From Salinimicrobium sediminilitoris (GTDB lineage: Bacteria > Bacteroidota > Bacteroidia > Flavobacteriales > Flavobacteriaceae): a DNA stretch of 64,000 nt. The stretch is from positions 124,001 through 188,000 of the forward strand of contig NZ_JAIVCC010000009.1 of the NCBI RefSeq assembly GCF_020866905.1. The letters run 5' to 3'. Below the pieces are notes generated by a model. The model saw only the letters and a list, made by a program, of their open reading frames with translations, did not search any database and had not been told where the DNA came from. The position numbers were made by a program, and so were the translations under genes. Shown one piece after another: positions 1 to 64,000 of this stretch. The first letter of the stretch is position 1, and each line of letters starts with the position of its first letter.

Positions 1-1624
1 AGGCGGGAAGATCTTTTGGGAACATCATCTTTTTAGCCTGGGAAAGTACATTTCCCAGCCCTACATCAAAAAGGACTTTTACTGCTATAGTATTAACCGA
101 TTGTGCCAAAGCTGTGGCCATGGGATAATTCATGTAAGGATCTTCTTCCTCACTTCCCGAATTGGAAGGGGTCCATCCACCTTCATAAGTTACCTCACGA
201 ATGGAATAATAAGTACAGGGGTCAATTCCCGCTTCAACTGCTGCTGTGTAGACCACAGGTTTAAATGTAGAACCAATTTGCCTTCGGCTTTGGGTAACAT
301 GATCATATTTAAAATATTCATGGTTTATTCCTCCCACCCAACTTTTCACAGCTCCGGTTGTAGGTTCCATATTGACCATACCCATGTTCAGGAACTTCAT
401 ATAATGCTGAAGGCTGTCGGCAATACTGGCCGAAATCAACTTTTTTTGTCCCCAGTCAAAGAGTTCCATATCGGTTTTGCGGTGAAGGGAGTCGAGTATT
501 TTCTCTTTGCTCCAACCGGCATCGGCCAGGCTTTTGTATTGTTTGCTCTTCTGCAGTGCTTCCTCAAGGAGTTCCTTCCGTTTCCAGGGTGCATTTTTTC
601 CGTAGGCTTTTTCAAATTGATTTTGAAGGGTAGCCATATGTTCCTGCATGGCTTCTTCAGCAAGAACCTGCATTTCATAATCTATTGTAGTATGAAGCTG
701 AAGTCCATCCCTATAGAGGTTGTATGGTTCTCCATTTTCTTTTATGAGGGTATCCAAAATATTCGCCACATCCTTCTTTAGCTGGCTGCGGAAGTAAGGT
801 GCGACTCCGCCATTATTACTAAAATACTGGTAGTTGAGGTCCAGTGGCTTGACTCTTGCCTTTACGTATTCTTCTGAAGGCAAATAGCCATACTTGTTCA
901 TTTGTGAAAGGACAACATTCCTTCTTTCCAGGCTGCGTTTGGGGAAAAGTCGGGGGTTGTAGTAATGAGAAGCTTTTAAAGAACCTACCAAAGTAGCAGC
1001 TTCTTCCAGCTCAAGTTCTTTGGTGCCGGTATTAAAAAATTTCATGGCAGCACTCTCGATTCCGTAGGTATTATCACTAAAAGGAACGGTGTTAAAGTAA
1101 AGTCCAATGATCTCCTCCTTGGTATAGATATCCTCAAGGCGTTCGGCAATTATTGCTTCCCTTACCTTGTTCACCACTATACTTAAGTGTCCATAATCAT
1201 TCCTTCCAAAAAGATTTTTTGCAAGCTGCAGAGTAATGGTACTACCACCTCCCGACGATTTATCTCCCATAAGAATGGTCTTAAAAAATACGCGGAGAAG
1301 ACTGCGGTTATCAATACCTGTGTGTTCATAGAACCTCACATCCTCGGTAGCAACAAGGGCATCAATTAGATGTTGAGGTAATTCCTCGTAGAGCACAGGT
1401 TGCCTGTCAAAAATGTAATATTTCCCTATTAATTTCCCTTCAGAAGAAAAAACCTCGGTAGCTTCATTTTGTTTAAGGTCCTTTAGTTCCTGGGTGCTGG
1501 GAACTTTTCCCCACCAACCCCAGTATATGCTCAGGAAAAAGAATCCGAATACAAGAAAAAGTCCTAATAACGAACTTAACACCCATTTTTTGACAGGCGT
1601 CAATTTCACATTTTTAAATTTCAT
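1..1624 (-). CDS. Penicillin-binding protein 1A-type transglycosylase/transpeptidase (5' part, cut by window edge)
   Basis: This is a bifunctional class A PBP that polymerises and cross-links peptidoglycan at the outer face of the inner membrane. About 541 codons are visible; the C-terminus lies left of the window. A membrane anchor spans roughly residues 13-35. The glycosyltransferase (GT51) motif EDVRFYEHTGID is at residues ~94-105, followed by GGGSTITLQLAKN. The transpeptidase SxxK motif (STFK, near residue 450) is present. The start ATG at 1624 gives a basic N-terminus (MKFKNVKLTP) just before the membrane segment. A TAnnTTTG box sits ~34 bp upstream. Family assignment is secure; the exact paralogue (PBP1A versus 1C) is inferred. 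Confidence 0.93.
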   Translation of the reverse strand, partial: MKFKNVKLTPVKKWVLSSLLGLFLVFGFFFLSIYWGWWGKVPSTQELKDLKQNEATEVFSSEGKLIGKYYIFDRQPVLYEELPQHLIDALVATEDVRFYEHTGIDNRSLLRVFFKTILMGDKSSGGGSTITLQLAKNLFGRNDYGHLSIVVNKVREAIIAERLEDIYTKEEIIGLYFNTVPFSDNTYGIESAAMKFFNTGTKELELEEAATLVGSLKASHYYNPRLFPKRSLERRNVVLSQMNKYGYLPSEEYVKARVKPLDLNYQYFSNNGGVAPYFRSQLKKDVANILDTLIKENGEPYNLYRDGLQLHTTIDYEMQVLAEEAMQEHMATLQNQFEKAYGKNAPWKRKELLEEALQKSKQYKSLADAGWSKEKILDSLHRKTDMELFDWGQKKLISASIADSLQHYMKFLNMGMVNMEPTTGAVKSWVGGINHEYFKYDHVTQSRRQIGSTFKPVVYTAAVEAGIDPCTYYSIREVTYEGGWTPSNSGSEEEDPYMNYPMATALAQSVNTIAVKVLFDVGLGNVLSQAKKMMFPKDLPA

Positions 1625-1657
1625 AGATTAAGTGTCTGTCAAATAAACGAAGACTTA

Positions 1658-1665
1658 CAAAAATA
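1658..1665 (-). promoter_or_regulatory. Candidate -7 box for the PBP gene
   Basis: On the minus strand the bases read TATTTTTG, an exact match to the Bacteroidota -7 consensus TAnnTTTG, about 34 bp upstream of the start codon. No clear TTTG -33 element is seen at the usual spacing, so this rests on the -7 box alone. Confidence 0.35.
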
Positions 1666-1779
1666 ATTCCGAATGTTTAAAAAACTTTAGGATTTGGAAT
1701 TTCCCAAAACCCTGCTAATGTTTTAAAAGGAAAGTTTAAATCATTTTTGCTGCGGGAGAAATTTTATAATTTTAAAGAA

Positions 1780-2646
1780 ATGAAGAGAATAGGCCATAAT
1801 AAAACAGTGATTCTCATTACATCGGGGCTTTTACTCTTTGCAGCAGGGTTCCTTTTTACATTTAAAGGGGAAGCTGAAAGGTATCGTTCGGGAATCTCCA
1901 CTGCAGTCAAAGTTGAAGAAACCTGGAAATTACCCTCCCTCCTGAAAGAAGTCTCGGGAATTGCTTTTTTGGAACCCGGAAAAATCGCCTGCGTACAGGA
2001 TGAAAGAGGCAGTATTTTTATCTATAACCTGAAGGAATCTACTATTGAGAAGGAAATAAAATTTGCAGGCAAGGGAGATTATGAGGGGATAGCTATTAAA
2101 GAGGATGTAGCTTATGTTCTGAAAAGCAACGGAATGATTTATAAAATTGCAGACTTTTTGAATTCTGCAAAGGTGGAAAGCTTTCAAACTTTCTTTAGTT
2201 CCAAAAATGATATGGAGGGACTGTTCTATGACAAGTCTCAGGACCGGCTTTTACTTGCTGTTAAGAGCAAAGATCCCAATTCTGATGATCAAAAAGGTAT
2301 ATATGCGGCTCAATTACCTTCTTTGCAGGTCAAAGAAAAACCTGTTTTTAAACTTACTTTTAAGGAGGAAATTTTTGATGATATTCTTGAGGAGGACATT
2401 GGAGAAACCTTCTTTCCTTCGGAAGTAGCAATAAATCCTTCAAGTGGAGAAGTATTAATACTTGAGGCACGGGAACCGAGGTTACTTATTTTAGACCCCT
2501 CGGGTGTGCCAAAAAATCTTTTCCGTCTCAACAGGAAGCTATTTCCGCAGCCTGAAGGTCTTACCTATGACACTTCCGGCAATCTTTATATTTCCAATGA
2601 GGGAAAACCAGCGACTATACATCGCGTAACTTTAACCCCCAATTAA
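1780..2646 (+). CDS. SdiA-regulated-like beta-propeller protein, membrane-anchored or secreted
   Basis: About 288 aa. A hydrophobic segment (residues ~10-25) after a basic N-terminus looks like a signal anchor. The rest resembles the SdiA-regulated family of calcium-binding/phytase-like beta-propellers: LPSLLKEVSGIAFL, the GDYEGIAI and DMEGLFYD repeats, and a closing PEGLTYDTSGNLYISNEG repeat are typical. An in-frame TTG at 1747 extends the frame, but ATG 1780 places the basic residues directly before the hydrophobic segment and is preferred. The VTT protein starts 4 bp after the stop, so the two are probably co-transcribed. The biological role is unknown. Confidence 0.8.
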   Translation: MKRIGHNKTVILITSGLLLFAAGFLFTFKGEAERYRSGISTAVKVEETWKLPSLLKEVSGIAFLEPGKIACVQDERGSIFIYNLKESTIEKEIKFAGKGDYEGIAIKEDVAYVLKSNGMIYKIADFLNSAKVESFQTFFSSKNDMEGLFYDKSQDRLLLAVKSKDPNSDDQKGIYAAQLPSLQVKEKPVFKLTFKEEIFDDILEEDIGETFFPSEVAINPSSGEVLILEAREPRLLILDPSGVPKNLFRLNRKLFPQPEGLTYDTSGNLYISNEGKPATIHRVTLTPN

Positions 2647-2650
2647 TTTT

Positions 2651-3361
2651 ATGGCTGATACTATCGAAACCCCTTCAGTAAGACAAAGTAAAGCACCATT
2701 ATACATTTCCCTGGTTATCATAGTTGCTCTGGTGTTGAGCTATTTTTTCATTCCCCAGGTTCAGGAATTTCTTAGTACGGGCTGGAGCGTTCTCACCAGT
2801 GGTGATGAACAGCGCACCCGCGAATGGGTTTCCCAATTCGGTTGGTTTGGACCTATAGTAATAGTGATCACCATGATCCTGCAAATGTTCCTTATTGTTA
2901 TTCCTACTCCTCTCCTTATGGTGGTGACCATTCTTGCGTATGGGCCTTGGATAGGAGCCGCGATTCTTTTTGTTGCCGTTTTCCTCGCTTCCAGTATAGG
3001 ATATTTTATAGGCCGCTATTTTGGACCGGTGATCGTTGAAAAGCTTATAGGCCATAAAACTGAAAAAAAGATCTCCGATTTTATCGATGACTATGGCTTC
3101 TGGACCGTAATTGTAGTGCGGCTGAGTCCTTTTCTCTCTAATGATGCTATTAGTTTTGTGGGAGGAGTTTTAAAGATGGGCTATTGGAAATTTATTGGTG
3201 CGACCATGATTGGTATTTCTCCCCTTATCATATTTGTCGCCTATCTTGGAGGAGATTATGAACGCCTTAAAACAGGACTTATCTGGACTTCTATAATAAG
3301 TTTGATATTATTCATAGCTTTTGTGTGGTGGGATAAAAAGGTGAGAAAGAATAGAGCTTAG
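2651..3361 (+). CDS. TVP38/TMEM64 (VTT/DedA-like) family membrane protein
   Basis: 236 aa with five or six hydrophobic segments. The core has the SNARE-associated/VTT features: the loop FLIVIPTPLLMVVTILAYGP, then GYFIGRYFG and VVRLSPFLSNDAISFVGGVLKMGYWKF, which matches the family pattern of an F/R-x-P...N..G...M...F re-entrant loop. Members are inner-membrane proteins linked to lipid or envelope homeostasis; the substrate here is not deducible. It lies 4 bp after the beta-propeller gene, suggesting an operon. Family confidence is high, function is open. Confidence 0.88.
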   Translation: MADTIETPSVRQSKAPLYISLVIIVALVLSYFFIPQVQEFLSTGWSVLTSGDEQRTREWVSQFGWFGPIVIVITMILQMFLIVIPTPLLMVVTILAYGPWIGAAILFVAVFLASSIGYFIGRYFGPVIVEKLIGHKTEKKISDFIDDYGFWTVIVVRLSPFLSNDAISFVGGVLKMGYWKFIGATMIGISPLIIFVAYLGGDYERLKTGLIWTSIISLILFIAFVWWDKKVRKNRA

Positions 3362-3651
3362 GAGTATCATTTTATCTGTTTAAAGCATCTGAAAACCATT
3401 TTTTTACATGGCTTTATTAAAGTTAAAACCCGCTATTTTAGTTAATTATTTGAATCTTGTTCAAAGAAAAGCGTGGGGTTATTCTTATTAAACTGTGATT
3501 TAACTTATTAATTGTCATAAATTTACACCAGAGGTTAACCGATAATTCTTTCTTCCCCGCACTTGATCTTTTTATGATCCATCCTTATCACCTCTTTTCC
3601 TCTATGTGAATTGTTAGTTTACTGAATTAATAATCTCAAAAACAATTAACT
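3362..3651. other. Intergenic region, AT-rich, no gene seen
   Basis: About 290 bp between the VTT gene and the lipoprotein gene. No ORF of credible composition, no tRNA and no exact TAnnTTTG box was seen. It presumably holds the promoter for the downstream lipoprotein gene. Confidence 0.5.
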
Positions 3652-4074
3652 ATGAAAAATTTTCATTTCAATTTAGGAAGACTCATTTTTCTGGTTTTGG
3701 GTATTACCCTGGGAAGCTGCAATGTCTATCACTCAGCTCCGGGTACTGTTAATGAGGCCGTAGAATCAGAGAATCGTGTGAGATTAGTTACAAAAGACAA
3801 TAAGGCTTTTGAGTTAAAAAATTTGCGAAAGGAGGGAGAAGAACTGGTAGGGACTACCGGAAAAAATTCTGAAACCGCTAAAATGTTGAATGGCCGGGAA
3901 AAAAACCGGGTAGGTAAAAATGTAGAAATAGTGTTTCAACGTGATGAAATTATGGCTGTTTACCTAAAGAACAAAAAAATGTCCAGATGGGTAAATTATG
4001 GTGTACCTGTTATTGGTACCGCCGGAATTATCGGAGTAACATCCTCAAATTTTAAACCCGATGTTGGTTTTTAA
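3652..4074 (+). CDS. Small predicted lipoprotein of unknown function
   Basis: 140 aa. The N-terminus is a lipoprotein signal peptide: basic residues, LIFLVLGITL, then a lipobox-like LGSC with the Cys at residue 23. The mature part is highly charged (KDNKAFELKNLRKEGEEL) and ends with a short hydrophobic stretch (YGVPVIGTAGIIGVTSS, ~115-132), possibly a second membrane contact. It resembles short Bacteroidota lipoproteins found only as hypotheticals. A strong inverted repeat follows the stop. No function can be assigned. Confidence 0.75.
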   Translation: MKNFHFNLGRLIFLVLGITLGSCNVYHSAPGTVNEAVESENRVRLVTKDNKAFELKNLRKEGEELVGTTGKNSETAKMLNGREKNRVGKNVEIVFQRDEIMAVYLKNKKMSRWVNYGVPVIGTAGIIGVTSSNFKPDVGF

Positions 4075-4085
4075 TTAAAAGAAAA

Positions 4086-4141
4086 ACTGTTTGAAGATCC
4101 TGCTGATATGATGGGCAAGTTTGCAGAGATCTTCAAACAGT
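4086..4141. terminator. Bidirectional terminator-like inverted repeat
   Basis: Perfect 14-bp arms ACTGTTTGAAGATC (4086-4099) and GATCTTCAAACAGT (4128-4141), with a secondary CTGC/GCAG pairing inside the 28-nt loop. It sits between two convergent genes (lipoprotein and dipeptidase). The minus-strand side runs into a T-rich stretch, so it could end both transcripts. Confidence 0.7.
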
Positions 4142-4168
4142 CTATTTTAATAGAATTATATGTACTTT

Positions 4169-5443
4169 TTAAAGTCTCTGCGCCACAGCCTGAACTTCAT
4201 CCAATACTCTCAGGAGATTTTCACCCCAAAGCTTTGCGATCTCTTCCCGGGTGTATCCTCTTTTTAGTAATTCCAGGGTAACGTTCAAAGACTGGGAAGC
4301 ATCGCTCCATCCTTCAATGCCGCCGCCGCCGTCAAAATCTGAACTTATCCCAACATGGTCAATGCCTATTTTTTCTACCAGGTAATCCACATGATCTATA
4401 AAATCTGTAACATCTACCGGCGGAACTTTCTCTTTTACCTTCTGAATCTTAGGCTGCGCCAGTTTTCTCACCCTTCGGAAGTCATTGTAATAAGCTTCGC
4501 GTTTTTTCTCATCCAACTTTCTTACTTCGGCCCAGGGTAGGAGCTTAAAGCCTACTTTTTCTCCTACTTCTGTATACACTTTATTTACAGCTGCATCGTA
4601 TGCATTGTGCTTTTCGGTATTGAGATAGGAATCAAAAGCCACCGTTTGAATTACTCCCCCGTTCTCCTTTAGCCATTGCAGTTGCTCATCATCCAGGTTA
4701 CGACTGTGATCACATAAGCCTCTGGCCGATGAATGGGAGGCGATCAAAGGAGCTTGTGATAGCTCGATCATTTGTCGCATAGCTTCCTTGGAAGGGTGGG
4801 AGATATCTATCATCATTCCAAGGCGGTTCATTTCTTTTACTACTTCTTTTCCTAATTCACTTAATCCTCCATGCAACCACTCATCCCCGGCTTCCCCGGT
4901 GTTCGAATCACAAAGTTGACTATGGCCATTGTGAGATAAAGACATGTAGCGGGCCCCAAGATCATAGAACTTTTCAACGTTATTAATATCTGTTCCAATA
5001 GGATAACCATTTTCCACTCCAATCATAGCTACCTTTTTTCCCTGGGAAACCAAATCCCGTACTTCTTCACTTGTAGTAGCCAAACCTATTTGATTTGGTG
5101 CAATTTCCTTCACCAGGCGGTGAATAGCTTCAAATTTGGACATAGCAATATCATGAGCATTTTTATAACCTGCTGCATTCAATTCTTCCTGTCCTGTATA
5201 AACAATAAGCCAGGTGACATCTATGCCTCCTTTTTCCATTTTTGGCAGGTTTACCTGGGTCTCTAGGTCCTTAGTATAGTTTTTCTGAGCGGTAAAATTC
5301 TTAACATTAATGTCATTATGGGTATCGATAGTGATCACTTCGTTGTGGATCTCCTGTGCTTTTTTCATTAGAGCTTCATCGGTAGTTTGCGCATTTGCAG
5401 CAAAAGCTGTAAAAAATATAAGCAGGTATTTTTTAGAAAACAT
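4169..5443 (-). CDS. Membrane dipeptidase, peptidase family M19 (renal dipeptidase-like), secreted
   Basis: 424 aa with a signal peptide (MFSKKYLLIFFTAFAANA). Zinc ligands of the M19 amidohydrolase fold are visible: the HxD of IDTHNDIN near residue 40, the Glu of GVENGYPIG, and the two His of MIDISHPS and LIASHSSARGLCDHSRN. GISSDFDGGGG near the end is also characteristic. The enzyme hydrolyses dipeptides, probably in the periplasm, for peptide scavenging. It is monocistronic and convergent with the lipoprotein gene across a shared inverted repeat. Confidence 0.93.
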   Translation of the reverse strand: MFSKKYLLIFFTAFAANAQTTDEALMKKAQEIHNEVITIDTHNDINVKNFTAQKNYTKDLETQVNLPKMEKGGIDVTWLIVYTGQEELNAAGYKNAHDIAMSKFEAIHRLVKEIAPNQIGLATTSEEVRDLVSQGKKVAMIGVENGYPIGTDINNVEKFYDLGARYMSLSHNGHSQLCDSNTGEAGDEWLHGGLSELGKEVVKEMNRLGMMIDISHPSKEAMRQMIELSQAPLIASHSSARGLCDHSRNLDDEQLQWLKENGGVIQTVAFDSYLNTEKHNAYDAAVNKVYTEVGEKVGFKLLPWAEVRKLDEKKREAYYNDFRRVRKLAQPKIQKVKEKVPPVDVTDFIDHVDYLVEKIGIDHVGISSDFDGGGGIEGWSDASQSLNVTLELLKRGYTREEIAKLWGENLLRVLDEVQAVAQRL

Positions 5444-5628
5444 AAAGTGTGATTTGGTTTAAGATGCTCAAAATAGCAATTTATTTTCTTATTTGAATTT
5501 TTAAAACTGGCTTAAAAAATAGAAGAGATTATTTTTTTGTTCATATCTCCCGGTTTGTCAGGGGTAAGGAGAAATAAGAGCAGGTTTTTTTAATAAAGAT
5601 TCGGTTATTTATTTTCTTCTTTATACCT

Positions 5629-5644
5629 TGTTAAAAATTTAACA
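5629..5644. repeat. Short inverted repeat upstream of the 132-aa gene
   Basis: TGTTAAA-AA-TTTAACA, 7-bp perfect arms, about 40 bp upstream of the start at 5685. It could be an operator or just AT-rich coincidence; nothing else in this 240-bp gap is recognisable. Confidence 0.3.
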
Positions 5645-5684
5645 GGAATTGCTTAGTCAGGAGTAACATTTAAACAGGCAGATC

Positions 5685-6083
5685 ATGAAAATTAGATATT
5701 GCAATAGCGTAATAAGAAACAATTACGGATACGGCCTAACCATGATAGGTTTGGGGATTTTTGCTGTTTATATTAATAGTAGTTCAGTTTTTAGTTATCT
5801 CTGGATCTTTTTAGGGATTCTTCAGGCAGGAACATCTTATTATCGGCAACGAAATCAATATCTTACCATTAAAGAAGACAAACTCATTAGACATACCATA
5901 ATACCTAAGAGTATTGCACTTTCAGATATTCGTCGTGTGAAAAAATTTATGGATAGCTATAAGATTGAAACTCACAATCAATCCCTGCGTATTGAAAAGA
6001 ATTTCATTGAGAAAGAATCCTTACATAAGCTAAACCTTTTCCTGGAGGATTTTAAGCCAAAGGTCTCCGCTACGCTAAGGTAA
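5685..6083 (+). CDS. Small membrane protein with PH-like C-terminal part, unknown function
   Basis: 132 aa. Two hydrophobic segments (about residues 15-31 and 34-49) are followed by a soluble part whose pattern (YLTIKEDKLIRHTIIPKSIALSDIRRVKKF) resembles bacterial PH-like domains that follow a two-helix membrane hairpin. Only short regions support this, so it is a structural guess. The gene is alone between a dipeptidase and a GNAT gene. Confidence 0.65.
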   Translation: MKIRYCNSVIRNNYGYGLTMIGLGIFAVYINSSSVFSYLWIFLGILQAGTSYYRQRNQYLTIKEDKLIRHTIIPKSIALSDIRRVKKFMDSYKIETHNQSLRIEKNFIEKESLHKLNLFLEDFKPKVSATLR

Positions 6084-6252
6084 TTGTAGGCAGCTGTCTC
6101 CTGTAGAAACTCTTTTTCCGGCTCTTTTTTCTGAATAAGGGTATTTCTGAAGGTTAATCTTCAAGACTGAAAATTTGCAGCTTCAAGGTGCGTTAACCGT
6201 TTAATGCAGCAACTGTGTAATTCTTTCCTACTGAATTATTTTAAAATTACAA

Positions 6253-6783
6253 ATGGACCTTTCCAGGATTTTTGAGACCGAACGGCTTATTCTGCGTCCA
6301 ACGACCACAGAAGATGCTGCGTTTATTTATGAACTTCTCAATACTCCAAAATGGCTGCAATTTATTGGAGATCGAAATATTACTTCTGTTGAAGAAGCAG
6401 AACAGTATATAATTGATAAAATGCTACCTCAACTGGAGCGTCTTGGGTTCTCCAACAACTGCGTGATTCGCAAAGAAGATGGCGCCAAAATTGGCACCTG
6501 CGGACTTTATGACAGGGAAGGAGTTGAAGGACTGGATATAGGATTTGCCTTTTTACCTCAATATGAAAACAAAGGTTACGGTTTTGAAGCCGCGAGTAGG
6601 ATCATGAAATTCGCGCTTGAAGAGCTTGAGGTGAGGACAGTTGCGGGAATTACTTCAAGAGAAAACCTGGCTTCCCAGAAGCTCCTTAAAAAATTAGGAA
6701 TGAAATTTAGTGGAGAAATCAATTATCAGGATGATCAGGAAAAGAGCTTTTTATTCCGTTTATCCGTACCGGGAGATCAATAA
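6253..6783 (+). CDS. GNAT-family N-acetyltransferase (RimJ/RimL-like)
   Basis: 176 aa. The N-terminal FETERLILRPTTTEDAAFIYELL is the standard opening of the RimJ/RimL subgroup. The acetyl-CoA-binding motif is DIGFAFLPQYENKGYGFEAASRIMKFA (~95-122), followed by TSRENLASQKLLKKLGM. It transfers an acetyl group from acetyl-CoA to an amine; the substrate (protein N-terminus, antibiotic or metabolite) cannot be read from sequence. A degenerate copy of the window's dispersed palindrome lies between it and the S9 peptidase gene. Confidence 0.9.
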   Translation: MDLSRIFETERLILRPTTTEDAAFIYELLNTPKWLQFIGDRNITSVEEAEQYIIDKMLPQLERLGFSNNCVIRKEDGAKIGTCGLYDREGVEGLDIGFAFLPQYENKGYGFEAASRIMKFALEELEVRTVAGITSRENLASQKLLKKLGMKFSGEINYQDDQEKSFLFRLSVPGDQ

Positions 6784-6833
6784 TATTTTTTTCCTTTTTG
6801 ATCATTTGGTTTTCTTTATTTTTACAAGGACAT

Positions 6834-6852
6834 CCAGAAACGCCATTTTTGG
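6834..6852. repeat. Degenerate copy of the CAAAAATGNCATTTTTG palindrome
   Basis: CCAGAAACGCCATTTTTGG: the right half matches the consensus exactly, the left half has two changes. It is intergenic, ~50 bp after the GNAT stop. Confidence 0.4.
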
Positions 6853-6888
6853 ATGAAGATATTTATTAAAAGCTTTAACCATTTCCCC

Positions 6889-8775
6889 ATGAAAAAGATA
6901 TTTTTTCTTTCATTTTTATTCTCATGTTATTTTTCGGCTACTGCACAAGTGATGACCCCGGAGAAACTGTGGGCTTTGGAGCGCGTTTCTGCCGTTGGAC
7001 TAACCAATGATGCTGAAAAGGTGATTTTCAGGACACGCTCATATAGTATTGACGACAATTCCGGTAGTTCAAAGACATTTGTGATTCCGGTAAAAGGAGG
7101 AGAACCAGAGTTGGTCAGGAACATTGACAGCATTTATTCAGATGGAAAAGTTTCTCCTTCCGGAAAGTGGCAAATCCTTCCGAAGGAAGTGGAGGTGGAA
7201 CCGGTGAAGGGTGAAGATTTTTATCCAGAGCTGGAGAAATCTGAAGTTTATATTTATGATGATCTTAATTACAGGCACTGGGACAAATGGGAAGATGGAC
7301 ATTACAGTCACCTGTTCCTAAAAGATCTTTCTACCGGCGAAGAGATCGACATCATGGAAGGTGAGCCGCATGATACACCGCTTCAGCCTTTTGGTGGCCC
7401 CGAAGATTATATCTGGAACAATGATGGCACAAAGGTGTATTATGTCTCAAAAAAGGTAAAAGGAAAGGAATATGCTGTGAGTACAAATACAGATATTTAT
7501 GCCTATGATCTTGCAACAGGAACTACTTCAAATCTTACTGAAGAAAACCAGGGTTACGACACCCAGCCGGCTTTTTCTAAAGATGGTGTACTGGCATGGC
7601 TGCAAATGGATGAACCAGGCTATGAGGCAGATAAGAATGATATCATCATTTTACGGGATGAAAAGCAAATTAATCTAACCAAAAATTGGGATGGTACGGT
7701 TAGCAGTTTTACATGGGGTAATGATGGCAAAACAATATATTTTTTAGCTCCGGTAATGGGCACAAAGCAGCTTTTTGTGCTGGATACTTCTAAAAAAGGT
7801 GCTTCTTCAATCAAACAACTTACAGAAGGACAATTTGATATTACAGGTCTGGTAGGGCAGGCGGGGAACACCATGGTAGTTTCCAGAACCGATATGAACC
7901 ATGCTGCCGAACTATACACGGTTAATCTAAAAAATGGGAATCTTACCCAGTTAACTCACATCAATGATGATTTTTACAACAATATTGAGTTAAGCATGGT
8001 AGAAAAAAGAATGATCCCGACTACTGATGGGAAAGAAATGCTCACCTGGGTGATCTATCCTCCCAACTTTGATCCCAATAAAAAATATCCTACTCTTCTT
8101 TACTTGCAGGGAGGACCACAATCTCCTCTTTCTCAATTTTATTCCTTTAGATGGAATTTTCAATTAATGGCTGCAAATGGTTATATAGTTGTAGCGCCCA
8201 ACAGGAGAGGAATGCCTGGGTATGGCGTAGAATGGAATGAACAGATAAGCGGCGATTGGGGTGGACAGAATATTCAGGATTATTTGTCGGCTATCGATGC
8301 GGTTAGTGAGGAGCCTTTTGTAGATAAAGAACGGATTGGTGCTGTTGGGGCCAGCTATGGAGGCTACTCCGTATTTTACCTTGCAGGTATGCACAATAAT
8401 AGATTTAAATCATTCATTGCACATGATGGTATCTTCAATATCCGTAGTATGTACGGTACCACCGAAGAACTCTTTTTTGTGAATAAAGATCTGGGTGGGC
8501 CTTATTGGGAGACACCTACACCAAGAGCTTACACCGATTTTAATCCCATCAATTTTGTGGATAAATGGAATACTCCAATTATGATCGTACAGGGAGGAAT
8601 TGATTTTCGGGTGCCGGTAGGACAGGGGCTTGAGGCATTTCAGGCGGCACAATTGCGGGGCATCAAAAGTAAGCTGCTTTATTTTCCCATGGAAAACCAC
8701 TGGATCTTAAGTCCCCAAAATGCAATTGTTTGGCAGAAGGAATTCTTCAAATGGCTGGAAGAAACACTTAAATAG
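6889..8775 (+). CDS. S9 family serine peptidase (prolyl oligopeptidase / acylaminoacyl-peptidase-like), secreted
   Basis: About 628 aa from the preferred ATG at 6889, which starts a clean signal peptide (MKKIFFLSFLFSCYFSATAQ); an upstream in-frame ATG at 6853 would add 12 residues. The N-terminal two thirds form a WD/TolB-like beta-propeller, and the C-terminal part is an alpha/beta hydrolase. The catalytic triad is visible: Ser in GASYGGYS (~487), Asp in GIDFRVP (~570) and His in ENHWIL (~603). The enzyme cleaves short peptides in the periplasm. It appears monocistronic. Confidence 0.93.
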   Translation: MKKIFFLSFLFSCYFSATAQVMTPEKLWALERVSAVGLTNDAEKVIFRTRSYSIDDNSGSSKTFVIPVKGGEPELVRNIDSIYSDGKVSPSGKWQILPKEVEVEPVKGEDFYPELEKSEVYIYDDLNYRHWDKWEDGHYSHLFLKDLSTGEEIDIMEGEPHDTPLQPFGGPEDYIWNNDGTKVYYVSKKVKGKEYAVSTNTDIYAYDLATGTTSNLTEENQGYDTQPAFSKDGVLAWLQMDEPGYEADKNDIIILRDEKQINLTKNWDGTVSSFTWGNDGKTIYFLAPVMGTKQLFVLDTSKKGASSIKQLTEGQFDITGLVGQAGNTMVVSRTDMNHAAELYTVNLKNGNLTQLTHINDDFYNNIELSMVEKRMIPTTDGKEMLTWVIYPPNFDPNKKYPTLLYLQGGPQSPLSQFYSFRWNFQLMAANGYIVVAPNRRGMPGYGVEWNEQISGDWGGQNIQDYLSAIDAVSEEPFVDKERIGAVGASYGGYSVFYLAGMHNNRFKSFIAHDGIFNIRSMYGTTEELFFVNKDLGGPYWETPTPRAYTDFNPINFVDKWNTPIMIVQGGIDFRVPVGQGLEAFQAAQLRGIKSKLLYFPMENHWILSPQNAIVWQKEFFKWLEETLK

Positions 8776-8899
8776 TTTATTTTTAATAGACTACCGGAAA
8801 TGATCTAATTTTAAATAAAAATTTTTTAAAGAATTTATTCTTGAACCTTTACCAGTAGGATAAAATATAATTTTTTCGACCTTTGATATTAAATTATTC

Positions 8900-9235
8900 A
8901 TGATGAAAGTAAGGACCTGTCCAAATTGCGGTTATAAGTATTCTTTTTGGCTGCACCTGCGAAAACATTTTTTCCAGAACGTTTTTTCCGCCTGGGACTG
9001 TAAGAACTGTGGCGCAAAATTGACTGTTGATGCAAAAAGGAGAATACTTCTTTTAGTGATTGGTGTTCTGCCGGTAGCTGCACTTCCTATTCTGGCAGAT
9101 TTTTTTATGGGCTATTATCTTGGAAGCCCTACCAGTTGGACTGTTGCTATTGTTCTTGTCATTATTTGGGGGACCTTTATTTTTAGCCTGGATCACTTTT
9201 ACCTGGCGGAAGGTAAAAAGGTCAAAGATGTTTAG
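8900..9235 (+). CDS. Small zinc-ribbon membrane protein (CxxC...CxxC)
   Basis: 111 aa. Two CxxC knuckles, CPNC (near residue 7) and CKNC, are separated by 23 residues and are followed by two hydrophobic helices (~residues 50-68 and 76-96). The layout resembles the short CXXC-20-CXXC proteins common in Firmicutes and Bacteroidota. It probably binds zinc and sits in the inner membrane; no function is known. The CopD-like membrane protein gene starts 70 bp downstream on the same strand. Confidence 0.75.
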   Translation: MMKVRTCPNCGYKYSFWLHLRKHFFQNVFSAWDCKNCGAKLTVDAKRRILLLVIGVLPVAALPILADFFMGYYLGSPTSWTVAIVLVIIWGTFIFSLDHFYLAEGKKVKDV

Positions 9236-9305
9236 TTCCTTAAGGAGAAAAAGAGCAGACAATTTTAAATTTCGTTTGGCAACAGGCAACTATATAATAC
9301 CATAA

Positions 9306-9788
9306 ATGGATTATCTCGCTTTCGCTCGTGTTCTTCATGTTTTGGCGGTAGTACTGTGGATAGGTGGAGTAGCTATGGTCACAACTGTGATCATTCCGGC
9401 AGTGAAAAAAATGAAGTCAAAAGAGGAGCAAATGGAGACCTTTGAAAAGATAGAAGGGCGATTTTCCATGCAGGCTAAGATCACTACATTGATCACCGCA
9501 ATTACCGGTTTTTATATGCTGCATCTGTACGGCTGGGACAGGTTGCTCTACCTTAGGTTCTGGTGGATCCATGCCATGATCCTGGTCTGGCTTATTTTCA
9601 CAATTGTTCTCTTTATTCTCGAACCTTTCATTTTACATAAATTATTCAGGAAATACGCTACTAAAGATCCGGGAAAAGCGTTTAAAATTCTTCATAGAGC
9701 GCATTGGGTCTTACTCATTTTGAGCCTTGTTACCGTCCTGGGTGCAGTTGCAGGAAGTCATGGCTGGTATTTTATCAATGGATCCTAA
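9306..9788 (+). CDS. CopD/HupD-like four-helix integral membrane protein
   Basis: 160 aa with four hydrophobic helices. The opening ARVLHVLAVVLWIGGVAMVTTVIIP, with a His and a Trp-Ile-Gly-Gly turn in the first helix, is typical of CopD-like / DUF2269-like proteins, some of which bind haem or copper. HAMILVW and ILHRAHWVLL supply further membrane His residues. The function is not established. Its stop is 13 bp before the esterase start, so the pair is likely one transcript. Confidence 0.7.
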   Translation: MDYLAFARVLHVLAVVLWIGGVAMVTTVIIPAVKKMKSKEEQMETFEKIEGRFSMQAKITTLITAITGFYMLHLYGWDRLLYLRFWWIHAMILVWLIFTIVLFILEPFILHKLFRKYATKDPGKAFKILHRAHWVLLILSLVTVLGAVAGSHGWYFINGS

Positions 9789-9801
9789 GAAACCTATAAC
9801 C

Positions 9802-10623
9802 ATGCCTATCAAAAATGTCATTTTTTTCCTGTTTTTTCTGAATGCCATTCCGGGGTTGGCTCAAAATAGTGCCTCTTCCAATGTTTCAACTTTTAAGATA
9901 GAAGCGCCTCAGCTCGATACCATAAGGACCATAAGGATTTATCTTCCGGCAGGCTATGAGACGTCACTGGAAAATTACCCGGTGTTGTACATGCATGATG
10001 CACAGAATCTCTTCGATACCACCACTGCATTTTCGGGAGAATGGAAAGTAGATGAATTTATGGATGCTCAAAAAGGGCAAAAAGTGATTGTGGTTGGGAT
10101 TGACCATGGGGATGAAAAGAGAATTGCAGAACTCACTCCCTTTCCAAATGAAAAATATGGCGGAGGGGAAGGTGCTGCCTATGTAGATTTTCTTGTTAAC
10201 ATCTTAAAGCCCCATATTGACAGTAACTTCCGCAGCCTTCCTGAAGCAGAAAACACTGCTATCTTGGGTTCTTCTCTGGGCGGCCTAATCTCTTTTTATG
10301 CCGCGTTTGAATATCCAGAAGTATTTGGCAAAGTAGGGGTTTCATCGCCTTCCTTCTGGTTTAGTGAAGAGATTTTCGGTTTTGCTGAAGCTTCAGAAAT
10401 CCCTAAAAATTCCCGCTTTTATTTTGTTGCGGGTACTGCCGAGAGTGAGGAAATGATATCCGATCTGTTAGAAATAAAACAGATCTTGCTGAAGAAAGAT
10501 CTTTCCGCAGAAAAGCTTCAAATAAAGATTGTGCAAGATGGGAAGCATAATGAAGTATTTTGGAGCCGGGAATTTCCTGAAGCATTTGAATGGCTTTTCC
10601 TGAACCCCGGGCGCGATCAATAA
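9802..10623 (+). CDS. Secreted alpha/beta-hydrolase, putative esterase (esterase D / Fes-like)
   Basis: About 273 aa. ATG 9802 is chosen because it opens a signal peptide (MPIKNVIFFLFFLNAIPGLAQ); a longer frame would overlap the previous gene. The fold is that of the putative-esterase family: RIYLPAGYE, YPVLYMHDAQNLFD, the nucleophile elbow GSSLGGLISFYAAFEYPEVFGKVGVSSPSFW, and a C-terminal DGKHNEVFW carrying the likely catalytic His. Substrates in this family include siderophore and carbohydrate esters; the one here is unknown. One copy of the dispersed palindrome overlaps its signal-peptide codons at 9810-9826. Confidence 0.87.
   Translation: MPIKNVIFFLFFLNAIPGLAQNSASSNVSTFKIEAPQLDTIRTIRIYLPAGYETSLENYPVLYMHDAQNLFDTTTAFSGEWKVDEFMDAQKGQKVIVVGIDHGDEKRIAELTPFPNEKYGGGEGAAYVDFLVNILKPHIDSNFRSLPEAENTAILGSSLGGLISFYAAFEYPEVFGKVGVSSPSFWFSEEIFGFAEASEIPKNSRFYFVAGTAESEEMISDLLEIKQILLKKDLSAEKLQIKIVQDGKHNEVFWSREFPEAFEWLFLNPGRDQ
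9810..9826. repeat. CAAAAATGNCATTTTTG palindrome copy inside signal-peptide codons
   Basis: CAAAAATGTCATTTTTT, one mismatch from the consensus, 22 bp after the stop of the previous gene and 8 bp into the esterase coding sequence. Confidence 0.55.
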
Positions 10624-10630
10624 TGTGGTT

Positions 10631-10647
10631 CAAAAATGGTATTTTTG
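10631..10647. repeat. CAAAAATGNCATTTTTG palindrome copy
   Basis: CAAAAATGGTATTTTTG, one mismatch from the consensus, 8 bp after the esterase stop codon in the gap before the ABC transporter. Confidence 0.7.
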
Positions 10648-10686
10648 GAGGTGCCCGAGTAGCAGTCTAATCAAAATCTCAACAAT

Positions 10687-12516
10687 TTGCCACGACCCCA
10701 ACGATCTCTGGAACCTAATAAATACAAATTTCGGGAGAGTTTTGTTTCCCTCAAATTTGTGCCGAGGTTCTTCAGGGAGATTAGAAAAGTCAATCCAAAA
10801 CTATTTTATCTCAATATTTTATGTCGGCTCATAAATGCTGTTCTCCCGGTTCTTATGCTGTGGGTAGGAAAATTGATCATCGACGAAGTTGTGCTGCAAA
10901 TTGGTGCCGATGTAAAGGATCTTGACCGACTTTGGGTTTTGGTCGCTGCCGAATTTTTGCTGGCGGTACTATCAGATCTCCTCAACCGCGGAATTAGCCT
11001 GATCGATGCGTTGCTTGGAGATCAATATTCGATCGATACCTCTGTGCGGATCATCAAGAAAACTTCAGAAGTTAATCTCGATGAACTGGAAGATTCAGAA
11101 TTCTACGATAAGCTGGAAAGGGCCAGGCAGCAAACTACGGGTAGAGTAGGTCTCATGTCAAATATCCTTACCCAGGCCGAAGATATTATTGTTATTGTTT
11201 CATTGTTGGTAGGAGTTGTGGCTTTTGAACCCTGGTTAATCATCCTGCTGGTGGTTTCGATCATTCCCACAATGATCAATGAAGTGAAATTCAGCGGTAC
11301 CAGTTACTCCCTTGCCCGAAGCTGGACACAGGAGCGGCGGGAACTTGATTACCTTCGATACGCCGGCGCCAGTGATGTAACTGCCAAGGAGGTGAAACTT
11401 TTTGGTCTTTCGGAATATATTGCCAACAGGTTCAAAGGATTATCCCAACGTTATTATGCGCAGAGCAAGCAGCTGGCAAAACAAAGAGCCGGCTGGGGCT
11501 CATTTTTTAACGTCATAGGAACTTCAGCTTATTACGCGGCCTATGTTCTTATTATTTTTAGAACGGTGGCAGGAATTTTTTCCCTGGGAGATCTTACCTT
11601 CCTTGCAGGGTCTTTTAACCGGCTTCGGCAAAAGCTGCAGGGATTCTTTACCCGCTTTACTATGATTACCGAAACCGCGCTTTACCTTCAGGATTACTTC
11701 GATTTTCTGGATCTGAGTTACCACAAACCGACTGCTGGCGGTCAACCCCTTCCGAAGGAGATCAAAGACGGATTTGAGTTTATTAATGTCGGATTCAAAT
11801 ATCCAAAGTCTGAAAGATGGGTAGTAAGAAATATTCATTTCAAGCTGAAGGCAGGGGAGAAACTGGCTTTTGTAGGAGAGAATGGTGCGGGGAAAACTAC
11901 TTTGATCAAACTCCTGCTGCAGTTTTACGAGCCAACAGAAGGAGAGATACGGCTGGATGGAATTCCTATTAAACAATATGATAGAACAGCGTATCAAAAA
12001 TATTTTGGAGTGATCTTTCAGGATTTTGTGAAGTTTGAGCTAACCTTAAGGGAGAACATAGCCATGGGAGAGATCACAGAGATCCAGGACCAGGAGAGAA
12101 TTGAAGGGGCGGCCTCAAAAAGTCTTGCAGACCAGGTGGTGAGTGAACTTCCTTTTGGATACGATCAACAGTTAGGGAAGCGGTTTAAGCAGGGGAAGGA
12201 TCTTTCGGGAGGACAGTGGCAAAAAATAGCCATTGCGAGGGCTTATATGAAAGATGCCGAAGTTCTTATTCTTGATGAACCAACCTCGGCCCTTGATGCG
12301 CGTGCCGAGACTGAGGCCTTTGACAGGTTTATTAAACTTACTGAAGGCAAAACTGCGGTGATCATTTCTCACAGATTCAGTACCGTAAGAATAGCCGACA
12401 GGGTCATGGTTTTAAAGGATGGAGCAGTCCTGGAGATTGGAACGCATGAGGAGCTCATGGAAAATAAACAGTTATACTCGGAACTTTTCAATCTACAAGC
12501 CGCAGCTTATAAATAA
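10687..12516 (+). CDS. ABC exporter half-transporter (fused permease and ATPase)
   Basis: 609 aa. An N-terminal six-helix membrane domain (~residues 35-330) is fused to an ATPase domain with Walker A GENGAGKTTLIKL, signature LSGGQWQKIAIARAYM, Walker B VLILDEPTSALD and H-loop ISHRFSTV. It is a homodimeric or heterodimeric exporter of the MsbA/LmrA type, probably for a lipid, peptide or drug. The start is TTG 10687: an in-frame stop lies at 10660-10662 and no ATG occurs before the first membrane helix. Substrate unknown. Confidence 0.9.
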   Translation: MPRPQRSLEPNKYKFRESFVSLKFVPRFFREIRKVNPKLFYLNILCRLINAVLPVLMLWVGKLIIDEVVLQIGADVKDLDRLWVLVAAEFLLAVLSDLLNRGISLIDALLGDQYSIDTSVRIIKKTSEVNLDELEDSEFYDKLERARQQTTGRVGLMSNILTQAEDIIVIVSLLVGVVAFEPWLIILLVVSIIPTMINEVKFSGTSYSLARSWTQERRELDYLRYAGASDVTAKEVKLFGLSEYIANRFKGLSQRYYAQSKQLAKQRAGWGSFFNVIGTSAYYAAYVLIIFRTVAGIFSLGDLTFLAGSFNRLRQKLQGFFTRFTMITETALYLQDYFDFLDLSYHKPTAGGQPLPKEIKDGFEFINVGFKYPKSERWVVRNIHFKLKAGEKLAFVGENGAGKTTLIKLLLQFYEPTEGEIRLDGIPIKQYDRTAYQKYFGVIFQDFVKFELTLRENIAMGEITEIQDQERIEGAASKSLADQVVSELPFGYDQQLGKRFKQGKDLSGGQWQKIAIARAYMKDAEVLILDEPTSALDARAETEAFDRFIKLTEGKTAVIISHRFSTVRIADRVMVLKDGAVLEIGTHEELMENKQLYSELFNLQAAAYK

Positions 12517-12602
12517 AATTGTGGAAAATCCTGAAAGTTAGGATAGATCCTTCTGAAAACCCGGGAAAAGAACTTCTGAAACTTTTTTCCAATTTTCTTC
12601 TT

Positions 12603-12617
12603 AAAAAATGCATTTTG
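12603..12617. repeat. Degenerate palindrome copy lacking the central base
   Basis: AAAAAATGCATTTTG, the repeat core without the central N, in the 150-bp gap between the ABC transporter and the 156-aa gene. Confidence 0.35.
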
Positions 12618-12668
12618 GAGTAACTTTTCTTTGAATTTACGTCAAACCTGTAAGTAGATTCCTAAAAG

Positions 12669-13139
12669 ATGAAGTTAGAGGAAGCCATTCAAAGGTTAGA
12701 CCGTTCTACGGGAGTGCCCGGCTCAGGAAAGTCAGTAAAAATTAAGCAGCGTTTCAGCAATATTTTGCAGGAGGTGAAGTATAAAGATCTACCTCCGGAA
12801 CAACTTGCACTTCTTGAACAGGAGCTAGATTCAATTTTTTCGGGAGTTGATTTGCAAGCTGAAAAAGTAGAAAAGTATTTACGATTACGCCTGGAAGGTT
12901 TGCTCAAGTTCCTCCGCAAGAAATTTGCTCTGGTGCCCGAAGGTTACTGCGCCATGAACGGAATGCGATTTGGACTTGCAGCCGGTTTTGTCCTACTATT
13001 AGTTCTTCTTGTTTTTATCGACTCGGTATTGAAATATTACAGTCCCCTTAGCGGTTTACTTTTAGGAGTGATGGTGGGTTCAATATGCGACCGAAGACGC
13101 AAAGCCAGAGGAAAGGCACTTCTTACCCGTATGGTTTAA
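12669..13139 (+). CDS. Hypothetical protein, helical N-terminus with membrane hairpin
   Basis: 156 aa. Residues 1-95 are charged and helical (EQLALLEQELDSIFSGVDLQAEKVEKYLRL). Two hydrophobic stretches follow (~102-117 and ~123-138), ending with a basic tail (CDRRRKARGKALL). It resembles small uncharacterised Bacteroidota membrane proteins; no domain is recognised. The LigT-like gene starts 10 bp later, so the two are probably co-transcribed. Confidence 0.65.
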   Translation: MKLEEAIQRLDRSTGVPGSGKSVKIKQRFSNILQEVKYKDLPPEQLALLEQELDSIFSGVDLQAEKVEKYLRLRLEGLLKFLRKKFALVPEGYCAMNGMRFGLAAGFVLLLVLLVFIDSVLKYYSPLSGLLLGVMVGSICDRRRKARGKALLTRMV

Positions 13140-13143
13140 TTCT

Positions 13144-13160
13144 CCAAAAATGTCATTTTC
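13144..13160. repeat. Dispersed palindrome overlapping a start codon
   Basis: CCAAAAATGTCATTTTC. The ATG in the palindrome is the start codon (13150) of the LigT-like gene, and the element begins 5 bp after the previous stop. Confidence 0.6.
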
Positions 13161-13689
13161 TAGAGCTCTTTATTTTGCAGCCATTCTTCCACCACCGGGA
13201 ATAAGGGAGCAGGTTCTTGAATTAAAACTGGAGATGAAAGAGAAGTTTGAGACTTCACATGCATTGAAATTACCAGCCCATATCACTCTTGTGCCCCCTG
13301 TATGGCTGGAAAATAAACAAGAACACCTATTTGTTGATGCTGTTAGAATTGTCACTGAAGAAACACCCTCTTTTCCTGTGGAACTGAAGGATTTTGGCCA
13401 TTTTGGACAGCGCGTAATATTTATCAATGCTATTAATCCCAGCCGTCTGAAGGAGTTTTATCAAAATCTCCTTAATTCCCTTACGGAATTTCTCCCCAAC
13501 AAGGGTGCAAAGTTGCATCCACATGTGACCATTGCAACAAGGGACCTTTCCAGGCAAAATTTTAATAAGGCATGGAAGGAGTATAAAGACAGATCTTTTT
13601 CAGTTGAATTTAATGCTGAATCCTTAACGATCTTCAAACACAATGGAAAAACCTGGAATATTCTTGAGACATTTTTGTTAAAGAAATAA
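13150..13689 (+). CDS. 2'-5' RNA ligase / cyclic phosphodiesterase family protein (LigT-like)
   Basis: 179 aa, the usual length for the 2H phosphoesterase superfamily. Both catalytic HxT motifs are present: HIT at residues 44-46 (LPAHITLVPP) and HVT at 125-127 (LHPHVTIATRD). Members open or form 2'-5' or cyclic phosphodiester bonds in RNA; the natural substrate in Bacteroidota is unknown. The start codon lies inside a palindromic repeat, which might affect translation. Confidence 0.88.
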   Translation: MSFSRALYFAAILPPPGIREQVLELKLEMKEKFETSHALKLPAHITLVPPVWLENKQEHLFVDAVRIVTEETPSFPVELKDFGHFGQRVIFINAINPSRLKEFYQNLLNSLTEFLPNKGAKLHPHVTIATRDLSRQNFNKAWKEYKDRSFSVEFNAESLTIFKHNGKTWNILETFLLKK

Positions 13690-13804
13690 GTCTGGATAAA
13701 CCTTTTTTCTCACCAGGAACCTGGTCTTAACAATATTTTATAAGCGGAGGACCCTATTTTCCATAGGATTCGGCTTAATTTAGAGGATCATCCAAAGTAT
13801 ATCC

Positions 13805-14944
13805 ATGAAAAATCCTCTACAAAATTTCTGGCTGTTACTTTTCCTGGGGAGCATGTTTACTGTTCTTCCTTTACAGGCACAGGATTCCCCTGAAGTAGAC
13901 ATAGGCGGGGCCTTACGCTTCAATTATAATCTTTCTTCCTGGAAACCCGAACAAAAGAACAGGGGCGGGGACTTTGGTTATGACATGTTCAGGATCAATG
14001 CAGTTGCTGCTTACCAGGGAATCTATGTCAATGCCGAATTCCGTCATTATTCCGAAGCTTTTGGAGGTGGGATGCTCAAACAGGGCTGGTTCGGATATAA
14101 ATTCAATGAGACTGAAGAACTGCAAGTCGGCCTTACACAAGTACCTTTTGGAATTCAGCAATACAATTCCCACAACTGGTTCTTTAACCTGGGTTATTAC
14201 ATGGGGCTGGAGGACGATCATGATATGGGAATAAAATACATGAACCTGGGTGAAAAATGGGAGTACCAAATAGCTTACTTTAAAAATGCCGAAGAACTAA
14301 GGTTCGGTGATGCTTCCGCGGTTTCTGCCAGCAGGTATTCGTATGACGTTGCCGGGAACAACAAAGAGGTGCACCAGGGAAATGTGAAATTGATGTATAA
14401 GTGGGGCGACAGCCTGCAGTCACGCCTTGGAACTTCTGCCCAATATGGCGGGCTCTACAACATCAACACTAAAGAAACCGGGGATCATTACGGGCTTGCC
14501 CTGCACTATGAAGCCGTTTACAAACTGTGGAACCTTAAAACCGAAGCCATGATCGTTGCCCATAATCCAGAAAATGAAGAAGACGCTTCAGAAGAGATCA
14601 TTACCATGGCTGCTTATGGCGCGCCTTATGAGGTCGCAGCCGATTTTAACCTGTATACCCTCGCTATCGCCCGCAATGTGCCGGTGAATTGGGGACCGGT
14701 TTCCAATTTGCAGTTCTACAATGATTTTGGATACATGCAGAAAAAGGAAAATTCCTTTGAAGATTCTTTTATGAATGTGACAGGAGTTTTGGTGACAGCG
14801 GGCAACCTTTATACATATATCGACTATGCCGCAGGATACAACCATTCCTGGTTGGGCGGCAATTTTGTGGACGATTTTGCCGCAGGAAATCCCAATGCCA
14901 AGTGGGAGGCAAGGTTCAATATTAATTTTGGGTACTATTTCTAA
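13805..14944 (+). CDS. Outer-membrane porin-like beta-barrel
   Basis: 379 aa with a signal peptide (MKNPLQNFWLLLFLGSMFTVLPLQAQ). The mature sequence alternates aromatic and polar residues in short strands (ALRFNYNLSSW, AYQGIYVNAEFRHYSEAF, LQVGLTQVPFGIQQYN) and ends with an aromatic residue (FNINFGYYF), both standard for barrel proteins recognised by BamA. It lies 29 bp before a BCCT transporter, suggesting that it forms the outer-membrane route for the same solute. The specific porin family is not resolved. Confidence 0.82.
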   Translation: MKNPLQNFWLLLFLGSMFTVLPLQAQDSPEVDIGGALRFNYNLSSWKPEQKNRGGDFGYDMFRINAVAAYQGIYVNAEFRHYSEAFGGGMLKQGWFGYKFNETEELQVGLTQVPFGIQQYNSHNWFFNLGYYMGLEDDHDMGIKYMNLGEKWEYQIAYFKNAEELRFGDASAVSASRYSYDVAGNNKEVHQGNVKLMYKWGDSLQSRLGTSAQYGGLYNINTKETGDHYGLALHYEAVYKLWNLKTEAMIVAHNPENEEDASEEIITMAAYGAPYEVAADFNLYTLAIARNVPVNWGPVSNLQFYNDFGYMQKKENSFEDSFMNVTGVLVTAGNLYTYIDYAAGYNHSWLGGNFVDDFAAGNPNAKWEARFNINFGYYF

Positions 14945-14973
14945 ACCCGGAACAACTTTAAAATTAAGAGACT

Positions 14974-16599
14974 ATGGCTAAAAAGATCGTAAGAAGTGAT
15001 GAACGAAAATCCATTATGGGCCTAAATGTCAATGGTCCGGTATTTTTCACTTCTTCTATAATCATCATCATAAGTATCGCCTTAACCCTCATTTTTGAGG
15101 AGCAGGCCGAAGGAGTTTTTAATTCGATTCAGAATTTTGTAGCCAATACCGGGGGCTGGTTCTTCGTACTATGCGTGAACATCTATCTCATATTTGTGAT
15201 CTACCTGGCCTTCAGCAAATTCGGAGATATTAAAATAGGAGGGAAGGATGCCAAAACCGAATTTAAAACCGTCTCATGGTTTGCCATGCTCTTTAGTGCG
15301 GGAATGGGAATTGGGCTGCTCTTTTGGAGTATAGCCGAACCTATCACGCATTTTATGAATCCGCCACTGACTGAAGGCGGCACCCCGGCTGCTGCCCAGG
15401 AGGCCATGAATTTCACTTTTTTGCACTGGGGTTTCCATGCCTGGGGGATTTATGCTCTGGTGGGGCTGTCCCTTGCCTATTTTACATATTCCCACGGTTT
15501 ACCATTAACCATACGGTCGGTTTTTTATCCAATCTTAGGAGACAAGATCTACGGAAAAAGAGGAGATCTCATAGATATCTTTGCAGTACTGGCCACCCTT
15601 TTTGGATTGGCAACTTCATTAGGTTTAGGAGTACAACAAATAGCCGCAGGGCTGTCTCACGTTTTTGGTGTTGATAGTGGAATTGTAACCCAGGTGAGTC
15701 TTATTGCCGGGATCACCGCTATTGCTACCATTTCTGTAGTTTTGGGAGTGGACAAAGGAGTGAAATTCCTGAGTGAATGGAACATGAGGATAGCAGTTTT
15801 ACTTTTACTGCTTGTAGTGGTACTGGGTCCAACTATCTTCATTTTTCAGTCTTTTGTGCAGAACACGGGGAACTATTTTTACAGCTTTTTAGAGATCTCT
15901 TCCTGGACCGAGAGCTATACCGGGAATGACTGGCAGAATGCCTGGACAGTCTTTTACTGGGGCTGGTGGATCGCCTGGTCTCCTTTTGTGGGGATGTTCA
16001 TCGCGCGTATTTCAAAAGGAAGAAGCATCAGGGAATTTATTTTAGGAGTGCTTATTGTGCCATCGCTCATTACATTTTTCTGGATCTCTGCCTTTGGAAG
16101 CACCTCCATCCAGCAGGCGCTTTTAGGGGATGATACCATCATTAATGCGGTTGATGATAATGTCGCTACCGCACTCTTCGTTTTCCTTGAGGATTTTCCT
16201 TTCTCGGCAGTACTTAATATTATTGGAGTGGTCCTGATCGCCGGCTTTTTTGTCACCTCTTCCGACTCCGGATCATTGGTGGTAGACAGCCTTACTTCGG
16301 GCGGAAAGATCGATGCCCCTGTAGGACAGCGTATATTCTGGGCAGTGGCCGAAGGTACTGTGGCAGCCGTTCTCCTGATTGGTGGGGGATTACAGGCACT
16401 GCAAACAGCATCCATAGTCACGGGCTTGCCTTTTGCCTTTATCCTGCTTTTCATGTGCTATTCGCTTTACACCGGTGTGCGGGATGAATATCTAAAAGCC
16501 GAAGAGAAAAAAGCCCAGAAGGAACTGGAGAGCTATGAAGAAGTCATTTCAGGCCTAATTAAAAAAAGAGGAGGAAACCATAAAGAAAATCAGTCATGA
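14974..16599 (+). CDS. BCCT family transporter (betaine/carnitine/choline)
   Basis: 541 aa with 12 predicted membrane helices. Signature regions of the BCCT family are clear: WSIAEPITHF, LATSLGLGVQQIAAGL, and the conserved helix-8 block FYWGWWIAWSPFVGMFIARISKGRS. It should import quaternary ammonium osmolytes coupled to Na+ or H+. The C-terminus is charged and cytoplasmic, with the possible osmosensing role known for BetP, though the tail is short. Its stop overlaps the next gene's start (ATGA), so it is translationally linked to a universal stress protein. Confidence 0.93.
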   Translation: MAKKIVRSDERKSIMGLNVNGPVFFTSSIIIIISIALTLIFEEQAEGVFNSIQNFVANTGGWFFVLCVNIYLIFVIYLAFSKFGDIKIGGKDAKTEFKTVSWFAMLFSAGMGIGLLFWSIAEPITHFMNPPLTEGGTPAAAQEAMNFTFLHWGFHAWGIYALVGLSLAYFTYSHGLPLTIRSVFYPILGDKIYGKRGDLIDIFAVLATLFGLATSLGLGVQQIAAGLSHVFGVDSGIVTQVSLIAGITAIATISVVLGVDKGVKFLSEWNMRIAVLLLLLVVVLGPTIFIFQSFVQNTGNYFYSFLEISSWTESYTGNDWQNAWTVFYWGWWIAWSPFVGMFIARISKGRSIREFILGVLIVPSLITFFWISAFGSTSIQQALLGDDTIINAVDDNVATALFVFLEDFPFSAVLNIIGVVLIAGFFVTSSDSGSLVVDSLTSGGKIDAPVGQRIFWAVAEGTVAAVLLIGGGLQALQTASIVTGLPFAFILLFMCYSLYTGVRDEYLKAEEKKAQKELESYEEVISGLIKKRGGNHKENQS

Positions 16600-17453
16600 A
16601 AAAGATCAAAAATATACTCGTCGCCCTGGATCTTTCAGCTATAGATGAAAAATTGATCACCTACGCATCCTTTATTGCTGAAAGGCTAAAGGCAGAAAAC
16701 GTGTATTTTGTACATAACATCAAGAAATACGAAATTTCTGAACTTTTTGAAGAACATCTTAAGGATGTTAATCTCGATGAGGTGATTGGGGATGAATTGA
16801 ATGAGAAGGTAAAAACCCATTTTTCGGCGCCTGCAAACTGGGAGGTGCTTATTTCTGAAGATCCTTACAGCGAATCTTTGCTAAAGTATATCGTTGACAA
16901 GTACGGGATAGATCTCGCTCTTGTAGGGAATAAAAAACACGAGAAAGGTACCGGTGTGGTAAGCGGAAAACTACTGCGGTTGCTTAGGTGCGACATTCTT
17001 GCGATACCCACAGCAGCCCAGGAAAAAATGAACACGATCTGGGCCGGAACCGATTTTTCCCATGATTCCCGAAAGGTTTTTAGGATCACCAAAGAATTGC
17101 AGGAAGGACAGAATGTGGATCTAAAAGTTGTGCATGTATACAGTGTGCCCGTACAATTCTCTCCATACGTTACCGCGGAATCCATGGGTCCAAAAGTGGA
17201 AAAACACGTTAAGGAAAAATTCGATAAATTCCTTAAGAAGCTCAATTATTCGGAACCCATCGAACCGCTAATTTTTATGGGAAGAGAATCGGGAGCTGCG
17301 CAAAAGATCTTGGCCAACCTTAAAAATTCAGAAGTAGATATGCTGGTGGTTTCAGACAAGGGTGGTAATACCTTTTCTCCCTTCGCAGTAGGTACGGTGA
17401 CCGAGGAGCTGTTCAATGCTAACCTGGATGTGCCCTTGTGGGTGGTTAAATAG
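16596..17453 (+). CDS. Tandem universal stress protein (UspA-like, two domains)
   Basis: 285 aa made of two Usp domains (~1-140 and ~145-285). The first opens KKIKNILVALDLSAID and the second NTIWAGTDFSHDSRK, both typical. The ATP-binding glycine loop appears as GNKKHEKGTGVVSGK in domain 1 and SDKGGNTFSPFAVGTVTEEL in domain 2. It overlaps the BCCT gene by 4 bp, so it may modulate or report on that transporter. The stop abuts the stop of the convergent M50 gene with no spacer. Confidence 0.9.
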   Translation: MKKIKNILVALDLSAIDEKLITYASFIAERLKAENVYFVHNIKKYEISELFEEHLKDVNLDEVIGDELNEKVKTHFSAPANWEVLISEDPYSESLLKYIVDKYGIDLALVGNKKHEKGTGVVSGKLLRLLRCDILAIPTAAQEKMNTIWAGTDFSHDSRKVFRITKELQEGQNVDLKVVHVYSVPVQFSPYVTAESMGPKVEKHVKEKFDKFLKKLNYSEPIEPLIFMGRESGAAQKILANLKNSEVDMLVVSDKGGNTFSPFAVGTVTEELFNANLDVPLWVVK

Positions 17454-18137
17454 CTATAACGGGATTCGGGGATAATTTTGGATCTCTTTTTCTTCGTCGC
17501 CATTGATCTGCACGATACGGCTGGGACGGTGCTCCTGTGCAATTTTTCGGGCTTTTTGCACAGCATCTTCCTCTTTTTGGAAAGTTTGGACCAGTTCATT
17601 CTTATGATTTAAAAACCGCCAGGTGTCTTCGTCGGTATCCTTCTGGACCCGGTATGTCCGCTCCCTTATAACCTCTTCTTTATTCTTTACCAGTTCGAGG
17701 ATCATCTTGCCATCGCTGTAACTGCCGCCAGGATAGATCATGGGCAGCAGGGCAAAGAACACATAATACATGGAAAAATACGTAAACTGGTAGGTCATCA
17801 TGCCCGTCTCCAGCACCTTATTCTCTACCAGTAAGATCACTGCAATAGTGCTTAAAAGATTAAAAAGCGCACCTCCCAAAAAGATCAGGATATTCGCCAG
17901 TTTCTCTTTCCGTTCAATATTCTCAAAAGTACAGAAGCCGTACCAGAAGTAGTATTGACGAATCTCGATGATCCCTTTGTTAAAGACAGGTTTCCCACTC
18001 CCTACAACGACCCTTATGTTCTTCGCGCCCATGAGCCAGGCAAAAAAAACATGCCCTGCCTCATGCAATATAGAAATGAGGGGAAGGACCAGGAAAAAGG
18101 CGAGCAGGAATTTAGGGATATCATTTATGCCAAACAT
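17454..18137 (-). CDS. M50-like (site-2 protease type) membrane metallopeptidase fused to a DUF2188-like domain
   Basis: 227 aa. The first helix carries HEAGH (residues 25-29), the zinc-binding HExxH of M50 proteases. Further helices follow, with an Asp-Gly motif (YPGGSYSDGKMI, ~145) that could supply the third ligand. The C-terminal 65 residues (YRVQKDTDEDTWRFLNHK ... DAVQKARKIAQEHRPSRIVQINGD) look like DUF2188, a small domain normally found alone. Whether it is an active protease is unproven. It is convergent with the universal stress protein gene with zero intervening bases. Confidence 0.75.
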   Translation of the reverse strand: MFGINDIPKFLLAFFLVLPLISILHEAGHVFFAWLMGAKNIRVVVGSGKPVFNKGIIEIRQYYFWYGFCTFENIERKEKLANILIFLGGALFNLLSTIAVILLVENKVLETGMMTYQFTYFSMYYVFFALLPMIYPGGSYSDGKMILELVKNKEEVIRERTYRVQKDTDEDTWRFLNHKNELVQTFQKEEDAVQKARKIAQEHRPSRIVQINGDEEKEIQNYPRIPL

Positions 18138-18347
18138 AGAACATAATCATTAAGGTCATAATTTATGAAATTCAAGATTTGGGATTCTTAAAATCCCCTA
18201 AAAGTTATTGCGGAAATTAAATGAGGAAACAATCTTATGAGATTCTGAATTTTTAAAGACGTTCTGTACAGGTTATTAAAGATATTCCGAAGGAAAATTT
18301 ATATGAATCCTTCCGGATTAAAGCAGGATTTATAGGCGGGAATTCGA

Positions 18348-18355
18348 TAAATTTG
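18348..18355 (+). promoter_or_regulatory. Candidate -7 box for the CPA2 antiporter gene
   Basis: TAAATTTG, an exact TAnnTTTG match, 20 bp upstream of the ATG. No convincing -33 element is seen. Confidence 0.4.
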
Positions 18356-18375
18356 AATTAAGTAAAGTTTAAAGA

Positions 18376-20343
18376 ATGCATTTTCCATTACTTCAGGACA
18401 TTGTGGTATTACTGGGTTTTTCAGTAGTGGTAGTACTGCTGTTGCAACGCCTCCGAATACCTTCAATCCTCGGTTTTTTAATTACAGGTATCATTATTGG
18501 GCCATTTAGTTTTGGTTTAATTGAAAATCCCGAACAAGTTGAGATCCTGTCTGAGATCGGGGTCATTCTTTTAATGTTTGTCATTGGGATGGAGCTTTCC
18601 ATAAAACAGCTGGCTTCCATGAAGCGCACCGTTTTTTATGGAGGATTCCTGCAGGTTGGTATTAGTATAATAGTTACCGGATTGATCTTCTACTTTCTCG
18701 GTTTTGCCTGGAACGAATCTGTATTTATCGGTTTTCTTTTTTCTCTGTCGAGTACAGCAATAGTGCTTAAGATTTTGCAGGATCGTAATGAGATCACTGC
18801 ACCACATGGTCGAACAGCCCTGGGGATCCTTATTTTTCAGGATCTCATCGTAGTTCCAATGATGCTGGTAACTCCAATCATGGCGGGAGGTTCCGGCAAT
18901 CTCCTGAACGAAATCTTTTTTTTGTTATTAAAAAGTGCCCTGGTAATTGCTTTCACCTATTTAAGTGCCAAATACATCGTGCCACGGGTTATGTATCTTA
19001 TAGCAAAAACCCGGAGTAAGGAGTTGTTCCTGCTGGCAACAATAGCACTCTGTTTTACTGTAGCTTTTATCACGGCTTCTGCCGGTTTATCACTCGCCTT
19101 CGGAGCTTTTCTCGCCGGATTAATTATTTCTGAATCAGATTATAGCCACCAGGCCACAAGTACCATCTTGCCTTTTAGAGAGCTTTTCATCAGTTTTTTC
19201 TTCATCTCAATAGGGATGCTGCTAGACCTGGAATTCTTTTTAAAGAATGCCGGAGTTGTTCTTTTAATGGTACTTATAGTACTCATAGTTAAGGGTGGTG
19301 TTGTAGCCTTTGCCGTGGCTGCACTAAAATATCCTTTAAGAACGATTCTCCTTACATCAATGGCTTTGTTCCAGGTAGGGGAGTTCGCTTTTATTTTATC
19401 CAGGATTGGGATTGAGAGCGGATTATTATCTCCTGAAATGAATCAATACTTTCTTTCTGTTTCAGTGTTTACCATGTTTCTTACTCCCTTCATTATTATG
19501 TTTTCGGGTAAAATCTCAAATTATTTACTGAGGCCCCTTCATATGAGAACAGGCAGCAGTACATTAAATTCTAAGAGTGAAAATGAAAATGAACTAGAAA
19601 ATCACCTGTTAATAATTGGATACGGGATCAATGGAACAAATTTGGCCAGAGCAGCTAAATACGCAGAAATACCCTATATGATTCTGGAGTTAAATGCGCA
19701 GATCGTAAGACATGAAAAGGCAAAAGGAGAACCTATAATATATGGAGACGCAGTTCAGGAACATATGCTGGATTCGGTAAATGTCAAAAAGGCGAGGGTA
19801 GTGGTTGTGGCAATATCAGATCCACAAGCCACCAAGGCTATAGTCTCCAATATACGGCATCTATCTCCATCGGTTTATATTGTTGTAAGGACAAGATACG
19901 TGAAGGAAATTCAAACACTGCTAGCCCTGGGAGCAGACGAAGTCATTCCTGAAGAATTTGAAACATCTATAGAGATCTTTTCAAGGGTTCTTACCAATTA
20001 TCTTGTGCCAATAGATGAATTAGAAAACCTGGTAGATTCTGTTAGAGCAGACAATTACCAGGTATTTCAATCCAGAAAAACCCTCCATACCTTTAATTCT
20101 TCTGCTATACCCGATTTCAAAATAAGTTGTGTGCGGGTTTTAGCCGATAGTGGACCTGTAGTAGGTAAGACCATTGAAGAAGTGGATGTTCGCCGAAATT
20201 ACGGAGTAAATATTCTCGCCGTTTCCAGAAAAGGAAAAATGATCAAAAATGTGTTTCCCAATGTCAAACTTTTGCAAAATGACAGGGTGTTCATTAGTGG
20301 AGATCAGGAGCACATTGATGCATTTTTTAAAGCGGTGAATTGA
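18376..20343 (+). CDS. CPA2-family cation/proton antiporter with RCK domains (KefB-like)
   Basis: 655 aa. About twelve membrane helices occupy residues 1-390, with the CPA2 features GFLITGIIIGPFSFGL and FLFSLSSTAIVLKIL. A TrkA-N (RCK) Rossmann domain follows at ~410-530 (NHLLIIGYGINGTNLARAA, GDAVQEHML), then a TrkA-C domain at ~560-655. It likely exports K+ or Na+ in exchange for H+, gated by a nucleotide. The gene stands alone with its own promoter box. The precise ion is unknown. Confidence 0.92.
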   Translation: MHFPLLQDIVVLLGFSVVVVLLLQRLRIPSILGFLITGIIIGPFSFGLIENPEQVEILSEIGVILLMFVIGMELSIKQLASMKRTVFYGGFLQVGISIIVTGLIFYFLGFAWNESVFIGFLFSLSSTAIVLKILQDRNEITAPHGRTALGILIFQDLIVVPMMLVTPIMAGGSGNLLNEIFFLLLKSALVIAFTYLSAKYIVPRVMYLIAKTRSKELFLLATIALCFTVAFITASAGLSLAFGAFLAGLIISESDYSHQATSTILPFRELFISFFFISIGMLLDLEFFLKNAGVVLLMVLIVLIVKGGVVAFAVAALKYPLRTILLTSMALFQVGEFAFILSRIGIESGLLSPEMNQYFLSVSVFTMFLTPFIIMFSGKISNYLLRPLHMRTGSSTLNSKSENENELENHLLIIGYGINGTNLARAAKYAEIPYMILELNAQIVRHEKAKGEPIIYGDAVQEHMLDSVNVKKARVVVVAISDPQATKAIVSNIRHLSPSVYIVVRTRYVKEIQTLLALGADEVIPEEFETSIEIFSRVLTNYLVPIDELENLVDSVRADNYQVFQSRKTLHTFNSSAIPDFKISCVRVLADSGPVVGKTIEEVDVRRNYGVNILAVSRKGKMIKNVFPNVKLLQNDRVFISGDQEHIDAFFKAVN

Positions 20344-20424
20344 AGCCAAACCTTTTTTTACGAAAACGTTTGAGAAATCTTCAAAAACCTGATTCTTATC
20401 ATTATTCCCGGATGGTTTATAATG

Positions 20425-20432
20425 TAATTTTG
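20425..20432 (+). promoter_or_regulatory. Candidate -7 box for the formate-THF ligase gene
   Basis: TAATTTTG, an exact TAnnTTTG match, 24 bp upstream of the first ATG. Confidence 0.4.
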
Positions 20433-20456
20433 AGGTCAATATAAAGCAGGAAATAC

Positions 20457-22142
20457 ATGATGACCACTACGCCGCTCACAGACCTCGAGATTGCCCAAGA
20501 CATCAAATTAAAACCTATTACAGAAATCGCCCACAAACTCGGCCTTGATCCCGACGACATTGAGATGTACGGGAAATACAAGGCGAAGATCCCTCTTAGT
20601 AAAATTGACAGGACTAAAGTAGATAACAGTACTCTAATTTTGGTATCGGCTGTTTCTCCAACTCCAGCAGGAGAGGGAAAAACAACGGTCTCTATAGGAC
20701 TTTCTGAAGCTTTGAACAGGCTGGGGAAACAAACTACTGTAGTATTAAGAGAGCCTTCCCTAGGACCTGTATTTGGTATTAAAGGAGGGGCAACCGGAGG
20801 AGGGTACTCGCAGGTATTGCCCATGGAGGATATTAATCTTCATTTTACCGGAGATTTTTCGGCTATTGAAAAAGCTCATAACCTTCTGGCGGCTCTGGTG
20901 GATAATAATATTCAGTCAAAAACCAACAATCTGGGAATTGATCCACGTACCGTTTCTTTAAAACGGGTAATGGATGTGAACGACCGTTCATTGCGAAACA
21001 TTGTGATTGGCCTTGGCGGAACGGGTTCCGGTATTCCGAGGGAAAGCGGCTTTGATATTACTGCTGCTTCAGAAATTATGGCCATCATGTGTCTGGCCGA
21101 AAACCTCGAGGATCTAAAAGGTCGTTTAGGAAATATATTTATAGGTTTCACTTTTGATAAAAAGCCGATTTACGCCAGAGATCTTAATGCCGAAGGCGCC
21201 ATGGCAACGCTTCTTAAGGATGCGCTTAAACCTAACCTGGTACAAACCATAGAAGGGAATCCCGCTATTATTCACCTGGGACCATTTGCTAATATTGCAC
21301 AAGGCACCAACTCTGTTATCGCTACCCGTATGGGAATGAGCCTTTCGGACTATACAGTTACCGAAGCAGGATTTGGATTTGATCTTGGTGCAGAAAAGTT
21401 TCTCGATATTAAGTGCCAGAGTGCAGGTCTTGCACCAAAGGTTGTGGTGATGACCACAACAATAAGAGCATTAAAATATCATGGTGGGGCACCTCTTTCT
21501 TCCCTTACTATTCCTAATGTGGAGGCTTTGAAAAAAGGATTGCCAAACCTGGAGAAACACCTGGAAAATGCCCGTCAATTTAATATTACTCCGGTAATAG
21601 CAATTAATAAATTCTACAGCGACAGTGACGAGGAAATACAAGTGATCCAGGAACTGGCCGAAAAACTGAATATTAAAGTGGCCCTTTCCGATGGTTGGGC
21701 AAAAGGAGGGGAAGGAGCGCTTGACCTGGCTGGTAAAGTTATAGAAGCTATTGAAGAAGGGAAATCAGATTTTAAACCCCTGTACAGCTGGGAAGATTCG
21801 GTGATCCATAAAATAGAAACTATAGCCAAGAAGATCTACGGTGCCGAAAAGGTCGAATTTGCACCAAAAGCTATGCGTGACTTAAAAACTATTACTAACC
21901 TTGGCCTGGAAGGTCTTCCGGTTTGTATAGCCAAAACGCAAAAATCACTTTCAGATGATCCTATACTTCTTGGAAGACCAACAGGATTTACATTGAATGT
22001 GCGTGAAATAGAGATTGCTTCCGGAGCGGGATTTTTGATCCCAATTACGGGAGATATGATGCGCATGCCAGGATTGCCTGCGCACCCTGCATCAGAAAAT
22101 ATAAATATTGATTTGGAAGGAAATATTTCGGGGCTAATTTAG
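20457..22142 (+). CDS. fhs: Formate--tetrahydrofolate ligase
   Basis: 561 aa, the standard length. It makes 10-formyl-THF from formate, ATP and THF in one-carbon metabolism. The nucleotide-binding loop TPAGEGKTTVSIGL (~73-86) and the blocks EPSLGPVFGIKGGATGGG and PMEDINLHFTGD are diagnostic, as is the C-terminal MMRMPGLPAHPAS. Two adjacent ATGs (20457 and 20460) could start it. It is monocistronic: it has its own -7 box and an intrinsic terminator downstream. Confidence 0.97.
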   Translation: MMTTTPLTDLEIAQDIKLKPITEIAHKLGLDPDDIEMYGKYKAKIPLSKIDRTKVDNSTLILVSAVSPTPAGEGKTTVSIGLSEALNRLGKQTTVVLREPSLGPVFGIKGGATGGGYSQVLPMEDINLHFTGDFSAIEKAHNLLAALVDNNIQSKTNNLGIDPRTVSLKRVMDVNDRSLRNIVIGLGGTGSGIPRESGFDITAASEIMAIMCLAENLEDLKGRLGNIFIGFTFDKKPIYARDLNAEGAMATLLKDALKPNLVQTIEGNPAIIHLGPFANIAQGTNSVIATRMGMSLSDYTVTEAGFGFDLGAEKFLDIKCQSAGLAPKVVVMTTTIRALKYHGGAPLSSLTIPNVEALKKGLPNLEKHLENARQFNITPVIAINKFYSDSDEEIQVIQELAEKLNIKVALSDGWAKGGEGALDLAGKVIEAIEEGKSDFKPLYSWEDSVIHKIETIAKKIYGAEKVEFAPKAMRDLKTITNLGLEGLPVCIAKTQKSLSDDPILLGRPTGFTLNVREIEIASGAGFLIPITGDMMRMPGLPAHPASENINIDLEGNISGLI

Positions 22143-22170
22143 GGGCAAGATTTATTTACTTCTACAAAAG

Positions 22171-22205
22171 AACCTTTCGGTATTTCCCCCCGGAAGGTTT
22201 TTTTA
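22171..22205 (+). terminator. Rho-independent terminator of fhs
   Basis: AACCTTTCGG (22171-22180) pairs with CCGGAAGGTT (22190-22199) with one G-T wobble, followed by a run of T, 28 bp after the stop codon. Confidence 0.85.
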
Positions 22206-22602
22206 TTCTTCTAATTTTCACCCCTTCCCAAGTAGGTGATCTTACAAATGTGTAATTGGCCGCCACTCATAAATTTTTGGCATTGCCGCCTGTCAAATGA
22301 TCTTCACCCCATCCATCTTTTCTGAATAATTCCGGAGCCGGTTAGTTCATGAAATCAAAAATTATTTTGTGAATTTTTCAGAATTAAAGCTCTTCGCCAT
22401 ACATGTGTTTCAATGGATATTTAATACAAGGATATTCCTTCTGGTTTAAAAGGTCAAAGCGGGTTTAACTGAATATCATTTCGTATATTAAATTTCTTTG
22501 GTGCAAAGCTGAAAACTTCAGAATTGTTCCCGATAGTATTATTTTTTGTCTGAATTTTCAGAAGAAATTTGATATACCTTTGATTAAAATATTTTAAAAT
22601 TA
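22206..22602. other. Intergenic region with little recognisable content
   Basis: About 400 bp, AT-rich, between the fhs terminator and the ATP-grasp cassette. I see no ORF, tRNA or strong hairpin; only a -7 box near the right end. It is long for this compact region and could hold an unrecognised leader or small RNA. Confidence 0.5.
22575..22582 (+). promoter_or_regulatory. Candidate -7 box for the ATP-grasp cassette
   Basis: TACCTTTG, an exact TAnnTTTG match, 20 bp upstream of the ATG at 22603. A TTTG at 22545-22548 is somewhat too far upstream for a standard -33 box. Confidence 0.4.
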
Positions 22603-24060
22603 ATGAAGAAATTCTTAGTTGTAAATAAACCCGAAAACTGGAATCTATCCCTTGAGAATATGGAGGTGATATCGGCCCGGGATTATCTTACAAACCCCAA
22701 TTTTTCTCAGCTCAAAAAAGCCCGCATCTTCAATCTCTGTAAAGATTACTCCTACCAAAGTAAGGGTTATTACGTTTCTCTTTTGGCTGAAGCGCGTGGT
22801 CATCTTGCTATCCCAACAGTTATGAATCTGGTAGACCTTAGGGAACCAAAACTGGTGAAGATCGTTTCAGATGAATTTGATGATCTTATTCAAAAAAGTT
22901 TAAAGGGGATAAAGTCCCCTGAATTTACTCTTAGTATTTATTTTGGTCAAAATGTGGCTCAGAAATACCGTGAGTTAAGCGCCATGTTTCACAGGCATTT
23001 TCAAATCCCGTTTTTAAGAGTGAATTTCTCTTATGCCAATAAATGGAACATAAAATCCATTAAGGCTTTATCTGAAGTTGAAATCCCCGATGATCATAAG
23101 AGCTCCATGCGGGAATTCGCCATTCAGTATTTCGCTAAAAAGAGGTATGATACCCCAAAAAATGAAACTTCTGAATATGATCTTGCCATCCTTGTTCAGG
23201 AAAATGATCCCGCACCGCCAAGTAATCCTAAAGCCTTAAAGAAGTTTGCAGAACTGGCTGAAAAAATGAACTTTTATGTGGAATTTGTATCCCCAAAGGA
23301 TCTTTCCAGGCTCTCAGCTTTTGATGCGCTTTTTATAAGACAGAGTACAGAGGTCAACAATGACGCTTATGCCTTTGCCCGAAAAGCACAACAGGAAGAT
23401 ATAGCCATTGTGGATTATCCCGATGCTATCCTGAAGTGTTGTAATAAAGTCTTTATGGCCGAAGCCCTTGAAAACGCAGGTATTCCTACACCAAAAACAA
23501 TTATTGTTCATAAGGAGAACCGGAATAAAATCATTGAAAAGACAGGATTGCCACTGGTTTTAAAATCTCCCGATTCAACTTTTTCTTTTGGTGTCAAAAA
23601 AGCCTCCACAGCCGAAGAGTACGAAAAACTTGTAGGGGAGATGTTGAAAAAATCTGAGCTAGTAATAGCCCAGGAATATACCCCTTCCGATTTCGACTGG
23701 CGCATTGGGATACTTGATGACAAACCAATATTCGCCTGCCGTTATTATATGGCGAAAGGCCATTGGCAAATATACAACTGGAATGCAAAGAAGAAGGACG
23801 ATAACGAAGGCGATGCCGATGTTATCTCCATTGAGGAAGTGCCAAAAAAAATAATGGATGTGGCCTTAAAATCGGCCAAACTAATGGGAAAAGGATTATA
23901 CGGTATCGATGTTAAAGAGGTCAATGGAAATCCTCTGGTGATCGAGATAAATGATAATCCCAATATTGATTTTGGTATTGAAGATCGCTATTATGGTGAT
24001 AAAATTTATATTGATATTCTTACAGCCCTTAAAAACCGGCTGGATAAAAAAACCGAATGA
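22603..24060 (+). CDS. RimK-like ATP-grasp ligase with RLAN N-terminal domain
   Basis: 485 aa. Residues ~1-190 match the RimK-like ATP-grasp N-terminal (RLAN) type: KKFLVVNKPENW, ARIFNLCKDYSYQSKGYYVSLLAEARGH. A RimK-type ATP-grasp domain follows (~250-480) with the ATP-binding lysine segment LPLVLKSPDSTFSFGVKK, DWRIGILDDKPIFACRYYM, and the metal-binding VIEINDNPNIDFG. Such ligases join a carboxylate to an amine at the cost of ATP. It overlaps the next gene by 4 bp (ATGA). In Iyer et al. 2009 such pairs were predicted to make peptide-like metabolites or modify proteins; the product is unknown. Confidence 0.88.
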   Translation: MKKFLVVNKPENWNLSLENMEVISARDYLTNPNFSQLKKARIFNLCKDYSYQSKGYYVSLLAEARGHLAIPTVMNLVDLREPKLVKIVSDEFDDLIQKSLKGIKSPEFTLSIYFGQNVAQKYRELSAMFHRHFQIPFLRVNFSYANKWNIKSIKALSEVEIPDDHKSSMREFAIQYFAKKRYDTPKNETSEYDLAILVQENDPAPPSNPKALKKFAELAEKMNFYVEFVSPKDLSRLSAFDALFIRQSTEVNNDAYAFARKAQQEDIAIVDYPDAILKCCNKVFMAEALENAGIPTPKTIIVHKENRNKIIEKTGLPLVLKSPDSTFSFGVKKASTAEEYEKLVGEMLKKSELVIAQEYTPSDFDWRIGILDDKPIFACRYYMAKGHWQIYNWNAKKKDDNEGDADVISIEEVPKKIMDVALKSAKLMGKGLYGIDVKEVNGNPLVIEINDNPNIDFGIEDRYYGDKIYIDILTALKNRLDKKTE

Positions 24061-25286
24061 GTTACAACCTTTTTGAAGTCTATGGTATAGAACTGGAGTA
24101 CATGATAGTGAACTCCGCTACCTACAAGGTAAATCCCATCGTAGACAAGCTATTTATAAAAAAAAGCGGCTCCATCACCTCAGATGTGGAGAACGGAAAA
24201 ATTGAGTGGAGCAATGAACTGGTTGCCCATGTGGTGGAACTTAAAACTAATGGCCCAACAGCCGATCTCGAAACGCTGGATGTCCTTTTTACTGAAAACG
24301 TAAGGGAGATGAACCGGCTTTTAAAAGATTTTGACAGCGAGCTTCTACCCACAGCTGCACATCCACTAATGAATCCCGATAGTGAGATGCAGCTATGGCA
24401 GCACAGTTACAGTAAGATCTACGCATTGTACAATCGTATTTTTGACTGTCGTGGCCATGGCTGGAGTAATGTACAGAGTATGCACATCAACCTGCCTTTT
24501 TCGGGAGATGCAGAATTTGAAAAACTTCATGCTGCCGTGCGAATCCTGCTGCCTATTATTCCGGGGTTGAGTGCCAGTTCACCTGTTTTTGAAGGGAAAA
24601 TCACAGGTTTTAAGGATACAAGGATGCATGTCTATAAAACCAATCAGAAAGAGATCCCGGAGATGACAGGAAAGGTGATCCCTGAACAGCTTTTTTCCAA
24701 ACAGGAATATCATAGCGGAATATTCGAGCCCATTAATAAAGCTATCAAGCCTCACGATACAGAAAATATTCTTGACCATCACTTCCTCAATTCCCGGGGG
24801 GCCATTGCCCGGTTTGATCGTGGCGCAATAGAAATAAGGGTTATTGATATACAGGAATGCCCAAAAGCCGATGTTGCTATCGCTGTGCTCGTTATTGAAG
24901 CATTAAAGCTGCTGGTTAGCGAGGAACTGGTTACTCTTGAGGATCAAAAGCAATGGCACGAAAATGACATTTTTGAGATCTTTAATGCTGTGATCAAAGA
25001 TGCTGAAGAAACGACTATTGAAAGTGAGAAGTTTGCTGCTATTTTTGATCTGCAGGCCCCTGTAAGTGTAAATCAAATCTGGGAAAAGATCTTTTCTATG
25101 GTAAAAGAGAATATTTCTGAAAAACATCAAAAAACTATAGAATTCCTGCTTCAAAATGGCAGCCTTTCGACAAGGATCCTGAATGCTTTGGGCGAAGATC
25201 CTTCAGAAGAAAACCTCCTGAAAGTCTATAAGGAACTGGGTCAATGTTTGGAGGAGAACAGGATGTTCGTGAGTAATAAACTGTAA
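24057..25286 (+). CDS. Glutamate-cysteine ligase family 2 (GCS2)-type amidoligase
   Basis: 409 aa. The opening YGIELEYMIV carries the metal-binding Glu pair of the GCS2 / glutamine-synthetase-like fold, and ARFDRGAIEIRVIDIQECPKADVAIA is the conserved arginine-containing block near residue 260. These enzymes form amide bonds between an amino acid gamma-carboxylate and an amine. Its tight overlap with the RLAN ATP-grasp gene and the downstream amidohydrolase suggest a dedicated pathway rather than ordinary glutathione synthesis. Substrates cannot be read from sequence. Confidence 0.88.
   Translation: MSYNLFEVYGIELEYMIVNSATYKVNPIVDKLFIKKSGSITSDVENGKIEWSNELVAHVVELKTNGPTADLETLDVLFTENVREMNRLLKDFDSELLPTAAHPLMNPDSEMQLWQHSYSKIYALYNRIFDCRGHGWSNVQSMHINLPFSGDAEFEKLHAAVRILLPIIPGLSASSPVFEGKITGFKDTRMHVYKTNQKEIPEMTGKVIPEQLFSKQEYHSGIFEPINKAIKPHDTENILDHHFLNSRGAIARFDRGAIEIRVIDIQECPKADVAIAVLVIEALKLLVSEELVTLEDQKQWHENDIFEIFNAVIKDAEETTIESEKFAAIFDLQAPVSVNQIWEKIFSMVKENISEKHQKTIEFLLQNGSLSTRILNALGEDPSEENLLKVYKELGQCLEENRMFVSNKL
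24961..24975. repeat. Palindrome-like core inside the GCS2 coding sequence
   Basis: AAAATGACATTTTTG, encoding NDIF. The core matches the dispersed repeat but may be chance in AT-rich coding DNA. Confidence 0.3.
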
Positions 25287-25318
25287 AGACTAATTAACCA
25301 GGTTTCAAAATTTAAATC

Positions 25319-26014
25319 TTGAATCTATTTCTAACTTGTGAACACGCCGGTAATGAGATCCCGGAGAATTACGAAGAGTATTTTTCTAAAGCAGGGGAAG
25401 TGCTGGAAACCCACCGCGGCTATGACCCGGGTGCTTTAGATCTCTTTGGTCATTTGTCGCGCCTGGCAATTTTCAGTCAGGAGTACATGATAAGCAGACT
25501 CTTGGTCGAGCCAAACCGTTCTCTGGGGCACCCACAGTTATTTTCAGAATTTACTGTTGAACTTCCGGAGGCTCAAAAAGAGGAATTACTGGAAGAATTT
25601 TATTTGCCTTACAGGAATTTTGTTGAGGGGAGGATTGCAGCTTTAATTTCAGAAGGAAAGGAGATAGTACATATTTCTGTTCATACTTTCACTCCCGAAT
25701 TAAATGGGGAGATAAGAGATGCCGATATTGGTTTGTTGTTCGATCCCGCGAGAAAACCGGAAGAAGAGTTTTGTCAGGAATTTAAGGAACAGATCCTTCG
25801 GCAGAATAGTGATTTAAAAACCCGTTTCAACTATCCTTACCTGGGGGTGGATGATGGTTTCACTACTTATCTTAGAAAACGGTTTCCAGATCATTATGTA
25901 GGAATAGAGTTGGAAGTAAACCAAAAATATGTGCAGGAAAACAAAATGGAAAAGCGCCTCAAAAATGACATTTTTGAAGCGCTTTCTAAGGTTTTTCAAA
26001 GGGTCAATTCTTAG
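25319..26014 (+). CDS. N-formylglutamate amidohydrolase family protein
   Basis: 231 aa. LTCEHAGNEIPENY at the N-terminus, ETHRGYDPGALDLF, LVEPNRSLGHP, ISVHTFTP and the late GVDDGFTTYLRK match the family, which is a zinc hydrolase of the carboxypeptidase-like fold cleaving formyl or acyl amides. The start is TTG 25319: an in-frame TAA at 25313-25315 excludes any upstream ATG. It ends the RLAN/GCS2 cassette, 32 bp after GCS2, so it probably processes that product instead of acting in histidine breakdown. Its stop overlaps the OsmC stop. Confidence 0.87.
   Translation: MNLFLTCEHAGNEIPENYEEYFSKAGEVLETHRGYDPGALDLFGHLSRLAIFSQEYMISRLLVEPNRSLGHPQLFSEFTVELPEAQKEELLEEFYLPYRNFVEGRIAALISEGKEIVHISVHTFTPELNGEIRDADIGLLFDPARKPEEEFCQEFKEQILRQNSDLKTRFNYPYLGVDDGFTTYLRKRFPDHYVGIELEVNQKYVQENKMEKRLKNDIFEALSKVFQRVNS
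25951..25985. repeat. Long palindrome at the 3' end of the amidohydrolase gene
   Basis: Arms of 17 bp, AAAGCGCCTCAAAAATG (25951-25967) and CATTTTTGAAGCGCTTT (25969-25985), with one mismatch and a 1-nt centre. The centre is the dispersed CAAAAATGNCATTTTTG element; here it lies in coding DNA within ~30 bp of the convergent stops. Confidence 0.65.
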
Positions 26015-26424
26015 CCGTTAAGAGTTGATTCGAGGGTGATCTCGGCATTTAGTAATTTGGATATTGGACAATTTTCTTTGGCATCTTTTACCAGTTCATT
26101 AAATTTTTCCTGGGAAATTCCGGGTACTTTTGCGGTTAAAATAAGGTGAGATCTTTTTACAGTGCCGTCCTCAAAGGTTATTTCACTTTTGGCTTCCAGC
26201 TCTACAGGATTAAAATCTTCCTTGCTTAAATTGGCAGATAACTGCATGGCAAAACAGCCTGCATGGGCCGCCCCTATAAGTTCCTCGGGATTGGTTCCTT
26301 TTTCATTTTCAAACCGGGTATGAAACGAGTAGGGACTTTTTTGCAGTACCTGACTTTGGGTAGATAAATTTCCTTTTCCTTCTTTGATCGTGCCGTGCCA
26401 TACGGCTGTTGCTTTTCTTTTCAT
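26011..26424 (-). CDS. OsmC/Ohr-family peroxiredoxin
   Basis: 137 aa. The two conserved cysteines are in AAHAGCFAMQLS and KENCPISKLL, and GTIKEGKGNLSTQSQ matches the OsmC N-terminus. It reduces organic hydroperoxides in the cytoplasm using a thiol cycle. The gene is 8 bp downstream of the alcohol dehydrogenase gene and probably co-transcribed with it. Its TAA overlaps the opposing amidohydrolase TAG by 2 bp (tail-to-tail). Confidence 0.9.
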   Translation of the reverse strand: MKRKATAVWHGTIKEGKGNLSTQSQVLQKSPYSFHTRFENEKGTNPEELIGAAHAGCFAMQLSANLSKEDFNPVELEAKSEITFEDGTVKRSHLILTAKVPGISQEKFNELVKDAKENCPISKLLNAEITLESTLNG

Positions 26425-26432
26425 TATGGTTT

Positions 26433-27491
26433 TTAGTTTTGATTTTTTAGAGATTTCATATCTATTACAAAGCGGTAGCGGACATCTGCACTTAAGGTTC
26501 TTTCATAAGCTTCGTTAATTTGATCTATATTGATCATTTCTACTTCTGAAACTATTCCATGCTCTGCGCAATAGTCCAGCATCTCCTGAGTTTCCTTTAT
26601 TCCTCCAACAAGTGAACCAACAAGGCTACGTCTCTTCATGATCAACTGCGCTGCCTGCACTTCTGAAGGTTTTGGCGGTATTCCCAGCAATACCATAACA
26701 CCGTCTGTTTTTAGAAGGTTGAGGTACTGGTTGTAATCATGTTGTGCCGAAACAGTATTTATGATCAAATTAAACCTGCCTGCCATCTTTTTCATGTTTT
26801 CTTCACTGGTAGTAAGTTCAAAGTGGGCAGCGCCTAAGTCATTGGCATCCTGCTCTTTTCCGGGAGAGCGGCTTAGCATGGTTACTTCGGCACCCATGGA
26901 GGATGCGAGTTTAACAGCCATGTGACCTAATCCGCCAAGGCCTACCACTCCAACTTTGTCTCCTTTTTTAACATTCCAGCGACGAAGAGGAGAATAGGTA
27001 GTAATCCCCGCGCATAAAAGTGGTGCTACTGCATTTAGCGGTAGTTTGTCCGAAATTTTTAATACAAATTCTTCTTTTACTACTATATGTGAAGAATAGC
27101 CCCCGTAGGTGTGGACTTCCCGATCGAGGGGTGAAGGGGAATTGTATGTAGCAGTAGGACCTTCAAGACAATACTGTTCCAAATCTTCTTCACAGTTTTC
27201 ACAATGACCGCAGGAATCAACAAAACAGCCCACGCCTACAGTGTCACCTTCTTTGAAGTTCTTTATGTCCTTTCCTGTTCGGGTTACCTTACCTACGATC
27301 TCATGACCGGGAACACAGGGATATTTTGTCCCACCCCATTCATTGCGGGCTGTGTGAATGTCCGAATGGCAAACACCACAAAACAATATCTCAATTTCTA
27401 CATCTCCCGGGCCGGGTTCTGACCTGTCGATTTTGAATGGCTTCAGGTCTTGGTCAGCAGCCTGAGTAGCGTATGCTTTTACATCTTTCAT
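26433..27491 (-). CDS. Zinc-dependent NAD(P) alcohol dehydrogenase (YahK/CAD type)
   Basis: 352 aa, a medium-chain dehydrogenase/reductase. The catalytic zinc ligands are in CGVCHSDIHTARNEWGGTKYP and GHE; the structural zinc motif is CGHCENCEEDLEQYC (~100-114). The Rossmann turn is GVVGLGGLGHMAVKLA (~180-195). It reduces aldehydes with NADPH, typical of the cinnamyl-alcohol/YahK group. It lies between an AraC regulator and OsmC on the same strand, consistent with an aldehyde or oxidative stress response. Confidence 0.93.
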   Translation of the reverse strand: MKDVKAYATQAADQDLKPFKIDRSEPGPGDVEIEILFCGVCHSDIHTARNEWGGTKYPCVPGHEIVGKVTRTGKDIKNFKEGDTVGVGCFVDSCGHCENCEEDLEQYCLEGPTATYNSPSPLDREVHTYGGYSSHIVVKEEFVLKISDKLPLNAVAPLLCAGITTYSPLRRWNVKKGDKVGVVGLGGLGHMAVKLASSMGAEVTMLSRSPGKEQDANDLGAAHFELTTSEENMKKMAGRFNLIINTVSAQHDYNQYLNLLKTDGVMVLLGIPPKPSEVQAAQLIMKRRSLVGSLVGGIKETQEMLDYCAEHGIVSEVEMINIDQINEAYERTLSADVRYRFVIDMKSLKNQN

Positions 27492-27547
27492 ACCTTTTTT
27501 TTAAGGCTTTTGAAGATACGGATTTTACTGCAAAAGATAAGGTTCTG

Positions 27548-28426
27548 TCAGGTTAAAACTATTTTAAGTTCGTTGCGATAAACTGAGGGAGATTTTCCCG
27601 TAAACTTCTTGAATTGCTTGTTGAAATGACTGAAGTTGTTGAATCCGCTTTCAAAACAGATCTCAGTTATACTTATTTGCTTCTCATGCAGAAGTTTGGC
27701 TGCATGTGCCAATCGATATTCATTGACAAACTGAGTAAAGGTTTTGCCCGTAATTTTCTTGAAGTACCTGCAGAAAGCCGGAACTGTCATACTAACTTTC
27801 TTCGCTACTTCCTCAAGGCTGATGGACCTGTGAAACTCTTCTTTTACAAAATTAAATATCTGATTTACCCGATGATTGTCCTGTAGTTCTGTTTCCAGAA
27901 TAAATCCCTGGGCATTTAGTACGGAATACTCTTTTGAACTTTCCAGTAAATGTAAAATTTCAAGGAGGCCAAGGAGGCGCCGATAAGGACCTTCATTTTT
28001 AAGGGCTTCCATTTTTTGACCAATATTCTTTTTAGAATCTCCAGTGTAGACTATTCCCATAGCTGCCCTCTCAAAAAGAGCTTTAATGTTCTTCATTTCG
28101 GGGATCTCAAAAAATTGGTTTCCAAGGAAATCGGGTTTAATCTGGATAACTGTTTCATTCTCGTTGCCCGTGAATCCGTCTGTAAAACCACAATGAGGGA
28201 GATTAGATCCAATGAGTATAAGATCTCCGTTCCTGTAATAGGAAATATGGCTTCCAATTTGCCTTTTTCCTGAATCTCTATTTACATAGACCAGTTCTAT
28301 TTCAGGATGATAATGCCAAAAGGTATGCTTCCTGTTTTGGTGGTCCTTATCATATGTCCTATATGAAAATGAACTACCAAAAAGGGGCTCTATCTTTTCT
28401 AATTCAGGTTTTGCACTTAATTTCAT
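27548..28426 (-). CDS. AraC-family transcriptional regulator with cupin sensor domain
   Basis: 292 aa. The N-terminal ~140 residues are cupin-like (HTFWHYHPEIELVYV, NGDLILIGSNLPH). The C-terminus carries two helix-turn-helix motifs: SLEEVAKKVSMTVPAFCRYFKKITGKTF and ITEICFESGFNNFSHFNKQFKKFTGKSPSVYR. It probably controls the adh and osmC genes that follow on the same strand 56 bp downstream. The ligand is unknown. The 210-bp gap upstream faces a divergent secreted-protein gene. Confidence 0.92.
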   Translation of the reverse strand: MKLSAKPELEKIEPLFGSSFSYRTYDKDHQNRKHTFWHYHPEIELVYVNRDSGKRQIGSHISYYRNGDLILIGSNLPHCGFTDGFTGNENETVIQIKPDFLGNQFFEIPEMKNIKALFERAAMGIVYTGDSKKNIGQKMEALKNEGPYRRLLGLLEILHLLESSKEYSVLNAQGFILETELQDNHRVNQIFNFVKEEFHRSISLEEVAKKVSMTVPAFCRYFKKITGKTFTQFVNEYRLAHAAKLLHEKQISITEICFESGFNNFSHFNKQFKKFTGKSPSVYRNELKIVLT

Positions 28427-28597
28427 AAAACAGGTTGAAATTTGAATTAAATATAATCAGTATTAAAATACTCTACTCCAGCAGAATTACCCATTAAATG
28501 TCTTTTTTTAACCTAAAACGTTTTAGTCCATCCACTATAGATCAAATTTGAACATTTATCTGTCAATTTTCACCTATTACTCACGGATATAACGGGT

Positions 28598-28605
28598 TAT
28601 GTTTG
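28598..28605 (+). promoter_or_regulatory. Candidate -7 box for the 198-aa secreted protein gene
   Basis: TATGTTTG, an exact TAnnTTTG match, 31 bp upstream of the start codon. Confidence 0.4.
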
Positions 28606-28636
28606 TTGTGTAATATTTAGTGGTTTAACTAAAACA

Positions 28637-29233
28637 ATGAAAATTATGAAAAAGCTAAAAAACATTTCGTTAGTTGCTTTGTTCCTTTTTACTTTCTCTT
28701 TTGCAGGTGCTAAGGAAAAAGATGGGGAAGGTGTGAGCTTGAATGGAGAGCAAACGGTCTTAGTAGATCTTTCTAATGTGAACCGGGGTACACGTATTTT
28801 GTTTGAAGATAAATTTGGTGTAACTCTATTTAAAGATGACTTGCTTAAGGATGGACAGTACAATAAGAGTCTGCACCTGGAAATGATTCCGCACGGAATA
28901 TATTTTCTTAAAGTGGACAAGAGGTTTGCAACCAGAGTCTGGAAGATAAAGAAGTCATCTAAAGGTGTAGAAATCGTAGGTAAATCTGCTACAATCAGTA
29001 AACCTCACTTTAGGGTGCAACAAGAAAGGGTAGGTGTATTTATGACGAACACACAAGAAGGTAGAGTAGACCTTTCAGTAGAAGATAAGCATGGAGAAGT
29101 TTTAGCACAAATTAGAGAATCCGGAAAACTTTTTCAGAAAATTTTGGACTTTTCAAATGTGCCATCAGGAGAATATTTGATCAAGGTGAACAAGGGCCAG
29201 GAAAAATTTGAAGAAAAGATAGTTATAAATTGA
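28637..29233 (+). CDS. Secreted protein of unknown function, beta-sandwich repeats
   Basis: 198 aa with a signal peptide (KKLKNISLVALFLFTFSFAGA). The mature part has two similar segments, roughly 42-95 and 135-195, each ending in a PxGxYxLKV-like strand: MIPHGIYFLKVDK and NVPSGEYLIKVNK. This is the pattern seen in Bacteroidota T9SS-type C-terminal and DUF3244-like beta-sandwiches. A second ATG at 28646 could be the start. It is monocistronic with a -7 box and a strong terminator. No function is assigned. Confidence 0.75.
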   Translation: MKIMKKLKNISLVALFLFTFSFAGAKEKDGEGVSLNGEQTVLVDLSNVNRGTRILFEDKFGVTLFKDDLLKDGQYNKSLHLEMIPHGIYFLKVDKRFATRVWKIKKSSKGVEIVGKSATISKPHFRVQQERVGVFMTNTQEGRVDLSVEDKHGEVLAQIRESGKLFQKILDFSNVPSGEYLIKVNKGQEKFEEKIVIN

Positions 29234-29265
29234 GGAGATCTCTTTAACACTAATTAACACTAAAA

Positions 29266-29295
29266 AACTGCCCCGGGAATTTTCCCGGGGCAGTT
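29266..29295. terminator. Strong bidirectional terminator hairpin
   Basis: Perfect 14-bp arms AACTGCCCCGGGAA (29266-29279) and TTCCCGGGGCAGTT (29282-29295) around a 2-nt centre, GC-rich, between the convergent secreted-protein and glgB genes. The A-run on its left gives a T-run for the minus-strand glgB transcript. Confidence 0.9.
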
Positions 29296-29317
29296 ATCAT
29301 TTATTGCCAATTAATAA

Positions 29318-32197
29318 TCAGGTTTTCTTGAGATAGATCACTGCCATTGGTGGTATGGTAAGAGAAAGGGAATTTTCCTGCCTGTGTGCCGGCAATTCCT
29401 GACTTTCAATTTTCTCGTGATTCTTTACATTGCTGCCTCCCAGTTTTTCGTCATCGCTGTTAAAGATCTCCTTCCAGTCTCCAGCTTCCTGCACTCCAAT
29501 CCTGTAGTTCTCTCTTGGTACAGGGGTGAAATTGCACACCACAAGGATGTTGTCTTTAGGATCATTTCCTTTTCGTAAAAAGCTTATAATACTGTTTTCT
29601 TTATCGTTATAATCCACCCATTCAAAGCCTTCCGGAGAAAACGCTTTTTCATATAAGGCAGGTTCTTTTTTATAGAGCTCATTTAGCTCCTTAAAAGTTT
29701 CCTGGACTTGTCGATGTGGAGCTTCATTGGTCAAATGCCATTCAAGACTTGAATCATGATTCCATTCTGTAGTCTGCCCAAATTCAGCTCCCATAAAGAG
29801 AAGCTTTGTTCCGGGGTGAGCATACATGTAGGAATACAAGGTACGCAGGTTCGCAAATTTGTTCCAGGTATCTCCCGGCATTTTATTGAGAATAGATTGT
29901 TTTCCATAGACTACCTCATCGTGTGACAACGGAAGCATGAAATTTTCTGTAAAAGCGTAATTCGTGCTAAAAGTTATCGTGTTATGATGATGTCTTCTGT
30001 GAACCGGATCCTCGCTAAAATATTTAAGAGTGTCGTGCATCCATCCCATCATCCACTTCATTCCAAAGCCAAGTCCACCAATATAGGTGGGTTTGGAAAC
30101 CATTGGCCATGCTGTAGATTCTTCTGCAATAGTAACGGCATCGGGAAACTCTTTGTAAACTACTTCATTGAATTCTTTGAGGAGACTAATTGCTTCCAGG
30201 TTTTCTCTACCGCCAAATTCATTTGGCTCCCATTCTCCTTCTTTTCTGGAGTAGTCCAGATACAGCATTGATGCCACTGCATCTACGCGCAATCCATCGG
30301 CATGGAATTTATCCAGCCAGAACAATGCGTTACTTATAAGGAAGGAGCGTACCTCATTTCGGCCGTAGTTAAAGATGTAACTCTGCCAGTCCGGGTGAAA
30401 ACCTTTTTGAGGATCGGCATGTTCGTAGAGATATGTCCCGTCGAAATAGTGCAACCCGTGGAGATCTGAAGGGAAGTGGGAGGGAACCCAATCCAAAATT
30501 ACTCCAATCCCTGCCTGGTGTAGGCTATCAATAAGCTGCATGAATTCCTGCGGCGTACCAAAACGGCTCGAAGGAGCAAAATATCCGGTGATCTGGTAAC
30601 CCCAGGATCCAAAGAATGGGTGTTCCATTACAGGCATGAACTCTACATGGGTAAAGCCCATCTCCTTGATATACTTTGGAAGTTGCTCAGCAAGTTCAAG
30701 ATAGCTGAGGGAACGAAGATCATCTTCCGGAACTCTTTTCCAGGAGCCTAAATGAATTTCATAGACAGACATGGGTTGTGGTTTACCGTTCTTCTTTGCC
30801 CGGTCCTTAATCCAGTCTTTATCCTTCCAGGTGTTCTCAAGATCCCATACCATAGAAGCAGTATTTGGAGGCGTTTCCCATTGGAAGGCAAAAGGATCAC
30901 CTTTGTCGGCTTCATAACCATTGGTCGACCTTATAAAATATTTATACAAACTGCCTTTTTTGGCATCGGGTATAAATACTTCCCAGATCCCTGAGTTGTC
31001 CCAGCGGGCGTTCATTGGATGTGCTTCTCTATCCCAGTTATTAAAGTCTCCGACTACCGATATTCTTTCGGCATTGGGGGCCCATACTGCAAAATATACT
31101 CCTTCGGTCCCCATATATTCCATGAGGTGAGAACCCAATTTGTTGTAGAGATGATAGTGTTTTCCTTCTCTAAATAAGTGGGTATCAAACTCTGTAAAAA
31201 GAGTAGCTTCTACAGGTTTATCAGAAGAGGATTTTTGCTCTTCTTTTTTATCTGTGGTAAGGTCTTCTACTGTTTTTTTTGCCTTTTTAGCGGCTGCAGT
31301 TATTTCTTCTTTGTCGGGCAAAATTTCCTCTACCTTTTTCCTGGCTTTTTCTGCTGCCGGGATGACTTTTTCGGCTAAACCACCGGCTGCTGCTTTTACG
31401 TCCTCGGGATCGGGAATGAGATCTTTTGCCTTTTTCTCAAGGTCTTTTTTTGTACCTTTTTTGGGTGTTACCGTTTTTTTGATATTATCGGCTGTTTCTT
31501 TAGCCGCATCTTTTAAATCTTCGGAAGGAGAAGTGTTGGGCAACTTCATTTTTTCTTCGGCGCTTATTCCCGGAACCTTTTTTTGGCGGGACATTTTCTT
31601 TGCAGGTTTTTTTTCTGCCTTCTTTGCTTCACTTTGAGAAGTAGCGGCGGATTTTTTCTCTGCCGATTTTCGGGTGCCGGTTTTCTTTTCAGGTTTTTCC
31701 TCTGGAGTTGTTGTAACCCTGGTTGCCGGTGCAGCCACATCGGGCACCTGATCATCTGTCAAAGGCTTCTGAAATTTTGCCGGTTTAGAAGGCGTATCCT
31801 CCTTTTTCTTTTCTGTAGATGTTTTTCTGGCCTTGCTTTTAGGTTTAGGTTTAGCAGCACTGTCTGCATCGGGCATTTTAGTTTTGGGTAAACCTGTTTT
31901 TAGCTTTGTTGGCTTGGTTTTCTCTTCAGAGGTTGACTTTGCCTTTGAGGTAGTAGATTTTTTGGTAGCTGTAGTCTTCTTAGCTGCCGTTTTCTTTTCA
32001 GAAGTTGATTTAACCGAAGAGGTTTTTTTAGTGTCACTTTTCTTCGGCGTTTTGCTTCCTACACCTTTTGGTCCCTTCACGTCCCCCGATTCTTCGGCAG
32101 AAGTATTTCCTTTATCTATAGGAGCTTTGGGAGCCTTTCCGGTTCCTGAAACATTTTTATCTATATTTTTTTTGTTATTGTTTTCTTTCTTAGCCAT
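29318..32197 (-). CDS. glgB: 1,4-alpha-glucan branching enzyme with a ~330-residue Lys-rich N-terminal extension
   Basis: 959 aa; typical GlgB is ~630-730. The catalytic part begins near residue 331 with a CBM48 domain (YFAVWAPNAERISVVGDFNNWD). The GH13 residues follow: DGLRVDAVASMLYLDY (nucleophile Asp), TIAEESTAWP (acid Glu) and LPLSHDEVVYGK (third Asp). It forms alpha-1,6 branches on glucan. Residues 1-330 are one unbroken low-complexity run rich in Lys, Ala, Pro, Ser and Thr (KKTAAKKTTATKKSTTSK type), then amphipathic Lys/Ala/Glu helices; it resembles histone H1-like tails and has no known catalytic role. The gene starts 3 bp after treS-mak stops. Confidence 0.95.
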   Translation of the reverse strand: MAKKENNNKKNIDKNVSGTGKAPKAPIDKGNTSAEESGDVKGPKGVGSKTPKKSDTKKTSSVKSTSEKKTAAKKTTATKKSTTSKAKSTSEEKTKPTKLKTGLPKTKMPDADSAAKPKPKSKARKTSTEKKKEDTPSKPAKFQKPLTDDQVPDVAAPATRVTTTPEEKPEKKTGTRKSAEKKSAATSQSEAKKAEKKPAKKMSRQKKVPGISAEEKMKLPNTSPSEDLKDAAKETADNIKKTVTPKKGTKKDLEKKAKDLIPDPEDVKAAAGGLAEKVIPAAEKARKKVEEILPDKEEITAAAKKAKKTVEDLTTDKKEEQKSSSDKPVEATLFTEFDTHLFREGKHYHLYNKLGSHLMEYMGTEGVYFAVWAPNAERISVVGDFNNWDREAHPMNARWDNSGIWEVFIPDAKKGSLYKYFIRSTNGYEADKGDPFAFQWETPPNTASMVWDLENTWKDKDWIKDRAKKNGKPQPMSVYEIHLGSWKRVPEDDLRSLSYLELAEQLPKYIKEMGFTHVEFMPVMEHPFFGSWGYQITGYFAPSSRFGTPQEFMQLIDSLHQAGIGVILDWVPSHFPSDLHGLHYFDGTYLYEHADPQKGFHPDWQSYIFNYGRNEVRSFLISNALFWLDKFHADGLRVDAVASMLYLDYSRKEGEWEPNEFGGRENLEAISLLKEFNEVVYKEFPDAVTIAEESTAWPMVSKPTYIGGLGFGMKWMMGWMHDTLKYFSEDPVHRRHHHNTITFSTNYAFTENFMLPLSHDEVVYGKQSILNKMPGDTWNKFANLRTLYSYMYAHPGTKLLFMGAEFGQTTEWNHDSSLEWHLTNEAPHRQVQETFKELNELYKKEPALYEKAFSPEGFEWVDYNDKENSIISFLRKGNDPKDNILVVCNFTPVPRENYRIGVQEAGDWKEIFNSDDEKLGGSNVKNHEKIESQELPAHRQENSLSLTIPPMAVIYLKKT

Positions 32198-32200
32198 AAT

Positions 32201-35200
32201 TTATTGTTTAATGCATGATTTAATGCCCCTTAGCGGGATCAAAACCCAATCTGGACGATTGTTCAATTCATAATTCATTTCATAGATCGCTTTTTCAAGC
32301 AGGAAAATCTGCATAAGAACCTTTGTGTCTTCCTCATCATCGGGAATAAAATTGTTCTCCCCAACATGTTCATAGTAACCCTTAAGGAACATTTGCGTTA
32401 CCAGGTAATACCAGTTTTCTGCCCAGGTATCCAGGTCACCTTCTTTGTTGTGCGCATCCAGTTCAGATTCCAGGATGCTTCCAAAAGCGGCGTAGTGGAA
32501 AGAGCGAACCATCCCTGCGACATCTCGAAGGGGAGATCTTTTTAATCTTCTTTCACTAAATGATCTTGCAGGTTCTCCTTCAAAATCAATGATAACAAAG
32601 TCTTTACCGGTCCATAAAACCTGCCCAAGGTGATAATCCCCATGGGTCCTTATTTTCATGATTGGAATTTTGTGATTATAGACCTTTTTAAATACCTCCA
32701 GTACATCATTCTTCATACTAAGTACTTCCTGCGCTTCTTCCTGAATATGCTTCGGAAGAGTTTTTAAACTCTTTTGAAGATTCTGGAATGCATTTCTCGT
32801 GAGTGACTGCAGGGAAGAGAAAAGCGATCTCTGGTAATGCAGAGAGAAAGGTTCTGGTTCGAAATCTTTCTCAAGTGGGTTTGCAGCCAGTGCTTTGTGC
32901 ATTTCTGCAGTTCTTTGGCCCAGCAGGAACATTCTTTCGGGGAAAATTGCACCCATTAATTCCTGCATGTTTTCTGAAAGATCCTGATAGGAAAGCGGAG
33001 TTAATGTGTGTTCTACCTCCTCGAATTCTTTTTCTTTAGGTAAGGTCAATACCCTGTCAAAAAAGCGATTTAAAGCATCCTTTGTATAATCCCAAGCGTC
33101 ACCTTGATTAGGAATAAGATCCTGCATCATTCCCAGGACAATGATGTTCTTGGAATCGGGTTTATATTCTATGGCACCCACAAATCTTGGAGAATTCTTG
33201 TACTCGGTCTTTTCAGTAAGATATCTGGTGATCTCAAGATCTGGATTAATAGTATTATCCAGTTTACGATATAACTTCAGGAAATATTTGTTATCAAATA
33301 TCAGCGAAGTATTACTTTGTTCAGCATTAAGGATCTTTGAGTGGACTTTTTCTGATTCAGGTTCAAAATTATCTTCACTGTGATAGAACACCAGGTTTGC
33401 CCGACCACTCTGAAGTTTTCTACCTTTTTTAATGTTTTTAAACAGTACGTTTCTAAAACTTTCACTGTAAACAGCATCAAAAAGATATCCTTCCTCTTCG
33501 CCCAGCTTAAGTTTGGCAATTATTCCTTTTGCAGGTATTTCCTTATACTCTTCATCATGTCTGGGACTTAAAAATCCTAGAGGGAGTTGATAAACTTCAG
33601 GTAATCCGTCGTTGTAGCTTACTTCAATGGTTATTAAGGTAGAAGGCATATCCTTAACAGGGATATCCACCTTATTAACTACGTTAATGTTCTGGATGAC
33701 TCTTGATTTACCACCAAACCAACGACAGGAGTTTAGATATTCAGGCAACACATAATGTTCAAACTTGTACCTCGTCTTATTTTGAAGTAATTGTTCCCAG
33801 TTATCAACTTGCAGAAGAGGAGTTTCAGACTTTGTTATATGGCCTTCCTCTTTTTGCAGCTGGAACCAGTAATATCCATGGGGAGCCATCGTGAACAAAT
33901 ATGGATGTTCCGTAACCCTTGGAAATTTATTATGACTAAACACTTCAACAGGAATGTAACCTTCATAAGCCTCCAGATCTAATTCGGCAGCCTGAGGAAA
34001 TCTGGAAAGATTTCCAAGCACCAGGATATCCTCATCTTCAAAGGTTCGTGTGTATGCAATGATCTTGGCATTACTTGGAGAAAGGAAATTGATATCCCCA
34101 CGCCCAAAGGCTTTAAATTTTTTCCTCATGCTAATGATCCTTTTCATCCACCATAAAAGGGATGAAGAATTCATTTGCTCTGTCTCTACATTGATGGATT
34201 CATATTTATATGAGGGATCAATGATCACGGGCAGATAAAGCTTGTGTGGGTTGGCATGTGAGAATCCTGCATTACGGTGGGAAGACCATTGCATTGGCGT
34301 TCTAACCCCATCCCGGTCTCCCAGGTAGAAGTTATCTCCCATTCCTATTTCATCTCCATAATATATGACAGGAGTTCCGGGAAGGGAGAACAACAATACA
34401 TTCATCAACTCGATCTTATTCCTGTTATTCTCCAGTAGGGGAGCAAGCCTGTGCCGAATTCCCACGTTGATCTTTGCCTGTGGATCTTTGGTGTAGACTT
34501 TATACATATAATCCCTCTCCTCATCGGTCACCATTTCCAGAGTAAGTTCATCATGATTCCGAAGGAAGATTGCCCATTGGCAATTTTCTGGAATATCGGG
34601 TGTCTGGTCGATAATGTCCATTATCGGATATCTGTCTTCCATCTTGACCGACATAAACATCCTGGGCATAATGGGGAAATGGTAGTTCATATGGCATTCA
34701 TCACCTTCGCCAAAATATTCGGCCGAATCCTCCGGCCACATATTGGCTTCTGCCAGCAGTAATTTGTTTTCATACTTGCTGTCAACATGTGTGCGCAGCT
34801 TCTTCAGAAATTCATGAGTTTCGGGAAGGTTTTCACAGTTTGTACCCTCTCTTTCAAAAAGATATGGAACTGCATCAAGCCTAAAACCATCCACTCCCAG
34901 GTCAAACCAGAAGTCCAGGACATCGAATACTTCTTGCTGTACCTGTGGATTGTCAAAATTTAGATCGGGTTGGTGACTGAAGAAACGGTGCCAAAAATAT
35001 TGTTTTGCCACTGGGTCCCAGGTCCAATTGGAGGGTTCTGTATCGGTAAAGATGATCCTTGTGTCCTTATATTTTTCAGGGTCATCACTCCAAACGTAAT
35101 AATCCCTTTCTGGAGATCCAATTGGCGCATTACGGGCTCTCTGGAACCAAGGGTGTTGATCTGATGTGTGATTAATGACCAGCTCGGTAATTATTTTTAG

Positions 35201-35500
35201 TCCGCGCTCATGGGCTTCATCGATAAGTCTTTTAAAGGTGTCGAGATCCCCATAAGAGGGATTTATGCTGTAGTAATCTGCTATGTCATATCCATCATCT
35301 TTAAGAGGTGATGGGTAAAATGGGAGCAGCCAAATAGCTGTAACCCCAAGGTCTTCCAGATAGTCTAACTTTTCGAGAAGGCCTTCGAAATCACCTATTC
35401 CGTCGCCGTTACTGTCAAAAAAGGCTTTGATGTGAAGTTCATAAATTATAGCATCTTTATACCAGGTTTCCTGATCGCTCGCTTGAAGTGGTTTGATCAT
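32201..35500 (-). CDS. Trehalose synthase - maltokinase fusion (TreS-Mak)
   Basis: About 1099 aa. The first ~550 residues are the GH13 trehalose synthase that interconverts trehalose and maltose: WYKDAIIYELHIKAFFDSNGDG, GFRLDAVPYLFER, LLAEANMWPED, FLRNHDELTLEMV. The remainder is a maltokinase (Mak/Pep2-like) with the kinase-fold motif KIRTHGDYHLGQVLWTGKDFVIIDFEGEPARS, which phosphorylates maltose to maltose-1-phosphate for GlgE. ATG 35500 is chosen, 10 bp after the glgE stop; an in-frame TTG at 35536 would overlap glgE. A fused TreS-Mak is known from other bacteria. Confidence 0.94.
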   Translation of the reverse strand: MIKPLQASDQETWYKDAIIYELHIKAFFDSNGDGIGDFEGLLEKLDYLEDLGVTAIWLLPFYPSPLKDDGYDIADYYSINPSYGDLDTFKRLIDEAHERGLKIITELVINHTSDQHPWFQRARNAPIGSPERDYYVWSDDPEKYKDTRIIFTDTEPSNWTWDPVAKQYFWHRFFSHQPDLNFDNPQVQQEVFDVLDFWFDLGVDGFRLDAVPYLFEREGTNCENLPETHEFLKKLRTHVDSKYENKLLLAEANMWPEDSAEYFGEGDECHMNYHFPIMPRMFMSVKMEDRYPIMDIIDQTPDIPENCQWAIFLRNHDELTLEMVTDEERDYMYKVYTKDPQAKINVGIRHRLAPLLENNRNKIELMNVLLFSLPGTPVIYYGDEIGMGDNFYLGDRDGVRTPMQWSSHRNAGFSHANPHKLYLPVIIDPSYKYESINVETEQMNSSSLLWWMKRIISMRKKFKAFGRGDINFLSPSNAKIIAYTRTFEDEDILVLGNLSRFPQAAELDLEAYEGYIPVEVFSHNKFPRVTEHPYLFTMAPHGYYWFQLQKEEGHITKSETPLLQVDNWEQLLQNKTRYKFEHYVLPEYLNSCRWFGGKSRVIQNINVVNKVDIPVKDMPSTLITIEVSYNDGLPEVYQLPLGFLSPRHDEEYKEIPAKGIIAKLKLGEEEGYLFDAVYSESFRNVLFKNIKKGRKLQSGRANLVFYHSEDNFEPESEKVHSKILNAEQSNTSLIFDNKYFLKLYRKLDNTINPDLEITRYLTEKTEYKNSPRFVGAIEYKPDSKNIIVLGMMQDLIPNQGDAWDYTKDALNRFFDRVLTLPKEKEFEEVEHTLTPLSYQDLSENMQELMGAIFPERMFLLGQRTAEMHKALAANPLEKDFEPEPFSLHYQRSLFSSLQSLTRNAFQNLQKSLKTLPKHIQEEAQEVLSMKNDVLEVFKKVYNHKIPIMKIRTHGDYHLGQVLWTGKDFVIIDFEGEPARSFSERRLKRSPLRDVAGMVRSFHYAAFGSILESELDAHNKEGDLDTWAENWYYLVTQMFLKGYYEHVGENNFIPDDEEDTKVLMQIFLLEKAIYEMNYELNNRPDWVLIPLRGIKSCIKQ

Positions 35501-35510
35501 TTCTTTGTCT

Positions 35511-37490
35511 TTATTGTATTGGTTTTTTAGTTTCAACTTTTAATATGTGTGCGGGAATTGCCCGTGGATGTAGTTCAACAAAATTCCACTCGTCCTGCCA
35601 TATATAACTCGCTCCTGTAAGAAGATCTTTTACAGAGTAGGAGTCATGATTTTCTATCTTTAGACGTTCCAGCGGCACCTGGACCCATCCCGCCTGAGTA
35701 TTATTGGGATCGAGGTTGACTACGATAATTAGTTTGTTTTTCTCCTCCTGGTCTACCTTGGAATAACATATAATCTGGTCATTATCTGTATCACAGAATT
35801 CTATGTTCCAGGTGGTTTGCAACGCCTCATTTTCCTTTCTTATCCTGTTGAGAATGCTTATCATCTCTTTGGTGCGCGTGTTGCGGTGCCAGTCCCAATG
35901 ATAGATCTGGTATTTTTCTGAGTGTACATACTCCTCTTTCCCGGGATAAGGCTCGTTTAATCCGAATTCAAATACAGGTCCGTATAATCCGTAATTAGAA
36001 GACATAGTTGCGGCCAGGATAAGCCTTATAATAAAAGAAGGTTCTTCCCTGTGCTCCAGTGATATTGGTAGGATATCGGGTGTATTTGGCCAGAAGTTTG
36101 GCCTGTAATACTCCCTGACTTCAGTTTTAGTTAAATGAGTTAGATATTCCTGAAATTCTTCTTTGGTGTTCCTCCAGGTGAAATAGGTATAAGATTGATT
36201 AAAACCAACCTTCGCCAATTCTTCCATTACCCTTGGGCGGGTAAAAGCTTCCGCAAGGAAAATAATACCTTCGTGTTTTTTGTTGATCTCCTTAATACAC
36301 CATTCCCAGAATGGAAAAGTCTTGGTGTGAGGATTATCTACTCTAAAGACATTTACGCCTTTGTCGATCCAGAATTCCACGATGCTCTTAAGCTCATCCC
36401 AAAGATTTTCCCAATCTTCGGTTTCGAAGTTCACGGGCAGCACATCCTGGTATTTCTTCGGCGGGTTTTCGGCATATTGCACTGTGCCATCCGGTCGCCA
36501 TTTAAACCATTGCGGGTGCTCCTTAACATAAGGGTGATCTGGCGAACATTGAATAGCGAAGTCCAGGGCTATTTCAATATCTATATCCTTAGCTTTTTTC
36601 ACCAGGCGTTTGAAGTCCTCCATGGTTCCCAACTCGGGATGAATAGCTTTATGTCCTCCTTCTTTAGCTCCTATTGCCCATGGGGAACCTGGATCTCCTT
36701 CCTCGGCGTCGGTAGCATTGTTCAGACCTTTACGGTGGCTGCGTCCTATAGGATGAATAGGAGGGAAATAGATGGTGTCAAATCCCATTTTTGCCACCTC
36801 GGGCAGCACATTTTCACAATCTTTAAATGTTCCATGGCGGTCTTTCTCAGGAGATGCAGACCTTGGAAAGAATTCATACCAGGCACTAAAGAGCGCCTTT
36901 TTTCTTTCCACTCTTACTTCAAGAGTCTTATCGTATGGGAAAGCAATATTGCGATCGCGGGATTCGTACATCGCTTTGGAAGCACTGTCGCTTAAAGCTT
37001 CAGAAACCGCTCTTTGCTCATGATCTTCATCGCGTAAAAGCGCGATCCATTCCTTGAGTTTCTTTTTATTGGGAGCAGAGGCGCGGGAAAGCGCTTCTTC
37101 CATTAGTTCGGCTCCAATCAAAAGTTCAGTTTTAAGGTTTTGGTTGGCGGCGGCTTTTTTCTCAAGGCCATCCTGCCAGGTGGTGTAGTGATCTACCCAT
37201 GATTCAATGGTGTATTCATAATCTCCTGTTTCACCAAGTTTGAAGGTAGTGGTCCACCGGTCATTACCTAAAAAGCTCATTGGCTGTTCCTGCCATTTCT
37301 TTTCGCGACCTTTGCCTTTCTTTTTCTCCCGGTAAAGGAGCACAGCGTCCACCTTGTCATGGCCATCACCAAAAATATCGGCTTCTACTTTTATTTCTTC
37401 GTCTATTACTCTTTTTATCGGGTACTTTCCACAGTCAATTTGGGGTTTCACATTTCTTATACTAACTCGCTTATGACCATCTATTTTCAT
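35511..37490 (-). CDS. glgE: Alpha-1,4-glucan:maltose-1-phosphate maltosyltransferase (GlgE)
   Basis: 659 aa, normal for GlgE (GH13_3). It extends glucan by maltose units from maltose-1-phosphate. Evidence: an N-terminal domain with ADIFGDGHDKVDAVLLYR, the linker FGTFKDCENVLPEVAKMGFDTIYFPPIHPIG-type region, the nucleophile Asp in GVNVFRVDNPHTKTFPFWEW and acid Glu in IIFLAEAFTRPRVM. It is first in the leftward glgE, treS-mak, glgB operon and transcribed from the 194-bp divergent region shared with treZ. Confidence 0.96.
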   Translation of the reverse strand: MKIDGHKRVSIRNVKPQIDCGKYPIKRVIDEEIKVEADIFGDGHDKVDAVLLYREKKKGKGREKKWQEQPMSFLGNDRWTTTFKLGETGDYEYTIESWVDHYTTWQDGLEKKAAANQNLKTELLIGAELMEEALSRASAPNKKKLKEWIALLRDEDHEQRAVSEALSDSASKAMYESRDRNIAFPYDKTLEVRVERKKALFSAWYEFFPRSASPEKDRHGTFKDCENVLPEVAKMGFDTIYFPPIHPIGRSHRKGLNNATDAEEGDPGSPWAIGAKEGGHKAIHPELGTMEDFKRLVKKAKDIDIEIALDFAIQCSPDHPYVKEHPQWFKWRPDGTVQYAENPPKKYQDVLPVNFETEDWENLWDELKSIVEFWIDKGVNVFRVDNPHTKTFPFWEWCIKEINKKHEGIIFLAEAFTRPRVMEELAKVGFNQSYTYFTWRNTKEEFQEYLTHLTKTEVREYYRPNFWPNTPDILPISLEHREEPSFIIRLILAATMSSNYGLYGPVFEFGLNEPYPGKEEYVHSEKYQIYHWDWHRNTRTKEMISILNRIRKENEALQTTWNIEFCDTDNDQIICYSKVDQEEKNKLIIVVNLDPNNTQAGWVQVPLERLKIENHDSYSVKDLLTGASYIWQDEWNFVELHPRAIPAHILKVETKKPIQ

Positions 37491-37684
37491 ATGTTTTATT
37501 TAAAGGATAAAAGGTTGATTATTTCCCGAAATACCAGTGATTTCAAGTCTTTGTGCATTCTAAAACACTTAAATTTAGGCAAGTAAAAGCACACCCTTAG
37601 TTAAAAAAGTATTAAACATTAAATCTTCCGTTTTATCCTTCTTAGCTTTGAATGTGTTTGAAAATTCAGGAAGAAAAGATATCT
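37491..37684. promoter_or_regulatory. Divergent regulatory region between the glgE and treZ operons
   Basis: 194 bp serve both the glucan-building (leftward) and glucan-degrading (rightward) operons. A TAnnTTTG box (TAGCTTTG, 37643-37650) lies 34 bp upstream of the treZ ATG. No exact minus-strand match was seen for glgE. No clear operator palindrome stands out. Confidence 0.6.
37643..37650 (+). promoter_or_regulatory. Candidate -7 box for the treZ operon
   Basis: TAGCTTTG, exact match to TAnnTTTG, 34 bp upstream of the ATG at 37685; no clear -33 element. Confidence 0.4.
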
Positions 37685-39505
37685 ATGGGTAAGAAAGTTG
37701 GTGCAGTATATATAGGACATGAAAAGGTTGAGTTTTGCGTATGGGCACCTTTTGCCGAATCCATTGAAGTAGTCGTAAAAAATATACAGGAGCCGGTGGC
37801 TCTTACCAAAGATGATCAAGGTTACTGGTGTAAAACCCTTAATGATATAAAGCCGGGAACGCTGTACAAGTTCAGGCTGAATAAAAAGGATGAATTTCCA
37901 GATCCCGCCTCTCTTTCCCAGCCACAGGGTGTACATTCCTGGTCTCAGGTTATAGATCATTCCGGTCATTCCTGGCAGGACAACGCCTGGAAAGGTAGGG
38001 AGGTTGATGATATGATCATTTATGAACTCCATGTTGGAACTTTCACTCCTGCCGGAACTTTTGAGGCGATTATTGAAAAACTCGATCACCTCGAAGAATT
38101 GGGGATCAATACCCTGGAGTTGATGCCAATTGCACAATTTCCGGGAGAACGTAACTGGGGTTATGACGGGGTTTATCCTTTTGCAGTCCAGGATAGTTAT
38201 GGGGGAGTTAACGGTCTTAAAAAATTGATTGATGCCTGTCATGACCGCGGCTTCAGCATCTTGCTTGATGTGGTCTACAATCATCTTGGACCCGAAGGAA
38301 ATTATATTTCACAGTACGGGCCTTATTTCACAGATAAATACCACACTCCGTGGGGAAGCGCCCTCAATTTTGACGATGAATATTCTGATCCTGTGAGGCA
38401 TCATTTCATTCAGAATGCCTTAATGTGGCTTGAAGATTTTCACTTTGACGGACTTCGGCTGGATGCTGTCCATGAGATCATAGACCGCGGCGCAAGACAT
38501 TTTCTCAAAGAGCTGAGTGAGAAGACAGATGAGCTGGAAGCAAAGACGGGGAGAAGATATAATCTTATTGCCGAAAGTGATCTTAATGATACCAAATTAA
38601 TAAAAGAATATTCCGAAGGTGGTTTTGGATTGGAAGGCCAGTGGGTGGATGATTTTCATCATTCGCTACACACCGTTCTTACCGATGAAAAAGCCGGTTA
38701 TTATGCCGACTTCGGAAAAATGGAATATCTGAAAAAAGCTTTTAAACAAGCTTTTGTCTATGACGGCAAATATTCAAATTTCAGAAAACGAAGCGTCGGC
38801 AACAGCCCCAAAGGGCTGGATCCTTCCAATTTCGTTATTTGTATACAGAATCATGACCAGGTAGGGAACCGCTTGTTGGGAGAGCGACTGGCTGAACTGG
38901 TGAGTTTTGAAAAGCAAAAACTTGCTGCTGCAACCATGATCTCGTCTCCTTATGTTCCTATGCTCTTTATGGGTGAGGAGTTTGGCGAAAAGAACAGGTT
39001 TCAGTATTTTGTTAGTCATGGCGATGCCGATCTTGTACAAGCCGTACAGGAGGGGCGAAAAAAGGAATTTGAATATTTCTTCCATTCTCATGCTGAAGGA
39101 GAATTCCCCGACCCACAGGCCGAAACAACCTTTAAAAATTCCAGGCTCGACTGGCATTTTAAAGAAGAAGAGCAGAAAAAACACACCTTTGCCTTTTATA
39201 AAGAGTTGATAAAATTGAAAAAGGAAGGCGCTTTTGATCTTTTTAAAAGCCAAAGTATTAATACGGAAGCTGATGAGGAGAAGAAAATCCTGAAAGTTTC
39301 TGCCCGGGATGGAAATTCAGTTTTAATGGGGATCTATAACTTCGGAAACTCAGCTTATTCAGAAGAAATTTCAGAAAAAGAAAAACTGCAGGTACTAATA
39401 TTTTCTGCAGATAAAAAATGGGGAGGCGACAGGAAAATTGAAGACGTTTTAAATTCAGGAAAAATCAACGTTCCTGCGGAAGCGGTTTTGATCTACAGAT
39501 CTTAA
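37685..39505 (+). CDS. treZ: Malto-oligosyltrehalose trehalohydrolase (TreZ)
   Basis: About 606 aa from ATG 37685 (MGKKVGAVYIGHEKVEFCVWAP); an in-frame start at 37652 would add a poorly matching extension. It is GH13_10: an N-terminal CBM48-like domain, then IYELHVGTFTPAGTFEAI, the nucleophile Asp in FDGLRLDAVHEI, the acid Glu in LIAESDLND and IQNHDQVGNRLLG. It releases trehalose from maltooligosyl-trehalose made by TreY, encoded two genes downstream. It opens the rightward operon. A copy of the dispersed palindrome follows its stop. Confidence 0.95.
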   Translation: MGKKVGAVYIGHEKVEFCVWAPFAESIEVVVKNIQEPVALTKDDQGYWCKTLNDIKPGTLYKFRLNKKDEFPDPASLSQPQGVHSWSQVIDHSGHSWQDNAWKGREVDDMIIYELHVGTFTPAGTFEAIIEKLDHLEELGINTLELMPIAQFPGERNWGYDGVYPFAVQDSYGGVNGLKKLIDACHDRGFSILLDVVYNHLGPEGNYISQYGPYFTDKYHTPWGSALNFDDEYSDPVRHHFIQNALMWLEDFHFDGLRLDAVHEIIDRGARHFLKELSEKTDELEAKTGRRYNLIAESDLNDTKLIKEYSEGGFGLEGQWVDDFHHSLHTVLTDEKAGYYADFGKMEYLKKAFKQAFVYDGKYSNFRKRSVGNSPKGLDPSNFVICIQNHDQVGNRLLGERLAELVSFEKQKLAAATMISSPYVPMLFMGEEFGEKNRFQYFVSHGDADLVQAVQEGRKKEFEYFFHSHAEGEFPDPQAETTFKNSRLDWHFKEEEQKKHTFAFYKELIKLKKEGAFDLFKSQSINTEADEEKKILKVSARDGNSVLMGIYNFGNSAYSEEISEKEKLQVLIFSADKKWGGDRKIEDVLNSGKINVPAEAVLIYRS

Positions 39506-39517
39506 AAATATTTCCTC

Positions 39518-39536
39518 CCAAAAATGCCTTTTTTGG
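39518..39536. repeat. CAAAAATGNCATTTTTG palindrome copy
   Basis: CCAAAAATGCCTTTTTTGG, one mismatch from CCAAAAATGNCATTTTTGG, 12 bp after the treZ stop and upstream of the GH57 gene. Confidence 0.7.
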
Positions 39537-39580
39537 AACCTAATTTCCAGAATGGTAGTTCATTAACTAATTACAACATT

Positions 39581-42007
39581 ATGAGTAAGAAATATGTATG
39601 CGTGCACGGACATTTTTATCAACCGCCAAGGGAAAATCCATGGTTGAACAAGGTTGAGATACAGGAATCGGCATACCCTTATCACGACTGGAATCACAGG
39701 ATAAATGCAGAATGTTACGTAAGAAATTCGGCTTCCCGTATCCTTGATGAGGAGGGGAAGATCCAGGCTATCATGAATAATTATGCCTGGATGAGCTTTA
39801 ATATAGGTCCCACTTTACTGGCATGGATGCAGAGTGAAACGCCACAAACTTATGAGGCGATACTGGAGGCCGACAAGCAGAGCCAGGAAGCTTTTTCCGG
39901 ACACGGGTCTGCGCTGGCACAGGCTTATAACCATCTTATTATGCCCCTGGCCAATAAACGCGACCAGGAAACGCAGGTAATTTGGGGAATCGAGGATTTC
40001 AAATCCCGCTATAACCGTATGCCCGAAGGTATGTGGCTTGGTGAAACAGCGGTAAATACCGATGTTTTGGAGATGCTTGCCAAGCACGGGATCAAGTTCA
40101 CCATCCTATCTCCATATCAGGCAAAACAGGTGAGAAAGATTGGTGCTAAAGACTGGGAAGACGCGAGTGATGCTAAAGTAAATACCCGCCGTGCCTATAA
40201 ATGTAATTTACCTTCTGGTAACGAGATAAGCCTTTTCTTTTATGATGGCCCCGCTTCACAGGCCGTTGCTTTTGAAGGTCTGCTGAATAATGGAGAGGCT
40301 TTTGCCGACAGGTTAAGAGGTCAATTCGACGAAGATGATGATGATATGGAATTGGTGCACATAGCTACAGATGGAGAGAGTTATGGTCACCACCATAAAC
40401 TGGGAGAGATGGCACTTTCTTACTGCCTGCACTCCCTGGAAGAAGATGAAGATCTAAATCTTACCATTTATGGTGAATTCCTTGAAAAATTCCCTCCCGA
40501 ATATGAGGCTCAAATCATTGAAGATACCTCATGGAGCTGTTACCATGGCGTGGAGCGTTGGCGCAGCGATTGTGGTTGTAATACAGGTGGGAATGAAGAC
40601 TGGAACCAGGAGTGGCGTAAACCTCTTAGAGAGGCATTCGACCAGGTTCGGGAAAAGCTAATTACCCTCTACGAAAAGAAAATGGAGCCTTTTTCTTCAG
40701 ATCCCTGGGGAGTGAGAAATAAATATATCCAGGTGATCCTGGACCGGGACACTGCCAACGTAAAAAAGTTTCTTTCTGAAAATTTTGGAGATGGACTTTC
40801 TAAAGAAGACGAAGTTAAGTTGCTTAAGCTGCTCGAAATGCAGTACCACACTATGTTGATGTACACCAGTTGTGGCTGGTTCTTCGACGAGGTAAGTGGG
40901 ATTGAGTCTATGCAGGATATTTTTTATGCGCAAAGGGCGGTGCAACTGGCCGAAGAGATAAGTGGCGACAGTTATGAACCCGATTTTGTGGAATCCCTTA
41001 AGAAGATCCCGAGCAACATCCCGGAATATGGAACGGTACATAAAGCTTACGAGCTGTATGTAAAACCAATGGAGCTCGATATGATAAGGATTGGTGCTCA
41101 CTACGCGGTCTCTTCGATTTTCGAGGAGTTTCCTGAAGAAGTTACACTTTACAACTTTAGTGCTACCATAAAAGCCAGCCATTATTACGAAGCCGGAAAA
41201 CAGAAATTAATGATCGCCCGCACTGAGTTCCGCAGTGATATTACCTGGGAAGATCTCGATATTTCCTATGCGGTTCTTTATATGGGAGATCATCATATTT
41301 TTGGAGGGGTGAGGCAGTACATTAGTCCCGAAGCGCTCGAAGAACTTCACGATAAAATGTCATATTATTTCGAAAAAGGTAATATCTACGAGATCTTTAA
41401 TCTTATGGATACACACTTTGGAAATCACAATTACTCCTTCTGGCACTTGTTCCGTGATGAGCAACACCTCATTATGAAACAGGTGATGGAAACTAATCTT
41501 ACAGGGGCCGAGGGCGCCATGCAACAGCTTTACGACAATACTTACCCTTTACTTAAGACTTTCCAGGAGATAAATATGCGTGTACCTTCCAGGCTCAAGC
41601 TGCCGGTGGAAATGGCAGTAAATAACAGGCTGGTAAAGGAGCTTAAGAAGAAAGATTGCAACTTAAAGAAACTGGAAAGCCAAATAAAGTCGGCGGTGTC
41701 AATACAGGCCAATCTTGATATGGTAACTCTTAATTTCCTGGCGGACAGGCAACTAACCGAAAGAATGCTGGAGCTGGAGCAGAAACCATTAGATCTTAAG
41801 TTGCTTAAAAAGGTAAATACCTTTCTAAAAATGCTGGAAGACACACCTTTGTCGCCAGAAAAATGGGAAGCACAAAATATTACCTTTGGAATCAAGGAAA
41901 ATCATTACCAGGATATGTTTAAACGCAGTGAAGATGGAGATGAATCCGCTTCCAAGTGGGTGCAGGCTTTCCAGGAACTTGAGGAATCTGTTAATCTCTC
42001 CCTGTAA
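39581..42007 (+). CDS. Glycoside hydrolase family 57 / DUF3536 protein
   Basis: About 808 aa from ATG 39581 (MSKKYVCVHGHFYQPPREN); a start at 39524 would run through the palindrome. GH57 motifs are visible: HGHFYQP at ~9-15, GHGSALAQAYNHLIMPL, the nucleophile Glu in GMWLGETAVN (~155) and a catalytic Asp in ATDGESYGHH (~264). A long DUF3536 region makes up the C-terminal half. GH57 enzymes act on alpha-glucans (amylase, branching, pullulanase). Position between treZ and treY, where TreX-type debranching enzymes often sit, suggests action on the same glucan; this is inference. Confidence 0.88.
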   Translation: MSKKYVCVHGHFYQPPRENPWLNKVEIQESAYPYHDWNHRINAECYVRNSASRILDEEGKIQAIMNNYAWMSFNIGPTLLAWMQSETPQTYEAILEADKQSQEAFSGHGSALAQAYNHLIMPLANKRDQETQVIWGIEDFKSRYNRMPEGMWLGETAVNTDVLEMLAKHGIKFTILSPYQAKQVRKIGAKDWEDASDAKVNTRRAYKCNLPSGNEISLFFYDGPASQAVAFEGLLNNGEAFADRLRGQFDEDDDDMELVHIATDGESYGHHHKLGEMALSYCLHSLEEDEDLNLTIYGEFLEKFPPEYEAQIIEDTSWSCYHGVERWRSDCGCNTGGNEDWNQEWRKPLREAFDQVREKLITLYEKKMEPFSSDPWGVRNKYIQVILDRDTANVKKFLSENFGDGLSKEDEVKLLKLLEMQYHTMLMYTSCGWFFDEVSGIESMQDIFYAQRAVQLAEEISGDSYEPDFVESLKKIPSNIPEYGTVHKAYELYVKPMELDMIRIGAHYAVSSIFEEFPEEVTLYNFSATIKASHYYEAGKQKLMIARTEFRSDITWEDLDISYAVLYMGDHHIFGGVRQYISPEALEELHDKMSYYFEKGNIYEIFNLMDTHFGNHNYSFWHLFRDEQHLIMKQVMETNLTGAEGAMQQLYDNTYPLLKTFQEINMRVPSRLKLPVEMAVNNRLVKELKKKDCNLKKLESQIKSAVSIQANLDMVTLNFLADRQLTERMLELEQKPLDLKLLKKVNTFLKMLEDTPLSPEKWEAQNITFGIKENHYQDMFKRSEDGDESASKWVQAFQELEESVNLSL

Positions 42008-44646
42008 TGAAAAATCCTGTTTCAACATATCGCGTTCAGCTTTCTCCGGAATATACTTTTGATGATCTCAACGAGATCATAGATTACCTCGAAGAGTTTG
42101 GAATTTCGACCGTTTATTCGGCTCCCTTTTTCCAGGCGCGCCGGGGAAGTAGTCATGGTTATGATATTATCGATCCTTTTCGATTAAATAAAGAGATAGG
42201 GAGACTTGACATGTTCAGAAAAATTAGTTCAAAACTGAAGCAAAAAAATATGTCATGGCTGCAGGATATTGTTCCCAATCATATGGCCTATGATGGTAAT
42301 AACGTTTGGCTACAGGATATTTTTGAGCTGGGTCCCGACTCTACTCATTACAAATCCTTTGACATTGACTGGGAACAATCGGGCAAAGTGATGGCACCTT
42401 TTCTGGGAAATCCTTTGGCTGAAGTAATTAAGAATAAAGAGCTGCAGCTAAAGGTCTCAAAAAAGGGATTTTTCTTTAAGTATTTTGATCATGAATATTT
42501 AGCTGCGGCGCGTTCCTACGCTTCCATCCTTGGCGACCAACTAGGGGGCAAATGGGAAGAGAAGTTTCGAAACTTAACGGTTAAAGAGGAAAAATGGCAG
42601 GAATTGAAAGAATATTTTCTGCGGGAATATCAGAAAGATCCGGAATTCAGTAATAAAATTAATAGCAGGATAAAAGAGATAAATGCTTCCGAAGAAAAGC
42701 TGAAGGAAATCCTGGAGGAACAGTATTTTCTGCCGGCTCACTGGAAAGAGACCGAAGAAAATATCAATTACAGAAGATTTTTTACGATCAACGATCTCAT
42801 TTGTCTTCGCATGGAAGACAAAAAGGTTTTTGAAAGTTACCACCGGTTTATTCTGCAGTTATGCGAAGAGAACCTTATCCACGGCCTGCGAATAGACCAT
42901 ATTGACGGCCTGTTGGATCCAAAGGAATATCTGGAATGGCTTCGGGTAAAACTGGGGTCAGATTTTTATATTACTATCGAGAAGATCCTGGAATGGGATG
43001 AAAAACTACCTGTACACTGGCCGGTTGAAGGTACCAGTGGATACGGATTTCTTGCTACAGTTAATCAATTGCTTACCGATCCTACCGGGGAAGAGAAATT
43101 TTTAGAAGCCTATCAAAAGCTTTACCCTAAAAACTCAGATTATCATGATCTGGTTTATGAGCAAAAGCTGTTCATCCTTACCGAAAGAATGTGGGGCGAG
43201 TATAAGAACCTTTGGGAAATGGCTTTAAATCTAGATCTTCTGGATGAGGAAGAAAATAACCGGAAGGCTTTGGGAGCCTTTTTGGCTGCTTTCCCTGTCT
43301 ACAGGATCTATCCCGAAGAATATCCCCTTAGAAAGCGGCAGAAAAAGATAATAGAATCTGCTTTTCAAACTGCGCAAGGTCATAAGCCGGAGCTGGAAAA
43401 GGAGTTGGAGCAAGTGAAAGATGTCTTCCTGGGAGAAGCTCAAAAAGATCGTGATAACATGCTGCAGTTTCTTCAAAGATGCCAGCAGTTCACAGGTCCT
43501 TTGGCCGCAAAGGGAGTGGAAGACACTACTTTTTATATTTTCAATGAATTGATCTCTCATAACGAAGTAGGGGATTCTCCCGAAAATTTCGGACTTTCTG
43601 TAGCTGGATTTCATGAGCGAATGAAATTAAGGATGGAAGATTTTCCGCTTTCAATAAATGCCACCGCTACTCATGACACCAAGCGTGGAGAAGATGCCCG
43701 AATGAGAATTAACGTGCTGAGCGAAATAGGTGAGGAGTGGTTTAAAAAAGTGGAAGACTGGCGGAAAATAGCTAAAGATGTGAGAAAAGATCCGGCCATT
43801 CCCGATGCCAATGAAGAGTATTTCATATTTCAGATGCTCATAGGTGCCTGGCCTCACACAGGAGAGCCAGGAGAGGAGTTTTTGGAAAGATCTACTGCCT
43901 ACCTTCAAAAGGTGCTGCGGGAGGCAAAAGAGCATTCTTCATGGGCCGATCCCAATATTGATTACGAGAATAAAGTTTTCGATTTCCTAAAGGCTCTGCT
44001 GAACTCCTCGCAGTTTCAAGATTCATTTAATAGATTTCAGAAAAAGATTTCTGCCTACGGTTCTCTAAAATCTCTTTCTCAATCTCTGCTGAAAATCACC
44101 GCACCCGGAATCCCTGATGTTTACCAGGGAACCGAACTTTGGGACCTGAGCTACGTAGATCCCGATAACAGAAGACCTGTAGATTACGAACTCCGGAAGA
44201 AATATCTTTCAGAACTAAATGCTGTGGCTCCTGAAGATCTTCAACAGGAAATTCAGACTTTGAAACAGGATTATACCTCCGGAAAAATCAAGATGTTCTG
44301 CGTTCATCGCGCTCTTAATTCCCGAATGCAAATTCCCGGCACTTTTGAAAAAGGGGAATATGTACAGCTGGAAGTAAAAGGGGAGATGGCAGATAAAATT
44401 CTCGCCTTTGCCCGCAGGGATGAAGAAAATGCTGCAATAGTTGTAGTTCCCGTGATGGTAGTCGATCTTTTTACTGAAGATCTTCAGGTAAAAAACTTAC
44501 AGCAAGAGCTGAAAGTCATTCTGCCCAAAAACTTTCCAGGAACCTTCAAAAATGTCTTTTCGGGAGAGGAATTTTCTTCAGATGAAATTGCAATTAAAGA
44601 TCTTTTTAAAGATTTTCCTGTCGCACTTTTAAAACAAGACACATAA
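42007..44646 (+). CDS. treY: Malto-oligosyltrehalose synthase (TreY)
   Basis: 879 aa, GH13_26. It converts the reducing end of a glucan chain to a trehalosyl terminus, which TreZ then cleaves. Evidence: PVSTYRVQLSPEYTFDDL at the N-terminus, GSSHGYDIIDPFRLN, the nucleophile Asp in IHGLRIDHIDGLLDP, Glu in YITIEKILEWDE, and TATHDTKRGEDARMR. GVEDTTFY and APGIPDVYQGTE are also family blocks. The ATG shares its A with the upstream TAA (TAATG), so translation is coupled to the GH57 gene. It is a full-length member. Confidence 0.96.
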   Translation: MKNPVSTYRVQLSPEYTFDDLNEIIDYLEEFGISTVYSAPFFQARRGSSHGYDIIDPFRLNKEIGRLDMFRKISSKLKQKNMSWLQDIVPNHMAYDGNNVWLQDIFELGPDSTHYKSFDIDWEQSGKVMAPFLGNPLAEVIKNKELQLKVSKKGFFFKYFDHEYLAAARSYASILGDQLGGKWEEKFRNLTVKEEKWQELKEYFLREYQKDPEFSNKINSRIKEINASEEKLKEILEEQYFLPAHWKETEENINYRRFFTINDLICLRMEDKKVFESYHRFILQLCEENLIHGLRIDHIDGLLDPKEYLEWLRVKLGSDFYITIEKILEWDEKLPVHWPVEGTSGYGFLATVNQLLTDPTGEEKFLEAYQKLYPKNSDYHDLVYEQKLFILTERMWGEYKNLWEMALNLDLLDEEENNRKALGAFLAAFPVYRIYPEEYPLRKRQKKIIESAFQTAQGHKPELEKELEQVKDVFLGEAQKDRDNMLQFLQRCQQFTGPLAAKGVEDTTFYIFNELISHNEVGDSPENFGLSVAGFHERMKLRMEDFPLSINATATHDTKRGEDARMRINVLSEIGEEWFKKVEDWRKIAKDVRKDPAIPDANEEYFIFQMLIGAWPHTGEPGEEFLERSTAYLQKVLREAKEHSSWADPNIDYENKVFDFLKALLNSSQFQDSFNRFQKKISAYGSLKSLSQSLLKITAPGIPDVYQGTELWDLSYVDPDNRRPVDYELRKKYLSELNAVAPEDLQQEIQTLKQDYTSGKIKMFCVHRALNSRMQIPGTFEKGEYVQLEVKGEMADKILAFARRDEENAAIVVVPVMVVDLFTEDLQVKNLQQELKVILPKNFPGTFKNVFSGEEFSSDEIAIKDLFKDFPVALLKQDT

Positions 44647-44647
44647 T

Positions 44648-46153
44648 ATGAAATTAGAAAGAAGCAGTGGTGTTCTTTTACATATAACCTCCTTACCGGG
44701 AGAATTTGGAATAGGGGATCTGGGCCCGGAAGCTTTTAAGTTTCTCGATTTTCTTAAAAAATCGGGATACACTTACTGGCAAATTCTTCCGTTAAATCCT
44801 ACAGATGGGATCTACCATCATTCCCCTTACAGCAGTCATTCGGCTTTTGCCGGGAATCCTCTGTTGATTAGTCCGGAATTATTGGAGGAAGAAGGATATA
44901 TCGATCTTAAGGATTTTCCTGTGCCTTCAGGAATGAAGTCTGAAAAGGTCATTTTTGAAACGGTAGAAATGTATAAGCAGCAGATTTTTAATGCCGCTTA
45001 TAAAAAATTCAAAAGCAGTAATCAAAAAGATCCCGACTTTGCTGAATTTACAAAGACGCATGAAGGATGGCTGGATAATTACAGTCTCTACCTGGCTTTG
45101 CGCTACAAATACGATAAAGCTAATTGGACCAATTGGCCAAAAGAATTACGGGACAGGGAACCGGAAGCTCTGGAAAAAGCAAGACATGAATTGAGTGAAC
45201 AAATAGAACGTGAGAAGTTTATTCAGTTTCTTTTCTTTTCTCAATGGTCCCGTTTAATACTGGAGGCGCACGGGCAGGGGATCAAAATCTTTGGAGATGT
45301 ACCTTTTTACGTAAACCACGACAGTGCCGACTGTTGGGCGAATCCCGAAATATTTAAACTGGATGAGCAAAAAGAACCTACCCATATTTCGGGTGTACCA
45401 CCAGATCTTTTCAGTAAAACAGGTCAATTATGGGGAACTCCGGTTTATGATTGGGAGGAACTTAAAAAGGATGGATATGAATGGTGGATGGAGCGCCTGC
45501 GACAAAATCTCCTGTTGTTTGATGTTGTGAGGATAGACCATTTTAGGGCATTTGCCGATTATTGGGAGGTGCCTGCAGAGGAGAAGACTGCTATCAACGG
45601 AAAATGGGAAAATACTCCCGGTGTTGATTTCTTCAAGAAGGTGCAAACAGAATTTCCCGAAATGCCTTTTATAGCCGAAGATCTTGGGATTTTGGACCAG
45701 CCGGTTTACGATTTACTGGATGAATTTGATTTCCCGGGAATGAAAGTTTTACAATTCGCTTTTGGGGATCCAAATCGCAGGAATCCATATATACCTTATA
45801 ACCACCAATTCAACAGCATTGTTTATACGGGGACGCACGATAATAACACTACGCGGGGCTGGCTAATGGACAGTGATAAAAAAGTTCAGGAACATTTAGA
45901 TCGATATATCGGTCAAAAGATAACTAAAGAAAATGTTCATGAAGTACTGGGACGTATGGCCTTAGGATCTATTGCTGCAATAGCGATACTTCCTTTGCAG
46001 GATATTTTAGGATTGGGGAGTGAGGCTATAATGAATACTCCCGGCAGTACAAAAGGGAACTGGTGCTGGCGCACAACTTCTGAAGAAATAGCCGGTTTAA
46101 ATACAGAAAAACTGTTTGAAGAAAATGAGCTCTACGGAAGAATTCAGAAATAA
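44648..46153 (+). CDS. malQ: 4-alpha-glucanotransferase (amylomaltase, GH77)
   Basis: 501 aa, standard amylomaltase length. It transfers glucan segments between maltooligosaccharides. Motifs: SSGVLLHITSLPGEFGIGDLG, HHSPYSSHSAFAGNPLLISPE, the nucleophile Asp in VVRIDHFRAFADYWEVP, Glu in FIAEDLG and YTGTHDNNTTRGW. It starts 1 bp after treY stops and ends the rightward operon. A palindrome copy and a strong hairpin follow the stop. Confidence 0.97.
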   Translation: MKLERSSGVLLHITSLPGEFGIGDLGPEAFKFLDFLKKSGYTYWQILPLNPTDGIYHHSPYSSHSAFAGNPLLISPELLEEEGYIDLKDFPVPSGMKSEKVIFETVEMYKQQIFNAAYKKFKSSNQKDPDFAEFTKTHEGWLDNYSLYLALRYKYDKANWTNWPKELRDREPEALEKARHELSEQIEREKFIQFLFFSQWSRLILEAHGQGIKIFGDVPFYVNHDSADCWANPEIFKLDEQKEPTHISGVPPDLFSKTGQLWGTPVYDWEELKKDGYEWWMERLRQNLLLFDVVRIDHFRAFADYWEVPAEEKTAINGKWENTPGVDFFKKVQTEFPEMPFIAEDLGILDQPVYDLLDEFDFPGMKVLQFAFGDPNRRNPYIPYNHQFNSIVYTGTHDNNTTRGWLMDSDKKVQEHLDRYIGQKITKENVHEVLGRMALGSIAAIAILPLQDILGLGSEAIMNTPGSTKGNWCWRTTSEEIAGLNTEKLFEENELYGRIQK

Positions 46154-46160
46154 AAACCTT

Positions 46161-46178
46161 CCAAAAATGACATTTTAG
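46161..46178. repeat. CAAAAATGNCATTTTTG palindrome copy
   Basis: CCAAAAATGACATTTTAG, near-consensus, 8 bp after the malQ stop. Confidence 0.6.
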
Positions 46179-46221
46179 AATAATGAAAAAACCCGGAGAT
46201 TAATCCGGGTTTTTCATTATT
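46179..46221. terminator. Bidirectional terminator between malQ and the copper-protein gene
   Basis: A long inverted repeat: left arm 46179-46197 ending in ACCCGGA, right arm 46204-46221 beginning TCCGGGT, with one extra A in the left arm. Its flanks supply T-runs in both directions, fitting the convergent neighbours. Confidence 0.85.
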
Positions 46222-46222
46222 C

Positions 46223-46543
46223 TTAGGCTGCATATTGTCTGCAAGCTTCTGCACATTCGCGGCAGGCTTCTGCACAGTCCTGGCAGTGTTGAGTTTCATG
46301 TTTTTTACACTCCTCAGCACATTGTGTACATACCATTTCACAGTATTTCACAAGCCCTGCAACATTGGCATCCTTGATAGTTAATATATCTGCAAGAGAT
46401 GCGCAGGCAGAGGCACAGACCTTATCTTTTCTTATACAATCTACCATCTTCTTGAGGTTGTCCTCATCAAGACAGGCATCTGCACAATGGTTACAATGGT
46501 TAATACAGTTCGACAGCTTATTTAAAAATTCCTGATTTTTCAT
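46223..46543 (-). CDS. Four-helix-bundle copper-binding protein (Csp-like, DUF326)
   Basis: 106 aa with 16 cysteines, many as CxxC or CxxxC on predicted helices: NCINHCNHCADAC, VCASAC, YCEMVCTQCAEEC, HCQDCAEACRECAEAC. This is the pattern of bacterial copper-storage proteins that fill a four-helix core with Cu(I). There is no signal peptide, so it is probably cytosolic (Csp3-like). The gene is co-oriented with and 100 bp downstream of nosY, which is notable since nitrous oxide reductase needs many copper ions. Copper binding here is inferred from family. Confidence 0.85.
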   Translation of the reverse strand: MKNQEFLNKLSNCINHCNHCADACLDEDNLKKMVDCIRKDKVCASACASLADILTIKDANVAGLVKYCEMVCTQCAEECKKHETQHCQDCAEACRECAEACRQYAA

Positions 46544-46642
46544 TTTTAATTGGTTTTTGGTTAAACTTTAATTCAATTTTTAAGTTAACCAAATGATCTG
46601 CTTAGGAGCTCCAAACTGCTGTTAAACAATGTTTACTAAAGG

Positions 46643-47425
46643 TTAAAAATCCTTTCTTCTTACCACTCTGGAGATCCTGAAGAGCGGCAGGATGACCCAT
46701 ACAACCAGCATTCCCAAAGAAGCAAAAGCACCCACGGGAGTCCCGAAAAACTCCTTAAAGACGGCGCCGGTGTAACTAAGGAGAGCCGAAATATCAAGTT
46801 TTAGAAGGATTAGGATCCTTGAAAGATCTATAGGATTGAACATGGTTGCTACAAGTGAAAACTTATCCAGGGGATATTCCTGAAAATAAACCAGAGAGAG
46901 CAGAAACAGCCCATCATAGATCACCGCTAAGAACAACCACATCAATATAGCAAAACCAAATCCTTTGATCTTATTCTCATTGGAAAGAGCGATATTAAAT
47001 GCCAGTGCAGAGAAAATAAGTGTGAGAAAAAGTCCCGTAATAAGGAGCATGACGAAGTCCCAAATGGCCGGAGATTTGAAGAGGCCGTAAGCAACAAAGG
47101 GCAGGCCAAGTCCTATTACCAGGCTTAAAGAAAGAGAGATCGCAACACCCAGATATTGACCAAGAAAAATGGAACTCCGCTTCACCGGTTGCGCCAGCAG
47201 CAACTCCGTAAATTCCCTGGAATTATAATAATACATCACTCCAAAAATGGTCCCAATGAGGGGAACCAACATGATGATGACGTTCATAAGGGTAATAACC
47301 GCCGTGGAAAGGTTGTTGTTAAGGAATAATAAAGTAGTTCCCAACAGCAAATAGAAGAAGAAATAAACATAACTCCAGCTACTGCGTACAAGGTCAAAAA
47401 AGCTGTATTTCAGGATCTTAAACAT
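46643..47425 (-). CDS. nosY: ABC transporter permease for copper-enzyme maturation (NosY)
   Basis: 260 aa with six hydrophobic helices and no ATPase domain. YYNSREFTELLLAQPVKRSSIFLGQYLG is the conserved loop of ABC-2-type permeases of the NosY group. With NosF it forms the inner-membrane part of the NosDFY complex needed to assemble the copper cluster of NosZ. It overlaps nosF by 8 bp and is last of the nos genes. Short family matches leave the name partly inferred from context. Confidence 0.88.
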   Translation of the reverse strand: MFKILKYSFFDLVRSSWSYVYFFFYLLLGTTLLFLNNNLSTAVITLMNVIIMLVPLIGTIFGVMYYYNSREFTELLLAQPVKRSSIFLGQYLGVAISLSLSLVIGLGLPFVAYGLFKSPAIWDFVMLLITGLFLTLIFSALAFNIALSNENKIKGFGFAILMWLFLAVIYDGLFLLSLVYFQEYPLDKFSLVATMFNPIDLSRILILLKLDISALLSYTGAVFKEFFGTPVGAFASLGMLVVWVILPLFRISRVVRRKDF

Positions 47426-48125
47426 GTTCTTCAGATAATAAGTGCGCTATGGCGTGTTCAAAATCAAACTGGCCTGTAGAGGTTTTCAACTCACTCACAG
47501 TGCCATCGAAGTAGATCTTCCCATCCAGCAGAAATACTATCCGATCTGCCATTTCTTCAACAAAATTCATAATGTGGGAAGTGATAAGAATGGTTTTACC
47601 CCTTTCTTTTTCGGTCCTTATCAATTCACGCAGACGTAACAGGGAAACAGGATCAAGTCCCGATGTTGGTTCATCAAGAATGATTAGCGGACTGTCGAAC
47701 ATAAAACACAGCAATAAATTCACTTTTTGGCGGGTTCCGCCCGATAATTTGTTCAGTTTTTTGTCAAGGTAGGGGTGGAGACCAAAAAAGTCAATAAGTT
47801 GCTGATCCCTTGCAGTCTTGTTACGCAAATCCTTGATCATAGTGATCAATTCCTCCACCCGCAGGTTCCCGGGGAAGTTTGCGATCTGTGGGAGATAATC
47901 CAGCCCCTGCCGGTAATTCCATTTATGGAGAATACTTTTTCCATTCAGCTCGATCTCTCCTTTCTCGGGAACCACCATGCCTAAAATGCTTTTTATAAGC
48001 GTGGTTTTTCCGGATCCATTTGGACCCAGAACAGCAATTATCCCTTTTTCTTTTATCTCTAGATCCAGCCCGTTCAAGACGACCTGGGATCCATATTTTT
48101 TATGTAGGTCTTTAATACTTACCAT
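47418..48125 (-). CDS. nosF: ABC transporter ATP-binding protein (NosF)
   Basis: 235 aa, a stand-alone ABC ATPase: Walker A GPNGSGKTTLIKS, signature LSGGTRQKVNLLLC, Walker B LIILDEPTSGLD and H-loop ITSHIMNFVEEMADR. It powers the NosDFY complex for NosZ copper-site assembly. It overlaps nosD by 7 bp upstream and nosY by 8 bp downstream, so all three should be co-translated. Confidence 0.94.
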   Translation of the reverse strand: MVSIKDLHKKYGSQVVLNGLDLEIKEKGIIAVLGPNGSGKTTLIKSILGMVVPEKGEIELNGKSILHKWNYRQGLDYLPQIANFPGNLRVEELITMIKDLRNKTARDQQLIDFFGLHPYLDKKLNKLSGGTRQKVNLLLCFMFDSPLIILDEPTSGLDPVSLLRLRELIRTEKERGKTILITSHIMNFVEEMADRIVFLLDGKIYFDGTVSELKTSTGQFDFEHAIAHLLSEEHV

Positions 48126-49357
48126 TTGATCTTCTTCATTTGAGGTTGTGGATCAACAAGCTCTGCCGGAGTAAAAACAGGAGAGACTTTTTCTGAAAAA
48201 TCCAGTAACCCAATAAACATGCTTCTTAGTAGAATAATAGCTTCGGGAGTGGTGTTAACCAGGTAGGAAAACAGTTTTACCGGCCGGAACGGCACATCTC
48301 CAATTCCGTCTTTATTGAGGTCATAGCCTGTATAATCACTCCAGTAGTTCCTTGAAAATTCATTTTCATTAATATTTCCCGTGTAAGCCACATCAAATGA
48401 ATTTGCAAGAAAATTATTTCTCCTGAAAACGTTTTTATAACAAGCTCCCCTTATTCTTATCGCATAGCCATTGCTTATAAAATCATTCTCCAGGTAATCT
48501 ATCCTGTTGGTATTATCGGCACTTATTGCAATGGTGTTATCTTCAAAGATATTATGTTTTAAAGTAGCGTCGTTGATCTCCTTCAAAAGCAGGCCATAAG
48601 AGGCACTGCCCCAATTCTTCCTGAAAAGGTTTCTTTCCATCTCAATGAATTTTGAATACATCACCGCTACTCCCGCACCATTATTCTCAAAAAGGTTTTC
48701 GAGATACCTGTTGTGATCGGAAAACATGAAGTGAAGGCCGTACCTTAGGTTTTCCTTACAGACATTGTTGATGATATCACAATTGTTGGCAAACTCCAGA
48801 TAGATACCATCCCTTACTCCCTGTACATCGTTGTCTTCAATGATAAGTTCTTTGGAATGCCATACATGAATGCCATTTCCGGAATTGGCCTGGCTCCTTG
48901 CTTTACTCCTGATTATATTACCTTCAATAATTCCATTTTCAGATCTTTCCAGTAGAATTCCGAAGAAAATATTGCTCAGCCGGTTATTTTTAATGCTGAA
49001 ATTTTTTGACCTGGAGACAAGGATGGAAGCGTTATCACTGGTGTGGCTTGTTCCTATATTTTTGATGTGCAGACCTTCAATGGAGAAATCATCTGCTTTT
49101 ATTTTAAAAGCCGTGCCTTTCATTTCGGCATCGATCACCGGGTAATCTTCCCCAATTATTGTGAGGGATTTGCCAATAATCTCAATTTCATATTCCTTGT
49201 AAAGCCCTTTTTTGATCCTGATGGTGTCACCACTTTTGGCCAGTTCTACTGCCCGTTTTATAGAAGATACATCACATTCGTGACATACGACGATCTCTTT
49301 GGCTGCAATAGTGGAGACAAAAAAGAACAGGGAGAAAAAGAGGAGTATTTTCTTCAT
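48119..49357 (-). CDS. nosD: Periplasmic copper-site assembly protein NosD (beta-helix)
   Basis: 412 aa with a signal peptide (MKKILLFFSLFFFVSTIAA). The body is a right-handed beta-helix of the NosD/CASH type, built of ~20-residue repeats such as LLERSENGIIEGNIIRS and YLENLFENNGAGVAV, and ends in the NYWSDYTGYDLNKDGIGDVPFRP block characteristic of NosD. NosD passes copper to NosZ in the periplasm. The start codon's last base is shared with the nosL stop region (1-bp overlap). Confidence 0.95.
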   Translation of the reverse strand: MKKILLFFSLFFFVSTIAAKEIVVCHECDVSSIKRAVELAKSGDTIRIKKGLYKEYEIEIIGKSLTIIGEDYPVIDAEMKGTAFKIKADDFSIEGLHIKNIGTSHTSDNASILVSRSKNFSIKNNRLSNIFFGILLERSENGIIEGNIIRSKARSQANSGNGIHVWHSKELIIEDNDVQGVRDGIYLEFANNCDIINNVCKENLRYGLHFMFSDHNRYLENLFENNGAGVAVMYSKFIEMERNLFRKNWGSASYGLLLKEINDATLKHNIFEDNTIAISADNTNRIDYLENDFISNGYAIRIRGACYKNVFRRNNFLANSFDVAYTGNINENEFSRNYWSDYTGYDLNKDGIGDVPFRPVKLFSYLVNTTPEAIILLRSMFIGLLDFSEKVSPVFTPAELVDPQPQMKKIKW

Positions 49358-49797
49358 TATTCAAATCCTAGGATGGGATCTTTTTCAAGCAGGTATGCAT
49401 TGAGGTCATTCCAGTAATAAGTATCGGCGCTTTGCGGGGAAGCTATAGAGGATTCTTTTTTAATGGCAGCCAAATTAGCTCCCATAGGACTCTTTAGGCT
49501 ATCATTAACTATAAAAAGAGCCTGTTCCACCGCGATCATGTTGCCGGGATGTGAAAAATCTGCTACCTGTTGAATCGCCATTGCTTCAGAATGATCGTGA
49601 AGGTCATTCACCATACATTCTATGGCATCATATTTAAATTGTTTGCCTTTCTTACTTACTGCCTGGGCCGAAAAACTTCGGTCCACTATTGTCATGTCAC
49701 AAAAGTCACACGCATCCTGTCCATAATCAATTGGTTGTGGATCGGTGCTGCAGGAAATTAAAAGCACAGGGATCAACAGGTAGAGCAAATTTTTCAT
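49357..49797 (-). CDS. nosL: NosL copper chaperone lipoprotein
   Basis: 146 aa. A lipoprotein signal (LLYLLIPVLLISC, Cys 16) is followed by DACDFCDMTIVD, which holds the Cys and Met thought to bind Cu(I), and by DAIECMVNDL. NosL delivers copper to the NosZ assembly machinery from the outside of the inner membrane or from the outer membrane. The placement between the 202-aa membrane protein and nosD is normal for Bacteroidota nos clusters. Confidence 0.94.
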   Translation of the reverse strand: MKNLLYLLIPVLLISCSTDPQPIDYGQDACDFCDMTIVDRSFSAQAVSKKGKQFKYDAIECMVNDLHDHSEAMAIQQVADFSHPGNMIAVEQALFIVNDSLKSPMGANLAAIKKESSIASPQSADTYYWNDLNAYLLEKDPILGFE

Positions 49798-49807
49798 AAG
49801 ATCCAGT

Positions 49808-50416
49808 TTATTTATTTGTTGTTCTTTTACCCCATATCCACGCTACCAGAGTGAGGAACATCCCGGTAAACATGAGATATGCCCCGGTTTGGGGGTAGGA
49901 GTGGGCGGTAAAGTTCAAAATCTTCTCAGATCCAAGCAAAGGTGGTTTATAACTTAATGGATTTCCTTCTGAATCTGTTAGCTTTATGATTGCCTTGGGA
50001 TCAAGATCAGTTCCATATTCTATAAGCCAGTTATTGAAGTCATACATTCCCAGTATTCCCAGAATAGTCATGAGCACCAGCCAACCAAGAAACCAGTTAG
50101 GACTTATTTTTCCGAAAAATCCTAAAATACCCAGCAAAATTCCCAATCCTGCCATGCCTCCAATAACCAGAGGGAAGATATTAAACTCCCACATCTCCTC
50201 GGGTTTTGGTATCTTTTTCATGCCAATATAATGATTGATACCATCAATGTTCTGTATGTCAAATTCTTCCTCACCTTCAATTCCGGCAATATAAATATCC
50301 ATACCAAGAGGATCGGGATATTGTGGAGCTTCCAGCTTGATGTTCCATAAAGGGTAGAAGAACAGCCCCAGTAGCAGGGCCGAACCTACTATCATTATAA
50401 TTCCTGACGTTTTCAT
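49808..50416 (-). CDS. Unnamed membrane protein of the nos cluster
   Basis: 202 aa. Four hydrophobic helices: ~6-24, ~81-102, ~107-125 and ~178-195, with a ~55-residue periplasmic loop after helix 1 (YPDPLGMDIYIAGIEGEEEF, then IDGINHYIGMKKIP) and another between helices 3 and 4. The His-rich loop (GINHYIGMKKI) and HSYPQTGAYLM could bind a metal, but this is speculative. It resembles uncharacterised proteins adjoining nosL in other Bacteroidota. It starts 91 bp downstream of the nosZ stop, past a terminator-like hairpin, and ends 11 bp before nosL. Confidence 0.75.
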   Translation of the reverse strand: MKTSGIIMIVGSALLLGLFFYPLWNIKLEAPQYPDPLGMDIYIAGIEGEEEFDIQNIDGINHYIGMKKIPKPEEMWEFNIFPLVIGGMAGLGILLGILGFFGKISPNWFLGWLVLMTILGILGMYDFNNWLIEYGTDLDPKAIIKLTDSEGNPLSYKPPLLGSEKILNFTAHSYPQTGAYLMFTGMFLTLVAWIWGKRTTNK

Positions 50417-50432
50417 ATTATTTATTTAAAAA

Positions 50433-50464
50433 GAAAGCGGGTAGTATTACCCTAACCCGCTTTC
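50433..50464 (-). terminator. Intrinsic terminator between nosZ and the accessory genes
   Basis: GAAAGCGGGT (50433-50442) and ACCCGCTTTC (50455-50464) form a 10-bp stem with a 12-nt loop. On the minus strand it is followed by five Ts, so transcription from nosZ would meet a terminator before the downstream nos genes. Confidence 0.85.
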
Positions 50465-50506
50465 ATTAAATGAAGAGTTGAAATTTTATAACTAATTAAA
50501 TATACT

Positions 50507-52474
50507 CTACTCTCCGTCCAGGGTCCATTTTAACGGCACATTGGAATTCTTTCCTGAAACTCTTACATAACCCTGCATTTCCTGGTGAAGGGCAGAGCAG
50601 AAATCTGTACAGTAGAACGGCCATACCCCTTCTTTTTTAGGTTCCCAGGTAATGGTTTTAGTTTGCCCGGGCATGATCAACAATTCTGAAGTGTTGGCGC
50701 CTATCATTGCAAAACCGTGAGGGACATCAAAATCCTGCTCCAGGTTGGTAACGTGGAAGAATACTTTATCTCCTATTTTGATCCCTTCCAGGTTATCTGG
50801 TGCAAAGTGACTACGTACGGTGGTCATATAAACATGAACATTGTTCCCATCGCGCTCCATCTTTGTTTCACTTTCGCTGGTCGCAGCATATTTGTGCTCA
50901 TTTTCATCAAGCCTGTAGATCTTTTTGGAGTTCGCTTTTATTTTTTCGGCAGAAATACCTGCAGCATAATGTGGCTCCCCGTGAGTAGGGAAGTCTAGCA
51001 GCAGCTCCATCTTATCTCCCGAAATGTCATATAATTGGGCTGAGTGCTCCAATTCCGGTCCTGTTGGAAGATAACGGTCCTTGGTGATCTTGTTCATTGA
51101 AATAAGGTACTTACCTTCAGGGTTGCGAGAGTTTCCGCCGGGGATCATAAGGTGACCTACAGAATAGTAACTTGGCTGCCTGTCAAGTACTTCCCATGTT
51201 CCTAATTTCCACTTCACAACTTCCGAAGAAATAAAGAATGTAGTGTAGGCATTTCCTTTTCCGTCAAATTCTGTGTGTAGTGGTCCTAAACCTCCGTCTT
51301 TTACAGTTCCTGCAAGAGTAGAGTCAAAGTTAAGAATGGGAATGTCATAGGCTTCTCCTGTGAAATCTTCGTTCTCGATTGCCTTAAGCATTTTTGAGAA
51401 AGAGTGAACAGTAAGGTCGGTTGACAGTTTTCCATTACCAACAATATATTCTCCCGAAGGATCTACATCACAGCCGTGAGGGGATTTTGGAGTAGGCATA
51501 AAGAATACTGCACCTTCCACATCACGCGGGTCAACTCTGGTCACTTTGTCCTCCATTGTAGTTGTAGCCGTATGTGTGTTGTGATCGTATACGTTATGTG
51601 CGTACTCAGCATCCATTTGTTCGCCACCGCCATTTCTTACATATTCCTGGATCTTTTTCCAGTTTACCGCAGCGATAAAATCTTTATCATTTTGAGAAGC
51701 GTTCACTTCCTGCATAGTATGGGCTTCTTCTGTGTTATAAGTAGTGAAGAAGAACCAGCCGTGGGAATCTCCACGTCCAGGGTGTGACAGGTCATAGTTA
51801 AAGCCCGGCATGGCCAGTTGAAAATCGATCTTCATTTTACCGTCGTCTCCTACTGCAATAAAAGTAAGAGGGCCTTTAAAATTCCCTTTCATTTCATCAA
51901 TGGGCATATCCTTTTGAGGATAGGGAACGGCAAAACGTGTACCTGCTACAACATATTCTGTGTTCTCGGTGACGAAAGAGGAGGAGTGGTTCCCTGCACT
52001 GTGAGGGATCTCAATGATCTCTTCTGTCTCAAAAGTCTCCAGACTTATCCTCGCGATACGAGGGGTGTTATTCTCATTGATAAAAATCCATCGGCCATCA
52101 GTTTCTCCATTGGTTTGGGAAATATCGGGGTGGTGAGAATCTCCCCAGGGCACAAAGCCGTGGGAGGTATTCAGCATAGGCTTTGTCTCTTCAGAATATC
52201 CATACCCGTTGGTAGGGAACTGGGAAAACACTGGAATCTCCTTTAACATACGCCCTGAAGGAAGACCATATACAGTAAGGTTACCACTATATCCTCCCGA
52301 GAGAAATGCATAAAATTCGTCATGCTCCCCGGGAGCTACATAGACTCTATCGGCTGCATTAGATGCCATAGCACCACCCGATGATCCATTTGTGTCTTTA
52401 TTACTTTCATCTCCACAGCTTACAAAAAGCAAGCTGAAGAGAGCAATAGATAAAATTGAATTGAGTTTTTTCAT
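50507..52474 (-). CDS. nosZ: Nitrous oxide reductase, clade II, Sec-exported lipoprotein-type
   Basis: 655 aa. It reduces N2O to N2. The N-terminus is a lipoprotein-like Sec signal (LLFVSC, Cys 20) with no twin-arginine motif, the mark of clade II. The beta-propeller supplies the CuZ His residues (e.g. DSHHPDIS, HSAGNHSS, YAHNVYDHNTHTATT, SPHGCDVDPSGEY). The C-terminal CuA domain has FYCTDFCSALHQEMQGYVRV (~621-640) with C-x3-C, His and Met ligands. Electrons probably come from the cytochrome c encoded upstream. Confidence 0.97.
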   Translation of the reverse strand: MKKLNSILSIALFSLLFVSCGDESNKDTNGSSGGAMASNAADRVYVAPGEHDEFYAFLSGGYSGNLTVYGLPSGRMLKEIPVFSQFPTNGYGYSEETKPMLNTSHGFVPWGDSHHPDISQTNGETDGRWIFINENNTPRIARISLETFETEEIIEIPHSAGNHSSSFVTENTEYVVAGTRFAVPYPQKDMPIDEMKGNFKGPLTFIAVGDDGKMKIDFQLAMPGFNYDLSHPGRGDSHGWFFFTTYNTEEAHTMQEVNASQNDKDFIAAVNWKKIQEYVRNGGGEQMDAEYAHNVYDHNTHTATTTMEDKVTRVDPRDVEGAVFFMPTPKSPHGCDVDPSGEYIVGNGKLSTDLTVHSFSKMLKAIENEDFTGEAYDIPILNFDSTLAGTVKDGGLGPLHTEFDGKGNAYTTFFISSEVVKWKLGTWEVLDRQPSYYSVGHLMIPGGNSRNPEGKYLISMNKITKDRYLPTGPELEHSAQLYDISGDKMELLLDFPTHGEPHYAAGISAEKIKANSKKIYRLDENEHKYAATSESETKMERDGNNVHVYMTTVRSHFAPDNLEGIKIGDKVFFHVTNLEQDFDVPHGFAMIGANTSELLIMPGQTKTITWEPKKEGVWPFYCTDFCSALHQEMQGYVRVSGKNSNVPLKWTLDGE

Positions 52475-52484
52475 TGGATTGTTA

Positions 52485-53078
52485 TTAGTTGTTCTTTGGT
52501 AAAATCACTTTGTCCACTACATGTACCCAGCCGTTGCTGGCTTTTACGGTTCCCAGTATCCTGGCACCTCCCACGTAGATATCATCTCCTTCCTGTGTAA
52601 CCTCCACGTTCTCTCCCGAAGCCATGTATAAAGTCCTGCCTTTTTTGACATTTTTGAGCAGCATGTCTACCGGATAATTACTTGGAGCCACATGATTGAT
52701 AAGAATATTAGCAAGTTTTGATTTATTCTCGGGCTTAAGCAGTTCTTCCACAGTTCCTTCGGGTAAGTTATCAAAAGCCTCATTGGTAGGTGCAAATACA
52801 GTAAGTGGTCCAACGTTCACCAGGGAATTCTGTACCTCGGCGGCCTCCACGGCAGCTACAAGCGTAGTATGATCTGGAGAATCAATGGCAATACGCAGGG
52901 CATTAGGATTATCACTCTCATCATCGATGTAAGCCTGACCTTTATTAGAAGCCGGTATTGCTCCTTCTTCCTGCGGGGTAGGGGCAACGTTGTTAGTCTC
53001 CTTGTCATCCTTACAGGATGTGGTGAGGATAAACGCGCCTAAACTGAGGCATAAAATTGTGAACTTGATTTTTTTCAT
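52485..53078 (-). CDS. Fasciclin (FAS1) domain lipoprotein in the nos cluster
   Basis: 197 aa. A lipoprotein signal with Cys 22 (ILTTSCKDD) is followed by a linker and one FAS1 domain (~65-195) with TVFAPTNEAFDNLPEGTVEELLKPENKSKLANILINHVAP and a closing NGWVHVVDKVILP. FAS1 domains mediate adhesion or protein contacts; here it sits 10 bp before nosZ, as is usual in Flavobacteriia nos clusters, and it may help tether NosZ or the cytochrome. Specific function unknown. Confidence 0.9.
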   Translation of the reverse strand: MKKIKFTILCLSLGAFILTTSCKDDKETNNVAPTPQEEGAIPASNKGQAYIDDESDNPNALRIAIDSPDHTTLVAAVEAAEVQNSLVNVGPLTVFAPTNEAFDNLPEGTVEELLKPENKSKLANILINHVAPSNYPVDMLLKNVKKGRTLYMASGENVEVTQEGDDIYVGGARILGTVKASNGWVHVVDKVILPKNN

Positions 53079-53120
53079 GGGTATTGGATTAGGTTGGTTA
53101 CCATTGTCAAATTACCTGCA

Positions 53121-53135
53121 CAAAAATGCCTTTTC
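53121..53135. repeat. Degenerate palindrome copy
   Basis: CAAAAATGCCTTTTC, an incomplete match to the dispersed repeat, 3 bp past the cytochrome c stop. Confidence 0.4.
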
Positions 53136-53138
53136 GGG

Positions 53139-53645
53139 CTAGTTTTGCTGGTCATACTGTCTGAAGTACTCTAGGATCGCCCGGGTTTCTTCTTCAGTAA
53201 GGTTCTGGTTCGCCATTACAGCCATGTTAGACTCCACCAATAGTTTCTTGGCAATTGGGTCTTCTTTGATCATCTTCTCAGGGTTAAGGATCATGTTCAT
53301 AATCCATTCGGGAGAACGTCTTTCGGTGACTCCAGCAACGGAAGGACCAACGAATTTCTTATCCATCTTATGGCAGGCAGAACACATATTCTTGAAAAGT
53401 TCTTCACCGCGGGTAGCCATTGCCTGGTCTATGTCTTCACTTAGGTCAACATTCTCAATAGGTCCAATTCCCTTGTTCTGCATGTTGTCTGTCTCTGCTG
53501 TAGTCGAGGTAGCTTCCTCTACAACTTCTTTTTGTACTGCAGTACTTTCATCGGATAGTTTGATCTTTTCCTTTTCTTCTTTTTCTCCACAGGCCGTTAC
53601 TGCCATAATTAGAGATAGTGCAAAAATCTTTAGTGTTAATTTCAT
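53139..53645 (-). CDS. Monohaem cytochrome c lipoprotein, probable NosZ electron donor
   Basis: About 168 aa from ATG 53645; an in-frame upstream start at 53672 would add 9 residues and lie in the -7 box. A lipobox Cys is at residue 19 (AVTAC), followed by an acidic linker. The haem motif CSACH is at 88-92, with a Met ligand probably in NMAVMANQNLTEEE. It is the first gene of the nos operon and should feed electrons to NosZ in the periplasm. The direct partner is inferred. Confidence 0.9.
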   Translation of the reverse strand: MKLTLKIFALSLIMAVTACGEKEEKEKIKLSDESTAVQKEVVEEATSTTAETDNMQNKGIGPIENVDLSEDIDQAMATRGEELFKNMCSACHKMDKKFVGPSVAGVTERRSPEWIMNMILNPEKMIKEDPIAKKLLVESNMAVMANQNLTEEETRAILEYFRQYDQQN

Positions 53646-53669
53646 AATAAAGGTTCTTTTTAATTGGTC

Positions 53670-53677
53670 CAAAATTA
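53670..53677 (-). promoter_or_regulatory. Candidate -7 box for the nos operon
   Basis: TAATTTTG on the minus strand, an exact TAnnTTTG match, 25 bp upstream of the cytochrome c ATG. Confidence 0.45.
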
Positions 53678-53682
53678 AGACA

Positions 53683-53694
53683 TTTACATGTAAA
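53683..53694. promoter_or_regulatory. Candidate operator palindrome at the nos promoter
   Basis: TTTACATGTAAA, a perfect 12-bp palindrome starting 6 bp upstream of the candidate nos -7 box. Binding by the adjacent Rrf2 protein or by a Crp/Fnr-type regulator is possible but untested. Confidence 0.35.
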
Positions 53695-53818
53695 AAAGAT
53701 AAAACGGTCTTAAAATATTTTAACTCAGATTTAGGGCAGGGGAATCAGTGAAATTCGAACTCTCTATAAATTTCAGCTATTAAAAAGAGATTTTATATGA
53801 TAAGAATCAGGATTGCTT

Positions 53819-53826
53819 TAAATTTG
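53819..53826 (+). promoter_or_regulatory. Candidate -7 box for the Rrf2 regulator gene
   Basis: TAAATTTG, an exact TAnnTTTG match, 60 bp upstream of the start codon. Confidence 0.4.
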
Positions 53827-53885
53827 GGACTTAATTGTCTTAATTTTTTATTACTGAGGTAAAAAAATTTAAATCCAGTACGTCA

Positions 53886-54314
53886 ATGTTATCAAGCTCC
53901 AGCAAATATGCAGTAAATGCCGTCCTTTATCTGGCGGTTCATTCAAACGACAAGAATAAAATAAGAGCTAAGGAAATTGCAGAAGCAATTAAACTGCCAT
54001 CTCCATTTCTTTCAAAATTACTGCAATCACTCTCCAGGGAAAATATAATTTCTTCCTCTAAAGGTCCTACAGGAGGTTTTTATCTCACAAAACAGGCATT
54101 AAATACCCCTTTAATAGAGGTAGTCAATATTATTGATGGTACCAGCCGGCTGGAGGATTGTGTTTTGGGTTTGAAGAAGTGCAGTTCCGAGCAGCCTTGC
54201 CCTGTACATTATTCTGTTCAGCCTTTAAAGCAGAAGTTCAGGAAGGAACTACAGGAGAACATAAGTGTATTTGCAGAAAAAGTAAAAAACGGAGAGGCTT
54301 ACCTTTTCGTGTAA
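53886..54314 (+). CDS. Rrf2-family transcriptional regulator, probable Fe-S sensor
   Basis: 142 aa. The N-terminal winged helix is SSSSKYAVNAVLYLAVH ... AIKLPSPFLSKLLQSLSRENIISSSKGPTGGFYL. Three cysteines at residues 92, 99 and 105 (DCVLGLKKC, then PC) form C-x6-C-x5-C, close to the cluster-binding site of NsrR/IscR-type sensors. It is divergent from the nos operon with a 240-bp gap, so it likely senses NO or O2 and controls nos transcription. The exact subfamily is inferred. Confidence 0.9.
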   Translation: MLSSSSKYAVNAVLYLAVHSNDKNKIRAKEIAEAIKLPSPFLSKLLQSLSRENIISSSKGPTGGFYLTKQALNTPLIEVVNIIDGTSRLEDCVLGLKKCSSEQPCPVHYSVQPLKQKFRKELQENISVFAEKVKNGEAYLFV

Positions 54315-54326
54315 ATCTCTCCGTTT
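54287..54326. terminator. Terminator hairpin overlapping the 3' end of the Rrf2 gene
   Basis: AAACGGAGAG (54287-54296) pairs with CTCTCCGTTT (54317-54326). The stem spans the stop codon, followed by a palindrome copy and the convergent ackA stop at 54353. Confidence 0.7.
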
Positions 54327-54343
54327 CAAAAATGTCATTTTTA
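54327..54343. repeat. CAAAAATGNCATTTTTG palindrome copy
   Basis: CAAAAATGTCATTTTTA, one mismatch, between the convergent rrf2-like and ackA stops. Confidence 0.7.
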
Positions 54344-54352
54344 AGAGGTGTT

Positions 54353-55540
54353 CTATAGCATTGCCAAAGTTTGTTTGGCGATCTCCAGCTCTTCATTGGT
54401 AGGGATCACAAGGATCTTTACTGCTGAAGTTGCCTTGCCAATATCCCTTATTTCCTTGGAACGTACGCTGTTCTTTTCTTCATCCAGTTCGAGCCCCAGG
54501 TATTCCATATCACGGGAAACAAGCTTTCTAATTACATCTGAATTTTCTCCAATTCCTGCAGTAAAGACCACAGCATCAAGACCGTTCATAGCTGCGGCGT
54601 AAGCACCGATATATTTTTTTATGCGGTAAGCATTCATGTCGAGGGCTAGTTGACATTCCCTGTTTCCTTTTTCTGCCTCGTCTTCAATATCTCTAAGGTC
54701 ACTGTAACCGGTAAGGCCCAGCATTCCGCTTTTGTGATGGAGTAGATCACTCACTTCTTTAGCCGAATATCCCAGTTGCTCGATCATATAAAATATCACC
54801 GATTGGTCAATATCTCCACTACGGGTTCCCATGATCAATCCGTTAACAGGACCGAAGCCTAGGGTGTGGTCAATACTTTTCCCATCTTTCACAGCCGTCA
54901 TACTACACCCATTCCCAAGATGAACAGTAACGAGTTTGGATTTTTCCTTTTTGAGGTACTCATTAGCTTTTTCTGAAACATACTTATGACTTGTCCCATG
55001 GAAGCCGTACACCTGAATTTTCTCCTTTTCATAGAATTCATTTGGAATAGCATACTTGCTGGCGTGTGAAGGAATACTCTGGTGGAAAGCTGTGTCAAAA
55101 ACAGCCACCTGGACTGCTTTAGGAAAAATCTCCTCGGCTACTTCAATTCCCTTTAAGTTTGGTGGATTATGAAGTGGTGCCAGGGAAAATAATTCTTTGA
55201 TCTTTTCCTTTACTCTGTCATCAATAACAATGGTATCCGAAAAACTTGCACCGCCATGAACAACGCGATGACCAATGGCAGGAATATCGGCAGGATCCTT
55301 TATCACTCCGTAATTGCTGTGCATAAGGTGTTTTGTCACCTCTTTTAGAGCTACGGAATGATCCTGAATTTCCATTTCTTCGGAAGTTGAATATGCTTCC
55401 GATTTATAATGAAGTTTTCCTGAAGCCTGTCCAATCCTTTCAACCAGCCCCGAAGCTAAAACTTCTTCTGAAGGCATATTGATCAATTGAAATTTTAGGG
55501 ATGAACTCCCGGAGTTAATTATAAGTATATTCTTATTCAT
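54353..55540 (-). CDS. ackA: Acetate kinase
   Basis: 395 aa, standard length. NSGSSSLKFQLI at the N-terminus, GHRVVHGG, FDTAFHQSIP, YGFHGTSHKYV, HLGNGCSMTAVKDGKS and FTAGIGENS are diagnostic of the acetate kinase/ASKHA fold. It converts acetyl phosphate and ADP to acetate and ATP. It lies downstream of pta on the same strand, separated by a 107-bp heptamer-repeat spacer. Confidence 0.98.
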   Translation of the reverse strand: MNKNILIINSGSSSLKFQLINMPSEEVLASGLVERIGQASGKLHYKSEAYSTSEEMEIQDHSVALKEVTKHLMHSNYGVIKDPADIPAIGHRVVHGGASFSDTIVIDDRVKEKIKELFSLAPLHNPPNLKGIEVAEEIFPKAVQVAVFDTAFHQSIPSHASKYAIPNEFYEKEKIQVYGFHGTSHKYVSEKANEYLKKEKSKLVTVHLGNGCSMTAVKDGKSIDHTLGFGPVNGLIMGTRSGDIDQSVIFYMIEQLGYSAKEVSDLLHHKSGMLGLTGYSDLRDIEDEAEKGNRECQLALDMNAYRIKKYIGAYAAAMNGLDAVVFTAGIGENSDVIRKLVSRDMEYLGLELDEEKNSVRSKEIRDIGKATSAVKILVIPTNEELEIAKQTLAML

Positions 55541-55554
55541 ATTTCTATTTTAGA

Positions 55555-55648
55555 ATCAAGAGCCAAGAACCAAGAGCCAAGACTTTTAATTAGATTATTT
55601 TTCCTTAAACCTTAAACCTTAAACCTTAAACCTTAAACCTTAAACCTT
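55555..55648. repeat. 7-bp periodic repeat array between pta and ackA
   Basis: Six full tandem copies of CCTTAAA run from 55603 to 55644 plus a partial copy. The register of 7 bp extends left through ATCAAGA, GCCAAGA, ACCAAGA, GCCAAGA, CTTTTAA, TTAGATT, ATTTTTC. The whole block lies in the spacer between the pta stop and ackA start. Confidence 0.9.
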
Positions 55649-57741
55649 TATAAGCCCTGAGCCTGAATTGCGGTAAGAATTACTGTATTGAAAACATCAT
55701 CAACAGTACAGCCACGGCTAAGGTCGTTCACAGGTTTGTTTAACCCCTGTAGCATTGGTCCAATCGCCAAAGCGCCTGTTTCCCTTTGCACGGCTTTATA
55801 GGTATTGTTCCCGGTGTTAAGGTCGGGGAAAATAAGTACGCTTGCCTGCCCTGCAACTTCAGATCCCGGTAATTTACTTTTACCTATGGTGCGATCAACT
55901 GCGGCGTCATATTGTATTGGTCCTTCAATTTTAAGATCGGGACGTTTTTTCCTCACAATTTCAGTTGCTTCCCGAACCCTGTCAACATCTTCTCCTTTCC
56001 CGGAACTTCCGGAAGAGTAGGAGAGCATTGCGATCTTGGGTTCAATTCCGAAGGCCTTACTACTTTCCGCAGAAGAGATACAGATCTCTGCAAGCTCTTC
56101 GGCCGTTGGATTAGGATTAATAGCACAATCTCCAAAAACTGAAACCCGGTCTTCAAGACACATAAAGAACACCGAAGAAACTACAGAAACTCCCGGTTTG
56201 GTCTTAATGAACTGCAGTGCCGGTCTAATGGTGTGCTGCGTAGTGTGAGCCGCACCCGAAACCATTCCGTCCGCGTGCCCTTTATGGATCATCATAGTCC
56301 CAAAATAGGAAACATCACTCATAAGATCACGTGCGATATCCATGTTGATATTCTTATGTTTTCGCAGTTCGTAAAAGGTCTTTACGTAATCGTCGAAATA
56401 TTCAGATTTTGTAGGGTTAATGATATTCAGCTTTTCTAAATCAATTGGCAAAGCCAGGTTCATGATCATTTTCCTGATCTCTTCCTCATCCCCGAGAATA
56501 GTAAGATCTACAATATCCATTGTGATAAGACGGGAAGCAGCAGTAAGGATTCGTTCATCTGTACCTTCGGGAAGAACTATATGTTTACGTTGCTGTTGGG
56601 CACGTTTTACAAGGCTGTACTGGAACATTCTAGGCGTAATGCCACTGGGTTGAAGCCCGGCAAAACGCTCTATTAGTGGATCCATATTAACGTACTTTTC
56701 AAACGTGCTTATTGAAGTTTCGATCTTCTGCGTACTGTCGGCGTAAATATTTGAGTTAATGGCACCAACTTTATTAGTCACATTAAAGGTTCCTTCTTCC
56801 ACAGAAATGATAGGAACCACTTGTGAAAGACCTTCAATAAGTTTAATAATAGAATCTTCGGGAATCAAACCTCCTGTGAGGATAATTCCTGAAATTCGCG
56901 GATAATTACTGGAAATATGCGCCTGTAGCGCCCCCAGAATTATATCTGCCCTGTCACCCGGAGTGATCACCAGGCTTTCATTTTTAAGATGCTTCAGGTA
57001 ATTGCGTAGCTGCATAGCTCCCACATTAAAGCTTCCCGATTGGTTATCAAGGAATTCCTCTCCAAAAAGCACTTTTCCGTCAAGAGCTTCCACGATCTCC
57101 TTTAGCGTTGGGTTTGCCAAAGTATCTATTAAAGGAAGCGCAAAAACAGCAACATCATCTGGCAGGAATTCTCTCATTCCATTGGTTGCAATGGTAAGAT
57201 TGGCAAGTTCTATCTTATTGCTTACCATTGCCATTACGCGAACGTCCTTACTAATAAAGGTTTGATAAGCCATTTGAAGGCTTCCCATTAATCCTTCTTT
57301 AGTTTTGCTACGGCCACTCGCAATTATAATTACCGGTAAGCCAAGGTTCTTTGCAATATTGACATTCTCATCAAATTCAAAGACACTGCCTTCTCCCGAA
57401 AAATCACTGCCCTCAACAAGGACAAAATCAAAAGCATCCTCGAGTTTTTTGTATTTTCTAATGATGGTATCAATGATCTCCCCCGATTTTCCCTCATTGC
57501 GCTTTTGAATAACTTCGCTCCTGGTATAAGCATAAGCATCTTCATAAGACATAGGAAGATCAAAATATTTTAAAACCGTATCAATATGGTTATCGAGGTT
57601 TCCCGGCTTTTCTTCATTAATAATAGGTCGAAAATAGGCTACCTTTACAGTCTTTCCTAACAAAGCTCTCATTAGTCCCAGGGAGATAAGGGATTTTCCA
57701 CTGTTTGGTTCTAAAGTCGCTATATAAAGTCCTTTGTTCAT
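55648..57741 (-). CDS. pta: Phosphate acetyltransferase
   Basis: 697 aa, the long form. An N-terminal P-loop-like domain (YIATLEPNSGKSLISLGLMRALLG, residues ~4-30) and DRTGG region are followed by the catalytic PTA_PTB domain (~370-695), with FVSKPTLE-type region replaced here by RMFQYSLVKRAQQQRKHIVLPEGTDERIL and ending DLSRGCTVDDVFNTVILTAIQA. It makes acetyl phosphate from acetyl-CoA. With ackA it forms the acetate-producing pathway. A -7 box lies 20 bp upstream. Confidence 0.97.
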   Translation of the reverse strand: MNKGLYIATLEPNSGKSLISLGLMRALLGKTVKVAYFRPIINEEKPGNLDNHIDTVLKYFDLPMSYEDAYAYTRSEVIQKRNEGKSGEIIDTIIRKYKKLEDAFDFVLVEGSDFSGEGSVFEFDENVNIAKNLGLPVIIIASGRSKTKEGLMGSLQMAYQTFISKDVRVMAMVSNKIELANLTIATNGMREFLPDDVAVFALPLIDTLANPTLKEIVEALDGKVLFGEEFLDNQSGSFNVGAMQLRNYLKHLKNESLVITPGDRADIILGALQAHISSNYPRISGIILTGGLIPEDSIIKLIEGLSQVVPIISVEEGTFNVTNKVGAINSNIYADSTQKIETSISTFEKYVNMDPLIERFAGLQPSGITPRMFQYSLVKRAQQQRKHIVLPEGTDERILTAASRLITMDIVDLTILGDEEEIRKMIMNLALPIDLEKLNIINPTKSEYFDDYVKTFYELRKHKNINMDIARDLMSDVSYFGTMMIHKGHADGMVSGAAHTTQHTIRPALQFIKTKPGVSVVSSVFFMCLEDRVSVFGDCAINPNPTAEELAEICISSAESSKAFGIEPKIAMLSYSSGSSGKGEDVDRVREATEIVRKKRPDLKIEGPIQYDAAVDRTIGKSKLPGSEVAGQASVLIFPDLNTGNNTYKAVQRETGALAIGPMLQGLNKPVNDLSRGCTVDDVFNTVILTAIQAQGL

Positions 57742-57760
57742 AGTTTTGTAAATTCTAATG

Positions 57761-57768
57761 CAAAAGTA
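57761..57768 (-). promoter_or_regulatory. Candidate -7 box for pta-ackA
   Basis: TACTTTTG on the minus strand, an exact TAnnTTTG match, 20 bp upstream of the pta ATG. Confidence 0.4.
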
Positions 57769-57883
57769 AGGCTTATAAAAAATCCTGACCTGCGAGACAG
57801 GTTAAAAAGTCGTAAAAATCTGATGAAAATCACCTGAAGCTGGACCAATTCGTCCTTTATTTTTCCTGCGGAAGAATTTCCTT

Positions 57884-57900
57884 TAAAAATGCCGTTTTAG
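57884..57900. repeat. Degenerate palindrome copy
   Basis: TAAAAATGCCGTTTTAG, two or three changes from the consensus, ~30 bp past the nhaA stop in the gap before pta. Confidence 0.4.
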
Positions 57901-57929
57901 AGAAGTAAGTTTTGCTGAAGTATTCTTCT

Positions 57930-59324
57930 TTATCCTGAAGCTTCTGAACGTTTTTTAGTGAGAACAGATTTTTTTGAATGCCTCTTTTTCTTCTTTTGGA
58001 TCTCTTTGTTGCTTATCCATAGAAGGTAAGTATATCCAATAATACCTGCCAAAAGTGAAGCCGAAAGAATCCCGATTTTTGCCTGTACAAGAAACTCCTC
58101 ATTTACAAAGGCAAGTTCTGTAATAAAGAGGCTCATTGTGAATCCAATGGCAGCGAGAAAACCCACACCATAAATATGCTTCCATTTAACTCCTTTTGGG
58201 AGGGAAGAAATTTTTAACCATACCATAAGTCTGGTGAAAAAAACCACTCCAAAGAATTTTCCAATGATCAACCCCAGGATGATACCTAATGTTACCGGAC
58301 TAAAAAAGAAGCCCAGGGAAGAGGCATCAATAGTCACACCTGCATTGGCAAATGCGAAAAGAGGTAAAACAACAAAACTTACAAATGGTTGCAAGGCGTG
58401 TTCAAGACGTTGAAGGGGAGGGGTTGCATCTTTTGTGAGCGAGGTGAATTTTTCAATAGTATTGGTAATGGATTCCTCCCTGTGTTCCTCCTTAATACCC
58501 TCTTCTTTCATTAAAGCCTTAATATTATATGATAACAAGCGTACTTTCCGGAGAAAGAGAGGAGGATTGATCTTCTTATTAACGGGAATGGCAAAGGCAG
58601 CCAACACTGCCGCGATTGTTGCATGTACTCCCGAAAGAAGTATAGCCAGCCAGAGCCCGCCTATTCCCATGATTGCATAAAAGGCCGTATGTCGAATTCC
58701 AATCTGGTTGGCGACGATCAGGATCAGGAAGAACATGGCTGCAATTGCCAGGCTCAAAAAGGAAAGATCTGCAGTATAAAATAATGCGATTACTATCACT
58801 GCTCCCAAATCGTCTACAATGGCAATTGCAGTGAGGAAAACCTTTAGAGAAAGTGGCACCCGGTTCCCCAGCAAATACAGGATGCCCAGCGCAAAGGCAA
58901 TATCTGTAGCCATGGGAATTCCCCATCCTGTTATTGATTCTAGTCCTCCGTTGAAATAATAATAAATGAGGGCGGGCATTACCATTCCACCTATTGCCGC
59001 CGCTACCGGAAGCACAGATTTTCGAAACCCGGCAAGCTCCCCCTGGGTGATCTCCCGTTTTAGTTCAAGTCCTACCAGAAAGAAAAACATCGACATCAAC
59101 CCGTCATTGATCCAGTGCAGCAGGGTTTTCCTTATCACCATATCATTGATCCCTAAATAGATATTCTGTTTCCAGAAATTGTGGTAAGTTTCTGCCAGTG
59201 GGGAATTGGCGAAGATCACAGCGAGAATGGCAGAGAAAATAAGTAGCAGGCCTACAGAAGTCTGTTTTTCAATAAAGCCCTTAATAGGCAGCAACAGGTA
59301 TAGGTCAAGATGCGATTTTCTCAT
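57930..59324 (-). CDS. nhaA: Na+/H+ antiporter NhaA
   Basis: 464 aa with ~12 membrane helices. Conserved segments: MFFFLVGLELKREITQGEL, MPALIYYYFN, PMATDIAFALGILYLLGNRVP, VFLTAIAIVDDLGAVIVIALFYT (the Asp pair that binds Na+) and VLPLFAFANAGVTID. It expels Na+ in exchange for protons, useful in saline habitats. A lysine-rich tail (IQKKKKRHSKKSVLTKKR) is longer than in E. coli NhaA. Confidence 0.96.
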   Translation of the reverse strand: MRKSHLDLYLLLPIKGFIEKQTSVGLLLIFSAILAVIFANSPLAETYHNFWKQNIYLGINDMVIRKTLLHWINDGLMSMFFFLVGLELKREITQGELAGFRKSVLPVAAAIGGMVMPALIYYYFNGGLESITGWGIPMATDIAFALGILYLLGNRVPLSLKVFLTAIAIVDDLGAVIVIALFYTADLSFLSLAIAAMFFLILIVANQIGIRHTAFYAIMGIGGLWLAILLSGVHATIAAVLAAFAIPVNKKINPPLFLRKVRLLSYNIKALMKEEGIKEEHREESITNTIEKFTSLTKDATPPLQRLEHALQPFVSFVVLPLFAFANAGVTIDASSLGFFFSPVTLGIILGLIIGKFFGVVFFTRLMVWLKISSLPKGVKWKHIYGVGFLAAIGFTMSLFITELAFVNEEFLVQAKIGILSASLLAGIIGYTYLLWISNKEIQKKKKRHSKKSVLTKKRSEASG

Positions 59325-59447
59325 AAATTATTAATTTGATGCGATGTAAGAACATTACCTGAGAATAATAATCTCTTAAGTTATTTTTTTAATTCCATAT
59401 AGAAGATGATGAATATCAGATGATTATTTTTTTTTGATAGAAATTCC

Positions 59448-60182
59448 ATGAAAGACCTATTTTCCTCTCATTCTGAAGACTATTCCCGATACCGTCCCAC
59501 GTATCCGGCAGAACTGTATAATTTTATGTGGCAGCTTTGCCAAACAAGAGACCGGGCCCTAGACTGTGGTGCGGGTAACGGACAGGTAGCAGGGGAGCTG
59601 GCAACTTTTTTCCAGGAGGTTTATGCGACCGATGTTAGTATTAATCAGCTGTCACAGGCGGTGCAGAAGCCAAATATTCATTACACCAAACAATCTGCGG
59701 AAAATATGGTGTTTCCCAATGATCATTTTGATCTTGTAACTGTTGGACAGGCGGTGCACTGGTTCAATTTTGAAAAATTTTATTCTGAGGTAAAAAGGGT
59801 ACTAAAAAAAGATGCTGTAATAGCCATTTTTGGATACTCACTTTTTAGAAGCAATCCCGAAACAGATAAAATCATCAGGCACTTCTACGATAATATAATA
59901 GGTTCTTTTTGGCAACCCGAACGACGTTACCTGGAGGAGAAATATCAAACCATTCCCTTTCCTTTTGAAGAAATTGAAACTCCGGGTTTTGAAATGAAGC
60001 AGCAATGGAGTTTTGAAAGGCTACTGGGATATCTCAACACCTGGTCGGCAGTGAAAGCTTTTGAAAAGGAGAAGGATGAAAATCCGGTGGAGCTGGTGAA
60101 GAAAGAACTTGGGGAGAGTTTTGGCGAGGTGGGGGAAGTGAATTTTCCGGTGCTGCTTCGGGTGGGCAGGAATTCAGAATAA
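59448..60182 (+). CDS. Class I SAM-dependent methyltransferase
   Basis: 244 aa. The SAM-binding motif I is ALDCGAGNGQVAGELATFF (~38-56), followed by VYATDVSINQLSQA, QSAENMVFPNDHFDLVTVGQAVHWFNFEKF and RVLKKDAVIAIFGYS. It resembles the UbiE/YafE-like small-molecule methyltransferases (SHSEDYSRYRPTYPAELY is typical of the N-terminus). The substrate is unknown. It stands alone, divergent from nhaA. Confidence 0.88.
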   Translation: MKDLFSSHSEDYSRYRPTYPAELYNFMWQLCQTRDRALDCGAGNGQVAGELATFFQEVYATDVSINQLSQAVQKPNIHYTKQSAENMVFPNDHFDLVTVGQAVHWFNFEKFYSEVKRVLKKDAVIAIFGYSLFRSNPETDKIIRHFYDNIIGSFWQPERRYLEEKYQTIPFPFEEIETPGFEMKQQWSFERLLGYLNTWSAVKAFEKEKDENPVELVKKELGESFGEVGEVNFPVLLRVGRNSE

Positions 60183-60227
60183 AACTTCCGCAGAAATTTT
60201 TATCGGGAATATTCCGGAACGGGGTGT

Positions 60228-60244
60228 CAAAAATGGCATTTTTG
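60228..60244. repeat. Perfect CAAAAATGNCATTTTTG palindrome
   Basis: CAAAAATGGCATTTTTG, an exact 17-bp match, 46 bp after the methyltransferase stop, upstream of ychF. Confidence 0.8.
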
Positions 60245-60319
60245 GAAGGTTTTTTTCGGCTGGTTTTCAGGGTAGATTTCCGAAGAAATTGAGCTGCTCA
60301 AAATTCCAATTCATATAAC

Positions 60320-60327
60320 TATATTTG
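60320..60327 (+). promoter_or_regulatory. Candidate -7 box for ychF
   Basis: TATATTTG, an exact TAnnTTTG match, 30 bp upstream of the ATG at 60358. Confidence 0.45.
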
Positions 60328-60357
60328 CAGCCGCTAAAGAGCATCAAAATTTATTAT

Positions 60358-61452
60358 ATGAAAGCCGGAATTGTAGGACTACCCAACGTAGGAAAATCAA
60401 CTTTATTCAACTGTCTCTCAAACGCAAAAGCGCAGAGTGCCAACTTCCCGTTTTGTACCATTGAACCCAACATTGGAGTGGTGAACGTGCCCGATAAGCG
60501 CCTGGAAAAACTGGAATCCCTTGTAAATCCTGAAAGAGTAATGCCTGCTACCGTAGAGATCGTGGATATTGCCGGACTTGTAAAAGGAGCGAGTAAAGGG
60601 GAAGGTCTTGGAAACCAATTCCTCGGAAATATTCGTGAAACTGATGCAATTCTTCATGTTTTAAGGTGTTTTGAGAACGACAATATCGTGCACGTGGATG
60701 GAAATATAAATCCGGTGAGAGATAAGGAGACCATTGATATGGAGCTGCAGCTTAAGGATCTTGAAACGGTCGAAAAGAAGCTGGAAAAGGTGAAGCGGGC
60801 TGCGAAAACCGGGAATAAGGAAGCTCAAAAAGAAGAAGCAGCTTTATTGAAAGTAAAGAGTGGACTTGAAGCGGGAAATTCAGTAAGAGCAATTGATCTT
60901 ACTGAAGAAGAAAGACAGGAATTTATTAAGCCACTACAGTTCATTACAGATAAACCTGTGATGTACGTGTGTAATGTTAACGAAACCGATGCAGTTTCGG
61001 GAAATGAACATGTTGATAAGGTAAAAGAGTCTGTCAAAGGTGAAGGCGCCGAGGTTCTGGTACTGGCAGTAGGAACAGAAGCCGATATCACTGAACTTGA
61101 CGACTATGAAGAGCGTAAAATGTTCCTTCAGGATATTGGGCTGGATGAGCCGGGATCGGCTAAACTTATTCGTGGAGCCTATAGTCTTCTTAATCTACAA
61201 ACTTATTTTACTGCCGGGGTCAAAGAAGTAAGAGCCTGGACAATTCCCGTAGGAGCCACAGCGCCGCAAGCGGCAGGTGTGATCCATACCGACTTTGAAA
61301 AAGGTTTTATTCGTGCCGAAGTTATCGCGTATGACGACTACGTGAATTACGGAAGTGAAGCAAAAGTGAAGGAAGCCGGGAAAATGAGGGTAGAAGGGAA
61401 GGAATATATCGTAAAAGATGGGGATGTAATGCACTTTAGGTTCAACGTGTAA
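60358..61452 (+). CDS. ychF: Redox-regulated ATPase YchF
   Basis: About 364 aa from ATG 60358 ([18 protein letters not shown]); an in-frame start at 60325 would add 11 residues and overlap the -7 box region. The G1 loop is GLPNVGKST, the switch segment [21 protein letters not shown], and a TGS domain closes the protein ([18 protein letters not shown]). YchF is an Obg-like P-loop ATPase that associates with ribosomes and oxidative stress. It is monocistronic. Confidence 0.97.
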
Positions 61453-61500
61453 TTAGATTTGAGATATTAGTATTGAGTATTGAGACTTAATACGAGATTG

Positions 61501-61531
61501 GACCTCACAGGTTTTTTAAACCTGTGAGGTC
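61501..61531. terminator. Perfect hairpin, terminator or repeat element
   Basis: GACCTCACAGGTTT (61501-61514) and AAACCTGTGAGGTC (61518-61531) form a perfect 14-bp stem with a 3-nt loop, followed by CTTTTC. Such ACCTGTGAGGT-type hairpins are frequent between genes in Flavobacteriia and probably act as terminators as well as repeats. Confidence 0.8.
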
Positions 61532-61559
61532 TTTTCAATTTTAGGAAACTTCAACGTTG

Positions 61560-61594
61560 AATACCTTCAAAAAATGACATTTTTTGAAGGTATT
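61560..61594. repeat. Extended copy of the dispersed palindrome
   Basis: Perfect 17-bp arms around one central A; the inner 19 bp are CAAAAAATGACATTTTTTG, with ATACCTT and AAGGTAT outside. It is the longest intergenic copy in the window. Confidence 0.85.
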
Positions 61595-61625
61595 TTGGGA
61601 ATAAAAATAATCTGGAAATTTCCAA

Positions 61626-61669
61626 TCTTGAATCCAAAGGACCTTGAACTTTGAACTTTAAACCTTAAA
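61626..61669. repeat. 7-bp periodic repeat upstream of parE
   Basis: TCTTGAA and TCCAAAG, a 2-bp break, then CCTTGAA, CTTTGAA, CTTTAAA and CCTTAAA in register. It shares the CCTTAAA unit with the array between pta and ackA. Confidence 0.75.
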
Positions 61670-61767
61670 CCTGCGTTTGTGAAACAATTGTTAATTATTT
61701 TGTTCCCCAGAGGTTTCAACTTTTTAGGGGAAAGCTTATATTAGCCACGAAACCGCAGGAAGCAGCT

Positions 61768-63621
61768 ATGATCGAAGAAACTAAATATACCGAAGATAAT
61801 ATACGGTCGCTCGACTGGAAGGAGCATATTCGTATGCGTCCCGGGATGTATATTGGAAAACTTGGAGATGGTTCGAGTGCAGATGACGGTATCTATATTC
61901 TTCTTAAAGAAGTTATCGACAACTGTATCGACGAATTTGTAATGGGTGCAGGAAAGACCATTGAGATCTCTGTACAAAACCAACGGGTGATCGTTCGCGA
62001 TTACGGCCGGGGTATTCCATTGGGAAAGGTGGTAGATGTGGTTTCAAAGATGAATACCGGTGGGAAATATGATACCCGGGCCTTTAAAAAGTCTGTAGGA
62101 CTTAACGGGGTTGGTACTAAGGCGGTAAATGCCCTTTCCAGTAATTTTAGGGTGGAATCTACCAGGGATGGGAGATCAAAGTCGGCTGAATTTGAGCAGG
62201 GTAATCTTATCAATGAAGAGGAACTCGAGGAAACCTCCAGAAGAAGAGGGACCAAGGTGAGTTTTACACCCGATGAAATTATCTTTAAGCATTACAAATT
62301 TCGTTCAGAATATATTGAAAAGATGCTGAAGAACTATGTTTACCTCAATCCGGGGTTGACGATAGTTTTTAACGGCGAAAAATTTTATTCAGAAAATGGA
62401 TTGGCCGATCTTTTATCTGATAGTATTAATGAAGATGACCGCCTGTACCCGATCATTCACCTGCGGGGTAATGATATTGAGGTGGCGATCACTCACAGCA
62501 AGACCCAGTACAGCGAAGAGTATCACTCTTTCGTTAACGGACAGCATACTTCCCAGGGGGGAACCCATTTGGCTGCATTCAGGGAATCTGTAGTAAAAAC
62601 TCTAAGGGAATTCTACGGAAAGAATTTTGAAGCCAGTGACGTTAGAAAGTCTATAGTTTCGGCTATTAGTATAAAAGTGATGGAACCGGTTTTTGAAAGT
62701 CAGACAAAAACCAAACTTGGTTCTACAGATATGGGAGGTGACCTGCCAACGGTGCGCACCTATATCAATGATTTCCTTAAAACCCAGCTGGATAACTTCC
62801 TGCACAAAAATCCTGAAACTGCCGATTTGCTACAGCGAAAGATATTGCAGGCAGAAAGAGAGCGTAAGGAACTTTCGGGAATTAGGAAACTGGCAAAAGA
62901 CCGGGCTAAAAAAGCCAGTCTGCACAACAAAAAATTGCGAGATTGCCGAATCCACCTGGGAGACAGCAAAAAAGAACGCTACCTGGAAAGCACCCTTTTT
63001 ATTACAGAGGGAGATTCTGCGAGTGGTTCCATCACCAAATCCAGGGATGTGAATACACAAGCGGTTTTCAGCTTAAAAGGAAAACCTCTCAACAGCTACG
63101 GTCTTAGTAAAAAGATCGTTTATGAGAATGAAGAATTCAATCTGCTTCAGGCAGCGCTGAATATTGAAGAGTCTATGGAAGACCTTCGGTATAATAATAT
63201 TGTGATCGCTACCGATGCCGATGTTGACGGAATGCACATTAGATTACTGCTCATTACTTTCTTTTTACAATTCTTTCCGGAGTTGATCAAAGAGAACCAT
63301 TTATACATCCTGCAAACGCCACTCTTCCGCGTGCGGAATAAAAAAGAAACGATCTACTGCTATAGCGAGTTGGAAAGGCAACAGGCAATACAAAAACTTT
63401 CAGGAAAACCCGAGATCACACGATTTAAAGGACTTGGAGAGATTTCACCGGACGAATTCAGGCATTTTATTGGCGATAATATTCGGCTGGACCCTGTTAT
63501 GCTAGACAAGGAAATGAGCATTGAGGAGCTTCTGAGTTTCTATATGGGGAAAAACACGCCAGACAGGCAGGAATTTATTATTGATAACCTTAAAGTCGAG
63601 CTGGACCTTATTAACGAATAG
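61768..63621 (+). CDS. parE: DNA topoisomerase IV subunit B
   Basis: 617 aa. GHKL ATPase: [72 protein letters not shown] and [19 protein letters not shown]. It powers decatenation of daughter chromosomes together with ParC. GyrB in this group is usually a little longer, and the short length and TEGDSASG form favour ParE; the parC gene is expected farther right but is not in this window, as a small membrane-protein gene follows 1 bp later. Confidence 0.92.
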
Positions 63622-63622
63622 C

Positions 63623-64000
63623 ATGAAGTTCAACAATAAGAAAGAAACCAGCATTATCCCCTCGATCTATATTATTGTTGTGGCGGTTTTTATTACTAAT
63701 ACATTTGCATCTATTGAGTTAAAATACGACGATGCTCCCTTTAATTACAGTAGTTTGATTCCTAATGTAATTTCGCTTTTGGTAGGGATCTTTATTTTTA
63801 TTGTTGGTAAGACTTTCGAATTTGACAGCGATGGAGAGACTATAAACTTTAAAAGTAATGGTGTGCTGGTGTCGCAATTTATGCACTACCGTGAGCAAAG
63901 AACAGAAGTTCCAAAGTCGAAACTAAAGGATTTTAGAGTAGAGAATTATTTTTTCTATAAACGCCTGCACGTCTTTATCCATTCGCGGAACAGTAAGGGT
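63623..64000 (+). CDS. Membrane protein of unknown function (5' part, cut by window edge)
   Basis: 126 codons are visible from the ATG at 63623, 1 bp after parE, so it is probably co-transcribed. Two hydrophobic helices (~13-29 and ~47-62: SSLIPNVISLLVGIFIFIVG) are followed by a soluble part opening FEFDSDGETINFKSNGVLVS, again reminiscent of a PH-like domain after a membrane hairpin. It is not recognised as a known family. The 3' end lies beyond the window. Confidence 0.75.
   Translation, partial: MKFNNKKETSIIPSIYIIVVAVFITNTFASIELKYDDAPFNYSSLIPNVISLLVGIFIFIVGKTFEFDSDGETINFKSNGVLVSQFMHYREQRTEVPKSKLKDFRVENYFFYKRLHVFIHSRNSKG

Follow-up and report, generated by a model that had tools for sequence, protein, structure and literature searches.

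What kind of element is the short, odd-centred palindrome that recurs along this stretch of the Salinimicrobium sediminilitoris genome? The window, which is the whole stretch of 64,000 nucleotides analyzed here, carries copies both behind stop codons and inside genes, and these could be RNA hairpins, mobile repeats, protein-binding sites or tags of self DNA. A DNA-uptake signal was not among the roles considered in the initial annotation. By analogy with known systems, we hold it evenly balanced whether the palindrome would be the self-DNA recognition tag (a DNA-uptake or transformation signal) of natural transformation in Salinimicrobium.

Abundance, symmetry and distribution of the palindrome

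A total of 17 matches to CAAAAATGNCATTTTTG were found in the window (17-mer, up to three mismatches) against 1.60 expected, together with 13 matches to the 13-mer core (up to one mismatch) against 1.06 expected, and neither number was reached in any of 100 shuffles. The copies listed in the initial annotation are real and were found 0-9 nt from the positions given there (Table 1), with the exception of a copy at 12603 (AAAAAATGCATTTTGG), which is even-centred and does not match at up to three mismatches. The copies reported at 25951 and 61560 exist, although these positions mark the starts of longer inverted repeats whose 17-mers begin at 25960 and 61569. Further three-mismatch matches, absent from that annotation, lie at 1408, 42458, 44547 and 44941.

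Table 1. Copies of the palindrome in the window and the state of the corresponding site in relatives (genomes by handle; mm, mismatches)
Position	Match	Setting	Site in relatives
6835-6851	degenerate, 2 mm	52 nt 3' of stop; outer arms CATCC/GGATG match	no counterpart in four relatives with alignable flanks
9810-9826	1 mm	coding, signal-peptide region, reads K-N-V-I-F	2 mm in G489, at least 4 in other aligned relatives; protein-level differences are substitutions
10631-10647	1 mm	8 nt 3' of stop codon	1-2 mm in G489, G241, G486, G485, G487; 7 in S. marinum
13145-13161	2 mm	directly 3' of stop codon; overlaps next called start codon	1-4 mm across six relatives
24959-24975	1 mm	within coding sequence	1 mm in G489; 2-6 in the other six species, point substitutions, no indel
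25951-25985	extended inverted repeat, 17-mer 25960-25976	final codons of coding sequence, reads L-K-N-D-I-F-E	17-mer perfect in 6/6 palindrome-bearing relatives compared; KYSIF in S. marinum
39519-39535	1 mm	14 nt 3' of stop codon	1-2 mm in G489, G241, G486, G491; 4 in G485; 6 in G487
46162-46178	1 mm	9 nt 3' of GH77 gene stop (GH77 by Pfam); adjoined by separate inverted repeat with T-run, 46187-46214; its scoring as coding due solely to a spurious small ORF	0-2 mm in G489, G241, G486, G491; 8 in G485; 7 in S. marinum; none seen in G487 alignment
53121-53137	weak, 3 mm	intergenic gap	similar sequence in G489 alone of four relatives aligned
54327-54343	1 mm	between convergent genes, 13 nt 3' of Rrf2-family gene stop (Pfam)	up to 2 mm in 6/6 palindrome-bearing relatives compared; 8 in S. 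marinum
57884-57900	weak, 3 mm	intergenic gap	similar sequence in G489, sole relative aligned there
60228-60244	perfect 17-mer, 0 mm	tandem gap upstream of ychF	up to 2 mm in G489, G241, G486, G491, flanks diverged; absent at up to 2 mm from G485, G487, G484
61560-61594	17+1+17 perfect inverted repeat, 17-mer 61569-61585	downstream of ychF	0-1 mm in G486, G491, G241, G492; 4 in G489, G487, G485

The genome-wide count that had been proposed as a check gave 225 occurrences of the core AAAATGNCATTTT against two of its reversed control. An 864-kb sample of the genome contains 109 copies at up to two mismatches, compared with an average of 1.2 and a maximum of six for 100 arm-permuted palindromes. 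These 109 copies have a spacer of 1 nt; each spacer of 3-11 nt gave one to three copies in the same sample. The palindrome is the centre of an extended DNA motif with two-fold symmetry, some 40 bp long (roughly A-tract, SS, TYYC, AAAAATG, N, CATTTTT, GRRA, SS, T-tract), which is common to coding and intergenic copies in that both have A/T tracts and C/G pairs on either side; the AT-rich flanks on both sides are seen in the coding copies too. Unpaired half-sites (157/291) were about threefold over permuted words (mean 54, 95th percentile 109), an excess far smaller than that of the palindrome itself. There are 73 perfect cores and 63 one-mismatch variants of all kinds in G241, and 58 perfect and 104 one-mismatch copies in G000. 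The centre base differs among species.

Nine of the 12 Salinimicrobium genomes contain 118-460 exact 13-mers each, and 0-20 were found in the other genera sampled; the palindrome is restricted to one part of one genus, with hundreds of copies. Exact-core counts in individual genomes include 201 in G491, 34 in G007 and none in G490, and a slight excess was observed in S. marinum (19 exact cores against 4 for the control; 4 against 0.7 in 320 kb). In a single-gene tree of poor resolution, this species branches outside the clade rich in palindromes and therefore may never have carried the sites. The alignment of orthologous intergenic regions, likewise proposed in the initial annotation, revealed that in the one region compared the intergenic copies, which are mostly 3' of stops, keep their positions between species amid diverged flanks.

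Copies within genes

Sixty of the 109 sampled copies lie in coding DNA, a split that rests on crude in-house gene calls, and 12 of these 60 lie no more than 30 nt from the end of a called gene. The density is 49 copies per 98.7 kb in intergenic DNA and 60 per 762 kb in coding DNA. The coding copies are about ten-fold in excess, with 54 found against an average of 5.35 and a maximum of 10 in 20 synonymous codon shuffles, and 40 of the 54 are read in a single frame as K-N-x-I-F. In the proteins of G241, K-N-[DGAV]-I-F occurs 19 times in 144,316 residues (three times for the commonest permuted peptide), 15 of the 19 having the exact codons against 0.64 expected, and it was not found in 185,269 amino acids from 54 other loci, mostly of Flavobacteriaceae. 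Protein sequences are altered by the palindrome in G241, the richer of the two deeply sampled genomes. This effect is clear in G241 and weak in G000, where the peptide count of four equals that of the commonest permuted peptide (4), with all four occurrences having the exact codons against 0.11 expected.

Six distinct genes with coding copies have a clear within-genus orthologue among the sequences compared, and in all of them the site is ungapped and differs by point substitutions. This argues against a mobile repeat, a possibility raised in the initial annotation, whether a REP/BIME or a MITE mobilized by a transposase; the high copy number, the intergenic preference behind stops and the RAYT-type genes matched in 9/12 Salinimicrobium genomes might otherwise point to one. 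Intergenic copies were also kept in place, and RAYT genes (PF01797) are unrelated to copy number, with none in G491 (201 copies) and four in G007 (34 copies); the source genome does have REP-like palindromes within a few kb of a RAYT-type match, but their sequences differ from the present one, and its REP-like array likewise consists of sequences other than the palindrome. REP elements are described in the available part of PMC12306157 as palindromes near gene ends, a location shared by the present element, which nevertheless differs from REP/RAYT systems in that 60 of the 109 copies are in genes, fixed in place, with no insertion seen and no relation to RAYT. The mobile-repeat reading is therefore largely refuted, and we give it hardly any credence.

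Placement behind stop codons and predicted hairpins

Mapping of distances to stop codons, as the initial annotation had suggested, revealed that intergenic copies are concentrated next to stops. In tandem and convergent gaps, 31 of 43 copies are within 60 nt of the adjoining stop; the densities inside and beyond this distance are 9.2 and 2.1 copies per 10 kb for tandem gaps, and 18.5 and 4.0 for convergent gaps. The description of the palindrome as nearly always just 3' of stops thus holds for the intergenic copies, but for the whole set only in part, 60 of the 109 being coding. Among the gap types, the density is lowest in divergent (promoter) gaps, at 2.9 per 10 kb, followed by tandem (4.4) and convergent gaps (10.8). 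This order runs counter to operators of a global transcription factor with a large regulon, for which the palindromic and degenerate form and the intergenic preference would otherwise speak; in addition, more than half of the sampled copies (60/109) fall within genes by our crude calls, and the genes neighbouring 14 sites inspected by eye form no coherent functional set. We regard operators as very improbable.

The initial annotation had also called the palindrome a poor RNA hairpin. The outer arms of 91 intergenic copies (G000 and G241) pair at 328 of 728 positions against an average of 264, a level reached in none of 1000 shuffles, although the intergenic excess is weaker in G000 alone (z 2.2). 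Some of these copies have the look of textbook bidirectional terminators in sequence prediction, with long stems and T-tails, and terminator-like hairpins are predicted to be formed by intergenic copies only, chiefly at gene ends. On the other hand, no pairing excess was found in 95 coding copies far from stops (228/760 against 235), and no clear excess in 10 copies from divergent gaps. The claim of a poor hairpin thus holds only in part, given the pairing in the intergenic copies. If the palindromes were a family of hairpin terminators of transcription or of 3' RNA elements built on a conserved inner stem, the intergenic pairing and the T-tailed examples would be accounted for, but the coding copies share the same extended motif while pairing no better than shuffles, which argues against this as the primary role; divergent gaps also hold copies, and Rfam gave no match at gathering score in the window. 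Such a family is, in our estimate, highly unlikely.

Uptake signal or chromosome-organizing site

A role at the DNA level, as proposed in the initial annotation, gained support from the copies deep within genes: these have the extended symmetric motif too, their outer arms pair no more than shuffled ones do, and they are ten-fold over the synonymous null. The variation of the centre base between species also speaks for it. The uptake-signal reading, to which we give an even chance on this evidence, would be consistent with the clade restriction, the coding excess, the ungapped coding sites, the higher intergenic density, the positional conservation, the majority of perfect cores in G241, the near-random spacing, the AT-rich flanks, the predicted terminator reuse and the ComEC/DprA pattern described below. 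A receptor or uptake factor with two-fold symmetry would favour site-bearing DNA, so site-bearing alleles from relatives would replace alleles without the site and sites would accumulate, built up by molecular drive until gene function stops them; when competence is lost, accumulation would end and the sites would decay. Bacteroidota are not known to us to rely on the type IV pilins with which Neisseria recognizes its uptake sequences, and the reader would therefore be a different protein. We hold somewhat tentatively, a little short of balance, the fuller reading in which the palindrome would be the first uptake sequence found in Bacteroidota, and the first with a palindromic form, recognized by a two-fold symmetric receptor unrelated to type IV pilins, spread by molecular drive in one part of Salinimicrobium, rewriting proteins to K-N-x-I-F and reused as terminators.

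We know of no competence in any Salinimicrobium. All ten palindrome-bearing genomes encode ComEC in an uninterrupted full-length frame of 648-690 aa, and DprA is open in the same ten. In S. marinum, comEC is a clear pseudogene, a remnant with four stops, and dprA is frameshifted, with both ends in other frames than the middle; the loss is less secure for dprA than for comEC, because the middle domain of dprA is still open (a 281-codon frame with no stop in the family match). The palindrome is thus near background in the sole nearly complete genome of the genus with a broken comEC, a correlation that consists of this one genome, since G490, which has no copies, no DprA match and a weak ComEC match, is only 74% complete. 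DUF1343 (RA0C_RS09020), which we take to be PF07075/NamZ, is open in all 12 genomes including S. marinum and G490. In the available part of PMC8459023, transformation of Riemerella anatipestifer requires ComEC and DprA, and DUF1343 is reported to be essential there, so that its open frame in S. marinum and G490 counts against an uptake signal. Also against it are the place of S. marinum in the tree, by which it may never have had sites to lose, the symmetry of the site with a spacer of exactly 1 nt and its far smaller excess of half-sites, where a typical uptake sequence is asymmetric, the modest copy number, and the preponderance of one-mismatch over perfect copies in G000, together with the weak peptide effect in that genome.

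The main rival, which we consider rather unlikely, holds that the palindrome is bound by a nucleoid-associated or chromosome-organizing protein specific to the genus. As a symmetric dimer or tetramer, this protein would occupy A-tract-flanked stretches of about 40 bp at several hundred sites and be parked behind genes so that promoters stay undisturbed. The two-fold symmetry, exact around a 1-nt centre, the fixed spacing, the likeness of the extended motif in coding and intergenic copies, the conserved positions and the lack of a coherent neighbouring gene set at the 14 sites would all fit. The matS site read by MatP offers a precedent, being a dispersed odd palindrome with a one-base centre that is read by a symmetric protein. 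However, the present copies are many more than are known for matS, Noc sites or parS, and no macrodomain was seen in the sample: spacing is close to random along the sampled contig, where an exponential describes the intervals over 800 kb of C10 (KS p 0.76), and the variance/mean across 25 stretches of 20 kb in G241 (500 kb sampled of 3.51 Mb) is 1.35 (p 0.12 against uniform). A single ParB match (PF02195) was found in 11 of the 12 genomes and none in the incomplete G490, so there is no second ParB-family protein and therefore no Noc-like paralogue, and HU/IHF family counts (2-3) do not track copy number. The nucleoid organiser suggested in the initial annotation accordingly gained no support from macrodomain pattern or gene content. 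In addition, rewriting many coding positions would demand strong selection at every site, and the broken competence gene of S. marinum would be left unexplained.

Self-DNA tags are established in Neisseriaceae and Pasteurellaceae, and to our knowledge none of this kind exist beyond these two proteobacterial families. The uptake sequences known so far each consist of one asymmetric word of about 9-12 nt, and Findlay and Redfield are said to have found that they affect the proteome. The parts of the literature available to us describe DUS (Neisseriaceae) and USS (Pasteurellaceae) as having hundreds to thousands of copies, in and outside genes, with a fit to molecular drive (PMC3630211, PMC7811141, PMC1852404), and the uptake sequences of Neisseria and Pasteurellaceae as built into gene-end terminators (PMC1852404, PMC3630211). 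The palindrome resembles both in being clade-specific and in many copies, in and outside genes but denser outside, built into predicted gene-end terminators and affecting proteins, and it shares AT-rich flanking segments with USS. It differs in its palindromic form with a 1-nt centre, in its Bacteroidota host and in a copy number lower than that of Neisseria or Haemophilus.

If the palindrome is an uptake signal, it would represent a third, independent origin of self-DNA tags, with a symmetric site, and would suggest a DNA receptor of a new class as well as a gene-flow barrier in marine Flavobacteriaceae. It would also provide a fresh test case for molecular-drive theory, as related species range from about 20 to 460 copies and one has a broken competence gene. 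A nucleoid-protein site would be equally unexpected, as a DNA-binding protein would then be reshaping many protein-coding positions. No established self-DNA tag in Bacteroidota was found in the part of the literature searched. R. columbina prefers its own DNA according to the available part of PMC7965970, where putative DUS of Riemerella and Flavobacterium, A-rich words chosen by k-mer count, are listed with their function left open by the authors. The paper places the hosts of those k-mers in the same bacterial family as the host of the present element, which is a palindrome, not an A-rich word.

Abundance and form of the palindrome

The window holds seventeen matches to the 17-mer CAAAAATGNCATTTTTG at up to three mismatches where 1.60 were expected, a number reached in none of 100 shuffles, and thirteen matches to its 13-nt core AAAATGNCATTTT when one mismatch is allowed (1.06 expected). 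Genome-wide, 225 exact cores were counted whereas the same word read backwards occurs twice, which confirms the dispersed palindrome reported in the initial annotation. The remaining statistics for this genome come from 864 kb of its 3.59 Mb (C10:1-800000, C10 being one of its contigs, together with the window) and those for G241, the richest deeply sampled Salinimicrobium genome, from 500 kb. At up to two mismatches, 109 17-mers lie in the 864 kb, whereas 100 control palindromes whose arms had been permuted gave 1.2 on average and 6 at most. All 109 have a spacer of exactly one nucleotide; spacers of 0 and 2 gave 20 and 12 matches respectively, and each length from 3 to 11 gave one to three. 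A de novo search for palindromes with 6-nt arms and spacers of 0-12 returned AAAATG-N1-CATTTT as the top palindrome both in our genome (58 vs 0.7) and in G241 (73 vs 0.55), and perfect cores in G241 (73) outnumber all the one-mismatch variants (63). The single half-site was rejected as the unit, as unpaired half-sites exceed permuted words no more than about threefold.

When the copies were aligned on the core with both orientations pooled, position 0 was found to favour Y, -2 to favour T and -3/-4 to favour C or G, and the positions from -5 to -12 are A-rich. In 210 copies the two flanks, taken separately, show the same preferences; at offset 9, for instance, A makes up 65% of left-flank bases and T 60% of right-flank bases. 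This profile is common to 95 coding copies with no stop within 80 nt and 91 intergenic copies (our genome and G241), being somewhat weaker in the former, and the extended motif therefore belongs to the DNA rather than to terminators.

Placement in genes and effect on proteins

According to crude gene calls, made by ourselves from codon score or longest ORF without annotation, 60 of the 109 sampled copies are coding while 28, 15 and 6 lie in tandem, convergent and divergent gaps respectively; twelve of the coding copies are no more than 30 nt from where a called gene ends. Convergent gaps hold 10.8 copies per 10 kb, compared to 4.4 in tandem and 2.9 in divergent gaps, and the density up to 60 nt from an adjoining stop is about fourfold that beyond. 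The earlier statement that the palindrome lies nearly always behind stop codons thus tells half of the story, as the enrichment near stops stands whereas the many coding copies do not fit it. These coding copies are real: 54 were found within genes where synonymous codon shuffling gave 5.35 on average and 10 at most, and 40 of the 54 share the frame that reads K-N-x-I-F. This excess, together with the extended motif common to coding and intergenic copies, supports the DNA-level role that had been proposed.

The outer arms of intergenic copies (our genome and G241) are complementary at 328 of 728 positions against 264 in shuffled arms, with none of 1000 shuffles as high, although the effect is weaker in our genome alone (z 2.2). 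Complementarity beyond shuffled arms was observed in the 28 convergent-gap copies, and was found neither in the 10 divergent-gap copies nor in coding copies (228 of 760 positions vs 235). The intergenic excess suggests that some gene-end copies, such as C10:461041, have become part of bidirectional terminator-like hairpins. An RNA hairpin as the general role is ruled out by the coding copies, in which there is no such excess.

Intervals between copies along C10 fit an exponential distribution (CV 0.94, KS p 0.76), and 25 stretches of 20 kb from the single-contig genome G241 gave a variance/mean of 1.35 (p 0.12). No macrodomain pattern was found in the sampled C10 and G241 stretches, and no coherent regulator was found by eye beside 14 promoter-type sites.

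In 144,316 aa of G241 the peptide K-N-[DGAV]-I-F was found 19 times, against three for the commonest permuted peptide, and 15 of the 19 have the exact codons (0.64 expected). Our genome has four in 258,376 aa, the commonest permuted peptide also having four, and all four have the exact codons (0.11 expected). The peptide is absent from 93,359 aa of S. marinum, 73,028 aa of the palindrome-bearing genome G007 and two further sets of 61,691 and 59,967 aa, as well as from 185,269 aa encoded at 54 loci in genomes outside the genus, most of them Flavobacteriaceae, where the commonest permuted peptide occurs eight times; permuted peptides average 0.26-0.52 per 100,000 aa. The 23 occurrences yielded six distinct genes with a clear within-genus orthologue, the rest having none in the DNA compared or low-identity matches, some of them gapped. 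In these six genes no within-genus row has a gap at the peptide site, where several relatives differ in their residues (KNDIF vs KNPSF, NSSQF, ASGEF, KSDDF and NDDAF). The protein sequence has been overridden by something acting on the DNA, clearly so in G241. An effect of uptake sequences on the proteome was reportedly described by Findlay and Redfield in 2009.

Distribution and conservation

Exact cores in the twelve Salinimicrobium genomes number 225, 34, 19, 118, 460, 121, 164 (75% complete), 207, 0 (74% complete), 201, 424 and 191, and the reversed control word occurs 0-4 times per genome. No other genus exceeds 20 exact cores among 249 genomes sampled from the family, which include three from Salinimicrobium, and none outside Salinimicrobium exceeds 14 among 247 genomes of the phylum. 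At up to two mismatches the 17-mer reaches 126 per Mb in our genome and 202 in G241, against 46 in G007 and 12.5 for S. marinum; two other genera of the family have 0 and 5. What is said of other genera covers core counts and, for two genomes, 200 kb from each. These two genera are without the motif in their 200 kb, and no different palindrome ('dialect') was found there or in 320 kb of S. marinum. In a tree of ychF, a window gene with palindromes on both sides, the eight rich species form one clade (92/94), with G488, S. marinum, G007 and G490 left outside it without resolution; the outgroup is not clean, its three rows not falling on one side. Viral contigs gave no match to two strict exact patterns of the palindrome, and a description of the motif was not found in the literature among the matches listed.

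Conservation was followed in one syntenic 60-kb region in seven relatives, where intergenic copies keep their position while their surroundings have diverged. The S. marinum counterpart of this region has no copy. The centre base varies from species to species. Differences between species at coding copies are point substitutions and RAYT (REP-associated transposase type) counts do not track copy number, so the mobile repeat once suggested is disfavoured.

Palindrome copies compared among relatives (window start coordinates; copies called kept have at most two mismatches) and competence loci of S. marinum
Feature	Coordinates	Observation
Palindrome copy	6835	without counterpart in four relatives aligned
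Palindrome copy	10631	kept in five palindrome-bearing relatives
Palindrome copy	46162	kept in four palindrome-bearing relatives
Palindrome copy	54327	at most two mismatches in all six palindrome-bearing relatives
Palindrome copy	60228	kept in four palindrome-bearing relatives
comEC pseudogene	L252:1133-2064	pieces in several frames, internal stops
Frameshifted dprA	L254:267-1343	open middle

Competence genes and other repeats

As described in PMC3630211, PMC7811141 and PMC1852404, the uptake sequences of Neisseria and Haemophilus resemble the palindrome in being restricted to clades, in lying both in and outside genes with a preferred frame and, reportedly, altered proteins, in gathering where they are tolerated, behind genes and within terminators, and in their AT-rich flanks, near-random spacing and excess of perfect over one-mismatch copies (here seen in G241). 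This uptake-sequence-like combination of features led us to examine the competence genes. The best explanation, to which we give an even chance, is that the palindrome is a signal for the uptake or transformation of self-DNA. We know of no precedent for a palindromic uptake sequence, and because its symmetric form is atypical, the palindrome, known from sequence alone, is not classed as a DNA uptake sequence (DUS).

An open ComEC frame (PF03772) of 648-690 aa was found in all ten palindrome carriers, including G007, and the same ten have DprA frames (PF02481) of 339-393 aa. G490 (74% complete) has no PF02481 match, and its PF03772 match is weak, covering 57 positions and falling short of the cut-off. 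The sole PF03772 match in S. marinum is a remnant that spans 68 positions and is interrupted by four stops; its comEC lacks about residues 108-263 and 370-583 of our genome's protein (two large gaps), and a lipoprotein gene of the same kind precedes comEC in both. Its PF02481 match runs uninterrupted in a 281-aa frame, with the first ~57 and last ~40 residues of dprA in another frame and a stop in the first piece. Thus comEC in S. marinum is certainly broken and dprA probably so. Transposon insertions in either gene abolished transformation in Riemerella anatipestifer (PMC8459023), and for R. columbina a preference for self-DNA is described, by an unestablished mark (PMC7965970). Natural transformation has likely been lost in S. 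marinum.

Several points stand against the uptake reading. The correlation between sites and competence consists of one good genome (S. marinum) and one incomplete genome (G490), and S. marinum could just represent the ancestral state. PF07075/NamZ, tried as another marker of competence and taken by us to be the DUF1343 protein reported essential in Riemerella, has an open frame in all twelve genomes and so lends the uptake reading no support. The slight core excess in S. marinum (19 vs 4 in the genome, 4 vs 0.7 in 320 kb) could reflect relics or composition. The palindrome may instead, with rather low probability, be the symmetric site of a nucleoid protein, which is the main rival reading. 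A Noc-like ParB paralogue is out, as there is one ParB match in 11 genomes and none in G490, and so is an extra HU/IHF, with 2-3 HU-family matches in every genome, but these counts remove two candidates only. The open middle domain of dprA in S. marinum and the weak peptide signal in our genome slightly raise the odds of a nucleoid site and slightly lower those of an uptake signal.

Other repeats were observed as well. Two contigs of G007, L056 (G007:C15, 15.1 kb) and L057 (G007:C8, 10.2 kb), carry low-G+C (33%) arrays of small genes, integron-cassette-like by eye, set apart by long repeats of about 130-140 nt of the type CAACATCGGTTAACGAG...GTTAACCGG..CGTTG. The palindrome is present in many of these repeats, with 17 and 10 copies on the two contigs respectively when up to two mismatches are allowed, and the two contigs hold 14 of the 34 exact cores of G007. 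In the examined stretches of our genome, tandem units of ~225 bp with the REP-like palindromes GGGCTTTAGCCC, CCACTGGCTTTAGCCAGTGG and CCTCCGCCTAAAGGCGGAGG occupy C10:667850-669640, with a weak RAYT-type match about 5 kb away (C10:662561). A different palindrome, TCACAGG-N9-CCTGTGA, occurs four times in the G241 sample. Finally, a perfect 14-nt inverted repeat (GACCTCACAGGTTT/AAACCTGTGAGGTC) lies at 61501-61531 of the window, between ychF and the palindrome at 61569, and several relatives partly keep its right arm in place.
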